NCBI GenBank assembly: GCA_009778325.1
Contig: WRJZ01000033.1
Span: forward strand, 1 to 48,239
Direction of reading: 5' to 3'
DNA length: 48,239 bases
Origin: Candidatus Endomicrobium neocapritermitis
GTDB lineage: Bacteria; Elusimicrobiota; Endomicrobiia; Endomicrobiales; Endomicrobiaceae
Positions 1 to 48,239 of the stretch are shown here, one piece after another (the stretch's first letter is position 1; each line of letters starts with the position of its first letter). The notes beneath the pieces are model-generated. The model saw nothing but the letters and a program-made list of their open reading frames with translations, was not told where the DNA came from and searched no databases. The translations under genes were made by a program, and so were the position numbers.

Positions 1-3000
1 GGAATCAAGATATTCAGGCCAACATGGAAAGGAAACGGAAATATAAGAAAAGCGGTAGATGAAGTAAAAAGCGGCAAGAGCGTAAGAGAGGCGATAGGAT
101 TAACAACAAGCTCTTCAAGCAGCACAACAACATCCGCGACAACGCAAACAACAAGCACAACTAAAACAGAAGAAACAACGACACGGACAACTGCAGCAGA
201 GACAAAGCCGGAAGCAGCGCAGCCTGCCGTACAGACAAAACAAGAAACAGCAGTAGATACGGTAAAGAGTGCTGAAGAGCAAACCAAGCAACTGCTTAAA
301 ACGACAAAAAGAGAATTATTGAAAGACGGCAGCAGCTTAGGCAACGGTGTTGTTGCAAGGGTAATAGGAAAGGTAGCCGGACTTAAGCTTAGCAATGCCG
401 AAAGAAAAGAGATACGCAAAGCCGGTTCGATAAAGGAATTGAAAGCAATTGTAGTGAAGATGGAAGGTAAGAAGGGATTCTTTGCGAGAGCAGCGGTTAA
501 ATCGTTGAAAGCGACAATATCTAAAGCTGAAAGTAAACAGACAGCAAGCGAAGGCGGTAAAGAAGAATCTAAGAGTGACGGAGAAGGAGACGGAGCAAAA
601 GGCGAAAGCGATGTAAAATCCGAAGCAATAAAAGAGACAATAACGGCAAAAGCTGATGAAGCAGCCGATGATAAATATAACGGCCATGACCCTGAAGTTA
701 TAAGGAATATAGCCGAGCAAACAGGAATGACCGAAGAAGAGGTTATAGAGAAGTTTAATAATACAAGAGAAGCAACGCTTGAGTTTGACCGCGCGAACGG
801 GCTGGCGGAAGGCACAACCTTTAATAATGCAATAGCATTGTTGAAGCAGGGTTTTGAAACAGGCTTAAACATATTAAATTGCGCGTCTGAAGCGCTGTTT
901 AATACCCTGGGCGGAGCCGTATCGCAAGGCGTATTGGCATTGCAGGCGCTGTGCGCGGAAATAGCGATGGGCAATTTCAGCGAAGCGAATATAAAAGACG
1001 GACAGGTATATACAAGTTTGGCAGCGGTACAGGCAGTAGAAAATCAATACGGAAGAGAGTCGTCGGGATATTCGGTTGACGTTAACGGATTTGTGCAGGG
1101 CTTGCAGGAAGGCGACAAGGCGGTAATATGGGTTGACGGCAATCATTATATAACGGTAATAAAAAATAGCGACGGGACAGTAAACGTAATAGATCCGAAT
1201 AAGAATAACGGGCAGGCGATGACGTTTACGGCTGACGAGTTCAAGAAGCTGATGAACGGAGCGGAAGCGATAGCGGCAGACGGAAAGAAGGCGCAGGGAT
1301 ACAGCAAAGTGACGGACGCTAACGGCGAGATGAAAGTTTTGACTGACGCTAAGAGAATATCCGAAATAGGGCACAAGCTGGACGCAACCGGCATGAAGAA
1401 TATCATGGGAGCAAAAGGCGGTCCTTTTGGCGGGCTGGTTAGCGGGATAACCAAAGCGTTTAAATCAGTTGTAAACTCCGTTAAAAAAATCGTTAAATCC
1501 GCGATGAAAGCTATTGTTAAAGTCGTATATAATATCGCGGATAAAGTATTCGGCTGGATGTTCAAAGGCGTTGTAGGTCAGTTTCTCCAGAAGATTTTCG
1601 GCGATTTTATGATACCTATTATCCCCGGCCTGGTGTCCATAGGCTTTCAGGACGGCGGATTTCAGGTTATGGTTGGGCCGCATATTGCTTGCGGCAAAGA
1701 CTTTGTAGGCGTTGCATGGGGATATAACAACAAAACAGGAAACACTTTTGCGGCAGGAATTCAAATAGGGGATGCAAAAGGAGCAGGCGGCTTAACGTTG
1801 ATGTACAAAAAAGACGATTATTACGGCGTCAGATTTGAACTGCAGGCAGGCATAAGCTGGTTCGGTACGGTTGGAGTAACGGCAGGAATAAGTTATTGGG
1901 AAAGAGATCCCGACGGATTATACAGAGACGGCTGGAGCGTTAACGCCGGCGTAACTTTCTTGGGCGGAGCCGTCACCATAGGAGTTGAGTATAATTTCAG
2001 ATATCAGGAAATTAAAGTCGGATTGACAGTAGGATACAATGGCGTGGGTCTGCATCTCGGTTATTCATACAGCGCGGTAAGAGATGAAACCGGTTATAGT
2101 ATAGGTTTAAGATTTGGAAATAGCAGCGGCAGTATAACCTTAGGGTATAGCTATAAAGAAGGATTAGCCGGAACATACAATGAGAAAACCGGAAGATGGG
2201 AATTTGACGGCAAGAGCCGTACAAAAACTACAGGGTTCAGCATAGGTTTTGGCGCAACATCAAGTAGCGGGGTTTCTGGCAGCGTAACTTTAGGATTTAC
2301 CAAGACTGAAACCAATTGGAGAGATCAAAACGGAAATCTGGTATGCCGCGATACTTCCAGCGGATTTACAATAGGAATTCAAGGAGGTTATTCACCTGGC
2401 GCGTCAAACGGCAGATCAAATCCTGATGATTATAAAAAGGGCGGCAGTATGCTTGACGCTATGATTGACAGTATGCGCAACGGCGGTATGCTTTCAGGCT
2501 GGAGCACCATGGGCGGAGCGTCTAATTTCCGATTCGAGAAAGCAGGACAGGGATCGTATTCAATGACACTCGGGTACAGAAGCGGAAAAAGAGAATACTA
2601 CGATTCAAAAGGAAATGTTGTTGCTACTACGAATACCCAAGGAATTACGGTTGGTTTCGGTAACGAAAAAGGCGGAGCTACCATTCATGTGGATTGGTCC
2701 AGCGGGACAAAAGTGGATTCAAACGGGAATATAGTCAGCGCAAGTGATTGGAGTCTCTCAGGCTATGTAGATCCTAGTTTACTTGGCAGCGCACTGTCGA
2801 GTTTAGGTAACTCGGACGGTACCGGTATTCTAGCCACAATGGGCCAAATGCTGACCGCCGCCTCACGAGGTTTTGCAGGATTAGGGGACTATCTTAGAGC
2901 AGTGTTTCCTAGCTTAACGAATGCGAATGATCCGACCAAGCCGCCAAGCGCGATGGATAAGTTCATAAATGCATTTGAGAGCGCTTATAATAAGGTGATG

Positions 3001-6000
3001 AATTTCTTGGTCCAACAGCAGAAGCCGATAGATCCGGCAAAAGAATTTGGTGTCAAAGTAGATGAGAATGGGAATATCAAAAACGGAAACTATACATCGC
3101 AATATGATCCAAACAAAAAGCTTGTTATAAACGAAAACAATATGCAAATATTGCAAGGCGACAAGCTAATATCCTCAGTTACTAATAATGGAATGTTAAA
3201 TGGTTTGTTCTCTGCTTCTTTGAACATGAACGGCAATTGGGCGGAAACAACAAAAGGATATTTTGACAAACCGATCAGTCAATTACAGATGTTGGACATG
3301 ACATCCATGGCTTACTCTCAAGGCGAAGTAGGATTTATGAAAGCCGTGTTTTCCCAGCAGGCATTTCACTCCTTTGAGGCGCAGTCGGGCACGGTGTATA
3401 CGAAAAACCGTGACGGATCTATATCTGCTAACACAAGCGGAACAAAGCCGGAAGCCAAGTCCTCAGTTGATGATTATTACGACATAAAATCCGGAGACAA
3501 TAAAGTTATATTTCTGACAACCTCCGGAAGGGATCAAGGCTACGGTATATCTGCGAAAGTATATACGGTAACAACAGAAAAAACGTCTGTTTCTAAACAG
3601 CTGGCTGACGGAACGTACGGAATACTCACCAGAAATTTAGCCGGCGGTCAGGTTATATCGGATGTTTTAACCGGCGGTAAATCTGTATACGGCGATTACG
3701 CGGTTGACTATAGCCTTGTCGATGTCGACGGGGAGCTGAAACTGAAAGCGACACAGGTCTTTACAATGGTAAGCACGCCGGACGGCGTCCTTTCATCGGG
3801 GCAAAAAATAATAAGTTTAGATAAGAAAGGCAGCTCAAGCGCCGAAGGAAAACCCGGCAGCAAAGGGGATAGTTCCGATTCAACAAATCCAAACGAACTT
3901 ATCCGTACATCGGCCAATATGGGTGCTTATCCTAGCGGCAACACCATGCCCTCTAATGTATCTCAGAATGACATATATGCCGCGCTGATTAATGAAGCGC
4001 TGGGAACAAGTTACAGCGCAAAGGATTTAAATCTCAGCGCCTCTGTTTATTATTATAACAGCGCCAAAAACGAGGTTTCAAAGAAAGAGACGCTTGGAAA
4101 CGGTTCAACAAGGACTACAACCGGAACTCTTGCTGATGGTAAACGCTTTGCCGATGTTGTTGGCGGAGACGATAATATTATCAATCAAGCTATTTTCAAG
4201 GAAAGCGGCGTACAAGTTGTCCACACGGATACGATAAAAACAGCAGACGGAAAGGAAGTGACACGAACAACGTTCTCATCGGCAAAAGTAGGAGCAGACG
4301 GCAAGATAAACTTAGACAGCCTTGAAAGTACTGCCCCTCAATTAATCGATTTCGGAAACGGGTATAAAATTCAGACTACTGTCACAAATGCAAATAAGAT
4401 AATGAATGACAATTATACTCCTGAATACGCGAACGCGGACGGAGGCAACGGCGTCGTTGCAACGCGCATTGTTGACGGAGCGACGTTAAGCAACGTTGCT
4501 GTTAACGTCAGCATAATTGAAGGCAAGCTGCAGGTATCTGTGGTAAAAGGGCCGGACGGCAAAGTGCACGGGGAAGCATTATTTAACAGCGAAAAGGGAG
4601 ATACAAAGTCGAGTATAAAGGCCAATGTCGAAGTGATTATGGATCAAAAAACCGGCGAATGGAAAATAAATATTCCAGACAATGCTGCCGGAACAAGACT
4701 CAATGAGCTTAAAGACGGTACCAAAATACAAGAAAATGTAACCATGCAAAACGGGCAATGGGTAGCTAAAGACTTCAGTTCTTCTATATTAAAGTCGTCT
4801 GTGTTAATAAACGGCGTAAGCATTACGGAACAGATTTTGAACGCGAACGTTGAATACGACGGTAAAGGCGGTTATAAAATAATCGCTAAAGACGGGGTTA
4901 CAAAAGGACAATTCATTTCTGAAACTAAAGATAAAGACGGGAAAATAATAGCAAAGGACTTCTTCACTGATTTGGCTTATGGTTCGATGACGGGCGTTTT
5001 GGATAGAGTAAAAGCCGGCGAAAAATTGGATTCCATCTTAAGCGGCAGCAATAAAACATTGTGGGTAATCAATGATGACGGAACCAGTACGGTCGAAGTG
5101 CACATTAATGCAGGTACAATAAGGAATGATGTAACAATTACGTCAAAAGTTGATTTCAAATATGAGATAAATGCAGAAGGGGTACCGAAGGTTGTTTCCG
5201 GAAGCGATAAAGTTAAAGGTTATTACACAAACGCAGATGGTAGAGAATTCGACATTGACGCGAAGTTTGGATTAACCGCCGAAGGAATATCGATTAACGG
5301 AAAAATAATAGTAGGCAATGATAAGAATAAACAGCCGTTTGTAATGACGTCGGCCGGAAGCGGAGGCGGCGGCGGACAAGGCTCCGCGCCGGATACGAGG
5401 GATGCTAGTGATACGAAAGCCAAAATAATAAGCGAAGACGGAAGAACAATAATTACAGACGGTACTATATCTCTCAGAGACGGCAAGGCTGTCATATTTG
5501 GAGATAAAGCAATAGCGCTGACAGGGTCACAGCTTATGACCGAGGCCGGCGGCCTCGTAACACTCCACAAAGACCATACGATGATTAACGGACAGTGGAG
5601 AACCGGCACTGAATTTGACAAAAAAGGCAATTTTATACAAGGGGATTCAACCAACGCCTATTCATATAATGATGGCGGCGTTGCGGCGGCAAAAGCGGCA
5701 GGAGAGATGTTAGAAGCGCTTGGATATAGCAGCGGAGGCATCGCGTCAATAGAAAACCTGCTGAAGGGTCCGCAATCCGGCAATATACCGACAAACGGAC
5801 TGCAGATTATTGAAAATGCTTTGCGCAGCAACGGCGGAACAGGTAAAGCAGTTGAAGCGAAAGTCGGACTTGATTCCAAAGGTAACGAAGTACAGTTTGG
5901 AGGGGTTGCCTTGCCCACAGGAATTGATGTGTTGTTCAAGCTTGACGACAAAGGCAATCTTGGATTATTTGCCGTGAATAATTTTAATACTATCGGATCT

Positions 6001-9000
6001 CTTCCTAAAGATTATGAGCTGATGAGGGCAAGCGGCATTGCCTCTAATGTAGTAAACCTCGAGTTTAAAAAAGATCAGCAGATAACTCTCGCAAACGGAT
6101 TGATAAATTATTTTGACCGTTACGGAGATCATTATATTACAAACTCCGCTGGTATGAAAATAACTGTTGACGGAGTGGAGAAGATTTTTGAGAAAGGCGA
6201 CTTAAAAATTTCAACTGATAAGGCAGGTAATTTCGTTGCAGATTTAAGCGGAAGAAAAGATTTCGTTTTCGTTCACAACGGAGACAATGTGCAAATGATC
6301 AGCGCCAAGGTTGATATCAGCGACAGCTCTTTCAATATAATTGAAGCAGATCTTAAGCTTATCGGCGTCAAGGTTGAAAATACGAAAGGAGAAGGCGGAG
6401 AGGGCGGCGGAGTAAAAACAGTGTTTAAAGGAACTGTGCACGCTGGAAAAGCTGACGGAATATTAACCGTTTCAGGCGTAAATTTTTCAAGCGAAAATTT
6501 TCTCAGCGGAATAATTACAATAAACAACCTATACTCTGTAGGCAGCGAATTCTACAAAGGAAGCGATGTCATCGGGCATGGCAAAGTTAAGAGCGGCACA
6601 GTGCGTATAGTTAGTATAGACGCAAACGGACAGCGCATATTGGTTTCCGTTGGCGGCAGAGCTGAAATCACAAGCGGAAGTTTGAAGTCAGCAGGCGGAT
6701 TGATAACAGAAAAATACAACGAGAAAGGATGTATAGAAAAGACAAGAACAATAGACAAGGGCGGAAGCGGTTGGAACGGCGTGGATAAGGAAGGTAATAA
6801 GTTAACAGGTAAATGTGATAAAGGAACTCTTTTTGTTCAAAAGTTTGCTATTGATTATGTGACTGTTGACGGACAGCGTATAGGTGTTCCTACAGATAAA
6901 GTAGCAAGTTCATACTGGAAAGGGTCAGTAACTTTAACTGCTGAAACGGCAGAAGGAAAAGGTACATATAATTTTAAACTTAACGCTGACGGAAAAACAT
7001 TAAATTATAACAGCGGAACCGCCATAATCGGTGGTAAGACATACCAAGTAAAGAACGGGCAAGTTACTATTCCTGCGTCTGCGGCAGATAAGTTTGTTTT
7101 TAATGCTCAGGATATGCGTTATGATGTGACTACCGCCAAAGGAATGAAAGCATTTACAGTCGCTGTACATCAGGAAATTAAAGCCGAAAAAGAAAGGCAG
7201 TTGCAAAGGACAGGAGAATATGCTACAGCCAGAATTGCCGAACTTGAAAAAGTTTTTGGTAAAGGTAATGTTAAAATTCAAGATGTACTTATGCCGAATA
7301 AGTCAGGATTTGTTCCTGTAAGTGATTTAAACACATTCCTAAAAGGTGTAGATGTATTATCGCAGCCTTCTGTAAACTTTATAAACGAAGTTGCTAAGAA
7401 TAATACAAAAGTTATTGTAGTTACAGTTGACGGCAGAGAGTATCGTTACAATACTAATGACGGTAAGGAAATGGCAAATCTTGACCGTAAAGCGTCTGAG
7501 GTTAAAAATAGAGAAATTGCTGCACAAATTGTAAAAGATACTAAAGGCTTGGTTAAGGACAACCAGACATTAGGATATTATTATGATAAAGGAAAAGACT
7601 ATACGGCTGTAGGCGTAATAGACACTATGAAAATGCAAGAAGTGAAGCCCGGCGAAACAGGAAATTTTTATGTTCCTGGTGCAAATGGACAGCCGGGGAC
7701 GTGGTATAAGATTGTAGATTCAGGCCCTTATGGAAGTCAGAGTATATCTACTGTTAACGCCCGTACGACCTTCTCTGTATTATCAAGGGGTGAAAACGGC
7801 AAAGTAACAGTGATGGAGGGATTTAATAACGGCAATTATAGCGCTAAATTAACAGAATATCATCTTTCTTATAATTCTGCCGGCGAAATTACTCAGGTTG
7901 CAAAACTTGAACTTGCGCATGAACGTGAAGGATGGATAATTCCTTCAACTGTTATTAATGTTACTCAAACAACGTATTCAAGTATTGCTGACGCTGTAAA
8001 TGGTCAAAACGGCAGTAAGCCTATTATTAGCACGGTATCCGGAGGCTCTTCAGACTCTGTATATGACGCATATCACTCATTATTTGCTTACGGTATGGGA
8101 AAAGATGCCCATTTCAAAAGCAATAATATGATAGTCGAATCTTCAGTTATAGGCGATAACAGGTATTCCTATATTACTCTTATCACGGATAATGGCGCTA
8201 AAAAAGATAAAGACAGAAAGATACAAACCGTAACGCAGTATCAAACGGTTGCTGATGCAAAGACCGGCTTTGTTATGGAAAATTCGGTAATTTCCTGCAA
8301 TGTTAATGTCAGACCGGATAATATAGAACGTATTGACCAAAGAAATGGTCAGACGACATACGGTACACAAAAAGTTATTGATTATTATGCGAATGCCTTA
8401 AAGAACGGCAATGCGGATATCATAAGATATACTTCAAACAAATACAATAATGACGGAAGCATAGCAAGTTCTTTTAACGCTGATTCCGGCGGAAGAGCTT
8501 ATGTTGATAGAAACGGCGTTGTTCAGGCCGTATTCAACATAAAAGATTCTAACGGGCAAAGCATATCGTCTGCCATGCCTACTTTTTACACTTCTCTTGC
8601 GGATGATTTAGCGTTTAATGCCGGCGCAAAAAGCGCTACTGTTTTAAGCGGCCTTGATCTAAACGGCATCACTTTTGGCGGAGCATCTTTAAATAATATG
8701 ATTGCCCTGAAATATGATTGGGATCTTTTTACCAACTCGTATACTTTAGTCGATCTTCAAACCGGAAAACTTTTTTATGGCACGCAAAAGGATAAAGCTT
8801 ATTACTTCCGTGCATACGGCGACAATGATACAGAAGTGTTGAGACTGCAGGAAATCGGCGATAGAGATATAAAGCTTTCTTTGTTTTCAGAGAAGGGTGA
8901 TATTATTACTCCGAAAACACAAATTTCCATATCTCATAATTCTTTTACCGGTTTAATTTCCGTTGAAACAATGAGTATGATTGACCCATCTAAAAATCTT

Positions 9001-12000
9001 ATAGAAAAAACGTCTAGCACTTTAGACGTGCTTGGCAACAGAACCAATCAAGTTATTCAGGCAAATACATATGAATGGAGTCCGGATAAAGAAGGAAATA
9101 TTGATTTGGGTACGATAAAACACTTTATAAATATTAGCGGATATTATGAATCTTATGACAGGAATAATAATCTGTTAGAGAAAAAAGAGATAGGAACAGG
9201 TTCGCTTGACGGAAGAGGAAGTGCTGCTATGAGGGATATAAAATGGGACGAAAAAGGCAGCATTATTCAATATATTCCTCAAAATTATCAAGTAACTCAG
9301 TATAAGCTTTTAGATATCACTTATTCTGACGGAACAGTTCAGCAGGAATGGAGAAAAACAAGCGCGACAATATTAGACGGCGGCAAGATTACTAATATAT
9401 CTTCTAAGGATGACAGATATGTCTTATCAAGCAGCAGTTTTTATAATGACATTACGTTTAAAACATCCCAAGCTGATAAAAAAGACGGTTGGAAAGTAGA
9501 ATCTTACAGCCTGGTTGAAGGTGTTCGGGAAGTCTCTTATGCTTATAAATATGGACTGGATGGGGAAATGATCGGCGGTCCTGACGGAATAATGACCGGC
9601 GACAAAACGATGTCTAGATTTGAAGTGACATATAATACACAATATTCAAGCGATGGGGTTGACTTTAGTTCTTCTATAGAAGGTAATGTATATGCTTCAA
9701 AAACAAGAACCGATACTATTTCTATGAAGGTCGAAGAAAAAGAAATTGTGAACGGAGAATATACAGGAAAGACCAGAGAGTCCACAAAGACCATAGAGTA
9801 CACGAATAATGAGCGTTATTCAACTGTTGTTACGAATTATTATGGCGTGAGAAAAGAATCTACGCTTCTTATCAACGGAAATATTACAAGCGTTGCTAAT
9901 GCAACTTCGGAAACAGTTGTTTCAGGATATACTCAAACAGTTATAACAAAGGATGAAAAGGGTTATCCTATCCGTGAAAACGTGACGAGCATCAAAGATA
10001 TAACCACGCTGAATTACAGCGACGGTTCTTCTAAGACGGTAAGAAATCTAAATTCCGAAAGTACATATTCCGAGAACACTAAAACACAGCAATTGAACGG
10101 TCTTTTCTTCAATGGTTCTTCTACTACTACGGAATTTGGAGTGCAGGAAATTATACATACCGATAAATTCGGAAATTCCACAACAATAAGAACTTTTGAA
10201 AAATCAATAGTTACAGATTCAAACGGCAGGCTTCTCCAGAAAGCTGAAAACGGCTGGACATATACAGCCGTTGTAAATATGCCTGACGGCAGTACGACAA
10301 AATCAGTTGTAAGGGAAACTGACAAAACCATAAATGATACTTACAAGGACAGCATACTTTCTCCTATTAAAGGTTTCGGCTCGCTTGCCACAACTACAAT
10401 ACTAACCAATACTGCCAGTTATGAATATTATATAGATAATAAGCTTATACATACCTATAGCGATAACGAAATTAAGGTTATAGGATACGGTATGCCTATT
10501 AACTCCGCTCAGACAAAAGAGTTTATTGCTACCGGAAATATAACAATAAGAGAAGGCAGAGAGATATATTCCGAAAGTTTTAACTATACCGCTCCTGACG
10601 GAACAGTAAGCGATCAGGCTGCTTATTCACAATATACAAAAGTTTCTTACGATTATATTGGCGGGACAGTTGCGGAGACAACCGGGCGTAAGGATTTTAT
10701 TAAAGAAAAAATATATGAGGATGGGATTTACATAGGTTACAAAGAAATTGAAAATATCGACAGATATACGACAAAGACTTACGAGTTTGACAAAGACAGT
10801 GACAGTAAAGGCAAGCTTAACAAAATTGAAGAAGGTTATAGCAGAGAATATGATATTAATGTTGCAGATTACACGAGAACAAGTCGTTCCGAATCATTTA
10901 GTCAAGTTGCGGATTATGAAAACGGACAATTCTATATCGTTGCAAATACCAATATTTTTACGAAGCTACAATATACTTCCGATGGAAAATTAATTGACAA
11001 AGAAGTGTCAGGTACTACAAAGAGATGGGATTTTGCCAGCGCCGAATCCGTGTTGGGCGTTAATTTTGATGGAATTAAGAACGCTAAAGGATATTGGAAC
11101 GACGGAATGCTTAATGCGCAGCAAAGTTATTCTTACACTAATAAGAATTTTACGCAAGACGCATGGGGAAGAGAAACGGGTTATGACTTTACAAGAACTT
11201 ATTTTGCGGGCGAATATAAAGGCAAAACAGTAACGGGACGCAATACCACCGAATATGTGCAATATGGAACAGCGGGAGGTACGGCTTATACAACTTATTC
11301 GTCGGTTTCTAAAGCGTACACTGTTGACGGCGTGCCTGTAAATGCAGGAATCAGCGATGGAAAAGATGGAAACGGGCATTTCAAAGTATTAGACCAAAAC
11401 GGCGGATATTTTGCCAACAGCGGCGTGGGCAATACTTCGGCATATAAATCAATAGAATCAAGCAATATAATGAGCGTCTACATAAGCAATATAGCCGCGG
11501 AGATGTTGTCCGACGGAATGATGTATAAAAACTTTGCAAAAATGATGACGATAGAAGCGACAGACACGCAAAAAGGAATGATAAAAGTAGCGGTAGGCGC
11601 AGCTATTGCCGTTGCAGTAGTTGTTACGACTGTTCTAACATGCGGATTAGCTGCTTCTGCGTGGCTTGCTGCTTTTACTAGTGTGTCAGCGGCTTTAAAA
11701 GTTGCGTTTGTTATTGGTATTGCGGGTTACAGCGCATATTTTGCTTACAATAAAGTAGGCGATGCTGTTGACCATGCTTATGAAGGACAATGGGGCGCAT
11801 TTGCCATGGATTTAGTCGGCATAGGCATTTCTTTCTTTGGCGGCGGATTGGCAAGTGGTGCTTTTAAAATAGCCGGAGGTCTCAAAGCAGGAGTAATGAA
11901 GCTTGCTTCAGGTACTGTTTGGAAAGAAGGATTTATTAAGTCCATGGGAATGCAGGTAACTAAAGAAAGCATTAAGGACGCTACTAAATTGGCTGCTAGT

Positions 12001-15000
12001 GTTGTTAACCGTGCTGCTGTTGGAGCCGGTGTAGGTATGGGTTTAAATGCGACCTATCAGTATATAAATAATGGCGGTTGGGATAATTTTAGCTGGAGCA
12101 GTTTTGCTCGCAGCGGCATAGAAGGCGCTTTATTAAATGTAGCTTGGCGCGGTTCAACTGGCGCTTGGGGGAAGACTGTCCAAGGCTTCAGAGGCGCTGG
12201 TTTTAAGGCTCAAGCCGGTATTACATTGAGAGCTACAAGTTTCTTAGGCTCAAAAGTTTTAAGCACTAGTATGATTCATATTGCAATGGGACAGTCTCAA
12301 TACGCTTTTGAAAACGGAAATTATGTGGGCGCGGCATTTAACTTGTTTATAGCTGTAGCTTTCTCTTTCCAGTCAATGATGGGTAATAGAAGAGCTGCTG
12401 AAGCAAAAGAGCTTAACGCTAAACAAAAAACTGACGCACAAGCTGAAGCAAAAGGACTAAAAGATAAACAAAAAGCTGAAGTAAAAGAACTGAAAGATAA
12501 ACAAAGAGCTGAAGTAAAAGAACTGAAAGATAAACAAAGAGCTGAAGTAAAAGAATTGGAAGCGAAAGGCGCAACACAAGCTCAAGTAAAACAACTTAAA
12601 GCGCAACAAAAAACTGATATAGCAAAACTTGAATCAAAATACGCCAGTGCAGAGCAACAAAGAGTAATGCAAATCAAGGAGAAATATGTTACAGAATATC
12701 AAGGGTTAACAACTTTCCGGCAAAAATTTACTTATCATGCCGAAACAGCGGCAATGTTTGGTGTGGCTGCGGCTTCTATGAGCGCAATGATGACAATATC
12801 CGGAAATCTGTCACAAGGTAAAAATCCTTTTACCGGCTTGGATATGGATAATTTAATGGCTGCGTATACCTTAGGAGCTGCTTTTGGATTGTTTGGAAGC
12901 ATTGTTACAAGGAATACAGGCAGTTTTAGGTTCTGGTCTCAAGATGTTATAGGAGGAACTCTTGCAGGCTTAGCTAGCCCAGCGACAATGTTTACTGCAT
13001 TAGGTTCAGCGGCTCATCTTGCAACTTTTAACGCTGTAGCTATGCCTATGCTTCATTTTGCTTTTGATACGGTTAAAATACAACTAAACGATACATTTAA
13101 TACAGATTATTTTGATACTCATTACAAAGGTTCTGATATTACTGAAATCTGGGGTAAAGCATGGGGAGATTATACAGCCATATTTTCCTTCGATGTTTCC
13201 GATAAACATACGCGTGAAGTATGGGCTGAAATAGTAGCAAGCGGCGCCGGTATGGGCGGAGTTGTTTCTCCTTTCTTCGGTATGGCGCTGCCGGCTTATG
13301 CTTTTGGCGGAAGAATCGGAAATATGTTTGTAAAGATAGCTGAAAGCGGAAACTTTGTTGCAGCTATCCCGGGAGTAGGAGGATTAGTTCAAAGATTAGG
13401 AGCTGGCGTAAATACGGCGATTACGCTTAAACAGTTTGAACTTGCGGAATATATCGGTACTGCGGCAGGAGGATGGCTTGACGATCGTCTCGGAATGGAG
13501 AAGAAGTATCAATTAACCAATGGCGAAATGGGCGGATTCTTTGCTTATTCTCTCGGAGCTGTAGCAATGCTATTAGTTCCAAGTAAATCAGGAATGAAAG
13601 CTCTGGATAAAGCCGGCGCTCAGGAATATTTCAAAAATAATCCGGTAGTAAGAAGTCCGGATATGGAACGTTCAGCAAGCAGAGCGCTTGTTGAAGCCGA
13701 GTCCGGTCAAACATTAAGCAGACTTGCAGATCCGTCTGTGAACAGTATTGTTATGAAAGATGCAAAAAATAATTCGTATGTAATAGATATGGCAGGCAGA
13801 GAAGCGCTTAGAGAAGCGGCTAAAGCAGAAATCAATAACAGAGTTGCCGCTCGTACGGAATTATCTTATGCCGAACTTGCATATTATGCCAAATATGGAG
13901 TTGAAGTTGACGGTATAAGGATCAATCAGGAAATTTTAGCGGGAGCTATGGGTGTCAGATATGCTGAAGCTGATTTTGCCGGTAAGTTTGAAATAGCAAA
14001 ACAAATAGACGAATTATTGGCTCCTAAAAATGAAGCGGCAAACAGAGAACTTAATAATAAAGCGCTCGATATTTTAAGGAGTCAAACACAGGAAAAAGAA
14101 AATACAATAAGCAGAAGAGATGAATTTTTAAGTAAAGATGCCAATAATGCCGAAAGAGATGCATTATCTGCGCTTAGGAGTTTAGATAAAGACCTTGCCC
14201 AATTAACCGAAGCGTTAAATAATGTTCCGAAATGGAATACACAGGAACGTATAAAAATTCAGACAGAAATTGATAAAGTGAACACAGAGCATATTCAAAA
14301 AACGGAAATGCTTGACAAGAGTGGTATTGTTTCAGTTAATCGCGCTGAATTTGAAAGAATGAGCGGTGAAGTTAAGGCTTCAAGAGATTTGTTAAATAAT
14401 GCGGAAAGGAATTTATCTGCGCTTAGGAGTTTAGATAAAGACCTTGCCCAATTAACCGAAGCGTTAAATAATGTTCCGAAATGGAACACGCAGGAACATG
14501 CAAAAATTCAGATGGAAATTGATAAAGTGAATAAAGAAATCGATTCAAAAACTGCTCTAGTTGATATGGATGCCAAAGTACAATTTATTCGTGCAAGCAT
14601 TGAACGTGAATTGATGAGCAGTATGGACTTTTTAAGCCTTGGCTTAAAAGGCGGAGAAAAAATAGAATCTGTTAGAGTTGACGGTACAAAATATAAAGTT
14701 ACGGCAGAGATGAGGGAAAAATCTTATGAAATAGTTAAAAGATATGCGGAAGATATAATAAGTCAATACGAGGCATTAAAAGAAAATGTTAATAAATTAA
14801 AAGAAGGCAAAGGAAAAGATGTTATTGTTTTTGAAGAGTTCAAATTAGAAAAACTCAAAGAAGCTTTAAATGAAGTAATGCGCCAGGAAGGAAATGAAAT
14901 AACAATGAGAGCGCAAAGAGAAATAACTGGAGAGGCTTTTGAACGTGTGATAAAAGCTTCTGAGTTTGCAAAACAAGAGTTTTCTCCAGAGTTATTGAAA

Positions 15001-18000
15001 GGCGCTAAGCTGGCCGAAAACGGCATAACCATAAATAATGGGATGATAGAGAAAGTAAGGATTGATTTTGAAGGTAAAGTAATAGAAATATCGGAAGGGC
15101 TATCGCTTAGAAGCTTGGAAGCTTTAGGAGCGAAAATAGAAAATATAAAATTTACCGATAAGTCGTCGGAAGGAGCAGTAAAAAAAGCCCTTACATTTGA
15201 CATTAAACTTAACAAAGTGATCAGTATCGAAGATTATATACTGTCTAATGCTGACATGATTGAATTTGACATTAATAAATCTTTCCGTGAAAAGCTCTTA
15301 AAAGCCGAAAGAGATTTTATGATGGAAAAAGCGAAAGATAAAGACGGTAAAGTAACAAAAGATAATATACGAAAAATAAATGTTGATATTGAAAATTTTA
15401 GAAATAATACTCAAATGTTTACCGACCAGTTTTCATTCCAAAGAGAATGGGGAGCAGTTGTAGGCAAACAAATATATGAAGCTCTTACTAAAACATATGG
15501 CGAAGGTAAAGTAGCGTTGACACAAGCGGATATGTTGGCAATTTACAAACTTGCGGAATCTGTAGCAGGTACGTTTGACAAACTTATAGCAGAATTTAGA
15601 AAGGAGATAAATGCGGAAAAAGAAGCAAAAAGCGCAGGTCTTCCGTATGAAATGAAAAACAGCATTGTTGAAAATGCTTTGAAAGAAGCTGGTTTTGACA
15701 ACAATTTGCAAAAATTTTATGAAAGACTTGAAGTGGTAAATAAAAATATAGATCTAGTTAAAAAAGATTTTTCTCAGGCTGAAAGGATAATAAATGAATT
15801 TGCAGAAAAGATAAATAGAATTGATAGAGATGCTGACAGCTTAATTAAAGAAGGAAAGACTGTTAACGAAGCATTTGTCCGCGAACAAAAACTGTCGGTT
15901 CTTGAAGAGCTTAGAACTTCGATAAAAGAGTCTAAGAATGGCGAAGAAGGGGCATATATCCTCAGACGTTTTGTAGATAAGATGCTTAAAGATGCAGTCG
16001 GCTTTGAACCTCGTGCTTCTCAGTCTGAAATGATAAGCGCTATGTTAAGAGGAGAGAATGTTGCTTTAGGTATGGGTGGCGGAAAAACCGTTTCAGCCGG
16101 TGAGCTTGCCGTTATAAGCAGAATAATATTGGGCAAGGATGCGAATATAGAGATACTTGTAGGAAATGGAGATCTTAACAATTACACCGGCGCAAAATCG
16201 GAAGCAAGAAAACTTGCCGATAAAGTTGGTTTGAAAATGGTTTCCATAGAAGATATAAAAGTCAGCACTGATCGTTTAGCGGAAGCTTATGCTGACCATA
16301 ACTCAATAGTAGTTATGGATCCTACTACAAGAGGGCATTTGAGAAATCAGGCTATCAGTAGCGGAGATGCGAAGTTGAACAAAGCTCTTAACAGTGTTAA
16401 CAGAGTGTTTGTTGATGAAATACACCGCTGGACTTTGGAGAGAACAGCTGCCGTTATTGGCGGAGATAATAAACCGCCGGAGATGGATGTGGTGTTAAAA
16501 GCGGCAGAAATAGTCAAAAAATTAAAGCTTGATAATGTGTATAGAGAAATTATTGACGGCAAAGCAACAGAAACAACTATAAAGATAGAGACATCGGCAG
16601 GAGAAAAAGAAGTAACAGTTAAGCGTTATAATACGATAAGAGAAGCTGAAGTGCTTTTAGAGGGAAGTAAAGAAAACGTTATATCAGTTATCGGTGAAAC
16701 AACCGCAGACAGAAAGATATTAATGACGGATTCAGCTGCTAAGATTGTGGAGTCATTAGGCTACAAGAACAGAGAAATAGACAGTGTAATGCGCGGAATG
16801 TTTGGCGTATCGGATAAAGGAGGCCTTAAATTCGGCGCAGATGGCAGAGTAAAGCCTGTAGGAGAGCAAGGTGTTCAGGAAAATATGGTAATAAGCGACA
16901 TTTATTATCAGCTCGGTTATGCATTGCAAAGAGGTATTATTGAGAAAAATCTGTCAGGTAAAGAACTTGCAGATTTTGCCAGTAAATCTACTCAGACGAG
17001 TAATACGTCTATGCAAACTTCATTGGCTGCAATTTACGATAGAATCGGTACAAGAATGGTAGGTATGTCAGGTACTGTTGCAGGTTTGGAGCAGTTGATT
17101 AGTAATAGAGCAGGTTCTCCAAAAGTTCATGATATTACAGGTGAAAGTGTAAATACGGCAGATTTCAGATCAACTTCAATTACAAAGTCTTCTGAGTATT
17201 CCAAGTTATTTGATGAAGTGCTTTCAGGCAAGAGAGCAATGGACAATGTTTTAACGCTCGCTAAAACTGCTGACAGTAATAGACTTATAAGAGAAGCCAT
17301 CATGGAAAAATATGATGCTCTTACAAAGGCAGGATATAAGATTTATGAATTTAATGACAGGCAAGGCCAATGGAAAGTAAATGAAAAAGGAGAAATAGAA
17401 GTAGAACGTTTAGGCAAAGATAAAGACGGTAACGATATGGATATTTCCTATGTTGCGAAAAATTCTTCTGAGAAACGCATCATAATAGCCAACGAAATGG
17501 GCGCGACGGGCATTGATTATCAGGGTAAATTCGCGAATATTATTTTTGATGCTCATTTAATGAGTAATACTGATCTTGCGCAGGCTATTAAGAGAACAGG
17601 AAGGCCCGGCGGCGACAAAGGAAGATGGGATACGGATCGTTATATTGTTAATAATTACGAAAAGATGAACGCTCAGCTTGAGGCTTTCGTTAAAAATGAT
17701 GCTTTTGTTGATTATGCCAGAAAATCATGGACAGGCGAATCTTATTTGAATAATGAACAGGCGGCATTAAGATTAAAAGTTGAAATGAGAGAAAAACTTA
17801 CGGAAAAGGAATTTGGAAGGTTGCCGGAGCATGGCATTAGGCTTGCAAATGAAACAGGCGAAATTGTAAAATTCCGTAATTACAATGAATATGAAGCTCA
17901 ATATAAGACCGCAAGATTAAGCGCGGAAGATTCGATAGCTTTTGTCTCAAACATAAGGGACTTGTATGATATTAACAGCTCAATACAATTTTCTGTCAGT

Positions 18001-21000
18001 GATACAATGAGAGATAGAATGGTTATCAATCCTTTAAGACAGCTTACTCTCAAAACTTCAGGTGCTGATAAAGAGCGCGTTATGAAAACGCTCAATGATG
18101 TCTTAAACAATAAGATGTCTGAGGTTGATTTCCGTATTAAGAAAGATTCCGGTTCTGTAAAAGATTCTCAAAAAATTATGAAAGAAGTTTTTGACAGAAC
18201 TTATAATGAAGCGTTAACAGTTCTTAAAGAACTAAAACTCAGTGATTCTGTTGCAAAGAATTATGTAAAGAATCATATTGAAGATATGAAAATTGCAAAT
18301 AAAGAATATAACACGTTGAAGGCTAATAAAGAAAGAGGCTTAGATTCAACCCGCAATATGAGTGAGTTTGTAGAAGTAATGAAATCTTTGGAAGATTATA
18401 TGATGCCTGAAATGGCTAGGATGACAGGCAAACAGGAACAATTGATAGCACAGGCTGAAAAAGATATTAAATCAATAGTAAGCAAGCCTGCCGTCGAGTC
18501 CATAAAGGATTCGAAAACTTCAAGAGATGCCGTATTGCCTGAAGCTGCTCCCATGCGTGAATATAGCGTTGCCGAGATGCAAGCCGTAAAGAGTAGCCTG
18601 ATGAGGTCGGTTTTTGCATTAGGAGCATCTGTTGATACCGATTTGGCAAATAAATTGTATAACGGAAATCTAAGTGACGAAGATAAAGAAAAAGTGATAC
18701 GCGATATAATAAACATAGGAGTTTCGGAACTTTATAGAAAAGATTCGGATCTTGCTGTAATGGCGGTTTCAGATTTGGATAATATTGGTGCGTTAATGAA
18801 TAAATATAGAGATGGTGAACCTATAATAACAGGTTCAGTAATACCGCAGTTTAATATTAATTCCAGCGTTGTTGATGAATTCATCGGTGCGTATTCACAA
18901 CTTGCAACTGACTTAGTGTATTCTCTTGCAAATGTAGGTTACATCGGAGAGAAAAAGAGAATAGAACTTGAACTTAATATTACCAAAGAAAATATTTTTG
19001 GATTGATCGCTGAACACGGCTCTAATTGGCAGATTGCTTTTGTAGATTTGATTAGAGAGAGAATAAATAACGTGACAATATCTGCTAATGATAAAGAAAA
19101 CAAAGCTGTAAAAAAACGTATAAAGGAAGTATTGAAAGATTACAGCGGTATCTATACAAAAGCTCCGCTTGCAATACCGTTGTTAAGCCCGGTAAACAAC
19201 CAGCAGAAACTTGATAAATTAACTGCTGGAAAGCAGCCTGCCGAGTTTAGCAGATTGGAAAGATTGCAATACGGCTTCTATCAGTGGAATGCTAAGAGGG
19301 CAAATACGCGTTTGGTTGATAGCAGTCTGTTTGCAAGAATGTTTGTTGAAGAACCTAATACGGACGCGATGATTGCCTTGATGCGTTACGGTGTAAATAT
19401 GCCTAATACGAATGCATCTGTAGTTGACGATAAAATGGTTGATAATTACAAAACGCTTTTTGCCGTGATGCAGTCGTCAAGAGAACATGGCGCAAATTTT
19501 GACAAGAATTATAACTTCAAAGAATTTGACGCGGCGGTGAGAGCGGGAGATTATGTCAAGGCGCTAGAAATAATGTCTGAAAAGTCGGATACTGATTATT
19601 ATGAAATGGTAAAAGGAATACAGAAATTAATAGCTGATAAAAATGCTGAGAAAATGGAATCGTATCAAAAATTCTCTCAGTTGCTAAATAATAATAATGA
19701 AAACATGGACGCTCTGTTAGAGAGTATGAAAAATGTTGGCATCATCACAATGTCTGACATAGAAGAAACCGTGAGAGAAAGAAGCGAGCGTGATAATTTG
19801 TTTATGGCGCTGATGTTGATAAATCCGGAGATTATCGATATAGTGACATACGGTAAACTTAAAGAATATGTTAAAACTAATCCGCAAGCTGATGTAAGAC
19901 AAATAACATTAGAAGAACTGAATATTTTTACCGAACAAAACATCATAACTGAAAATACGCAAGTTACCGAAAAGAAAGCAGAAACTACACCTGTACAGAT
20001 AGCTGCGGAAGCGGCGAAGTTGGCGGCAGTTACAGCGATTGAAGGAACAAATATTACCGGAGAAGCTGTGAGAAGTGTAATAAATCCGATAGATGCAAAC
20101 GGCTTGAATATAAATACCGGCGAACAATGCTTGCTTGCAGCTGCAGATGCGCTTGGCAAAGTCAATCCGCGTATACTTGCAGGAATGATTGCAATTGCCG
20201 CGGCAAACGATGAGCAGATAAATTCGCCTGCGGATATGCTCAGGGCTGCAGGAATAGATGGCGAGAATGCGCTCCGTATGGGTATTCTGAATGAAGTCGG
20301 GCTGAATTCTCATGTTATTCTTCCGGTTGAAAATCTTGTAGATGTAATAATACCTGAAGGCTCGGCCGGTTTTGTAGCGTATCTGAATACAGAAAAAGAA
20401 ACAGGTCATGCGGTTGCCGTAGTGGGTATAGATGCTGCAGAAAAAACGATTACAATAATAGATAATGCGGCAGGAAAGAAAACAATATCAATGGATGAGT
20501 TTAAGCAGATAGGCTTTGAAGGGCTGATATGGGTTGATAAAAATACTGCTAAAGTCAACACAATTATGAAAAAAGCAACCGAAGCAAACAGCGGAAAAAT
20601 AGTGGAAGCGATATTGTCAAGCTCAATGGCAATGCAGATTGAAGTAATCAGAAGTAAGTTTGCCGGTACTGAAGAAGCGAAAGCAGCAGGAGAGAAGCTG
20701 ATTGAAAAGGTTGTTGAAGCATACGCAAGTCCTGAAGAGTTGAAGACAATGGTATTGATAGCTGTAGCTGCGTTCAAAGACGCGGGTGAGATGGAAGAGT
20801 ATCTGGGATTGAAAGGCAGCTATAATAAACAGCAAGTTGCAGAAGCAGCGATGAACAAGATAGGAGAAGCGATATTCTTGGCGCAGCAAGGCGACTTGAC
20901 ACCTGTGGAAAGAGATCAAGAAATAGCATTGATAAGAGTGGTGGCAGACATGTTGATGGCAGCGTCAGAAGATGCAAAAGTGAAAGATATGATAAAGAAT

Positions 21001-21318
21001 GCGAATACGATGGAAGCGATAGGCCTGCTGCAGCAAAGAATGTCTTCGACAGTGCCAGTAAACAGATATGTTGTGGCAGAAGCGATGGCAGTAGCTGTAA
21101 GAGTAGATAACAATATTATGAAGATGGGCAAGGACGACTTTGAGATAAATATAGCGGAAATAAAGATGGGCATTGAGACCGGCAAATCGAAGTTCGAACT
21201 GTTTGGTAAAAAGGATGAAGCAGCGCTGCTGATTATGATAGGAGAAGGAAGAGGCAAGGAAATATTAAGCCCTGTGATGAGACTGGAAACCGCAAAGAGA
21301 ATAGCGGCGGCGGCATAA
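1..21318 (+). CDS. Giant multidomain protein, 5'-partial (two C39-like peptidase domains plus SecA-like ATPase)
   Basis: The frame is open from the first base of the window to the TAA at 21316-21318, giving 7105 visible codons, so the true start lies upstream. A TTG at 319 is only an internal leucine codon. Visible order by codon counted from base 1: Thr/Ser-rich linker (about 35-85); acidic Lys/Glu linker (about 180-225); C39-like peptidase (C294, H382, D398); Lys-rich amphipathic helices (about 480-540); beta-strand-rich barrel-like region (about 550-920); a very long beta-rich stretch with Gly/Ser linkers (to about 3840); hydrophobic segments and coiled coils (about 3860-5000); SecA-like DEAD ATPase (about 5330-5920); alpha-helical region; second C39-like domain (C6710, H6803, D6821); helical tail. 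A strong terminator follows at 21373. Function is unknown. The domain mix suggests a surface or exported machine that is proteolytically processed, which is inference. Confidence 0.9.
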   Translation, partial: GIKIFRPTWKGNGNIRKAVDEVKSGKSVREAIGLTTSSSSSTTTSATTQTTSTTKTEETTTRTTAAETKPEAAQPAVQTKQETAVDTVKSAEEQTKQLLKTTKRELLKDGSSLGNGVVARVIGKVAGLKLSNAERKEIRKAGSIKELKAIVVKMEGKKGFFARAAVKSLKATISKAESKQTASEGGKEESKSDGEGDGAKGESDVKSEAIKETITAKADEAADDKYNGHDPEVIRNIAEQTGMTEEEVIEKFNNTREATLEFDRANGLAEGTTFNNAIALLKQGFETGLNILNCASEALFNTLGGAVSQGVLALQALCAEIAMGNFSEANIKDGQVYTSLAAVQAVENQYGRESSGYSVDVNGFVQGLQEGDKAVIWVDGNHYITVIKNSDGTVNVIDPNKNNGQAMTFTADEFKKLMNGAEAIAADGKKAQGYSKVTDANGEMKVLTDAKRISEIGHKLDATGMKNIMGAKGGPFGGLVSGITKAFKSVVNSVKKIVKSAMKAIVKVVYNIADKVFGWMFKGVVGQFLQKIFGDFMIPIIPGLVSIGFQDGGFQVMVGPHIACGKDFVGVAWGYNNKTGNTFAAGIQIGDAKGAGGLTLMYKKDDYYGVRFELQAGISWFGTVGVTAGISYWERDPDGLYRDGWSVNAGVTFLGGAVTIGVEYNFRYQEIKVGLTVGYNGVGLHLGYSYSAVRDETGYSIGLRFGNSSGSITLGYSYKEGLAGTYNEKTGRWEFDGKSRTKTTGFSIGFGATSSSGVSGSVTLGFTKTETNWRDQNGNLVCRDTSSGFTIGIQGGYSPGASNGRSNPDDYKKGGSMLDAMIDSMRNGGMLSGWSTMGGASNFRFEKAGQGSYSMTLGYRSGKREYYDSKGNVVATTNTQGITVGFGNEKGGATIHVDWSSGTKVDSNGNIVSASDWSLSGYVDPSLLGSALSSLGNSDGTGILATMGQMLTAASRGFAGLGDYLRAVFPSLTNANDPTKPPSAMDKFINAFESAYNKVMNFLVQQQKPIDPAKEFGVKVDENGNIKNGNYTSQYDPNKKLVINENNMQILQGDKLISSVTNNGMLNGLFSASLNMNGNWAETTKGYFDKPISQLQMLDMTSMAYSQGEVGFMKAVFSQQAFHSFEAQSGTVYTKNRDGSISANTSGTKPEAKSSVDDYYDIKSGDNKVIFLTTSGRDQGYGISAKVYTVTTEKTSVSKQLADGTYGILTRNLAGGQVISDVLTGGKSVYGDYAVDYSLVDVDGELKLKATQVFTMVSTPDGVLSSGQKIISLDKKGSSSAEGKPGSKGDSSDSTNPNELIRTSANMGAYPSGNTMPSNVSQNDIYAALINEALGTSYSAKDLNLSASVYYYNSAKNEVSKKETLGNGSTRTTTGTLADGKRFADVVGGDDNIINQAIFKESGVQVVHTDTIKTADGKEVTRTTFSSAKVGADGKINLDSLESTAPQLIDFGNGYKIQTTVTNANKIMNDNYTPEYANADGGNGVVATRIVDGATLSNVAVNVSIIEGKLQVSVVKGPDGKVHGEALFNSEKGDTKSSIKANVEVIMDQKTGEWKINIPDNAAGTRLNELKDGTKIQENVTMQNGQWVAKDFSSSILKSSVLINGVSITEQILNANVEYDGKGGYKIIAKDGVTKGQFISETKDKDGKIIAKDFFTDLAYGSMTGVLDRVKAGEKLDSILSGSNKTLWVINDDGTSTVEVHINAGTIRNDVTITSKVDFKYEINAEGVPKVVSGSDKVKGYYTNADGREFDIDAKFGLTAEGISINGKIIVGNDKNKQPFVMTSAGSGGGGGQGSAPDTRDASDTKAKIISEDGRTIITDGTISLRDGKAVIFGDKAIALTGSQLMTEAGGLVTLHKDHTMINGQWRTGTEFDKKGNFIQGDSTNAYSYNDGGVAAAKAAGEMLEALGYSSGGIASIENLLKGPQSGNIPTNGLQIIENALRSNGGTGKAVEAKVGLDSKGNEVQFGGVALPTGIDVLFKLDDKGNLGLFAVNNFNTIGSLPKDYELMRASGIASNVVNLEFKKDQQITLANGLINYFDRYGDHYITNSAGMKITVDGVEKIFEKGDLKISTDKAGNFVADLSGRKDFVFVHNGDNVQMISAKVDISDSSFNIIEADLKLIGVKVENTKGEGGEGGGVKTVFKGTVHAGKADGILTVSGVNFSSENFLSGIITINNLYSVGSEFYKGSDVIGHGKVKSGTVRIVSIDANGQRILVSVGGRAEITSGSLKSAGGLITEKYNEKGCIEKTRTIDKGGSGWNGVDKEGNKLTGKCDKGTLFVQKFAIDYVTVDGQRIGVPTDKVASSYWKGSVTLTAETAEGKGTYNFKLNADGKTLNYNSGTAIIGGKTYQVKNGQVTIPASAADKFVFNAQDMRYDVTTAKGMKAFTVAVHQEIKAEKERQLQRTGEYATARIAELEKVFGKGNVKIQDVLMPNKSGFVPVSDLNTFLKGVDVLSQPSVNFINEVAKNNTKVIVVTVDGREYRYNTNDGKEMANLDRKASEVKNREIAAQIVKDTKGLVKDNQTLGYYYDKGKDYTAVGVIDTMKMQEVKPGETGNFYVPGANGQPGTWYKIVDSGPYGSQSISTVNARTTFSVLSRGENGKVTVMEGFNNGNYSAKLTEYHLSYNSAGEITQVAKLELAHEREGWIIPSTVINVTQTTYSSIADAVNGQNGSKPIISTVSGGSSDSVYDAYHSLFAYGMGKDAHFKSNNMIVESSVIGDNRYSYITLITDNGAKKDKDRKIQTVTQYQTVADAKTGFVMENSVISCNVNVRPDNIERIDQRNGQTTYGTQKVIDYYANALKNGNADIIRYTSNKYNNDGSIASSFNADSGGRAYVDRNGVVQAVFNIKDSNGQSISSAMPTFYTSLADDLAFNAGAKSATVLSGLDLNGITFGGASLNNMIALKYDWDLFTNSYTLVDLQTGKLFYGTQKDKAYYFRAYGDNDTEVLRLQEIGDRDIKLSLFSEKGDIITPKTQISISHNSFTGLISVETMSMIDPSKNLIEKTSSTLDVLGNRTNQVIQANTYEWSPDKEGNIDLGTIKHFINISGYYESYDRNNNLLEKKEIGTGSLDGRGSAAMRDIKWDEKGSIIQYIPQNYQVTQYKLLDITYSDGTVQQEWRKTSATILDGGKITNISSKDDRYVLSSSSFYNDITFKTSQADKKDGWKVESYSLVEGVREVSYAYKYGLDGEMIGGPDGIMTGDKTMSRFEVTYNTQYSSDGVDFSSSIEGNVYASKTRTDTISMKVEEKEIVNGEYTGKTRESTKTIEYTNNERYSTVVTNYYGVRKESTLLINGNITSVANATSETVVSGYTQTVITKDEKGYPIRENVTSIKDITTLNYSDGSSKTVRNLNSESTYSENTKTQQLNGLFFNGSSTTTEFGVQEIIHTDKFGNSTTIRTFEKSIVTDSNGRLLQKAENGWTYTAVVNMPDGSTTKSVVRETDKTINDTYKDSILSPIKGFGSLATTTILTNTASYEYYIDNKLIHTYSDNEIKVIGYGMPINSAQTKEFIATGNITIREGREIYSESFNYTAPDGTVSDQAAYSQYTKVSYDYIGGTVAETTGRKDFIKEKIYEDGIYIGYKEIENIDRYTTKTYEFDKDSDSKGKLNKIEEGYSREYDINVADYTRTSRSESFSQVADYENGQFYIVANTNIFTKLQYTSDGKLIDKEVSGTTKRWDFASAESVLGVNFDGIKNAKGYWNDGMLNAQQSYSYTNKNFTQDAWGRETGYDFTRTYFAGEYKGKTVTGRNTTEYVQYGTAGGTAYTTYSSVSKAYTVDGVPVNAGISDGKDGNGHFKVLDQNGGYFANSGVGNTSAYKSIESSNIMSVYISNIAAEMLSDGMMYKNFAKMMTIEATDTQKGMIKVAVGAAIAVAVVVTTVLTCGLAASAWLAAFTSVSAALKVAFVIGIAGYSAYFAYNKVGDAVDHAYEGQWGAFAMDLVGIGISFFGGGLASGAFKIAGGLKAGVMKLASGTVWKEGFIKSMGMQVTKESIKDATKLAASVVNRAAVGAGVGMGLNATYQYINNGGWDNFSWSSFARSGIEGALLNVAWRGSTGAWGKTVQGFRGAGFKAQAGITLRATSFLGSKVLSTSMIHIAMGQSQYAFENGNYVGAAFNLFIAVAFSFQSMMGNRRAAEAKELNAKQKTDAQAEAKGLKDKQKAEVKELKDKQRAEVKELKDKQRAEVKELEAKGATQAQVKQLKAQQKTDIAKLESKYASAEQQRVMQIKEKYVTEYQGLTTFRQKFTYHAETAAMFGVAAASMSAMMTISGNLSQGKNPFTGLDMDNLMAAYTLGAAFGLFGSIVTRNTGSFRFWSQDVIGGTLAGLASPATMFTALGSAAHLATFNAVAMPMLHFAFDTVKIQLNDTFNTDYFDTHYKGSDITEIWGKAWGDYTAIFSFDVSDKHTREVWAEIVASGAGMGGVVSPFFGMALPAYAFGGRIGNMFVKIAESGNFVAAIPGVGGLVQRLGAGVNTAITLKQFELAEYIGTAAGGWLDDRLGMEKKYQLTNGEMGGFFAYSLGAVAMLLVPSKSGMKALDKAGAQEYFKNNPVVRSPDMERSASRALVEAESGQTLSRLADPSVNSIVMKDAKNNSYVIDMAGREALREAAKAEINNRVAARTELSYAELAYYAKYGVEVDGIRINQEILAGAMGVRYAEADFAGKFEIAKQIDELLAPKNEAANRELNNKALDILRSQTQEKENTISRRDEFLSKDANNAERDALSALRSLDKDLAQLTEALNNVPKWNTQERIKIQTEIDKVNTEHIQKTEMLDKSGIVSVNRAEFERMSGEVKASRDLLNNAERNLSALRSLDKDLAQLTEALNNVPKWNTQEHAKIQMEIDKVNKEIDSKTALVDMDAKVQFIRASIERELMSSMDFLSLGLKGGEKIESVRVDGTKYKVTAEMREKSYEIVKRYAEDIISQYEALKENVNKLKEGKGKDVIVFEEFKLEKLKEALNEVMRQEGNEITMRAQREITGEAFERVIKASEFAKQEFSPELLKGAKLAENGITINNGMIEKVRIDFEGKVIEISEGLSLRSLEALGAKIENIKFTDKSSEGAVKKALTFDIKLNKVISIEDYILSNADMIEFDINKSFREKLLKAERDFMMEKAKDKDGKVTKDNIRKINVDIENFRNNTQMFTDQFSFQREWGAVVGKQIYEALTKTYGEGKVALTQADMLAIYKLAESVAGTFDKLIAEFRKEINAEKEAKSAGLPYEMKNSIVENALKEAGFDNNLQKFYERLEVVNKNIDLVKKDFSQAERIINEFAEKINRIDRDADSLIKEGKTVNEAFVREQKLSVLEELRTSIKESKNGEEGAYILRRFVDKMLKDAVGFEPRASQSEMISAMLRGENVALGMGGGKTVSAGELAVISRIILGKDANIEILVGNGDLNNYTGAKSEARKLADKVGLKMVSIEDIKVSTDRLAEAYADHNSIVVMDPTTRGHLRNQAISSGDAKLNKALNSVNRVFVDEIHRWTLERTAAVIGGDNKPPEMDVVLKAAEIVKKLKLDNVYREIIDGKATETTIKIETSAGEKEVTVKRYNTIREAEVLLEGSKENVISVIGETTADRKILMTDSAAKIVESLGYKNREIDSVMRGMFGVSDKGGLKFGADGRVKPVGEQGVQENMVISDIYYQLGYALQRGIIEKNLSGKELADFASKSTQTSNTSMQTSLAAIYDRIGTRMVGMSGTVAGLEQLISNRAGSPKVHDITGESVNTADFRSTSITKSSEYSKLFDEVLSGKRAMDNVLTLAKTADSNRLIREAIMEKYDALTKAGYKIYEFNDRQGQWKVNEKGEIEVERLGKDKDGNDMDISYVAKNSSEKRIIIANEMGATGIDYQGKFANIIFDAHLMSNTDLAQAIKRTGRPGGDKGRWDTDRYIVNNYEKMNAQLEAFVKNDAFVDYARKSWTGESYLNNEQAALRLKVEMREKLTEKEFGRLPEHGIRLANETGEIVKFRNYNEYEAQYKTARLSAEDSIAFVSNIRDLYDINSSIQFSVSDTMRDRMVINPLRQLTLKTSGADKERVMKTLNDVLNNKMSEVDFRIKKDSGSVKDSQKIMKEVFDRTYNEALTVLKELKLSDSVAKNYVKNHIEDMKIANKEYNTLKANKERGLDSTRNMSEFVEVMKSLEDYMMPEMARMTGKQEQLIAQAEKDIKSIVSKPAVESIKDSKTSRDAVLPEAAPMREYSVAEMQAVKSSLMRSVFALGASVDTDLANKLYNGNLSDEDKEKVIRDIINIGVSELYRKDSDLAVMAVSDLDNIGALMNKYRDGEPIITGSVIPQFNINSSVVDEFIGAYSQLATDLVYSLANVGYIGEKKRIELELNITKENIFGLIAEHGSNWQIAFVDLIRERINNVTISANDKENKAVKKRIKEVLKDYSGIYTKAPLAIPLLSPVNNQQKLDKLTAGKQPAEFSRLERLQYGFYQWNAKRANTRLVDSSLFARMFVEEPNTDAMIALMRYGVNMPNTNASVVDDKMVDNYKTLFAVMQSSREHGANFDKNYNFKEFDAAVRAGDYVKALEIMSEKSDTDYYEMVKGIQKLIADKNAEKMESYQKFSQLLNNNNENMDALLESMKNVGIITMSDIEETVRERSERDNLFMALMLINPEIIDIVTYGKLKEYVKTNPQADVRQITLEELNIFTEQNIITENTQVTEKKAETTPVQIAAEAAKLAAVTAIEGTNITGEAVRSVINPIDANGLNINTGEQCLLAAADALGKVNPRILAGMIAIAAANDEQINSPADMLRAAGIDGENALRMGILNEVGLNSHVILPVENLVDVIIPEGSAGFVAYLNTEKETGHAVAVVGIDAAEKTITIIDNAAGKKTISMDEFKQIGFEGLIWVDKNTAKVNTIMKKATEANSGKIVEAILSSSMAMQIEVIRSKFAGTEEAKAAGEKLIEKVVEAYASPEELKTMVLIAVAAFKDAGEMEEYLGLKGSYNKQQVAEAAMNKIGEAIFLAQQGDLTPVERDQEIALIRVVADMLMAASEDAKVKDMIKNANTMEAIGLLQQRMSSTVPVNRYVVAEAMAVAVRVDNNIMKMGKDDFEINIAEIKMGIETGKSKFELFGKKDEAALLIMIGEGRGKEILSPVMRLETAKRIAAAA
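844..1290 (+). other. N-proximal C39-like cysteine peptidase domain of the giant protein
   Basis: A papain-fold C39-like unit is suggested by Cys at 880-882 in an NCASEAL context, His at 1144-1146 in GNHYITV and Asp at 1192-1194 in VIDPNK. The Cys-His distance is 88 residues and His-Asp is 16, close to the spacing of bacteriocin-processing C39 peptidases. The oxyanion Gln normally found near the Cys is not obvious here, so activity is uncertain. This domain may be a degenerate, C39-like pseudopeptidase. Confidence 0.6.
1651..2760 (+). other. Beta-strand-rich, barrel-like region of the giant protein
   Basis: Roughly 370 codons show alternating polar/apolar strands rich in Gly, Tyr and Phe, repeatedly of the type GxxxGxxY or SITLGYSY, separated by short polar turns. 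The pattern is like that of outer-membrane beta-barrels or porins. It follows a Lys-rich amphipathic helical segment (about 1440-1650). It could also be a soluble beta-solenoid. Calling it membrane-inserted is inference. Confidence 0.4.
2761..11520 (+). other. Long beta-rich repetitive region of the giant protein
   Basis: About 2900 codons of Asp/Asn/Gly-turn beta sequence (patterns such as DGKxxxxVV, NGxxI, KDGxxxxT) without a catalytic motif that I recognise. Low-complexity Gly/Ser linkers near 3829-3880, 5359-5390 and 6388-6415 divide it into blocks of similar size. It resembles extracellular stalk or RHS-like architecture, but no canonical YD repeats were recognised. It probably acts as a structural spacer or surface-exposed filament. 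Confidence 0.4.
11560..13600 (+). other. Hydrophobic segments and coiled coil in the middle of the giant protein
   Basis: Ala/Val/Gly-rich stretches at about 11575-11650, 11660-11750 and 11800-11900 are long enough to span a membrane. More follow at about 12260-12390, 12745-12960, 13000-13080, 13210-13400 and 13530-13580. A Lys/Glu/Gln coiled coil at 12391-12690 separates two groups. The pattern suggests membrane-embedded or strongly aggregating helices in the centre of the polypeptide. Topology cannot be fixed by eye. Confidence 0.45.
12442..12570 (+). repeat. 33-bp in-frame tandem repeat (AEVKELKDKQR, about 4 copies)
   Basis: Units at 12442-12474, 12475-12507 and 12508-12540 plus a partial unit from 12541 encode an 11-residue coiled-coil motif. 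Units 2 and 3 are almost identical in DNA, which suggests recent expansion of the coiled coil in whole 11-residue steps. Confidence 0.85.
14164..14289 (+). repeat. 126-bp intragenic direct repeat, copy 1
   Basis: This in-frame segment begins LSALRSLDKDLAQLTEAL and is repeated 249 bp downstream. About the first 73 bases are identical in the two copies and later bases differ at only a few positions. It lies in a predicted coiled-coil region between the hydrophobic segments and the SecA-like domain of the giant protein. Confidence 0.85.
14413..14538 (+). repeat. 126-bp intragenic direct repeat, copy 2
   Basis: This is the second copy of the segment at 14164-14289, in the same reading frame. The distance of 83 codons keeps the frame. 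Near-identity at DNA level, including third codon positions, points to a recent duplication. Confidence 0.85.
15985..17760 (+). other. SecA-like DEAD/SF2 ATPase domain of the giant protein
   Basis: The motifs appear in SecA order. A Q-like segment (PRASQSEM) is followed by Walker A GMGGGKT at 16069-16089, Walker B VDEIH at 16411-16425, motif III GMSGT at 17062-17076, a motif V-like ATGIDY near 17500-17520 and motif VI QAIKRTGRPGG at 17581-17613. The 216 residues between Walker B and motif III leave room for an insertion like the SecA preprotein-crosslinking domain. Bacterial SecA drives export through SecYEG. A SecA-type motor embedded in a giant protein is not the housekeeping SecA and its substrate is unknown. 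Confidence 0.75.
20104..20540 (+). other. C-proximal C39-like cysteine peptidase domain of the giant protein
   Basis: Gln-Cys at 20125-20130 (GEQCLLAAADAL), His at 20407-20409 (GHAVAVVGID) and Asp at 20461-20463 (IIDNAAG) form the expected C39 Gln/Cys/His/Asp arrangement. Spacings are 93 and 18 residues. Unlike the N-proximal domain, the oxyanion Gln is present directly before the Cys, so this copy is the better candidate for an active peptidase, perhaps one that processes the giant chain itself. Confidence 0.7.
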
Positions 21319-21372
21319 CGGCAATTACGAATAAACTGCGAAACGACAGTTAAGTAACAATTAAAAACCAAG

Positions 21373-21403
21373 GCGGGCTGATAGATTTTATCAGCCCGCT
21401 TTA
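21373..21403 (+). terminator. Rho-independent terminator of the giant gene
   Basis: An 11-bp stem (21373-21383 with 21389-21399) has a 5-nt loop and ends in a short T run. A run of A residues precedes it, so it may act in both directions. It ends the giant transcript. Confidence 0.85.
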
Positions 21404-21406
21404 AAC

Positions 21407-21435
21407 TTGTATTTAGAAATGGATTGTATTATAAT
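21407..21435 (+). promoter_or_regulatory. Sigma70-type promoter of the MNT/HEPN operon
   Basis: TTGTAT at 21407-21412 and a perfect TATAAT at 21430-21435 are separated by 17 bp. Transcription would start near 21442, directly upstream of the AGAGG Shine-Dalgarno at 21442-21446. Confidence 0.7.
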
Positions 21436-21453
21436 AATTGCAGAGGTAAATAT

Positions 21454-21771
21454 ATGAATAAAAAGATAGATAATCTTGCAAAAGAATTAAGAAACGCTTT
21501 ACAAAAATCTTTTAAAGATTTTGAGGGATTATATGTTTTTGGTTCGCAGGCAAAAGGTACTGCTAATGAATACAGCGATGTAGATATAGTTGTGATTTTT
21601 AAAAATAATCATGAAAATGAGTCTGATGAATATTATCGTATTATTTCTAAATTAATGTATGATTATGGTGTTGTATTGGATGTTCATAGAAGAACCCGTA
21701 AGCAATTAGAATTTAATTATCTGTTTCACAATGAAGTTGTAAATAGAGGGGTGTTTTATGATGCCGCATAA
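21454..21771 (+). CDS. MNT-type nucleotidyltransferase antitoxin (MntA-like)
   Basis: This 105-residue minimal nucleotidyltransferase carries the exact GS-x10-DxD signature (GSQAKG, then SDVDIV) and a third Asp in VVLDVH, the catalytic triad of this fold. In characterised HEPN/MNT modules, MntA-type proteins neutralise the HEPN RNase by adenylylating it. ATG 21454 is chosen because AGAGG lies 7 nt upstream. The frame extends 5' to a TTG at 21424, but that start would lie across the -10 box. The 3' end overlaps the HEPN gene by 14 bp, indicating translational coupling. The pair sits as a cassette between 119-bp direct repeats. Confidence 0.85.
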   Translation: MNKKIDNLAKELRNALQKSFKDFEGLYVFGSQAKGTANEYSDVDIVVIFKNNHENESDEYYRIISKLMYDYGVVLDVHRRTRKQLEFNYLFHNEVVNRGVFYDAA

Positions 21772-22153
21772 AGATATTTTGATAAATATGTGGATAGAAA
21801 AAGCAAATACGGCCATTGAAGATGCGCAGGCAGCATATGATAGTAAGAGATTTGAAAATTCAATGAATAGAATTTATTATGCAATATTTTATATGGTTTC
21901 ATCTCTAGCGCAAAAGAATGATTTTGCGACTTCAAAACATTCGGTTTTATTAGCTTGGTTTAACAAGAAGTTTATCTATGAAGATAAAATTTTTGACGAG
22001 AAATTGTTCAAAATATATTCTAAGGCATTTTCATTGAGACAAGAAAGCGATTACGATGTTTCTTATAAACTGAATGTCGAAAAGGTAAAAGAACTATTAT
22101 TCGAAGCGAAAGAATTTATTAAAGAAGTTAAAGAATATGTTTTGTTAAAGTGA
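21758..22153 (+). CDS. HEPN-domain protein, toxin partner of the MNT antitoxin
   Basis: This 131-residue all-helical HEPN protein has the family core NRIYYAIFYM and a downstream TSKHSVL segment, as in the PF05168-type HEPN group. Such proteins act as RNases in MNT/HEPN toxin-antitoxin modules. The usual catalytic motif R-x4-6-H is altered: Arg is followed by Tyr where His is commonly found (R-x6-Y). It may therefore be inactive or use a different residue. The gene overlaps the antitoxin by 14 bp. AGAGGGG lies 7 nt before ATG 21758, with a second ATG at 21761. Confidence 0.75.
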   Translation: MMPHKDILINMWIEKANTAIEDAQAAYDSKRFENSMNRIYYAIFYMVSSLAQKNDFATSKHSVLLAWFNKKFIYEDKIFDEKLFKIYSKAFSLRQESDYDVSYKLNVEKVKELLFEAKEFIKEVKEYVLLK

Positions 22154-22218
22154 GATTTAGATAATTTGCTTTCCTGTTTACGTATAGTCGTTATGGTGCA
22201 AAGAGGCAGAGAGGCATA

Positions 22219-22276
22219 ATAAAGGCAATTACAAATTACGAATGACGAATTACGAATCAACGGCGAACGATAGAGA
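22219..22276 (+). repeat. Single-arm heptad repeat element
   Basis: A GGCAATTAC start is followed by AATTACG-type heptamers and then CAACGGCGAAC. Only one arm is present, with no matching inverted arm nearby. It fills the space between the HEPN gene and the second 119-bp repeat. Nothing else is visible between 22154 and 22276. Confidence 0.7.
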
Positions 22277-22395
22277 CAATTGCGAATAAACTGCGGAACG
22301 GCAGTTAAGTAAAAATTAAAAACCAAGGCGGGCTGATAAAATTTATCAGCCCGCTTTAAACTTATATTTCGAAAGTGATTGTATTATACGGATTG
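22277..22395 (+). repeat. 119-bp direct repeat, copy 2
   Basis: This second copy of 21322-21440 is about 89% identical. The hairpin is preserved, while the -10 region is changed from TATAAT to TATACG, so promoter strength probably differs. Confidence 0.85.
22328..22357 (+). terminator. Terminator of the MNT/HEPN operon
   Basis: The 11-bp stem (22328-22338 with 22344-22354) and T tail are the same as those of the terminator after the giant gene, with a changed loop. Confidence 0.8.
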
Positions 22396-22436
22396 TATAA
22401 CTTTCCATCTTTTGCTTCTTGCCGTATTTGATAGGC

Positions 22437-22465
22437 TTGACTTCGTAGTATTTTTATTATAATAT
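22437..22465 (+). promoter_or_regulatory. Probable hipBA promoter
   Basis: TTGACT at 22437-22442 is followed after 17 bp by TAATAT (22460-22465). An overlapping TATAAT at 22458-22463 would give 15 bp. It lies about 50 bp before the hipB start. No clear HipB operator palindrome was recognised. Confidence 0.5.
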
Positions 22466-22513
22466 TATCTATAAATTGTTTTATTGTGTGTAAATATACT
22501 TATAGGTATTATT

Positions 22514-22927
22514 ATGAATAAATTACAACTGACTGCCGTCAATGCGCTTCGGAAGCTGGGGCAAGATATAAGCGATGCTCGCAAACGCCGTAGAATACCT
22601 ATGGCATTGCTTGCCGAGCGCGCGGGAATTCTAGCCGCAACGCTTTCTAAAATAGAAAAAGGCGTGCCTACCGTATCAATGGGAGCCTATGCCTCTGTTT
22701 TATCCTCTTTGGGTTTAACAGACAGGCTTCGCGATTTAGCAGATGCAAATTATGACACTGTAGGCCGCATGCTTGAAGAAGAGAACCTTCCTAAACGCAT
22801 CTATTTAAGCAGGCGCTTTAATAAACCTGCACCTCTTGAGAAAGAAGGGCACCAGTCTAAACTTATCAAATCTAAAGTATTAAGTTCTAAGAAACGAAGT
22901 TTCAAAGGAACGAAAAATGCTTCATAA
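22514..22927 (+). CDS. hipB: HipB-like XRE-family antitoxin/repressor
   Basis: This 137-residue protein has an N-terminal helix-turn-helix (about residues 10-65; RKRRRIPMALLAERAG, then LSKIEKG) typical of XRE/Cro and HipB proteins, followed by a basic C-terminal tail rich in Lys and Ser. HipB binds HipA and represses its own operon. ATG 22514 is chosen over an upstream TTG at 22484 because it begins at the conserved domain. The Shine-Dalgarno is weak (TAGGT). The 3' end overlaps hipA by 11 bp, the usual hipBA arrangement. Confidence 0.8.
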   Translation: MNKLQLTAVNALRKLGQDISDARKRRRIPMALLAERAGILAATLSKIEKGVPTVSMGAYASVLSSLGLTDRLRDLADANYDTVGRMLEEENLPKRIYLSRRFNKPAPLEKEGHQSKLIKSKVLSSKKRSFKGTKNAS

Positions 22928-24176
22928 CGAAATCTTTGTTTATATATCTCTTGAAGGAAAAGATATTCTTGCCGGCAAGTTATGGTTTCATAACCGTAAA
23001 GGCAGGGAAAGCGCATCTTTTGAATATGATAAAGATTGGTTAAATAACCCTGAACGGTTTGCCTTGGAGCCGGCTTTACAGCTTATGGAAGGTTCTTACC
23101 ATACAAACGATAAACAGCTTTTGTTTGGCGCTATTGGCGATTCTGCGCCTGACCGCTGGGGCAGGCTGCTTATGCGCCGCGCCGAAGCGAAACGCGCATT
23201 AAGTGAAAAAGAAACCGCAAGAACCTTAATGGAAAAAGATTACCTGCTTGGCGTTAATGATGAAACAAGGCAAGGCGCTTTAAGGTTTGCCGAAAACATA
23301 GGCGGACATTTTCTAAAACCTTCTGATAAAAACTCGGTACCGCCGCTTATAGAGCTTCCAAAACTATTATCTGCTTCTGAAAAGTTTTTAAGTTCAAAAG
23401 AAAGCGCGTCGGACTTAAAACTGCTTTTAGCGCCCGGCTCATCTTTGGGCGGCGCAAGACCTAAAGCATCTGTCCGGGATAAAGACGGCTCTTTAGCCAT
23501 TGCAAAGTTTCCATGTAAAGATGACAGCTTAAACATTGTCTTATGGGAAGCGGTTGCGCTGACGCTTGCCAAAACGGCAGGTATCATAACGCCGCAGTGG
23601 CGAATTGAAAATGTGCTTAAAAAACCTGTTCTCATAGAGAAGCGTTTTGACAGAACAAATAAGAGCAGAATACCTTTCCTTTCTTCTATGAGTATGCTTG
23701 GCGCGACAGACAATGAGACACGCAGTTATCTTGAAATAGCTTATGTTATCAGCCAACACGGCTCGCAGCCCAATAAAGATTTGGCAGAACTCTGGAAACG
23801 CATCGTTTTTAACGTGCTGATTTCAAATACCGATGACCATCTCCGCAATCACGGCTTTCTTTATGAACATCAGAAAGGCTGGAAGCTGTCGCCTGTTTAT
23901 GACATTAACCCGACGCCCGCCGTAATAAAGCCAAGAATCTTATCAACAGCTATAGACTTTAATAACAATGAAGCAAGTTTAGATTTGGCTTTATCAGTCA
24001 TAGAAGATTTCAGACTTTCAAAAAAGCAAGCTCATTCTATTATTAAAGATGTTGTAGACGCTGTAGCCAAGTGGAAAAAAATTGCCAAGCAGGCTGGCCT
24101 TAAAGAAAGCGATATTGAAAAGATGTCTTCCGCTTTTGAACATAAAGATTTGGAAAAGGCTAAAAAGCTAATGTAA
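22917..24176 (+). CDS. hipA: HipA-family serine/threonine kinase toxin
   Basis: This 419-residue protein is close to E. coli HipA (440). It has the N-terminal couple-HipA domain, the SSLGGARPK phosphate-loop segment (about residues 175-183), the catalytic NTDDHLRNHG motif (D306/D307) and the metal-binding YDINP motif (D329). HipA phosphorylates glutamyl-tRNA synthetase in E. coli, causing growth arrest and persistence. HipA-type kinases elsewhere use other targets, so the target here is unknown. All key residues are present, so it is probably active. It forms an operon with hipB (11-bp overlap). Confidence 0.9.
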   Translation: MLHNEIFVYISLEGKDILAGKLWFHNRKGRESASFEYDKDWLNNPERFALEPALQLMEGSYHTNDKQLLFGAIGDSAPDRWGRLLMRRAEAKRALSEKETARTLMEKDYLLGVNDETRQGALRFAENIGGHFLKPSDKNSVPPLIELPKLLSASEKFLSSKESASDLKLLLAPGSSLGGARPKASVRDKDGSLAIAKFPCKDDSLNIVLWEAVALTLAKTAGIITPQWRIENVLKKPVLIEKRFDRTNKSRIPFLSSMSMLGATDNETRSYLEIAYVISQHGSQPNKDLAELWKRIVFNVLISNTDDHLRNHGFLYEHQKGWKLSPVYDINPTPAVIKPRILSTAIDFNNNEASLDLALSVIEDFRLSKKQAHSIIKDVVDAVAKWKKIAKQAGLKESDIEKMSSAFEHKDLEKAKKLM

Positions 24177-24192
24177 GGTGATTTCAATATTC

Positions 24193-24220
24193 AGTGACTG
24201 TATTATAATAGTTGTATAAA
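24193..24220 (+). promoter_or_regulatory. Promoter-like border repeat before the YhcG gene
   Basis: This 28-bp segment, containing TATAAT at 24204-24209, resembles the end of the 119-bp repeat and the bases after it (22374-22401; 22 of 28 match). It is followed by AAGATT-GA-AATCTT near 24270, a weak hairpin, and then the gene. No good -35 was seen. Confidence 0.4.
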
Positions 24221-24307
24221 TTTTAATAAGGAACGCTATAAGCCTTTGAATATTGCCGAAATAAATACTTAAGATTGAAATCTTAGGACTTTTAAAGAGG
24301 AAAAACA

Positions 24308-25354
24308 ATGTCAATAAAAAAAGTCAAATTAACGCCTTCAGCCAATAGAAATAATACCTTGCTTTCCGACGCCATAATTAAAATCAAAGAATTAATGGCT
24401 AACTCAAGAAAAGTTATATTGAGCGATATTAACAAGCAAGCCTTAAAAACTTATTGGCAAATAGGACAAATAATTGTAGAGAAAGAACAAGATGGGAAAA
24501 TCAAAGCCCGTTACGGCGATAAACTTTTAATAGAGCTTTCAAAGGAACTTACTCGTCAAATGGGCAGAGGATTTTCCCGCTCAAGTCTTGCAAATATGCG
24601 TTTGTTTTATTTGACATATCCAATTGTCCAATCACTGACTGGACAATTGACTTGGACGCATTATTGTGAACTTTTGACAATAAAAGATAATGATGCTCGC
24701 TCTTTCTATGAGAGAGAATCTATAAACTCAAATTGGTCTGTCAGAGAACTGCAAAGGCAAATAGAAACTTCTCTTTTTGAAAGGCTTCTATTGTCTAACG
24801 GTAAAAATAACAAGCAGAAAGTTTTAGAACTTTCAAAGAAAGGCGTTGAATTAAATCAACCCGAAGCAGTATTAAAAACACCTTTTGTTTTTGAATTTCT
24901 TGGAATTAAAGAAAACAAGCCGATGCTTGAAAAGGAACTTGAATATAAGCTTATAAGGCATCTTGAAGATTTTCTTTTAGAATTAGGACGCGGGTTTATG
25001 TTTGTAGGTTCTCAACAAAGAATAAATATAGGCAAGAATAATTACTATGTTGATATGATATTTTATAATAAAATTTTGAAAGCATATGTTTTAATAGACT
25101 TGAAAATCGGAGATATGAAAGCTGAGTATGCAGGTCAAATGAACCAATATCTAAACTATTACAAAACAGAAGTTAATGAAACAGGCGATAACGCGCCGAT
25201 AGGTATAATTTTATGCAAGGGTGTTAATGACATTGAAGCCGAATACGCTCTTGGCGGTATAAGTAATAAAGTTTATGCTTCAAAATATGTTTATTATATA
25301 CCTGACAAGCAACTGCTTATTAACGAAGTTAAGGCTGTATTAGATGGGAAATAA
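24308..25354 (+). CDS. YhcG-type PD-(D/E)XK nuclease (DUF1016 family)
   Basis: This 348-residue protein has the YhcG/DUF1016 layout. The N-terminal helical domain (about 15-170; TYWQIGQIIVEKE, GRGFSRSSLANMRLFY, LTWTHYCELL) is followed by a C-terminal PD-(D/E)XK nuclease-like domain (about 195-345). That domain has LLELGRGFMFVGSQQ, Asp in YYVDMIFY and a DLK in place of the more usual ELK. The family is common in defence islands and beside restriction-modification genes; its biological role is not settled. AGAGG precedes ATG 24308. It follows hipBA, and a diverged paralogue lies at 45727. Confidence 0.8.
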   Translation: MSIKKVKLTPSANRNNTLLSDAIIKIKELMANSRKVILSDINKQALKTYWQIGQIIVEKEQDGKIKARYGDKLLIELSKELTRQMGRGFSRSSLANMRLFYLTYPIVQSLTGQLTWTHYCELLTIKDNDARSFYERESINSNWSVRELQRQIETSLFERLLLSNGKNNKQKVLELSKKGVELNQPEAVLKTPFVFEFLGIKENKPMLEKELEYKLIRHLEDFLLELGRGFMFVGSQQRINIGKNNYYVDMIFYNKILKAYVLIDLKIGDMKAEYAGQMNQYLNYYKTEVNETGDNAPIGIILCKGVNDIEAEYALGGISNKVYASKYVYYIPDKQLLINEVKAVLDGK

Positions 25355-25459
25355 AACAAATGATATTTATGTCTTTGAAGCTGCCAAAGGAAATTTTACA
25401 CAATCTTCTTGATATTCCCGTCAAAACCAATTATTAGCACCATCTAAAATTAATTTTAA

Positions 25460-25810
25460 TCATTTCTTCTTTCTCTTAAAAATTTTTATTATATCTGGAT
25501 GCCGGCAGTGTTTGGACATGTTAACCTTTTTATCTTTGCTAAAACTTATTTTTTCATTCTTTAGCAGTTTATATTGTCTGTCGATGCCTCCGAATACAAA
25601 AGCCGGAGTAAGCGAACCGTCTTTAAAAACCACTCTGTGACACGGAATGTTTTCAGGGTCGGGGTTAGCGTGCAGCGCGTATCCTACGGCGCGGGACGCT
25701 CTCGGGTTTCCGGCAAGTTTTGAAACTTGCCCGTAGTACATAACATAGCCCCGCGGTATGTTCATAACTATTTCATAAACTTTTTGGTTAAAATTTCTCT
25801 TTTTTTCCAT
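25460..25810 (-). CDS. MGMT-like methylated-DNA--cysteine alkyltransferase domain protein
   Basis: This 116-residue single-domain protein matches the DNA-binding/active-site domain of O6-alkylguanine-DNA alkyltransferases. It has a helix-turn-helix (YYGQVSKLAG), the RASRAVGYAL region and the active-site IPCHRVV with Cys57. Because the Cys is present it is not an ATL (alkyltransferase-like) protein, in which Trp replaces it. The N-terminal domain of Ada/Ogt is absent. It would repair alkylated guanine by transferring the alkyl group to Cys57. ATG 25810 is chosen. A TATAAT only 6 nt upstream and no Shine-Dalgarno suggest a leaderless mRNA. It converges on the YhcG gene. Confidence 0.8.
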   Translation of the reverse strand: MEKKRNFNQKVYEIVMNIPRGYVMYYGQVSKLAGNPRASRAVGYALHANPDPENIPCHRVVFKDGSLTPAFVFGGIDRQYKLLKNEKISFSKDKKVNMSKHCRHPDIIKIFKRKKK

Positions 25811-25816
25811 AAAATT

Positions 25817-25822
25817 ATTATA
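25817..25822 (-). promoter_or_regulatory. -10 box giving a probable leaderless alkyltransferase mRNA
   Basis: On the minus strand TATAAT ends 6 nt before the A of the start codon. Transcription would begin at or within 1-2 nt of the ATG. No Shine-Dalgarno is visible. Confidence 0.45.
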
Positions 25823-25830
25823 CAATATTA

Positions 25831-25910
25831 CATAACGGCAATTACAAATTACTAATTACGAATCAACGACAATAACGGCAACAGCGAACGATAATTGCGA
25901 ATTACAAAAG
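25831..25910 (+). repeat. Degenerate ACGGCAA heptad element
   Basis: ATAACGGCAA is followed by TTACAAA, TTACTAA, TTACGAA and TCAACGA blocks, a second ATAACGGCAA and ATTGCGAATTAC. The inverted arm is lost or decayed. It occupies the divergent spacer between the alkyltransferase and the AsmA-like gene. Confidence 0.65.
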
Positions 25911-25928
25911 CCGGCGGAGACATTTAAA

Positions 25929-28604
25929 ATGAAAAAAATAATGAAATTTGCGGGAATTTTACTTTGTATTGTTTTCGTTGCCGCAATTGTTGCCTTTGTA
26001 GTTCTCAAATCTATATTTACCGAAGAAAAAATCAGGGGTTATATAGATGATGCCGCGAAGACATATTTGGGAAGAGAAGTAAAATATGAAAAGCTTTCCT
26101 TTGCTTTTGTAGGAGTTAATTTAGAAAATTTTTCAATAAGCGAAAACGCGTCTTTTGACAAAGGAACTTTTGCCGAAATCAAAAGGTTTTCCGTAAAAGT
26201 TGAAATTTTTCCTCTTCTGAGAAAAGAAATAAGAGTGAAAAGAATTATTGTAAACGGGCTGGAAATTAAAATTGTCAAAGAAGAAAACAGTAAATATAAT
26301 TTTGACGATATAATACAACGTTTTGAAACTCCTCCGCCAAAAGAAACCGCGAATGATAAAGCCGTGAAAGTATCTAAAACTTCTCAAACATCTCAGGAAA
26401 TAAAACTTCCGAATATTATTCTTAATAAGCTCATTATCAAAAACTCGAATATATTTTATGCTGATTTGCCTGCAAAGTTTGTTTTTTCAATAAATGACAT
26501 AAAGGCTGTAATGGAAGGATTTAATTTCAGCAAAGCTTTTATATGCACTTTGTCTTTAAACCTCGGATATAAAGATGAAAATACTGACGTGAAAATTCCC
26601 GTTGAAGCCGTAATGACGGCGAATCTTAAAAATATGGATATGCCGCAGGCTGATTTTAATATAACTTCATTAAAAATAAGTTTTGAAGATACGAAAATCG
26701 AAGGGAAAGCTTTTGTAAAAAATCTTTCCGACCCTGCTGTAACCGCCGAGGCTGTTCTTTTTTCTTTGAGCAACAATACATTAAAACAATTTAAGAGCGA
26801 ACTTCCGAATTTTACGGTAAACAAAGCGGAATTTGACGCGAAACTTACAATGAGCGATTTCAGGAATGCTGTTGTTAATGTAAGTTCTTTTAATGCCGAA
26901 ATGGAAGATATGAAGATCAGCGGCAAGGCTTCCGCAGTTAACTTTAATGACCTGCAGATATCCGCCGAAGTATCGCTTGTATCTCTCAGCAACAATACTT
27001 TAAGTTATTTCGTAAGCGGCTTGCCGGAATTTGTCGTAACAAAAGCGGATATTAAAGCAAATATTGGCGTTAATGATTTAAGCAAAGCTTCGGTTAATAT
27101 TATTTCCGCCCAGGCTGAAATGGAAGATATGAGAATTAACGCTAAAGCATCCATAAAAAATTTAAAAGCGCCTGAGGCGGACATCGATGCTTCGCTGACT
27201 TCTGTTACAAATAATGCTTTAAAGCATTTTGCGCCGGATCTTCCGGAGTTTTCGATAAGCAAAGCGGATTTTAATTCAAAAATAATTTTGGATTTGGATA
27301 AAAGCGCTGCGCTTTTAAAAAATGCCCAAATAAGCGTTTTGGGTTCTGACTTGAAAATTAACGGGAGTGTAAACTGGGCGAAAGATTTGAAGTATGATTT
27401 AAATGCCGAAGTTAATTTTATACTTGATACTCTACAGCTTATTGTGCCGAAAATGGTAAAAGCTTATGAACCCAAAGGCAGGATAAAAGCCGTTGCTAGG
27501 ATTACTCCCGAAATATTAAAAGCCGACATAAACGCGGAGAACGCGGGCTTTAAATTTGAGCCTGTGTTTGCCGTTGAAAAGATAAATTCAAATATTAAAA
27601 TTGATTCTTTGGACAATATAAAGCTGACAGGATTATCCGGTCTGTTTAACGATAAAAAGTTCGGCGGAAAAGCGGATTATTTAAAATCAAAAAGTTCCGT
27701 AAACATAAACATGAATTTTGACATGGAAGCTTTGGTTTTAAAAGTGTTTCCCGAAAGCGCGGATACGGAATCTTCCGCCGCTTCCGGCAAAAAAACGGAG
27801 CAGACTCCATCTTCAGCGCAACCTTCTGCCGAAGTCAAAAAAACGGGACAGGCTTCGCCTTCTGTGCTGCCTTTAAACCTGACTGCCGATTTAAAAACCG
27901 GCGCGATTCAAATTCCTTACTTTCACTCGAATGAAGGCGCAGTGATTAACATAAAGATGACGGATATAACGGATAAACTTGATAAAGCTAACGGCACAAT
28001 CAAATTCAGCATGGCGTCCGGCAATGTGGATGATGCTGAAAAGCTGGCAAGAGCGCATAAAATAACAAAAATAATGTTTAGCGCTTTGGCTGTCGTGGAT
28101 AAAGCCGGACAAGCGCTGAAGATCGACGCTTTGGCGGGAACCAATAATAAAGAAGGTATCCGCTATGACTCTTTTGAAGGCGATTTAAAATTTACAAACG
28201 GAAAAATGAGCATACAAAAAATGAATTTTATTTCAAAAGCTTTGAGCATAAACATAACCGGAACGAGCGATTTTAAAGCCGATAAACTTGACATGAAGGC
28301 AAGTATTCAGCCTGGGCCAAATAAGCCGATAATTATGAGAATTACCGGCACGCCGTCAAATCCCAAAGGATCTCTGGATATTGCAGGAAGCGTACAGTCT
28401 GTTTTCGGTAAGGAGATAGACGCTTTGATAAACAAAAATAAGAGCAATGCCGAACCCGGCGGCAATACGTCCGGCCAAGCGCAGGCTGAATCATCAACTT
28501 CTGCCGCGCCGGAATCCGAAAAAAACGTAAATCCCGCAGTGACTAATATTTTAAAGTCTTTAGATTCACTTATTAAAAAAGGCGGTAAAGATGCCGGGAA
28601 GTAA
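25929..28604 (+). CDS. AsmA-like / AsmA-family envelope protein
   Basis: This 891-residue protein begins with an N-terminal transmembrane anchor (about residues 5-27) and a long periplasmic beta-rich domain. The start (EEKIRGYIDDAAKTYLGREVKYEKLSF) and the pattern FPLLRKEIRVKRIIVNG are typical of AsmA. AsmA-like proteins are implicated in lipid transport to, and assembly of, the outer membrane. Three tandem units spaced exactly 219 bp (73 residues) apart (Asn-Asn-Thr/Ala-Leu marks at 26769, 26988 and 27207) each repeat an LP-x-F-x-V-x-KA-x-(F/I) core. A Ser/Ala/Pro/Thr linker (about 615-645) and a low-complexity tail follow. GGCGGAGA serves as ribosome-binding site. Presence implies an outer membrane. 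Confidence 0.75.
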   Translation: MKKIMKFAGILLCIVFVAAIVAFVVLKSIFTEEKIRGYIDDAAKTYLGREVKYEKLSFAFVGVNLENFSISENASFDKGTFAEIKRFSVKVEIFPLLRKEIRVKRIIVNGLEIKIVKEENSKYNFDDIIQRFETPPPKETANDKAVKVSKTSQTSQEIKLPNIILNKLIIKNSNIFYADLPAKFVFSINDIKAVMEGFNFSKAFICTLSLNLGYKDENTDVKIPVEAVMTANLKNMDMPQADFNITSLKISFEDTKIEGKAFVKNLSDPAVTAEAVLFSLSNNTLKQFKSELPNFTVNKAEFDAKLTMSDFRNAVVNVSSFNAEMEDMKISGKASAVNFNDLQISAEVSLVSLSNNTLSYFVSGLPEFVVTKADIKANIGVNDLSKASVNIISAQAEMEDMRINAKASIKNLKAPEADIDASLTSVTNNALKHFAPDLPEFSISKADFNSKIILDLDKSAALLKNAQISVLGSDLKINGSVNWAKDLKYDLNAEVNFILDTLQLIVPKMVKAYEPKGRIKAVARITPEILKADINAENAGFKFEPVFAVEKINSNIKIDSLDNIKLTGLSGLFNDKKFGGKADYLKSKSSVNINMNFDMEALVLKVFPESADTESSAASGKKTEQTPSSAQPSAEVKKTGQASPSVLPLNLTADLKTGAIQIPYFHSNEGAVINIKMTDITDKLDKANGTIKFSMASGNVDDAEKLARAHKITKIMFSALAVVDKAGQALKIDALAGTNNKEGIRYDSFEGDLKFTNGKMSIQKMNFISKALSINITGTSDFKADKLDMKASIQPGPNKPIIMRITGTPSNPKGSLDIAGSVQSVFGKEIDALINKNKSNAEPGGNTSGQAQAESSTSAAPESEKNVNPAVTNILKSLDSLIKKGGKDAGK

Positions 28605-28624
28605 AAACAGGAGAAGTTATAATA

Positions 28625-28746
28625 GAGTTCAAAGTTCAGAGTTCAAATTATGTGTTTTCGCAAAGCAAAAACCTGTTACAAGTTTCGCCTTTGGCGAAAC
28701 ACGACATTTGAACTCTGAACTCTAAACTCTGAACTTTGCCGTTAAA
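28625..28746 (+). repeat. Heptad inverted-repeat element (AGTTCAG type) with conserved core
   Basis: The arms at 28625-28648 and 28706-28729 match at 22 of 24 positions after inversion. They consist of AGTTCAR heptamers, and the right end runs into TTTGCCGTTAA. The loop holds a TGTGTTTTCGCAAAG box (28651 onwards) and the palindrome GTTTCGCC-TTT-GGCGAAAC (28682-28700). It lies between the AsmA-like gene and sodC and stops just before the latter's ribosome-binding site. Confidence 0.85.
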
Positions 28747-28760
28747 ACAGGGGGAATTTA

Positions 28761-29285
28761 ATGAAAAAAGTTTTATTTGTATTATCAGCGGTTGTTTTTT
28801 ACTGCGCGTGCGCTTTTGCGGATAAGGTTTCTGTTGATATTTATGAAACAAGCGCTGAATGCAGCGGTAAAAAAATCGGCACTGTAAAAGCGGAAGATTC
28901 GGATAAGGGGCTTGTTCTAAAAGTTAACATAAAAGGCATTCCCGAAGGCGAACACGGATTTCACGTGCATGAACATCCGTCATGCGCGCCTGCCGCAGGT
29001 CCTGACGGAAAAATTGTCGCGGCGCTTGCTGCCGGCGGACATTATGATCCTGATAATACGGGAAAACATCTCGGGCCTTACGGAGAAGGACATAAAGGCG
29101 ATTTGCCGGTTTTGACGGCTGATAAAAAAGGAAAAATCAAACAAACCGTCACAGCTCCGAGGCTTACCGTGGCTGATATTAAAAACCGTTCTATAATGAT
29201 TCACGCAGGCGGAGATAATTATTCGGACGACCCCCTGCCGCTCGGAGGCGGCGGAGCAAGAATTGCATGCGGAGTCGTTAAATAA
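28761..29285 (+). CDS. sodC: Periplasmic Cu,Zn superoxide dismutase
   Basis: This 174-residue protein has a Sec signal peptide (about residues 1-20; a Cys at 17 leaves a lipoprotein variant possible). It carries the copper ligands H68 and H70 in GFHVHEHPSC, the zinc-site GGHYDP, GKHLGP and GHKGDLP segments, and the late IMIHAGGDNYSD histidine. GGGGARIACGV supplies the active-site Arg and the second disulfide Cys. It dismutates superoxide in the periplasm. All metal ligands are present. The GGGGGA ribosome-binding site sits just after the preceding repeat. The stop codon TAA overlaps the next heptad element. Confidence 0.92.
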   Translation: MKKVLFVLSAVVFYCACAFADKVSVDIYETSAECSGKKIGTVKAEDSDKGLVLKVNIKGIPEGEHGFHVHEHPSCAPAAGPDGKIVAALAAGGHYDPDNTGKHLGPYGEGHKGDLPVLTADKKGKIKQTVTAPRLTVADIKNRSIMIHAGGDNYSDDPLPLGGGGARIACGVVK

Positions 29286-29430
29286 CGGCAATTAAGAATT
29301 ACGAATGACGAATTACGAATTAAAGACAATAACGGCAACGAAGAACGGCAATTGTGAATTACAAATAAAAGACTAAAAAGCCTTTTGCCGTTGATTCGTA
29401 ATTCGTCATTCGTAATTCGTAATTGCCGTT
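29284..29430 (+). repeat. Heptad inverted-repeat element (TTACGAA type)
   Basis: The left arm 29284-29320 and right arm 29394-29430 match at 36 of 37 positions after inversion. It starts in the sodC stop codon (TAACGGCAA) and ends TTGCCGTTA immediately before AAAAAGGAG, the ribosome-binding site of the next gene. The loop contains two further ACGGCAA copies and an AAAAGCCTTTT near 29376. Confidence 0.9.
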
Positions 29431-29448
29431 AAAAAGGAGTTTTACATC

Positions 29449-30075
29449 ATGGAAAGAGTATTGTTTTTTGTCATGGTTTTTGCGGTATGCGGATTTACCG
29501 TGGGATGCGGAGAGAAAGCGGCGAAACAAAATGAAATATCCGCCGTAAGAGAAACCGCTGCGGTTGAAAGCGCTCCGGGCGAAGAAATAAGAGAAGTAAG
29601 AATTAACGACATAGGCAATATGCCGTTGCAGGATAACTCAAAATTGGCAGTTAATTCCGAATTTATGATGAAGGTTCTTGAAGACGGTATGCAGCTCGAC
29701 TCAAAAGATTTTGATTTTTACCAAATAGCCTCTTTCAGTAATCACGACAGAAAGGAATTTAAATATTATATGGGTTCATACGTTCAGATATTTGATGATA
29801 TTTCGTCTTTGCTTATTTTGGCCGCGTCGGAACATGAACATATCTGCCGGCTTGTAAATTATGATAAAAACAACAAATATATAGCTTCGCTTATTGTGGG
29901 ATATGACGAGTGGGCAGACAGCTCCAACGGAATCGATTCCGTTATAAACCTTAAAGGCGCGCCGTATTACATAGAGCTTACAAGCCGTTCTGCCGAAACA
30001 AAAGAAATTATAAAGACGGAAGTCCTTGCTTCGGGGAAATTTAACGAAATAAGCAGAATGAATGTCGGACAGTGA
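29449..30075 (+). CDS. Hypothetical lipoprotein
   Basis: This 208-residue protein has a signal peptide ending in a lipobox (FTVGC, Cys20). It is therefore probably lipidated and anchored in the inner or outer membrane. The mature region is mixed alpha/beta and acidic, without a motif that I recognise. It starts at ATG 29449 with AAGGAG upstream. It lies between sodC and cardiolipin synthase, separated from both by repeats. Function unknown. Confidence 0.75.
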   Translation: MERVLFFVMVFAVCGFTVGCGEKAAKQNEISAVRETAAVESAPGEEIREVRINDIGNMPLQDNSKLAVNSEFMMKVLEDGMQLDSKDFDFYQIASFSNHDRKEFKYYMGSYVQIFDDISSLLILAASEHEHICRLVNYDKNNKYIASLIVGYDEWADSSNGIDSVINLKGAPYYIELTSRSAETKEIIKTEVLASGKFNEISRMNVGQ

Positions 30076-30144
30076 AAGGCAATTACAAATTACGAATGGA
30101 GCCTGCCCCCGAAGGTCGTAATCGGGGGAATCAACGGCAATGAC
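30076..30144 (+). repeat. Heptad element interrupted by a GC-rich hairpin
   Basis: AGGCAATTACAAATTACGAAT is followed by a CCCCCGA/TCGGGGG hairpin (30106-30112 and 30122-30128) and then AATCAACGGCAA. The heptad pattern resumes after the hairpin as if the hairpin had been inserted into it. A weak ATTGGG...CCCAAT pair follows at about 30149-30172. Confidence 0.6.
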
Positions 30145-30183
30145 AAATATTGGGTTTCTCAATAGGCCCAATCAGAGGTTTAA

Positions 30184-31629
30184 ATGCATTTTTTATCAAA
30201 TAATGCCGCGCTGGTTTCTTTCGTTATAACGTTTTTCTATCTGACGGTATCCGTAAGCTGCGCAATACACATACTGCTGTATAAAGAAGATATTAAAGGC
30301 GCCATAAGCTGGCTCGGTATAGTTTTTCTTTCGCCTTTTATCGGACCTATTTTATATATTTTTCTCGGTATAAACAGGGTAAGGCGCAAAGCCGTCAGGC
30401 TCAGAAAAAAAGGCGGCATAACGGATAAAATACCGAAAGAAAAGCTTAAAGTGATTGCCGAACAGATGCCGCGCCGGTTTGTACAGTATATGGCGTACGG
30501 GCATAATGTGCATCCGCAGAATTTTGCCGCAGGAAACTCCGTTAAACCTCTTCAAAACGGCACGCAGGCTTATCCTGAAATGGCTGAGGCGATTAAAAAC
30601 GCGAAACATGAAGTTCTTATAGAAAGCTATATATTCGATTATGACTCGGAAACCGAAAAAATTCTTGAAGCTTGTAAAACGGCAATATCAAACGGAGCGT
30701 CGGTAAAAATTCTTGCCGACGGCATCGGCATTATCGGTCCCGGAGCAGCGGCTATTGAACCGGCGCTGAAAAAAATTCAAGGTTTGAAGTACGGTATTTT
30801 CCTTCCGCCGCATATACCCGTCGCGCTGCCTTTTGTTAATATGAGAAATCACAGAAAAATTATGATTGTCGACGGCAATACGGCATTTTTCGGAGGAATG
30901 AATCTGGCTCTTGAAAACACTCTTACGGATGACATGAAAAAAGGGGTCCAGGATATAACTTTTAAGGTTGAAGGGCCCGTAGTAGATCAGATGTCGCAGG
31001 TATTTGAAGACGATTGGGAATTTACAACCGGTAAACCAATGCGCGGATATTCAAAAAATTTGCCTGACAGTCCTAAAGGGAGTATTCCCGGAAGAATAAT
31101 ACCTGACGGTCCGGATAATAAACAGAGGAAAATTGAACTTATAGCTCAGGGCGCGATAAATGCAGCGTCAAAGAAAATCACCATAGTAACGCCTTATTTT
31201 CTTCCTGAAAACAATATTTTAACTTCCATAGAAATGGCCGCGATGAGAGGCGTTGAAGTTGAAATTATAATACCTTCAAAAACCGACAGTATAATTATGG
31301 ACTGGGCTATGGAGCCTAATTTCGCCAAGCTTATTGAAAGAGGAGTAAAAATTTACAAAACCCATCCGCCTTTTGATCACAGCAAATATTTTGTGGTTGA
31401 CGACGCGTGGGTGTTCATAGGTTCGGCAAACTGGGACGTAAGAAGTTTCAGGCTTCATTTTGAGTGCAATATGGAACTTCTAAGCAAAGAACTTGCCGGC
31501 GAACTTATTGCGATTACCGAAAGTAAAAAGAAAAAAGCCAGGACAGCCACAATTGAAAAAAGCAGAAAACTTCACTTTTTAAAAAGAATCAGGAATAATG
31601 CCTGCCGTCTTTTGACGCCGTACTATTAA
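30184..31629 (+). CDS. cls: Cardiolipin synthase (phospholipase D family)
   Basis: This 481-residue protein has two N-terminal transmembrane segments (about 8-30 and 40-62) and two PLD HxKxxxxD motifs: H223/K225/D230 in NHRKIMIVD and H399/K401/D406 in DHSKYFVVD. Length and layout match bacterial ClsA-type cardiolipin synthase, which condenses two phosphatidylglycerols (or a related pair) into cardiolipin at the inner membrane. GAGG precedes ATG 30184 by 5 nt. The stop TAA is the start of the next heptad element (TTAACGGCAA). Confidence 0.9.
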   Translation: MHFLSNNAALVSFVITFFYLTVSVSCAIHILLYKEDIKGAISWLGIVFLSPFIGPILYIFLGINRVRRKAVRLRKKGGITDKIPKEKLKVIAEQMPRRFVQYMAYGHNVHPQNFAAGNSVKPLQNGTQAYPEMAEAIKNAKHEVLIESYIFDYDSETEKILEACKTAISNGASVKILADGIGIIGPGAAAIEPALKKIQGLKYGIFLPPHIPVALPFVNMRNHRKIMIVDGNTAFFGGMNLALENTLTDDMKKGVQDITFKVEGPVVDQMSQVFEDDWEFTTGKPMRGYSKNLPDSPKGSIPGRIIPDGPDNKQRKIELIAQGAINAASKKITIVTPYFLPENNILTSIEMAAMRGVEVEIIIPSKTDSIIMDWAMEPNFAKLIERGVKIYKTHPPFDHSKYFVVDDAWVFIGSANWDVRSFRLHFECNMELLSKELAGELIAITESKKKKARTATIEKSRKLHFLKRIRNNACRLLTPYY

Positions 31630-31760
31630 CGGCAATTACGAATTACGAATGACGAATTACGAATTGACGGCAACAAATTATAAAAAAGGCGGCAGGTGCC
31701 GCCTAACGGTGTATTTCGTCTTTGATTCGTAATTCGTCATTCGTAATTCGTAATTGTCTT
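31628..31760 (+). repeat. Heptad inverted-repeat element with perfect 32-bp arms
   Basis: The arms 31633-31664 and 31725-31756 are exact inverted copies (32 of 32). They are built of TTACGAA/TGACGAA heptamers after an ACGGCAA end that overlaps the cls stop codon. The loop carries a GGCGGCA-GG-TGCCGCC hairpin at 31688-31703, possibly a terminator for cls, although no strong T run follows. Confidence 0.92.
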
Positions 31761-31764
31761 AAAT

Positions 31765-31793
31765 TTGTATTTGTTGCTTTTTAATGTTAAAAT
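31765..31793 (+). promoter_or_regulatory. Promoter of the lipoprotein / GDT1-type operon
   Basis: TTGTAT at 31765-31770, a 17-bp spacer and TAAAAT at 31788-31793 with an extended TGT before it. It directly follows the right end of the heptad element. The gene begins 15 bp further on after GCAGGA. Confidence 0.65.
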
Positions 31794-31808
31794 TTAGCAG
31801 GATAATTT

Positions 31809-32240
31809 ATGAAAAAAATAATCATTTTGCCGCTGTTTTTAGGTTTTTTTCTTTTCTTTGGCTGCGTTTCAAAATCAAAGTATAAGAATGCCGTTTTTCA
31901 TTTGGAACAAAGCAATCTTGCCAGAGCCAGAATAACGCAGGAAAACGACAAGCTTGCCTCGGAAATAGAAAGGCTGGAATACAGAAACGCTCATTTGCAA
32001 AGCGCGCTTAAAAATTATGAAGACAGAGCTAAAACGCTTGAAAATTTTATTAAGTCTTCAAAAAATATTCAAAATAAAGCGATTACCGAAAGCGCGCTGA
32101 CGAGGCAAAATCTTCAGGACAAGCTTAATATAAAAGATTTGGAGATTGAAGCTTTGCGCATACAGAACCTCGAGCTTATTAACCGGCTTGAATTGCTGAC
32201 GGATAAACAGTATTATAAAAAGGAAGTGCTTCAAAAATAA
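31809..32240 (+). CDS. Small coiled-coil lipoprotein
   Basis: This 143-residue protein has a signal peptide with lipobox FFGC (Cys19). The remainder is almost wholly a predicted coiled coil (about residues 30-135, rich in Glu, Lys, Leu, Asn). No catalytic motif is seen. Its TAA shares one base with the ATG of the next gene (TAATG), so translation is coupled to the membrane protein downstream. It could be a structural envelope or periplasmic spacer protein. Function unknown. Confidence 0.75.
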   Translation: MKKIIILPLFLGFFLFFGCVSKSKYKNAVFHLEQSNLARARITQENDKLASEIERLEYRNAHLQSALKNYEDRAKTLENFIKSSKNIQNKAITESALTRQNLQDKLNIKDLEIEALRIQNLELINRLELLTDKQYYKKEVLQK

Positions 32241-32905
32241 TGGAATCTCTTATTGCTTCGTTTCTCTTAATTTTCGTAGCTGAAATGGGCGATAAAACGC
32301 AGCTGGTTGCCATGGCGTTTACGGCAAGGTTTAAAGCGTCTCAGGTAATTCTTGCGATTTCTGCGGCGACAATATTGAATAATTTAATTGCTGTTACGGC
32401 CGGAAGTTTTTTATCCGGCGCTTTTTCTTTATCCGTAATAAAAATCATAGCGTATATTCTGTTCATACTTTTCGGATTTTGGACGATATACGGCGGCAAA
32501 GATGACGGAGAAAATTCCGGTAAAAAGATAATAATAAATCCTTTTTTTACCGTCGCAATATTCTTTTTTATATCGGAATTCGGCGATAAAACCCAGATAG
32601 CGGCGATGACTCTTACGATGAATTACGCAGCGCCCGTATACGTTTTAATCGGGGCGTCGGCCGGGATGATATGCGCCAATCTTATAGGCATAGGCGCAGG
32701 CGTGATTTTGGGTAAAAAAGTTCCGGCGGAAACAATAAAGTTTATTTCCGCGGCAATTTTTATTCTTTTCGGACTTGCGGGTTTCTGGAACGTTTTTGTA
32801 AATAAATTCGGCTTTAAAAATGCTTTAATATCAGAGTCGGCGCTTATTGTTACTGTCGCGCTAATTATTTTTGTGATTATAAAGATAAATAAAAAAAGAA
32901 GCTGA
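32240..32905 (+). CDS. GDT1/TMEM165 (UPF0016) family cation transporter
   Basis: This 221-residue, six- to seven-helix membrane protein has the two inverted-repeat signature motifs: EMGDKTQ (E15-Q21) and EFGDKTQ (E113-Q119). The family exchanges Mn2+/Ca2+ for protons in eukaryotes. Bacterial members such as MneA export manganese. It is translationally coupled to the coiled-coil lipoprotein by a TAATG overlap. The next repeat element begins inside its TGA stop. Confidence 0.85.
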   Translation: MESLIASFLLIFVAEMGDKTQLVAMAFTARFKASQVILAISAATILNNLIAVTAGSFLSGAFSLSVIKIIAYILFILFGFWTIYGGKDDGENSGKKIIINPFFTVAIFFFISEFGDKTQIAAMTLTMNYAAPVYVLIGASAGMICANLIGIGAGVILGKKVPAETIKFISAAIFILFGLAGFWNVFVNKFGFKNALISESALIVTVALIIFVIIKINKKRS

Positions 32906-32982
32906 GAAGTTGGGATGTTGAGAAGTTGGGCAAAGGCTTTGTTTTTGCTCAGCTTCCCAGCTTCTCAACCTCCCAACTTCTA
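32904..32982 (+). repeat. Inverted-repeat element (GAGAAGTTGGG type)
   Basis: The arms 32905-32930 and 32956-32981 match at 24 of 26 positions after inversion. AGAAGTTGGG occurs twice in the left arm at a 16-bp distance, so the 7-bp period is not strict here. The element begins in the stop codon of the transporter and ends just before the AGGAAG ribosome-binding site of the nuclease gene. Confidence 0.8.
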
Positions 32983-32996
32983 TCATAGGAAGAATC

Positions 32997-33881
32997 ATGA
33001 ATGAAATAAAAAAATTCCCTTATACGGATATTCTGGGCTGGTCTGTTTCCCGCTACGACAGATTTTCAAACTGTAAAAGACAGTATTATTACGATTATTA
33101 TGCGAAATACGATAAAGACGTTCCTTTTGAAAAGATACAGTTTTTAAAATCGCTTACGTCTAAAGCGTTGGAAACCGGAAATATCGTGCATGACATTATC
33201 AGGGATATGCTGCGAAGATTTCAGAAAAGTTCCAAACCCGTAAATAAAGACAAATTTTTTAAATACTCGTTTGATTTGGCCGAACGGTACTGCGGCGCGA
33301 AAACTTTTTTTGAAAATTATTACGACAACGATATAATTTCCGTTCAGGAAATTTATTCGAAAGTTAAAGACATGCTTGAAAATTTCATAGACAGCAAACG
33401 TTTCTCGTGGATTGAAAAATACGCCGTGCCTCAAAGTTCCGAATGGGTGATAGAGCCGAACGGTTTCGGAGAAACGCGCATAAATAATTATAAAGCTTAT
33501 TGTAAAGTCGATTTTTTGTTTCCCGTAGGAGATAAGATTTATATAATGGACTGGAAAACTGGAAAGCCGGACGAAATAAAGCATATGAGGCAGCTTACGG
33601 GTTATTCGCTTTGGGCGAACTATCACTTCGGAAAGCCCGCTGAAAATATTGAGCCTATAGTAGTGTATCTGTCGCCGGTTTACAGCGAGACAAGCGTTAA
33701 AATCGACGATAAAAAAATTTCAGACTTCGCGCAGACCGTTGAGGCGGAAACAAAAGAAATGTATGAATACCTTGTTAATATAGAAAAGAACATACCGAAA
33801 GACAAAAAAGATTTTCCTTTGACGGAAAGAACGTTTTTCTGCAAATACTGCAGCTACAGGGAGATATGTAAAGGCAGATAA
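32997..33881 (+). CDS. PD-(D/E)XK exonuclease-like protein with a four-Cys Fe-S signature
   Basis: This 294-residue RecB/Cas4-like nuclease (PDDEXK_1 type) has GNIVHD (helix with conserved His), D172 in KVDFLF and D185/K187 in IMDWKTG forming the catalytic core. A Cys constellation C26, C282, C285 and C291 matches the [4Fe-4S] clamp of AddB and Cas4 nucleases. It is a stand-alone protein without a helicase domain, and no cas genes or repeats are near. A role in DNA repair or recombination is likely. AGGAAG precedes ATG 32997. Confidence 0.85.
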   Translation: MNEIKKFPYTDILGWSVSRYDRFSNCKRQYYYDYYAKYDKDVPFEKIQFLKSLTSKALETGNIVHDIIRDMLRRFQKSSKPVNKDKFFKYSFDLAERYCGAKTFFENYYDNDIISVQEIYSKVKDMLENFIDSKRFSWIEKYAVPQSSEWVIEPNGFGETRINNYKAYCKVDFLFPVGDKIYIMDWKTGKPDEIKHMRQLTGYSLWANYHFGKPAENIEPIVVYLSPVYSETSVKIDDKKISDFAQTVEAETKEMYEYLVNIEKNIPKDKKDFPLTERTFFCKYCSYREICKGR

Positions 33882-33885
33882 AGGA

Positions 33886-34000
33886 GTCAATTACGAATTA
33901 CGAATCAACGGCAACCCCTCACCATCTTGCTTCGCAAGTCCCTCTCCCGCAAGGGGCGAGGGAAAATACTCTTTTTGCAGTTGATTCGTAATTGCAGTTA
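33886..34000 (+). repeat. Heptad inverted-repeat element with an inner CCCTCTCCC hairpin
   Basis: The outer arms TCAATTACGAATTACGAATCAA (about 33888-33909) and TTGATTCGTAATTGCAGTTAA (33980-34000) pair imperfectly. The loop holds CTTGC-TTC-GCAAG and a CCCTCTCCCGCAAGGGGCGAGGG hairpin like interspersed repeats seen in many bacteria. Confidence 0.75.
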
Positions 34001-34003
34001 AAA

Positions 34004-37000
34004 ATGGATTTTTTCTCGCAATACTACTATTATCTTAATTTCTTCTGCGGGTGTTCATTCCTGCTTTTTGCGTTGTCATGCTTTCTTTTATGGCGCGCGG
34101 GATTCGGGAAAATGTCATACGGATGGATAATTCTTTTCGCGGTAACTTTCGCCGTAATAAAATTTTCCAAGATGTTCACTCCGGGCGGCGTTTATACGGT
34201 TGAAAAATACTCCCTTTATACTTCCTTCATGCTGTTTTCCGCCATGTCATTCTTTTTCATGGCGTCCAAAGAAACATATCTCAGATTCAAACCTGAAAAA
34301 AAATTCCTGAACTACATTATTATTTCGTGCGCTTTCGCCGGTATCATAACAGGCCTTGTTTTCGGAATCAAATGGTTTAACATATCCGTCTTTGTTTTTA
34401 TGTGGATGCCCGCGTCGGTTATAATGGCAGTGTCAATATATTACATGACAAAAACCGAAAAATATGACAGACTGAATATTTTCTTTATTCTCGCGTTTTT
34501 TATCGCGTACTGCATAGTTTATCTTGCTTCCGAAGCCGGAATGCTGTTTGGATTGAGCGTAAAATTTCAGGCAATATGCGACGCAATGCTTTCCGTAATA
34601 GTATTTTCCATAGGCGCCGTAGTTTTTAAATATTATAAAGTATCTCATGAAAAGCATGTAAGAATTTACGACTATTTGCCTGTATATTGGCGTCATATTC
34701 CGATAGGAAGCATTTTATTTATGGTTTTAGTAGGCGGGCTATTTTTCGCAATGTATCTTGAGAATTACTCTATAAATAATATAGAAAAGAACAGCAGAAA
34801 TACGGTTTCAAATATAGCCGGAACCATTACTTCTAAGCTTGCCAAGGCGGATCAGATAAGCCTTGCTCTTTCGCAAACGCCGTTTCTTGTGGAAGGAATG
34901 CTTCACCCAGAGGAATCAAACAGAAATACGATTAACAAAATGCTTGAAACCTATCGCCGTATTTTTGACGTTTCCGTAATTTTTACCATGAACAATGCGG
35001 GAAATATAGTGTTCTACTCCGATCTATTAAGCGGACACGGCATCCTTAAGACTAATTTAAAGCACAGACCTTATTTTACCAGCGCGAAAAATTTAAAACG
35101 CGGAAGCGTTTTATATAAAAGTCTTACCGGGGAGCAGCAAAGCTATTTCTCTTCACATCCCATATTGCCTGACGGAAACGCAATGTCGGGCGTGGTGATA
35201 GTTCAGTATGATGTTGACGATATCAGCGAAAAATTGAAACAGTTTAAAAATATATTCATAGTCGATAAATACGGAATAGTTTTACTTGCGGACAATGACG
35301 AGTCTTATTTCGGCTACCTGTGGCCTTTATATAGCGCGGAAACATCCGATAAAAATGAAACCGACGACGGAAAATTTCTTTCAAAAGAAGTTTTTGACGG
35401 CGACGTTGTCATTGTAAACGGCGAACCGTTTTTTGTTGCCCGGCAATTCATAAATGAAACCGACTGGTCTGTCATTTATTTCAGCTCTTTAAGCCCCGTA
35501 AGCCAGTTTAAAATTTTGAACATAGCCGGAGTCAGCAGCGCGCTGATAATTATTTTGCTTTTATTTTGGTCAATAAACCAGTCTAACAGAATACTGGCTT
35601 TGGCTCTGCAGCATAAAGCCATACTTAATTCGGCAAAGAGCATTATGATTGTCTCTACCGACGTGCATGGGAGAATCATAGTCTACGGTGAGGGAGCGGA
35701 AGATATTTTAGGATACACAAAAGATGAGTTTATTAACAAAGGAATCGAAAACATTATATTTAAAGAAGGAGCTCCGATAACGTTTGAAGACGCCGTGGCG
35801 TACTCTTCAATTCCTAGCGTAGAAATCATGTGCAGACGCAAAGACGGCACTTTTATAACAATTCTCATAAGCGTTTTGCCGCAGTTCTCGGTTAAAAATA
35901 AACTGATAGGCTATATTTTTTCCGGCGTTGACATAACGGCTACAAAAGAATTTGAGACTGAGCTTGGACAGCAGATAAAATTTTTGCAGATGCTTATAGA
36001 CAGTATGCCTATAGCCGTTTACTATAAAGACAGCGAGATGCGCCTTATCGGATGCAACAGAGCTTATGAGGATATTATGGAGCATTCCAAGAATTTTATG
36101 ATAGGAAGATTAGCCAAAGAAATATACTTTGACGGCGAGGCCGAAAAAGAATCGGAGCGTACCGATAAAATAGCGACTGAAAATTTATCGTCAATTACTT
36201 ATGAGAAAGTCGTAAGATTCAGAAAATCAGGTCCGCGCAATCTTATATATTATAAATCGGCTTACAGAAAAATTGACGGGAATTTCGGCGGCATTATAGG
36301 AGTCATTATAGACGCGACGTATGAGAGAAAGATGCAGAAAGAAAGGGACGCTCTTCAGGCAAACCTCATACAGCAGAACAAACTCGCGTCGCTCGGCGAG
36401 CTTGCCGGAAGCATAGCTCACGAGCTTAATAATCCGCTGAGCATAATCCTGGGATTCGCACAGGTTCTTATAAAAGATACGTCGCTCGGGGAAGAAACGA
36501 GAAAGGGAATTGAAAATATTTATGAAGCGGCAAAAAGAAGTAAGAGCGTGGTAACTAATATGCTGGAGTTTTCCAGAACCGATACGGCTAAAAACCAGTT
36601 TGTGCGTATTAACGATATCATTGAATCGACAATGCTTATCATCGATAAAGATTTTCGCAAAACCGGTATTGAAATAGAAAAAAATCTTACAAAAGACAAC
36701 AGATCCGTCTTAGCAAATCCGATGCAGATACAGCAGGTTCTTTTAAATGTGCTTCTTAACGCCAAAGATTCCATGCCGTCAGGCGGAAAAGTTACGGTGC
36801 GTACTGAAATTAAAGATAAATATTTTGTAATAGATATTGCAGATACCGGCTCAGGCATACCGAAAGAAATTATGTCGAAAATTTTTGATCCGTTTTTTAC
36901 CACAAAAGCCGCAGGCAAAGGAACGGGATTGGGGCTTTCTATCTGCTATGGCATTGTTAATGCCCACAAAGGCGATATATCAGTTAAGAGTACCATAAAT

Positions 37001-37039
37001 AAAGGCACTGTTTTCAGCATTAAACTTCCTTTGAACTAG
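34004..37039 (+). CDS. Multidomain membrane sensor histidine kinase
   Basis: This 1011-residue protein begins with about six to seven N-terminal membrane helices (about 1-225). A further helix (about 229-252), a periplasmic Cache-like sensor (about 255-500) and a helix near 505-525 follow. Then come two PAS domains (about 545-655 and 665-770), HisKA with H806 in [10 protein letters not shown], and HATPase_c with the N box ([14 protein letters not shown]), G1 DTGSGIP and G2 GKGTGLGL. It autophosphorylates H806 and should pass phosphate to a response regulator, none of which lies in this window (orphan). ATG 34004 is used; a TTG at 33992 lies inside the repeat. No clear Shine-Dalgarno is seen. 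Confidence 0.9.
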
Positions 37040-37074
37040 GGTCCGCCTGCCGCAGAAAATAATATAAAAATTGG

Positions 37075-37080
37075 TATAAT
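37075..37080 (+). promoter_or_regulatory. Extended -10 box giving a probable leaderless rmuC mRNA
   Basis: TGG-TATAAT ends 6 nt before ATG 37087. No Shine-Dalgarno lies between. No convincing -35 was seen, which is compatible with an extended -10 promoter. Confidence 0.5.
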
Positions 37081-37086
37081 AACCGT

Positions 37087-38259
37087 ATGAATATACTTAT
37101 GCTTATCATGATGTTCTTTTTGGGCGCCGCGTTCGGCGCTGCTCTTTTTATTTTCAAATATATCTCGCTGTCCAAAGAAAATGCGGCAAAAGAACAAAAA
37201 ATTAAAGATTTGGCCGAAAATCTTGTAAAAAGCGGCGATGCGCGAAATTCGTTTAAAGCCGAATTTGAAAATATCGCGGCAAAAATATTGGAAGATAAAA
37301 GCACAAAACTATCCGATATGAATAAACGGGAGCTTGACGGCATAGTCGCGCCTTTCAAAGAAAAAATAGACGAGTTTAAAAATAAGGTTGAAAGCATACA
37401 TATTTCCGAGAACCAGCAGAGAGCCGTTTTAAACGCGGAACTAAAAAGGCTTATGGAGCTTAATAAGCAGGTGAGCGAAGAAGCGAATAATCTTGCCGGC
37501 GCTTTGAAAGGCGAAAACAAGATGCAGGGCGTGTGGGGCGAGCTTAATATTGAGCGCATATTTGAGTCCGCGGGAATGATAAAAGGCGTTCATTACAGCG
37601 CGCAGCAGTCTTTCAGCGCCGAAGAAGGCAGAAAAATGCCAGATTATATCGTGAATATGCCGGAAGAGAAACACATGGTAATCGATTCGAAAACTTCGCT
37701 TACCGCATACGAGAAATATTACGGCTCGCAAAATGACGAAGAAAGAAAAATTTTTTTGAAAGAACATATCCTGAGCGTGAAAAAACATATAGACGAACTT
37801 TCCAAAAAAAACTATCAGGATTTGCCTGCTTTAAATCAGCCGGAATATGTTTTAATGTTTATTCCTTTAGACGGAGCGAGCGCTCTTGCCGTTAAAGAGT
37901 CTCCCGAGATTTTAGAGTACGCTTTTTCCAAAAACGTTGTCATGGTTACGCCTTCAACGCTGCTTGCGACAATGAAAACTGTCGCTTATATATGGCGTCA
38001 GGAAAACCAGAAGAAGAACGTTTTGGAGATTGCAAAGCAGGGAGGGCTTCTTTACGATAAGTTTGTTTCTTTCGCTCAGATTTTGATTGAAGCCGATAAA
38101 AAAATGTCGGAAGCCAAAGATAAAACGGAAGAAGCGGTTAAGAGGCTTTCAAATTCGGATAAGAAAGGCGACAGTCTGATAGAGAGAGTACAGAAACTTA
38201 AAGAGCTTGGCGCTTCCGTAAAAAAGGATATGCCTAAAGAACTTGATAACGGCAATTAA
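37087..38259 (+). CDS. rmuC: RmuC family DNA recombination protein
   Basis: This 390-residue protein has an N-terminal membrane segment (about 3-25), a coiled coil (about 30-145) and the RmuC core (about 150-345). Landmarks of the core are GVWGELNIERIFESAGM, PDYIVNMPEEKHMVIDSKTSL, and FIPLDGA followed by ATMKTVAYIWRQENQ. RmuC limits DNA inversions at short inverted repeats in E. coli and has a PD-(D/E)XK-like core. This is notable beside so many inverted repeats. The C-terminal Asn-Gly-Asn-stop is encoded by the heptad element that follows. Confidence 0.88.
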   Translation: MNILMLIMMFFLGAAFGAALFIFKYISLSKENAAKEQKIKDLAENLVKSGDARNSFKAEFENIAAKILEDKSTKLSDMNKRELDGIVAPFKEKIDEFKNKVESIHISENQQRAVLNAELKRLMELNKQVSEEANNLAGALKGENKMQGVWGELNIERIFESAGMIKGVHYSAQQSFSAEEGRKMPDYIVNMPEEKHMVIDSKTSLTAYEKYYGSQNDEERKIFLKEHILSVKKHIDELSKKNYQDLPALNQPEYVLMFIPLDGASALAVKESPEILEYAFSKNVVMVTPSTLLATMKTVAYIWRQENQKKNVLEIAKQGGLLYDKFVSFAQILIEADKKMSEAKDKTEEAVKRLSNSDKKGDSLIERVQKLKELGASVKKDMPKELDNGN

Positions 38260-38378
38260 AAATTACGAATTACGAATCAACGGTAAAAACAAATTAAAAA
38301 ATAAACAGGCAGAGCAAAAAATCGCTCTGCCTGTTTTAGTTGTTTTTGATTCGTAATTATTAATTCGTAATTGCCGTT
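38248..38378 (+). repeat. Heptad inverted-repeat element overlapping two gene ends
   Basis: The arms 38248-38280 and 38346-38378 match at 29 of 33 positions after inversion (ACGGCAA plus TTACGAA blocks). The left arm supplies the last codons and stop of rmuC. The right arm supplies the last codons and stop of the convergent membrane-protein gene (KTAITN-stop). Confidence 0.88.
38303..38340. terminator. Bidirectional terminator between convergent genes
   Basis: A 13-bp stem (38303-38315 with 38324-38336) has an 8-nt loop. A and T runs on the two sides let it work for rmuC (+) and the membrane-protein gene (-). It sits in the loop of the heptad element. Confidence 0.85.
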
Positions 38379-39001
38379 TTAGCCGCGTCAAGCTTTTTGT
38401 AAATAATTGCGCCGGCAATATATGTTATGGGAGCAGTAATAAAAACTCCTATGCCGAATGCCAGCATTCCTAAAATTATCAAAATAAACGCAACTATTAT
38501 AAAAATAATACATGGAATTAACTGAGGGGTTGTTATCTGCCAGCTCTTTTGAAAAGAGTCGATAATTGATAAACCCTGTCTGGTAGCTATTATATACGGC
38601 ACAGGGAAGAAAATTGCCGCTGCAAAAAGCAAAGGAATGAGAAATAACAGCGTTGATATAAGAAAGATTATTGAAAGTATAATACTCGCCGCCAAAAATC
38701 TTAAATAGGTATTGAGGTCATTTTTTAAAACGTCCCATGCCGGGATTTCGTCATTGCCGAGCATAATCACGGCTTTAATCGTGGAAAGCATGACATAAGA
38801 ACCTATCGCTATGTTTAAAAGCGCCAAAGTCAAAATGGGAAGAAAACCGAAAAAAGTGTAAGATACTTGGGCAAAAATGTTTATTATTACTGACGCCATG
38901 AACGGAATCAGCAGCAAAACTATAAGCAAAACAGGCGCCTTTTTAAAACCTTCCCAACTTGACTTCAATACTTCCTGAATATCAAAAGCTTTTGTATCCA
39001 T
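38360..39001 (-). CDS. Integral membrane protein, paralogue A
   Basis: This 213-residue protein has about five to six hydrophobic helices. It shares the opening AFDIQEVLKSSWEGFKK-x-VLL and the closing AGAIIYKKLDAAK with its upstream neighbour (39036-39776), so the pair arose by tandem duplication. A late IDSFQKSWQITTPQ segment is typical of YciC/glycerophosphodiesterase-membrane-domain-like proteins. Function unknown. ATG 39001 is chosen because AAGGAG lies directly upstream; an in-frame codon at 39028 is upstream of that site. Its last residues and stop come from a heptad element. Confidence 0.7.
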   Translation of the reverse strand: MDTKAFDIQEVLKSSWEGFKKAPVLLIVLLLIPFMASVIINIFAQVSYTFFGFLPILTLALLNIAIGSYVMLSTIKAVIMLGNDEIPAWDVLKNDLNTYLRFLAASIILSIIFLISTLLFLIPLLFAAAIFFPVPYIIATRQGLSIIDSFQKSWQITTPQLIPCIIFIIVAFILIILGMLAFGIGVFITAPITYIAGAIIYKKLDAAKTAITN

Positions 39002-39018
39002 AATAAAAATCTCCTTTT

Positions 39019-39036
39019 TTAACGGCAATTACGAAT
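39019..39036. repeat. Single ACGGCAATTACGAAT unit between the membrane paralogues
   Basis: TTAACGGCAATTACGAAT lies between the stop of paralogue B and the ribosome-binding site of paralogue A. It has one heptad and no inverted arm, and is either a remnant or a minimal form of the element family. Confidence 0.6.
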
Positions 39037-39776
39037 CAGCTGCCAGAGGCTGTTTCCGCAGGTTTCTCAGCTGCCGCAATGGCGGCGGCATCAAGTTTTT
39101 TGTAAACAATTGCGCCGGCTATATATACTACGGGAATAACAACCAGCAATCCAAGCCCTAGCGGAATCATGCCGATGAGGACTAGCGCGCAGCATATAAA
39201 AATAAAAATGAGGCACTGTACGGCTTGCGGAAAAGTCATATTCCAGGATTTTGTAAAAACGTCTATTATTGAAACATTCGGCTTATCTATGATCATAAAC
39301 TGCGCCGGAAAGAAGAATGTCATTACGCCGATTGTGATTGCAAGCATCAATACCGTAATGATAAACATAGAAGCGGCGTTTACTCCTAAAATTAACGGAA
39401 AAATAAACGTTATTACCGTTGAAACTATTCCGGTCGCTATTCCCATTATCAGGAAAACTATAAAAAACTTTAAAGGCGGTATGAAATCTGTTTTCAAAAT
39501 TTCCCATGAAACGGTCTCTCCTTTTGAAACGGCAAGAGAGGCTTTTACGATGCAAAACAATATGTAAAACGTCAAAACGATTTCAATAAGAATAAATATG
39601 GGAAATAAAAAAATGAAAATAGGAAGCACAATTGTGAAAAGCATTAAAAATCCGTAAAATACAAAAGGCACAACTAAAGAAGCTAAAGCCAAAACTACAA
39701 GCAAAACAACGTTTTTTGTAAAACCTTCCCAGGCTGACGTAAAAACTTCTTTAATGTCAAAAGCGTTTGTTGGCAT
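39036..39776 (-). CDS. Integral membrane protein, paralogue B
   Basis: This 246-residue protein has about six hydrophobic helices. The N-terminal AFDIKEVFTSAWEGFTKN and C-terminal AGAIVYKKLDAA match paralogue A. IDVFTKSWNMTFPQAV is the counterpart of A's IDSFQKSWQITTPQ. AAGGAG lies before ATG 39776. It is the promoter-proximal gene of the two-gene minus-strand operon. No enzymatic motif was recognised. Confidence 0.7.
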   Translation of the reverse strand: MPTNAFDIKEVFTSAWEGFTKNVVLLVVLALASLVVPFVFYGFLMLFTIVLPIFIFLFPIFILIEIVLTFYILFCIVKASLAVSKGETVSWEILKTDFIPPLKFFIVFLIMGIATGIVSTVITFIFPLILGVNAASMFIITVLMLAITIGVMTFFFPAQFMIIDKPNVSIIDVFTKSWNMTFPQAVQCLIFIFICCALVLIGMIPLGLGLLVVIPVVYIAGAIVYKKLDAAAIAAAEKPAETASGS

Positions 39777-39845
39777 GCAATTTCTCCTTGTTTTTAGTGT
39801 GGTTCAATAATTGTACACAAAAAATTTTTTAAGGTCAAATACAAA

Positions 39846-39950
39846 AACGGCAGAAGGTAAGATGATAGGAAGGTATGAAGATAGGTGGCGACAAATACAA
39901 AACGAACCTCGTTTCTCTTATCCTCTTATCATCCTGCCATCTTATCTTCT
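39846..39950 (+). repeat. Heptad inverted-repeat element (purine-rich AAGATGATA type)
   Basis: The arms 39852-39885 and 39917-39950 match at about 26 of 34 positions after inversion. It begins ACGGCAG followed by AAGGTAA, GATGATA, GGAAGGT and ATGAAGA blocks, in register with the end. It lies between the divergent membrane-protein and RNase H-like genes. Confidence 0.75.
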
Positions 39951-39969
39951 ATTCATAATGTAAAAATAG

Positions 39970-39975
39970 TATAAT
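39970..39975 (+). promoter_or_regulatory. -10 box giving a probable leaderless RNase H mRNA
   Basis: TATAAT ends 7 nt before ATG 39983, and no Shine-Dalgarno lies between. A weak TTCTAT stands 17 bp upstream. Confidence 0.45.
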
Positions 39976-39982
39976 AAACAGC

Positions 39983-40951
39983 ATGACGCTTTATAAAAAT
40001 GAACTCAACAGTAAAGCTTTTGAATTTCAAAACGCTTTGAAAAATGAAGGGATTGAAGCTTTCTTTAATGATGAGAGCTTCAGAGACTATCTTGTAATCG
40101 CGGCAATAAGAAAAAACGGAATAAGCTTCGGTAAAGTTTCAATATACTACAAACCGTCAAAAAACACGTATTCCGTGAAAAAACAAATTCCGGATGAAGA
40201 AATCAGCAGGATTGTCGAAAATGTCTGGGATAATATTAACGAAAGCGGGACTTACGGCGCCGAAAGCGGAATATATGAAGCTTTTGTTGACGGTTCTTAT
40301 ATTTCAGGAGTAACCGGATACGGAGCTGTTATTTATTTGGGCGGCGAACTGAAAGCCGAAATATCCGGCACAATTTTGGATGTGGAGTTCAGACAGTTCG
40401 GCGGAGAGCTGCAGTCTGCCATAGAAGTTTTGAAGTGGTGCGCGGCAAATAAAGTACAAAAAGTAAGAATAAATTATGATTATCAGGGGATAGAAAAATT
40501 CGCCACAGGCAAATGGAAGCCTAAAAATAATCTTTCTAAAGATTATGTGAACTTTATAGGAAATATCGGCATTAATATTGAGTGGCGTCATATTAAAAGC
40601 CATACCGGCAACTCTAAAAATGATGAGGCGGACGCTTTGGCTAAAAAGGCGGCCACGGCAACATCAAGCACGGCAAGCAGAAGATTCATAAACTTGGAAA
40701 ATAAGGCTTTGGGTTTCATAGATTTTATAAATAAAAAAACGGGATTTACGGCTCAATATATAGGCGCGGAAAACGGCGAGTTTGCAAAAATCAGGGTAAA
40801 AAAAGCGGAATGCGGAGAGCCTGCCGTCATAGAGATTATTTATGCAAAAGCGAATAATTTTTCAATCAGGCAGCCTAAAAGCGCGTCGGAATCAGACGTT
40901 TACAATCTTTGGCAGGAGTTTCTTTTGCTGGAAGACTTTAACGGCAATTAA
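39983..40951 (+). CDS. RNase HI-like protein with N- and C-terminal extensions
   Basis: This 322-residue protein has an RNase HI fold at about 95-225. The catalytic residues are D103 (AFVDGSY), E142 (GGELQSAIE), D166 (INYDYQGIE) and D217 (NDEADALAK), with the HTGN histidine loop. It cleaves RNA in RNA:DNA hybrids. About 90 residues precede the domain and about 95 follow. The N-terminal part (FEFQNALKNEGIEAFF, FGKVSIYYKPSKNTYSVKK) is a small alpha/beta domain that might bind nucleic acid, which is inference. The last residues Asn-Gly-Asn-stop come from the heptad element. Confidence 0.82.
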   Translation: MTLYKNELNSKAFEFQNALKNEGIEAFFNDESFRDYLVIAAIRKNGISFGKVSIYYKPSKNTYSVKKQIPDEEISRIVENVWDNINESGTYGAESGIYEAFVDGSYISGVTGYGAVIYLGGELKAEISGTILDVEFRQFGGELQSAIEVLKWCAANKVQKVRINYDYQGIEKFATGKWKPKNNLSKDYVNFIGNIGINIEWRHIKSHTGNSKNDEADALAKKAATATSSTASRRFINLENKALGFIDFINKKTGFTAQYIGAENGEFAKIRVKKAECGEPAVIEIIYAKANNFSIRQPKSASESDVYNLWQEFLLLEDFNGN

Positions 40952-41068
40952 TAATTAATAAGTAATAAGTAACAATTATTGTGTTTTCACAAAGCGAAAA
41001 CTTATTAATATGTTTCGCCAAAGGCGAAACTCCGCAATTATTACTTATTACTTGTTAATTATTAATTG
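40941..41068 (+). repeat. Heptad inverted-repeat element (TTAATAA/GTAATAA type) with conserved core
   Basis: The arms 40945-40977 and 41036-41068 match at 31 of 33 positions after inversion. ACGGCAA is followed in register by TTAATAA, TTAATAA, GTAATAA and GTAACAA. The loop has the TGTGTTTTCACAAAGCGAAAA box (40980 onwards) and the palindrome GTTTCGCC-AAA-GGCGAAAC (41012-41030). Confidence 0.9.
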
Positions 41069-41097
41069 TTGTTGTCGGGATTATTTTTTTGTACAAT
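41069..41097 (+). promoter_or_regulatory. Promoter of the XRE-cupin gene
   Basis: TTGTTG at 41069-41074 and TACAAT at 41092-41097 are separated by 17 bp, directly after the repeat element. Transcription would start near 41104, 12 nt before AGGAGG. Confidence 0.55.
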
Positions 41098-41125
41098 CAA
41101 TGAAATTTGCTTTTTAGGAGGCAAT

Positions 41126-41677
41126 ATGTCGGATACGTTAAAACAAATTGGAATCAGAATAAAAGCTATTAGGGAAATTTCGGATATGTCTACAGCCGAT
41201 TTTGCGAAAAGTCTTAATTTGGATAATGAAACTTATCTCAAATATGAGAACGGCGAAGCGGATCTTCCCATCAGCGTGCTTTCGGCTATTTCAAGTATAT
41301 ATAAAGTGGAAATGACGGCGCTTCTTACCGGCGGAGAGCCGAGGCTTTCGCGGATTAATGTCGTAAGAAAAGGCAAAGGTTTGAACATTGAAAGAAGAAA
41401 AGAATATAAGTATCAGGATTTGGCGTTTAATTTTATAAATAAGAAAGCCGAATTTTTTCTTGTTACCGCCGAACCGCAGAAGGAAGCTCCCAAACATGCG
41501 TACTCGCATCCGGGTCAGGAGTTTAATTATATTCTCGAAGGTTCGCTTAAAGTCGTTTTCGAAGGCAAAGAGTATATTTTGGAGCCCGGCGATTCCGTTT
41601 ATTTTGATTCCGGATATAATCATACGATGTCAGCCGTAGGCGATAAACCCGTGAAATTTATAGCGGTTGTACTTTAA
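41126..41677 (+). CDS. XRE-family regulator with C-terminal cupin sensor domain
   Basis: This 183-residue protein has an N-terminal helix-turn-helix (about 8-65; IRIKAIREISDMSTADFAKSL, then YLKYENGE) and a C-terminal cupin barrel (about 110-183; HPGQEFNYILEGSLKVVF, then LEPGDSVYFDSGYNHTM). The PGDSVYFDSG signature and a metal-binding-type His are visible. Cupin-XRE regulators sense small ligands. They are commonly found beside acyl-CoA synthetase genes, as here (41798), so control of that gene is likely. ATG 41126 is chosen for the strong AGGAGG at 41116-41121. Confidence 0.88.
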   Translation: MSDTLKQIGIRIKAIREISDMSTADFAKSLNLDNETYLKYENGEADLPISVLSAISSIYKVEMTALLTGGEPRLSRINVVRKGKGLNIERRKEYKYQDLAFNFINKKAEFFLVTAEPQKEAPKHAYSHPGQEFNYILEGSLKVVFEGKEYILEPGDSVYFDSGYNHTMSAVGDKPVKFIAVVL

Positions 41678-41684
41678 GAAAAAA

Positions 41685-41777
41685 AGAGTAAAGAGTGGAG
41701 AGTGAGGAGTGAAGATACTGCAACTACGAAAAAAGACGTTGACGTATCTTCACTCTCCACTTTTCACTTTCCACTCT
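41685..41777 (+). repeat. Heptad inverted-repeat element (GAGTGRA type)
   Basis: The arms 41685-41718 and 41744-41777 match at 27 of 34 positions after inversion, and all differences are purine transitions. The left arm reads AGAGTAA, AGAGTGG, AGAGTGA, GGAGTGA with strict 7-bp period. The element lies between the regulator and the acyl-CoA synthetase ribosome-binding site. Confidence 0.82.
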
Positions 41778-41797
41778 GTCTTCAAAAAGGAGAAGCA

Positions 41798-43456
41798 ATG
41801 TTAGTTGATAAATATACAAAATCAAGTTATAAATCTTACGAAGATTTTACGGAAAACTGCAGAATAACGGTTCCCGATAATTTTAATTTCGGTTTTGACA
41901 TTGTAGACGAAACCGCCAATCGGACGCCGGACAAAAAAGCAATGATATGGTGTGACGAAGAAGGCGAAGAAAGATTATTTACCTTCGGGGACATGAAAAG
42001 AGAAAGCGGTAAAGCGGCAAACTTTTTTAAATCTTTGGGAATTAAAAAAGGCGATGCCGTTATGCTTATGTTAAAAAGGCGGTATGAATATTGGTTTTGT
42101 TCGGTAGCGCTTCATAAAATAGGCGCTATATTGATACCGGCAACCCATCTTTTGACTGTGAAGGATATAATATACAGAGTAACCGCGGCCAGCATAAAAA
42201 TGATAGTTTCGGCGGCCGATAAAAGAATTACCGAAGTTGTGGACGAAGCGAAAAAAGAACTTCCTGAATTGAAAACATTGATTTCCGTAAACGGTAATGT
42301 TGCCGGGTGGCTTGAGTATTCAAAAGAAGTCGAAAAATTTTCCGATGTTTTTGAAAGACCGCAAGGCGGCGAAGCCATAACAAAAGACGACATTTTTCTT
42401 TTATATTTTACATCAGGCACGACAGGCATGCCGAAAATGGTTTATCACAATTTTTCATATCCTTTGGGGCATATACTTACCGCCAGATTTTGGCAGAACC
42501 TGGATGACGACAGCATACATTTGACGGTGGCTGATACCGGCTGGGCAAAAGCTTCATGGGGAAAAATATACGGTCAATGGATAAGCGGAGCATGCCTTTT
42601 TACTTATGATTACGAAAGATTTAACGTAAAAGAGCTTATAAGCGTTGTCGCCAAGCACGGCGTTACATCGTTTTGCGCGCCGCCCACGATATACAGGCAT
42701 ATTATAAAAGAAGATATCTCAAAATACGATTTGTCAAAACTTAAATACGCGGAAACGGCGGGAGAGCCTTTAAACCCTGAAGTTTTCCACCAGTTTAAAA
42801 AAATGGCCGGACTTGAAATCAAAGAAGGTTTCGGGCAGACCGAATCGGTAGTTTTTGCCGCGACATTTCCGTGGATGACTCCAAAGCCGGGCTCAATGGG
42901 CAAACCTGCCGCCGGATGGGACGTTGATATAGTCGACGACGATAATAATCCTTGCGAACCGGGACAGGAAGGACATCTTGTAATAAGGACGGATAAAGGA
43001 AAACCTACGGGTTTATTCTGCGGTTATTACAGAGATGAAGCCATGACAAAAAGAGCGTGGGACAACGGAATATACGATACCGGCGATATGGCATATAAAG
43101 ATGAAGACGGATATTTGTGGTTTGTGGGGCGCTGCGACGACGTTATAAAAAGTTCGGGATACAGAATCGGGCCTTTTGAAGTTGAAAGCGCGCTGATTGA
43201 GCATCCGTCCGTTTTGGAGTGCGCTATAACCGGAGTGCCGGATCCCGAAAGGGGCGCCATTGTAAAAGCCACGGTAATTTTGGCAAAAGGATATGAGCCA
43301 AGCCAGGAACTTATTATAGAACTTCAGGAGCATGTCAAGAAAGTTACGGCCCCTTATAAATATCCGAGAATTATTGAATTTGCCAAAGAACTTCCCAAAA
43401 CCATCAGCGGAAAAATAAGAAGAGTTGAGATAAGGGAAACGGACCAAAATAAATAA
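41798..43456 (+). CDS. AMP-forming acyl-CoA synthetase (medium-chain/ACS-like)
   Basis: This 552-residue protein of the ANL superfamily has the ATP-binding [22 protein letters not shown] and [20 protein letters not shown] followed by [18 protein letters not shown], and the catalytic-Lys segment KTISGKIRR. It converts a carboxylate, CoA and ATP into acyl-CoA, AMP and PPi. The overall match is to MACS-type acyl-CoA synthetases, and the chain length is not determinable by eye. ATG 41798 follows AAGGAG. Upstream in-frame codons back to 41702 encode the repeat element and are rejected. It is followed by phosphate acetyltransferase. Confidence 0.88.
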
Positions 43457-43568
43457 ACGGCAAGACTGAAGAGCTGAGTTTTGAGTGTGGAGTGTGAAGA
43501 GTGGAGTTAATGAGTTTTCGCCAAAGGCGAAACACAACAACTCCACACTCCAAACTTCACTCTTGTCG
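43457..43568 (+). repeat. Heptad inverted-repeat element (GTGTGGA type) with core palindrome
   Basis: ACGGCAA follows the stop codon directly, with GACTGAA, GAGCTGA, GTTTTGA, GTGTGGA, GTGTGAA and GAGTGGA in register. The right arm (43539-43567) is an imperfect inverse ending CTTGTCGTTAA. The loop holds TTTCGCC-AAA-GGCGAAA at 43516-43532. Confidence 0.82.
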
Positions 43569-43585
43569 TTAAAAATGGAGTTGTT

Positions 43586-44590
43586 ATGGACATAAGAAAG
43601 CATATTCTTGATTTGGCGGCAAAAGTAAAAGGCAAGGTAATTTTGCCTGAGAGTACCGATATAAGGGTGTTAAAAGCCGCACAGATGCTTGTAAAAGACG
43701 GTATTGCTTCGGTTGTTCTTCCTGCGGCGGATATAAAATCTGTTGAAGACGCTGCTGCTAAGGGCGGCGTAAATCTTCAGGGTGTTGAAATTATACAAAT
43801 TGACAGGGCTTTAATCGACGAAAAATTGATAGAAGCGTTTGTTTCCGCCCGTATGAAAAAAGGAATGAACCCGGAAGAAGCTTTAGAGCTTTTAAAGACT
43901 CCGCTTTATTTTTCAATGATGTATCTTAAAAGCAAAAAATGCGACGCGTGCGTTTGCGGGGCGGTTTATGACACCGCGGACGTTTTAAGAGCCTCGATTC
44001 ATACGATAGGCACAATGGAAGGAATAAAACTTATTTCTTCATATTTCCTAATGATACCTCCAGCAAACCATGAAGTAATAAAAGAATCCGTATTATTTGC
44101 CGACTGCGGCGTAAATCCGGACCCTTCGTCTTTAGGGCTTAAAGATATAGCTAATGCGACAGTTCAGAGTTTTAAAAAACTTTTTCCAGGGCAGACAGCT
44201 AATGCGGCATTTCTTTCATTTTCGACAAAAGGAAGTGCGAAACATAAAACGCTGGACAAAATAATTGAAGCCGTTGAGCTGACAAAAAAATATTTTGAAA
44301 ACGATAAATCGGTTAACATAGACGGAGAACTGCAGTTTGACGCGGCAGTTATGCCTGCAATAGGACAAAAAAAAGCGCCTGATTCAAAAGTTGCCGGCAA
44401 AGCTAATATTTTCATATTTCCCGATTTGAACGCAGGAAACATAGGCTATAAAATGGCGGAAAGACTCGGCGGTTTTCAGGCTTTAGGCCCCATAATCCAG
44501 GGGCTTGCTCTTCCGGTAAGCGATTTAAGCAGAGGCTGCAGCGCCGACGATGTTTATATGGTCAGTGCGATAATGCTTTTGCAAAAATAA
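43586..44590 (+). CDS. pta: Phosphate acetyltransferase
   Basis: This 334-residue protein is the short PTA form lacking the DRTGG domain. It shows the PTA/PTB landmarks LPESTDIRVLKAA, DACVCGAVYDTADVLRASI, DCGVNPDPSS, SFSTKGSAKH, and the C-terminal IFPDLNAGNIGYKMAERLGG followed by PIIQGLALPVSDLSRGCS. It interconverts acetyl-CoA and acetyl phosphate, feeding acetate kinase for ATP in fermentation. No ackA is present in the window. Together with the acyl-CoA synthetase it forms an acyl/acetyl-CoA unit. GGAG lies 7 nt before ATG 43586. Confidence 0.92.
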   Translation: MDIRKHILDLAAKVKGKVILPESTDIRVLKAAQMLVKDGIASVVLPAADIKSVEDAAAKGGVNLQGVEIIQIDRALIDEKLIEAFVSARMKKGMNPEEALELLKTPLYFSMMYLKSKKCDACVCGAVYDTADVLRASIHTIGTMEGIKLISSYFLMIPPANHEVIKESVLFADCGVNPDPSSLGLKDIANATVQSFKKLFPGQTANAAFLSFSTKGSAKHKTLDKIIEAVELTKKYFENDKSVNIDGELQFDAAVMPAIGQKKAPDSKVAGKANIFIFPDLNAGNIGYKMAERLGGFQALGPIIQGLALPVSDLSRGCSADDVYMVSAIMLLQK

Positions 44591-44672
44591 AAACTTATAT
44601 GCGAGGTAAAAGCAAAGACAAAGTCGTTATCCTGCGTCTCTGCCTCCTTGTATCTCTGCATCCGGTGTTAAA
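44591..44672 (+). other. Spacer with a decayed repeat
   Basis: The 82-bp gap ends in CTCTGC-type blocks (GTCTCTGCCTCC, ATCTCTGCATCC) and CCGGTGTTAAAATGG, reminiscent of the right end of a heptad element. No clear left arm, promoter or Shine-Dalgarno was found. Confidence 0.4.
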
Positions 44673-45479
44673 ATGGAAATAATAGATTCTCACAATCATA
44701 TCTGGCCGGAAAAAGTAGTTCATAAAGCTAAAGATTATCTTGAAAAAGCTTTCAATCATAAAATGGTTGATTTGCCGGTTGCGGATAATCTTTTAAAGCG
44801 TATGGACGAAGCCGGAATAAGTAAAAGCGTTATTTCTTCGGTAGCTTCGCGGGGTGACCAGGTAAATTCAATAAATAACTGGCTTTTTTCAATTAAGCAC
44901 GAAAGGTTTATTCCTTTTGCTTCAATGCACCCTTTTTACGGCGAATTTGCGGGCAAAAGCGCTTTTGAAAACGAACTGCAAAGGATTAAAGGCGAAGCCT
45001 TCGGCATAAAACTCCAGCCGGAATTTCAAAATTTTTATGTTGATGATGAAAGAGCTTTCTCTCTTTATGAAAAACTGCAGGAACTCGGTCTGCCCGCAAT
45101 ATTTCACTGCGGCGTTGAGCTCAGTTCTCCGGGCGAAGTAAAATCGTCTCCGGACAGAATATTAAAAGTTTTGGAAAAATTCCCTGAAATGAAATTTATA
45201 GGCGCGCATATGGGCGGCTTTCTTATGTGGGAAGAAGTATTGGAAAAACTTGCGGGAAAAAACATGTATTTTGACACTTCAGACAGCATAAGAGCCATGA
45301 AACCGGAACTTCTTGACAAATTTTTTGAAAAACACGGCTTTGATAAGATTATTTACGGCTCAGACTTTCCGATGCAAATCCCTAAAGAAGAAGTTAATTT
45401 TATAAAAAACTTAAACATATCGGAAGAAAACAAACAAAAAATATTGGGAATAAACATAAAAAAGATAATTAACAAATAA
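44673..45479 (+). CDS. Amidohydrolase 2 family metal-dependent hydrolase
   Basis: This 268-residue TIM-barrel protein has the metal-binding HxH in DSHNHIW (H7/H9), IFHCGVE, FIGAHMGG and the late YGSDFPM aspartate. It belongs to the amidohydrolase-related (PF04909) group of decarboxylases and hydrolases, and the substrate is unknown. No Shine-Dalgarno is evident before ATG 44673 (GTTAAAATGG), and the true start could be a few codons off. It lies after pta in the same orientation. Confidence 0.8.
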   Translation: MEIIDSHNHIWPEKVVHKAKDYLEKAFNHKMVDLPVADNLLKRMDEAGISKSVISSVASRGDQVNSINNWLFSIKHERFIPFASMHPFYGEFAGKSAFENELQRIKGEAFGIKLQPEFQNFYVDDERAFSLYEKLQELGLPAIFHCGVELSSPGEVKSSPDRILKVLEKFPEMKFIGAHMGGFLMWEEVLEKLAGKNMYFDTSDSIRAMKPELLDKFFEKHGFDKIIYGSDFPMQIPKEEVNFIKNLNISEENKQKILGINIKKIINK

Positions 45480-45564
45480 CAATTAATAAGTAACAATTGT
45501 GTAGTTTCGCCTTTGGCGAAACAGAGTAATGAATTTTCGCGGAAAACACAGCAATTGTTAATTG
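45480..45564 (+). repeat. Heptad element (TTAATAA type) with the core in inverted orientation
   Basis: CAATTAATAAGTAACAATTG (45480-45499) pairs partly with CAATTGTTAATTG (45552-45564). The loop carries GTTTCGCC-TTT-GGCGAAAC (45504-45522) and then the inverse of the TGTGTTTTC box (about 45533-45551). The core is therefore reversed relative to the other copies. It starts directly at the stop of the amidohydrolase. The next 160 bp to the gene hold no clear promoter. Confidence 0.8.
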
Positions 45565-45726
45565 ATGCGTGCACTTTATGTTATGCATTAGAAAATGCTA
45601 AAATACTAAAATGCTTGGACATAGACAAGTAAAGAAGTTGAAATAATTTAAGAGTATACAGCGTGCGGCAAATTTAACTTGCAGTATTGTGACAAAACTC
45701 TTCTTTTGTATAGAGGTAAAATAAAA

Positions 45727-46752
45727 ATGTTGATGAATAATAATGAATACTTATCAATAGTCAAAGACATAAAAGCAAAAATTCAAAATGCGAGGTTTCG
45801 TATTGCCTTAAATGCAAACAAAGAGCTTATATTGTTTTATTGGGATATAGGTAAATCTATAAATCAAAAAGCGAAATGGGGAAATAAGTTTGTTGAAAAT
45901 CTCGCAAGAGACATTAAATCTGATTTTTCCGACATAAAAGGCTTTTCCGTCAGAAATTTAAAATATATGTCTAAGTTTGCAAAGTTGTATCCGAATAATC
46001 AATTTGTGCAAGCGGTACTTGCACAAATTACGTGGTATCACAATATTGCTTTAATGGATAAGACAGAAAATATTAAAGAGTATCTATGGTATGCTAACGA
46101 AACCATAAAAAACGGCTGGTCAAGAAATGTTTTAGCTATGCAAATAGATACTGAATTATATAAACGTCAAACTGCTGAAAGAAAAACCACAAACTTTAAA
46201 AAACTCTTGCCAAAACCGCAAAGCGAGCTTGCTTTACAAACAATAAAAGATACTTATATTTTTGATTTCATTTCGGCAAGAGATCCTTTAATAGAAAAAG
46301 AAGTTGAGAAAGAACTCGTTACCAATATTGCAAAATTTCTTGTGGAGCTTGGCAAAGGCTTTGCTTTTGTGGGAAACCAATATCATATTGAAGTTTCAAA
46401 AAAGGACTATTATATAGATTTATTGTTTTATCATCTTGATTTGCGCTGTTACATTGTAGTTGAATTGAAAACAACCGGATTTATGCCGGAGTATGCGGGA
46501 AAATTAAATTTCTACCTTTCTGCGGTTGATGATATTTTGAAAAAGAAAGAAGATAAGCCAAGTATAGGTATTTTGCTTTGTGCTGATAAAGATAATTTAA
46601 CGGCTGAATACGCTCTTAAAGATATTAACAAACCGATGGGCGTAAGCGCATATAAAATATTTGAAAGACTGCCGAAGGAATATTCAAAACTATTGCCGTC
46701 AGTAGAAGATATTAAAAAGCGGATAGAATTAAAATTAGGTAAAATAAAGTAA
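45727..46752 (+). CDS. YhcG-type PD-(D/E)XK nuclease (DUF1016 family), second copy
   Basis: This 341-residue protein is a diverged paralogue of the gene at 24308. It has the N-terminal helical domain ([38 protein letters not shown]) and a nuclease-like domain with [19 protein letters not shown], Asp in YYIDLLFY and the canonical ELK in [21 protein letters not shown] stands 10 nt upstream of ATG 45727, and an in-frame TTG at 45679 is rejected. It lies only 11 bp before threonine synthase, so the two are probably cotranscribed, an odd pairing that suggests insertion. Confidence 0.82.
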
Positions 46753-46763
46753 AAGGAACATTT

Positions 46764-47828
46764 ATGGACTACAAAGGTTTGATTGAAAAGTACAGAAAAT
46801 TTTTGCCTGTTACGGAGAAAACTCCCGTGATTTCGCTAAATGAGGGAAACACTCCGCTTATACCGGCAAGAAATTTGCCTAAGAAGCTTGGCTTTGGCGG
46901 CGAAATATATTTTAAATTTGAAGGCATGAATCCGACAGGCTCGTTTAAAGACAGAGGAATGACAATGGCTGTTTCAAAAGCCGTTGAAGAAGGCAGCAAA
47001 GCCGTTATTTGCGCTTCAACCGGCAATACATCCGCTTCCGCGGCCGCTTATGCTGCCAGAGCGGGAATAAAATGCGTTGTTTTGATTCCTGAGGGTAAGA
47101 TAGCTTTAGGAAAACTTTCGCAGGCTGTAATGCACGGCGCGGAAGTTTTGGAAATAGACGGAAATTTTGACGAGGCGCTTAATCTCGTGAAAGATTTGAG
47201 CAGTAAATATCCGCTGACTTTGGTGAATTCCATAAACCCTTTCAGAATAGAAGGCCAAAAAACAGCGGCATTTGAAATCTGCGAAACGCTAGGAGCTGCT
47301 CCGGATTACCAGTTCATGCCTGTAGGTAATGCGGGAAATATTACCGCTTACTGGAAAGGATATAAAGAATACAATAAACTTTATCCCAAACAATACGTTC
47401 TTCCTAAAATGATGGGCTTTCAGGCAGCGGGTTCGGCTCCTATAGTTAAAGGGCATCCTATAGAAAAGCCCGAAACCATAGCCACTGCCATCAGAATAGG
47501 AAATCCGGCTTCATGGAAAATGGCTGAAGCCGCAAGAGACGAGTCAAAAGGCATTATAGATATGGTGACTGATGAAGAAATACTGGAAGCTTACAGAATG
47601 GTTGCCGCGGCTGAAGGCATTTTCTGCGAGCCTGCGTCCGCTTCATCGCTTGCCGGTCTTATTAAAAGTATAAAGAACGGATATTTTAAAAATACGGCTC
47701 CTGTTAAAGTTGTGTGCATACTTACCGGACACGGTTTAAAAGATCCTGATACGGCTGTGTCAAATGCGGTTAAACCCAAAAAAGTTAAGGCTGAAATAAA
47801 CGAAATTATTAAGGCTATAGATTTATAA
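46764..47828 (+). CDS. thrC: Threonine synthase
   Basis: This 354-residue PLP enzyme has [10 protein letters not shown] near the start, the PLP lysine K62 in [28 protein letters not shown], the phosphate-binding [15 protein letters not shown] and the C-terminal [11 protein letters not shown]. It converts O-phosphohomoserine into threonine and phosphate. Length matches the short, archaeal/Bacillus-type enzyme. AAAAGGA lies before ATG 46764. No hom or thrB lies beside it. Confidence 0.92.
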
Positions 47829-47845
47829 TTGAAAAGAGGTGAATC

Positions 47846-48145
47846 ATGGAAGATAAAAAGACTAATGAAATAAAAATTGAAATTGACGAGCAGACATCAA
47901 ACGGGATATATTCAAATCTGGCTCTGATAACGCATTCCGAAAGCGAATTTATTCTGGATTTTATTTTTTTTCAGCCTCAAAACCAGAAAGCTAAAGTAAG
48001 AAGCAGAATAATAACTTCTCCGGCGCATGTAAAAAAAATGATAGAAGCGCTGAAAGAAAACATTGCCAGATACGAAGCGAAATTCGGACAAATAAAAGAA
48101 ACCGTTCCGCAGGCTCCAAGCCCGAAAACGGAATACTATAATTGA
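47846..48145 (+). CDS. DUF3467 family protein
   Basis: This small protein of 99 residues has the DUF3467 pattern: YSNLALITHSESEFILDFIFFQP, then VRSRIITSPAHVKKMIEALKENIARYEAKFG. The family is widespread and its function unknown. GAGGTG lies before ATG 47846, 17 bp after thrC. Although an operon with thrC is likely from spacing, no functional link is known. Confidence 0.8.
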   Translation: MEDKKTNEIKIEIDEQTSNGIYSNLALITHSESEFILDFIFFQPQNQKAKVRSRIITSPAHVKKMIEALKENIARYEAKFGQIKETVPQAPSPKTEYYN

Positions 48146-48150
48146 CAAAA

Positions 48151-48239
48151 GCAGGTCTTAAATCCTCTCTTTTGTCATTGCGAGAAAGGACAAAGTCCTG
48201 ACGTGGCAATCCGGCAGGTCTTAAATCCTCTCTTTTGTC
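48151..48239 (+). repeat. 63-bp tandem repeat with ATTGC...GCAAT hairpin, cut by the window end
   Basis: The first 26 bp (48151-48176) are repeated exactly at 48214-48239, giving a 63-bp period. The unit contains AGGAC-AAA-GTCCT (48187-48199) inside ATTGC (48177-48181) and GCAAT (48206-48210). The layout matches the CATTGCGAG...CGTGGCAATCC interspersed repeats seen in many bacteria. The array may continue beyond the window. Confidence 0.8.

What the first reader, a model, noticed from the sequence alone, without database searches (positions are those of the whole stretch)
1..21318. Giant gene with C39-like peptidase domains near both visible ends and a SecA-like motor
Seen: one frame of 7105 codons, still open at the window start, with two C39 Cys/His/Asp sets and ordered SecA-type ATPase motifs. 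Known: C39 peptidases process exported peptides, and SecA is a protein-export motor. Very large ORFs are reported in related candidate lineages (Omnitrophota), from memory. Inference: a self-processing, self-associated export or surface machine, in which the motor and proteases belong to the same polypeptide as the beta-rich cargo.
Basis: partly seen in the sequence, partly recalled or inferred. Interest (0 to 1): 0.88.

Follow-up and report, generated by a model that had tools for sequence, protein, structure and literature searches.

The report
Giant exported protein carrying SecA-like motor
This bacterial gene encodes a protein of more than 7,100 residues that appears to be exported from the cell yet carries a complete copy of the cell's protein-export motor (a SecA relative) and two protein-cutting domains; the same motor turns up inside giant proteins of two bacterial phyla, so it may explain what some of the largest known proteins do.

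Summary
Frame 1-21318 (7,105 codons, open at the start of its contig) is real. Homologous giant ORFs of 3,800-9,500 codons occur in independent assemblies. The organism groups with Endomicrobia (phylum Elusimicrobiota), not Omnitrophota. Both cysteine-peptidase sets are conserved (Cys294/His382/Asp398 in 10 of 10 aligned domains; Cys6710/His6803/Asp6821 in 4 of 4). The motor (codons 5300-6180) has a SecA fold: the 27 best PDB fold matches are all SecA. A profile started from housekeeping SecA reaches it through other giants.

New here: SecA_DEAD domains above Pfam's cut-off sit inside giant ORFs of both Elusimicrobiota and Omnitrophota (15 of 68 Omnitrophota genomes, one ORF of 39,033 codons) but in none of 71 control-phylum genomes. 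Relatives have signal peptides. The motor is almost cysteine-free although its ATPase residues are invariant. Nearly all giants end in Ala, usually -xAA.

Best explanation: a Sec-exported giant whose motor half works in an ATP-containing compartment outside the producer, most likely another cell's cytosol. Identity is well supported; the site and purpose of motor action are inference.

The parts
1..21318 (+). Giant ORF, 7,105 codons, 5' end cut by the contig start; true N-terminus (signal peptide) missing
   Evidence: relatives show a signal-peptide N-terminus 20-110 codons upstream of the region matched by the window
643..1440 (+). C39-like cysteine peptidase domain 1 (codons 215-480); Cys294, His382, Asp398
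   Evidence: invariant C/H/D in 10 domains; Pfam C39 in 8 of 10 members; AF2 model pLDDT 59, best fold matches are papain-fold proteases but not significant
1501..11565 (+). Beta-rich part (codons ~501-3855), rich in S/T/N/G/Y; barrel-like stretch ~560-960; codons 2602-3855 shared with a congener at 34% identity
   Evidence: sequence and composition; BLASTP to G022 giant; no Pfam family
11527..13590 (+). Hydrophobic, Ala/Gly-rich helical stretch (codons ~3843-4530) with two strong membrane-helix peaks at 3863-3907
   Evidence: hydropathy; in 8 window-type giants the last such peak cluster lies about 1,270-1,530 aa before the motor
13588..15897 (+). Mostly helical linker between hydrophobic stretch and motor, with an internal duplicated coiled-coil-like segment (codons ~4721-4860)
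   Evidence: sequence
15898..18540 (+). SecA-like motor (codons 5300-6180): Walker A 5357-5363, DE 5472-5473, SGT ~5690-5692, motif V ~5834-5842, motif VI 5865-5870; no cysteine
   Evidence: alignment A1; AF2 model; Foldseek ranks 1-27 all SecA; iterative profile from SecA reaches it at 1.6e-11; cysteine count
19918..20610 (+). C39-like domain 2 (codons 6640-6870); Cys6710, His6803, Asp6821; present in a subset of relatives only
   Evidence: Cys6710 is the only cysteine in codons 3882-7105
20686..21315 (+). Conserved C-terminal domain and Ala tail (...TAKRIAAAA)
   Evidence: alignment; giants ending in Ala 13/15 against 9/230 ordinary ORFs

Best explanation
The window holds most of a giant exported protein. 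It belongs to a set of giant proteins in Elusimicrobiota and Omnitrophota that have a SecA-type motor built in. Shown: signal-peptide-like N-termini in complete relatives; a conserved C39-like peptidase; a beta-rich variable part; a hydrophobic helical stretch; a complete SecA-fold motor with intact ATPase residues; an Ala-ended tail; near absence of cysteine including in the motor; purifying selection that is strongest on the motor. Inferred mechanism: the chain leaves the producer through the general Sec pathway. The beta-rich part is displayed or binds a neighbouring cell. The hydrophobic stretch enters that cell's membrane. The C-terminal half, with motor and (here) a second C39 peptidase, reaches the neighbour's cytosol (prey bacterium, or the protist in the intracellular relatives). 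There ATP is available, and the motor handles polypeptide: either it pulls in the rest of the giant or it acts on the target's own export channel, while the peptidases cut parts free.
For: SecA fold over nearly the whole SecA length and a profile chain from housekeeping SecA. Sister giants have unmistakable SecA: 35-37% identity over 578-635 aa to the housekeeping protein, E 4e-94. SecA_DEAD is over its cut-off in giant ORFs of 15 of 68 Omnitrophota genomes, in several Elusimicrobiota, and in none of 71 genomes of a control phylum, where no such ORF exceeds 1,012 aa. Signal-peptide N-termini are seen in all giant ORFs whose 5' end is complete and reliable. Cysteine: 9 in 7,105 residues, none from 3882 to 6709; Elusimicrobiota motors 0.05%, against 1.26% in non-exported and 0.59% in signal-peptide proteins of the same loci; Trp not reduced. 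ATPase residues are invariant, so the motor must work where ATP is. Motor dN/dS is 0.089 between two flagellate endosymbionts, against 0.395 upstream of it. Motor position varies between types. SecA-like helicase-related domains were already reported in effectors of the amoeba symbiont Amoebophilus (PMC3482391).
Against: No target cell, delivery or cleavage has been shown. SecA normally works inside its own cell. Cysteine avoidance shows association with export, not delivery into another cytosol, and is weaker in the Omnitrophota motors (0.26%). No immunity gene or toxin domain was recognised. The direct profile-profile test of the window-type motors against SecA was not significant, nor was a PDB sequence search. 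TM-scores are modest (best 0.50 on the target, 0.44 on the query), and the model's domain arrangement is uncertain.
Confidence: 0.45

Rival explanations
1. Self-export or self-anchoring: the N-terminal beta-rich part goes out through SecYEG, the hydrophobic stretch anchors the chain in the inner membrane, and the C-terminal motor and second C39 domain stay in the producer's cytosol, driving or holding export of the same chain and cutting it loose; the Ala tail is a cytosolic degradation signal.
For: Variable passenger before, conserved C-terminal module after the hydrophobic stretch, about 1,270-1,530 aa apart from the motor in 8 giants. The C-terminal part has an ordinary cytosol-like composition apart from cysteine. 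The motor is the most conserved part, as expected if it works with the cell's own conserved channel. ClpX is known to read C-terminal -LAA-like ends (general knowledge).
Against: Near absence of cysteine in the motor half. In sister giants the motor lies near the N-terminus, between signal peptide and most of the chain. The second C39 domain is dispensable.
Confidence: 0.3
2. Giant surface adhesin or coat protein in which the SecA-like and peptidase domains are structural relics.
For: Omnitrophota giants have been proposed as adhesins or a coat (PMC10066038). The beta-rich part looks like surface material.
Against: All ATPase residues are invariant in 10 motors across genera and motor dN/dS is 0.089: a relic would drift. 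Catalytic Cys/His/Asp are invariant in 10 of 10 first C39 domains.
Confidence: 0.1
3. The motor is a nucleic-acid helicase-type effector rather than a polypeptide motor.
For: Pfam's only motor match in the window is Helicase_C, E 3e-4, just below its cut-off. SecA belongs to the same superfamily-2 fold, and RNA and DNA helicases appear from fold rank 28 on.
Against: 27 SecA structures rank ahead of any other helicase. The insert between DE and SGT is about 220 residues, close to the 183 of SecA (preprotein-binding domain). Sister giants have textbook SecA motifs.
Confidence: 0.07
4. Assembly artefact or pseudogene.
For: The gene is cut by the contig end; contig ends here lie in repeats. One relative's ORF is split by a frame change.
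Against: 7,105 codons without a stop, same order in independent assemblies, purifying selection.
Confidence: 0.01

Closest known systems
SecA preprotein translocase ATPase (Pfam PF07517 SecA_DEAD)
   Same: Motif order and spacing, SecA as the closest fold, and direct sequence similarity in sister giants of family f14
   Different: Embedded in an exported giant of >7,000 residues; no cysteine and no C-terminal zinc motif; present besides a normal 878-aa SecA in the same genome
Giant ORFs of Omnitrophota (Seymour et al. 2023, PMC10066038)
   Same: Length above 20 kb, predicted membrane helices, surface-like parts; one ORF of 39,033 codons found here resembles in size the 39,678-aa protein described there
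   Different: That paper does not mention SecA; here the giants of two phyla are tied together by a motor and an Ala tail
SecA-like helicase-related domains in Amoebophilus effectors (Zhang et al. 2012, PMC3482391)
   Same: A SecA-like domain in a protein thought to act on a eukaryotic host
   Different: The homology of those domains to this motor was not tested here; no giant export architecture is described for them in the passage read
C39 peptidases of peptide-exporting ABC transporters; Tox-PL-C39 domains of polymorphic toxins (PMC3482391)
   Same: Cys/His/Asp set and Pfam C39 similarity
   Different: No ABC transporter on the polypeptide; used twice in one giant protein
MARTX-type and other large autoprocessing toxins (from general knowledge)
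   Same: Works-like comparison only: giant exported chain, internal cysteine protease, membrane-entering stretch, delivered part
   Different: No sequence relation tested or seen; they carry no SecA-like motor

Membership tests
SecA | SF2 motor motifs in SecA order with invariant catalytic residues | tested here: met
SecA | SecA fold including the insert between the DE motif and the SGT motif | tested here: met
   Foldseek ranks 1-27; insert ~220 aa against 183 in housekeeping SecA; model only moderately confident
SecA | Significant sequence similarity to SecA | tested here: inconclusive
   direct hhalign not significant; iterative profile through sister giants reaches 1.6e-11 for the window
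SecA | C-terminal zinc-binding CxC...CC tail | tested here: not met
   present in housekeeping SecA, motor has no cysteine
SecA | Stand-alone cytosolic protein of ~870 aa | tested here: not met
   embedded in a 7,105-codon frame
Peptidase C39 | Catalytic Cys, His and Asp | tested here: met
Peptidase C39 | Papain-like fold | tested here: inconclusive
   domain 1 model pLDDT 59; best matches papain-fold proteases, best E 7.3e-3; domain 2 not modelled
Peptidase C39 of ABC exporters | Fused to ABC transporter, cleaves double-glycine leaders | tested here: not met
   no transporter domain by Pfam; substrates not tested
Omnitrophota-type giant ORF | ORF longer than 20 kb with membrane helices | tested here: met
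   21.3 kb, incomplete at its 5' end; helices
Polymorphic toxin | Exchangeable C-terminal toxin tip with adjacent immunity gene | tested here: not met
   C-terminal part is the conserved part; next genes are nucleotidyltransferase/HEPN and HTH/HipA
Exported protein | N-terminal signal peptide | tested here: inconclusive
   missing with the contig start in the window; present in relatives and on contig C6, the likely upstream part

The most novel reading that the evidence does not exclude
Giant proteins of two bacterial phyla carry their own SecA-derived polypeptide motor out of the cell, and it powers entry of the protein or its cargo into another cell using that cell's ATP: a protein-translocation motor turned into a weapon or host-interaction device. 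A shared -xAA tail marks these giants for a common handling step.
Probability: 0.25. Interest if true: 0.95.

Novelty: new variant of a known kind. Interest (0 to 1): 0.85.

Why it matters
Giant bacterial proteins are among the largest known proteins and have almost no annotated parts. A recurring SecA-type motor, a shared Ala tail, cysteine avoidance and a signal peptide give a common anatomy for many of them, spanning Elusimicrobiota and Omnitrophota. This makes their function testable domain by domain. It also raises the unexpected question of what an export motor does in a protein that seems to leave the cell. As the genes persist in intracellular symbionts of termite-gut flagellates, it bears on host interaction as well as predation.

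Tried and rejected
- PDB sequence search with the motor alignment gave no hit, and the direct hhalign with SecA was not significant; I therefore used fold search and an iterative profile with shuffled decoys.
- The first genome-contig scan with the single window sequence found nothing; the alignment query worked.
- C39 domain 1 model is weak and its fold search not significant.
- An Omnitrophota origin of the window was rejected on record titles.
- Artefact or pseudogene was rejected.
- A secretion operon next door was looked for and not found; downstream genes are housekeeping and toxin-antitoxin types.
- Joining contigs C6 and C33: no sequence overlap, so the join stays an inference.
- Topology from hydropathy alone did not settle inside or outside.
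- A tree of the motors lost the window-type sequences in trimming and has only five SecA outgroups; I draw nothing from it.
- In Pfam, matches of 18-32 bits in ORFs of about 700 aa (RecG-sized) were treated as noise.

Full report
OBSERVATION. The window is one complete contig (G000:C33, 48,239 bp) of a 2.38-Mb genome in 54 contigs. Frame 1 on the + strand runs open from base 1 to the stop at 21316-21318, 7,105 codons. Pfam and NCBIfam see almost nothing in it: two sub-threshold Peptidase_C39 matches and a sub-threshold Helicase_C match.

RELATIVES. A search of 60 genomes of the same family with the motor region found 12 genomes with matches; the full-length ones lie in ORFs of 3,846-9,550 codons, except where the contig itself is too short to show more. 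Over 341 genomes of the phylum, 21 match. Record titles name Endomicrobium, Candidatus Endomicrobiellum (symbionts of termite-gut flagellates), rumen and sediment Elusimicrobia, and one Omnitrophota record. The Omnitrophota contig of 75,147 bp is a single open frame of 25,048 codons.

MOTOR. Ten motors align at 30-44% identity to the window, with invariant Walker A Lys, DE, SGT Thr and motif VI Arg residues. The AF2 model (pLDDT 70, pTM 0.59) matches only SecA structures in ranks 1-27 (best E 3e-11; best TM 0.50 on a SecA bound to SecY), ahead of all other helicases. The genome also has a normal SecA of 878 aa and a second giant (9,048 codons, contig C40) with SecA_DEAD over its cut-off. In family f14, giants of 4,433 and 5,255 codons contain a motor 35-37% identical to housekeeping SecA over 578-635 aa with the motifs TGEGKS, DEVDSLFLDEA, ITGT, TNLAGRGTDI and LRGRAGRQG. 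A profile built from housekeeping SecA finds the f14 giants at 1e-108 and Omnitrophota giants at up to 1e-42. After one and two rounds it finds the C40 type at 4e-34 or better and two window-type motors at 4e-6 to 1e-7. With those two included it finds the window at 1.6e-11 over the whole motor, with no shuffled decoy better than 0.18. The direct profile-profile test was not significant, so this chain and the fold carry the claim.

GENERALITY. In 68 genomes of the Omnitrophota set, SecA_DEAD exceeds its curated cut-off inside ORFs of 1,900 to 39,033 codons in 15 genomes, besides housekeeping SecA. In 71 genomes of a control phylum (that of the genome labelled Lachnospiraceae), no SecA_DEAD ORF exceeds 1,012 codons. 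The main open-literature description of Omnitrophota giants does not mention SecA, and no held paper combines Omnitrophota, giant and SecA. A preprint on giant genes (West-Roberts 2023, cited in PMC12057145) is not held and could not be checked.

PEPTIDASES. Domain 1: Cys294, His382 and Asp398 are invariant in 10 domains, and Pfam C39 matches 8 of 10 members, best 3.8e-6. Its model is weak; the best fold matches are papain-fold proteases but none is significant. Domain 2: Cys6710, His6803 and Asp6821 are invariant in four relatives, and the domain is absent or degenerate in others.

EXPORT SIGNS. Giant ORFs with a complete and reliable 5' end start with a signal-peptide-like sequence with a long basic part. 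The window lacks its start. Contig C6 holds a signal-peptide ORF of 632 codons that runs off the contig end, downstream of the end of the C40-type giant, and is the likely upstream part; there is no overlap, so this is inferred. In another genome both giant types lie on one contig. Cysteine: the window protein has nine, two of them the catalytic residues, and none in codons 3882-6709. Elusimicrobiota motors have 6 in 11,710 aa. Housekeeping SecA has 4-5 per 800 aa, signal-peptide proteins of the same loci 0.59%, others 1.26%; Trp is not reduced. That exported proteins avoid cysteine is general knowledge and agrees with this internal calibration.

TAIL. Of giants at least 1,400 codons long with a stop inside the contig, 13 of 15 Elusimicrobiota ORFs end in Ala against 9 of 230 ordinary ORFs (Fisher 4e-14), and 6 of 8 in Omnitrophota against 11 of 98 (1.7e-4) (one Omnitrophota ORF ending in masked sequence was left out). 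The window-type ORFs are homologous to one another, so the number of independent cases is smaller than the counts suggest; but at least four unrelated C-terminal parts share the ending, and all six Ala-ended Omnitrophota ones end in Ala-Ala.

SELECTION. Between two flagellate symbionts, dN/dS is 0.089 in the motor, 0.395 upstream of it, 0.24-0.29 after it. Other symbiont genomes hold only fragments of the motor, some with stops, so the gene is also being lost.

MECHANISM. An ATPase with invariant catalytic residues must work where ATP is; a protein with a signal peptide and almost no cysteine has most likely left the cell. The two together point to another cell's cytosol, with the hydrophobic stretch before the motor as the way in. 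This is inference. The rival, that the motor stays in the producer and serves the export or anchoring of its own chain, fits the constant spacing between hydrophobic stretch and motor and the strong motor conservation, but fits badly with the missing cysteines and with sister giants whose motor lies near the N-terminus. I give 0.45 and 0.30.

NOVELTY. Giant ORFs in these phyla and SecA-like domains in symbiont effectors are known. A SecA-type motor as a recurring part of giant exported proteins, with a shared Ala tail, is not described in the literature I could search. I rate it a new variant of a known kind.

Noticed in passing
C-terminus of window ORF (21271-21315) and of giants: Giant proteins of Elusimicrobiota and Omnitrophota nearly all end in Ala, usually -xAA or -xQA (e.g. 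RIAAAA, AVAQAA, SVATAA, SIAQAA), even when otherwise unrelated. It could be a sorting, processing or degradation tail.
   Followed up: partly
G000:C40 (L078-L080) and G000:C6 (L101): A second giant of 9,048+ codons with its own SecA-like motor near the N-terminus (about residues 830-1800) runs off C40 and seems to continue on C6 through a shared repeat, ending ...AREIMTAA.
   Followed up: partly
G000:C38:7789-21399 (L099, L100): A third giant (4,537 codons) with the same signal peptide and C39 domain but no motor and no Ala tail.
   Followed up: no
G360:C47, 74879 to contig end: An Omnitrophota ORF of 39,033 codons, open at its 5' end, carries a SecA_DEAD domain (120.6 bits) and ends in ...SVATAA.
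   Followed up: partly
N-terminal ~100-550 residues of C40-type, f14 and several Omnitrophota giants: A shared domain with INIQDxH near its start and VTGGFH near its end, not recognised by Pfam.
   Followed up: partly
window 21424-22153 and 22484-24176: Directly after the giant: a nucleotidyltransferase/HEPN pair (toxin-antitoxin type), then an HTH/HipA pair; DUF1016 (YhcG) nucleases at 24308-25354 and 45679-46752.
   Followed up: partly
G028, G035, G048, G321 (L061-L073): Short motor fragments, some with stop codons, in flagellate-symbiont genomes: the giant gene decays in some of them.
   Followed up: partly
G041:C1:7136-23142: The giant is split into two overlapping frames (1,520 and 3,846 codons): sequencing error or real frameshift.
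   Followed up: no
L046 / G342:C51: A window-type motor (47% identity) on a short contig of a genome labelled Lachnospiraceae, probably a mis-binned Endomicrobia contig.
   Followed up: no
window codons ~4721-4760 and 4806-4845: A near-identical ~40-residue segment (ALSALRSLDKDLAQLTEALNNVPKWNTQE...) is duplicated in the linker before the motor.
   Followed up: no
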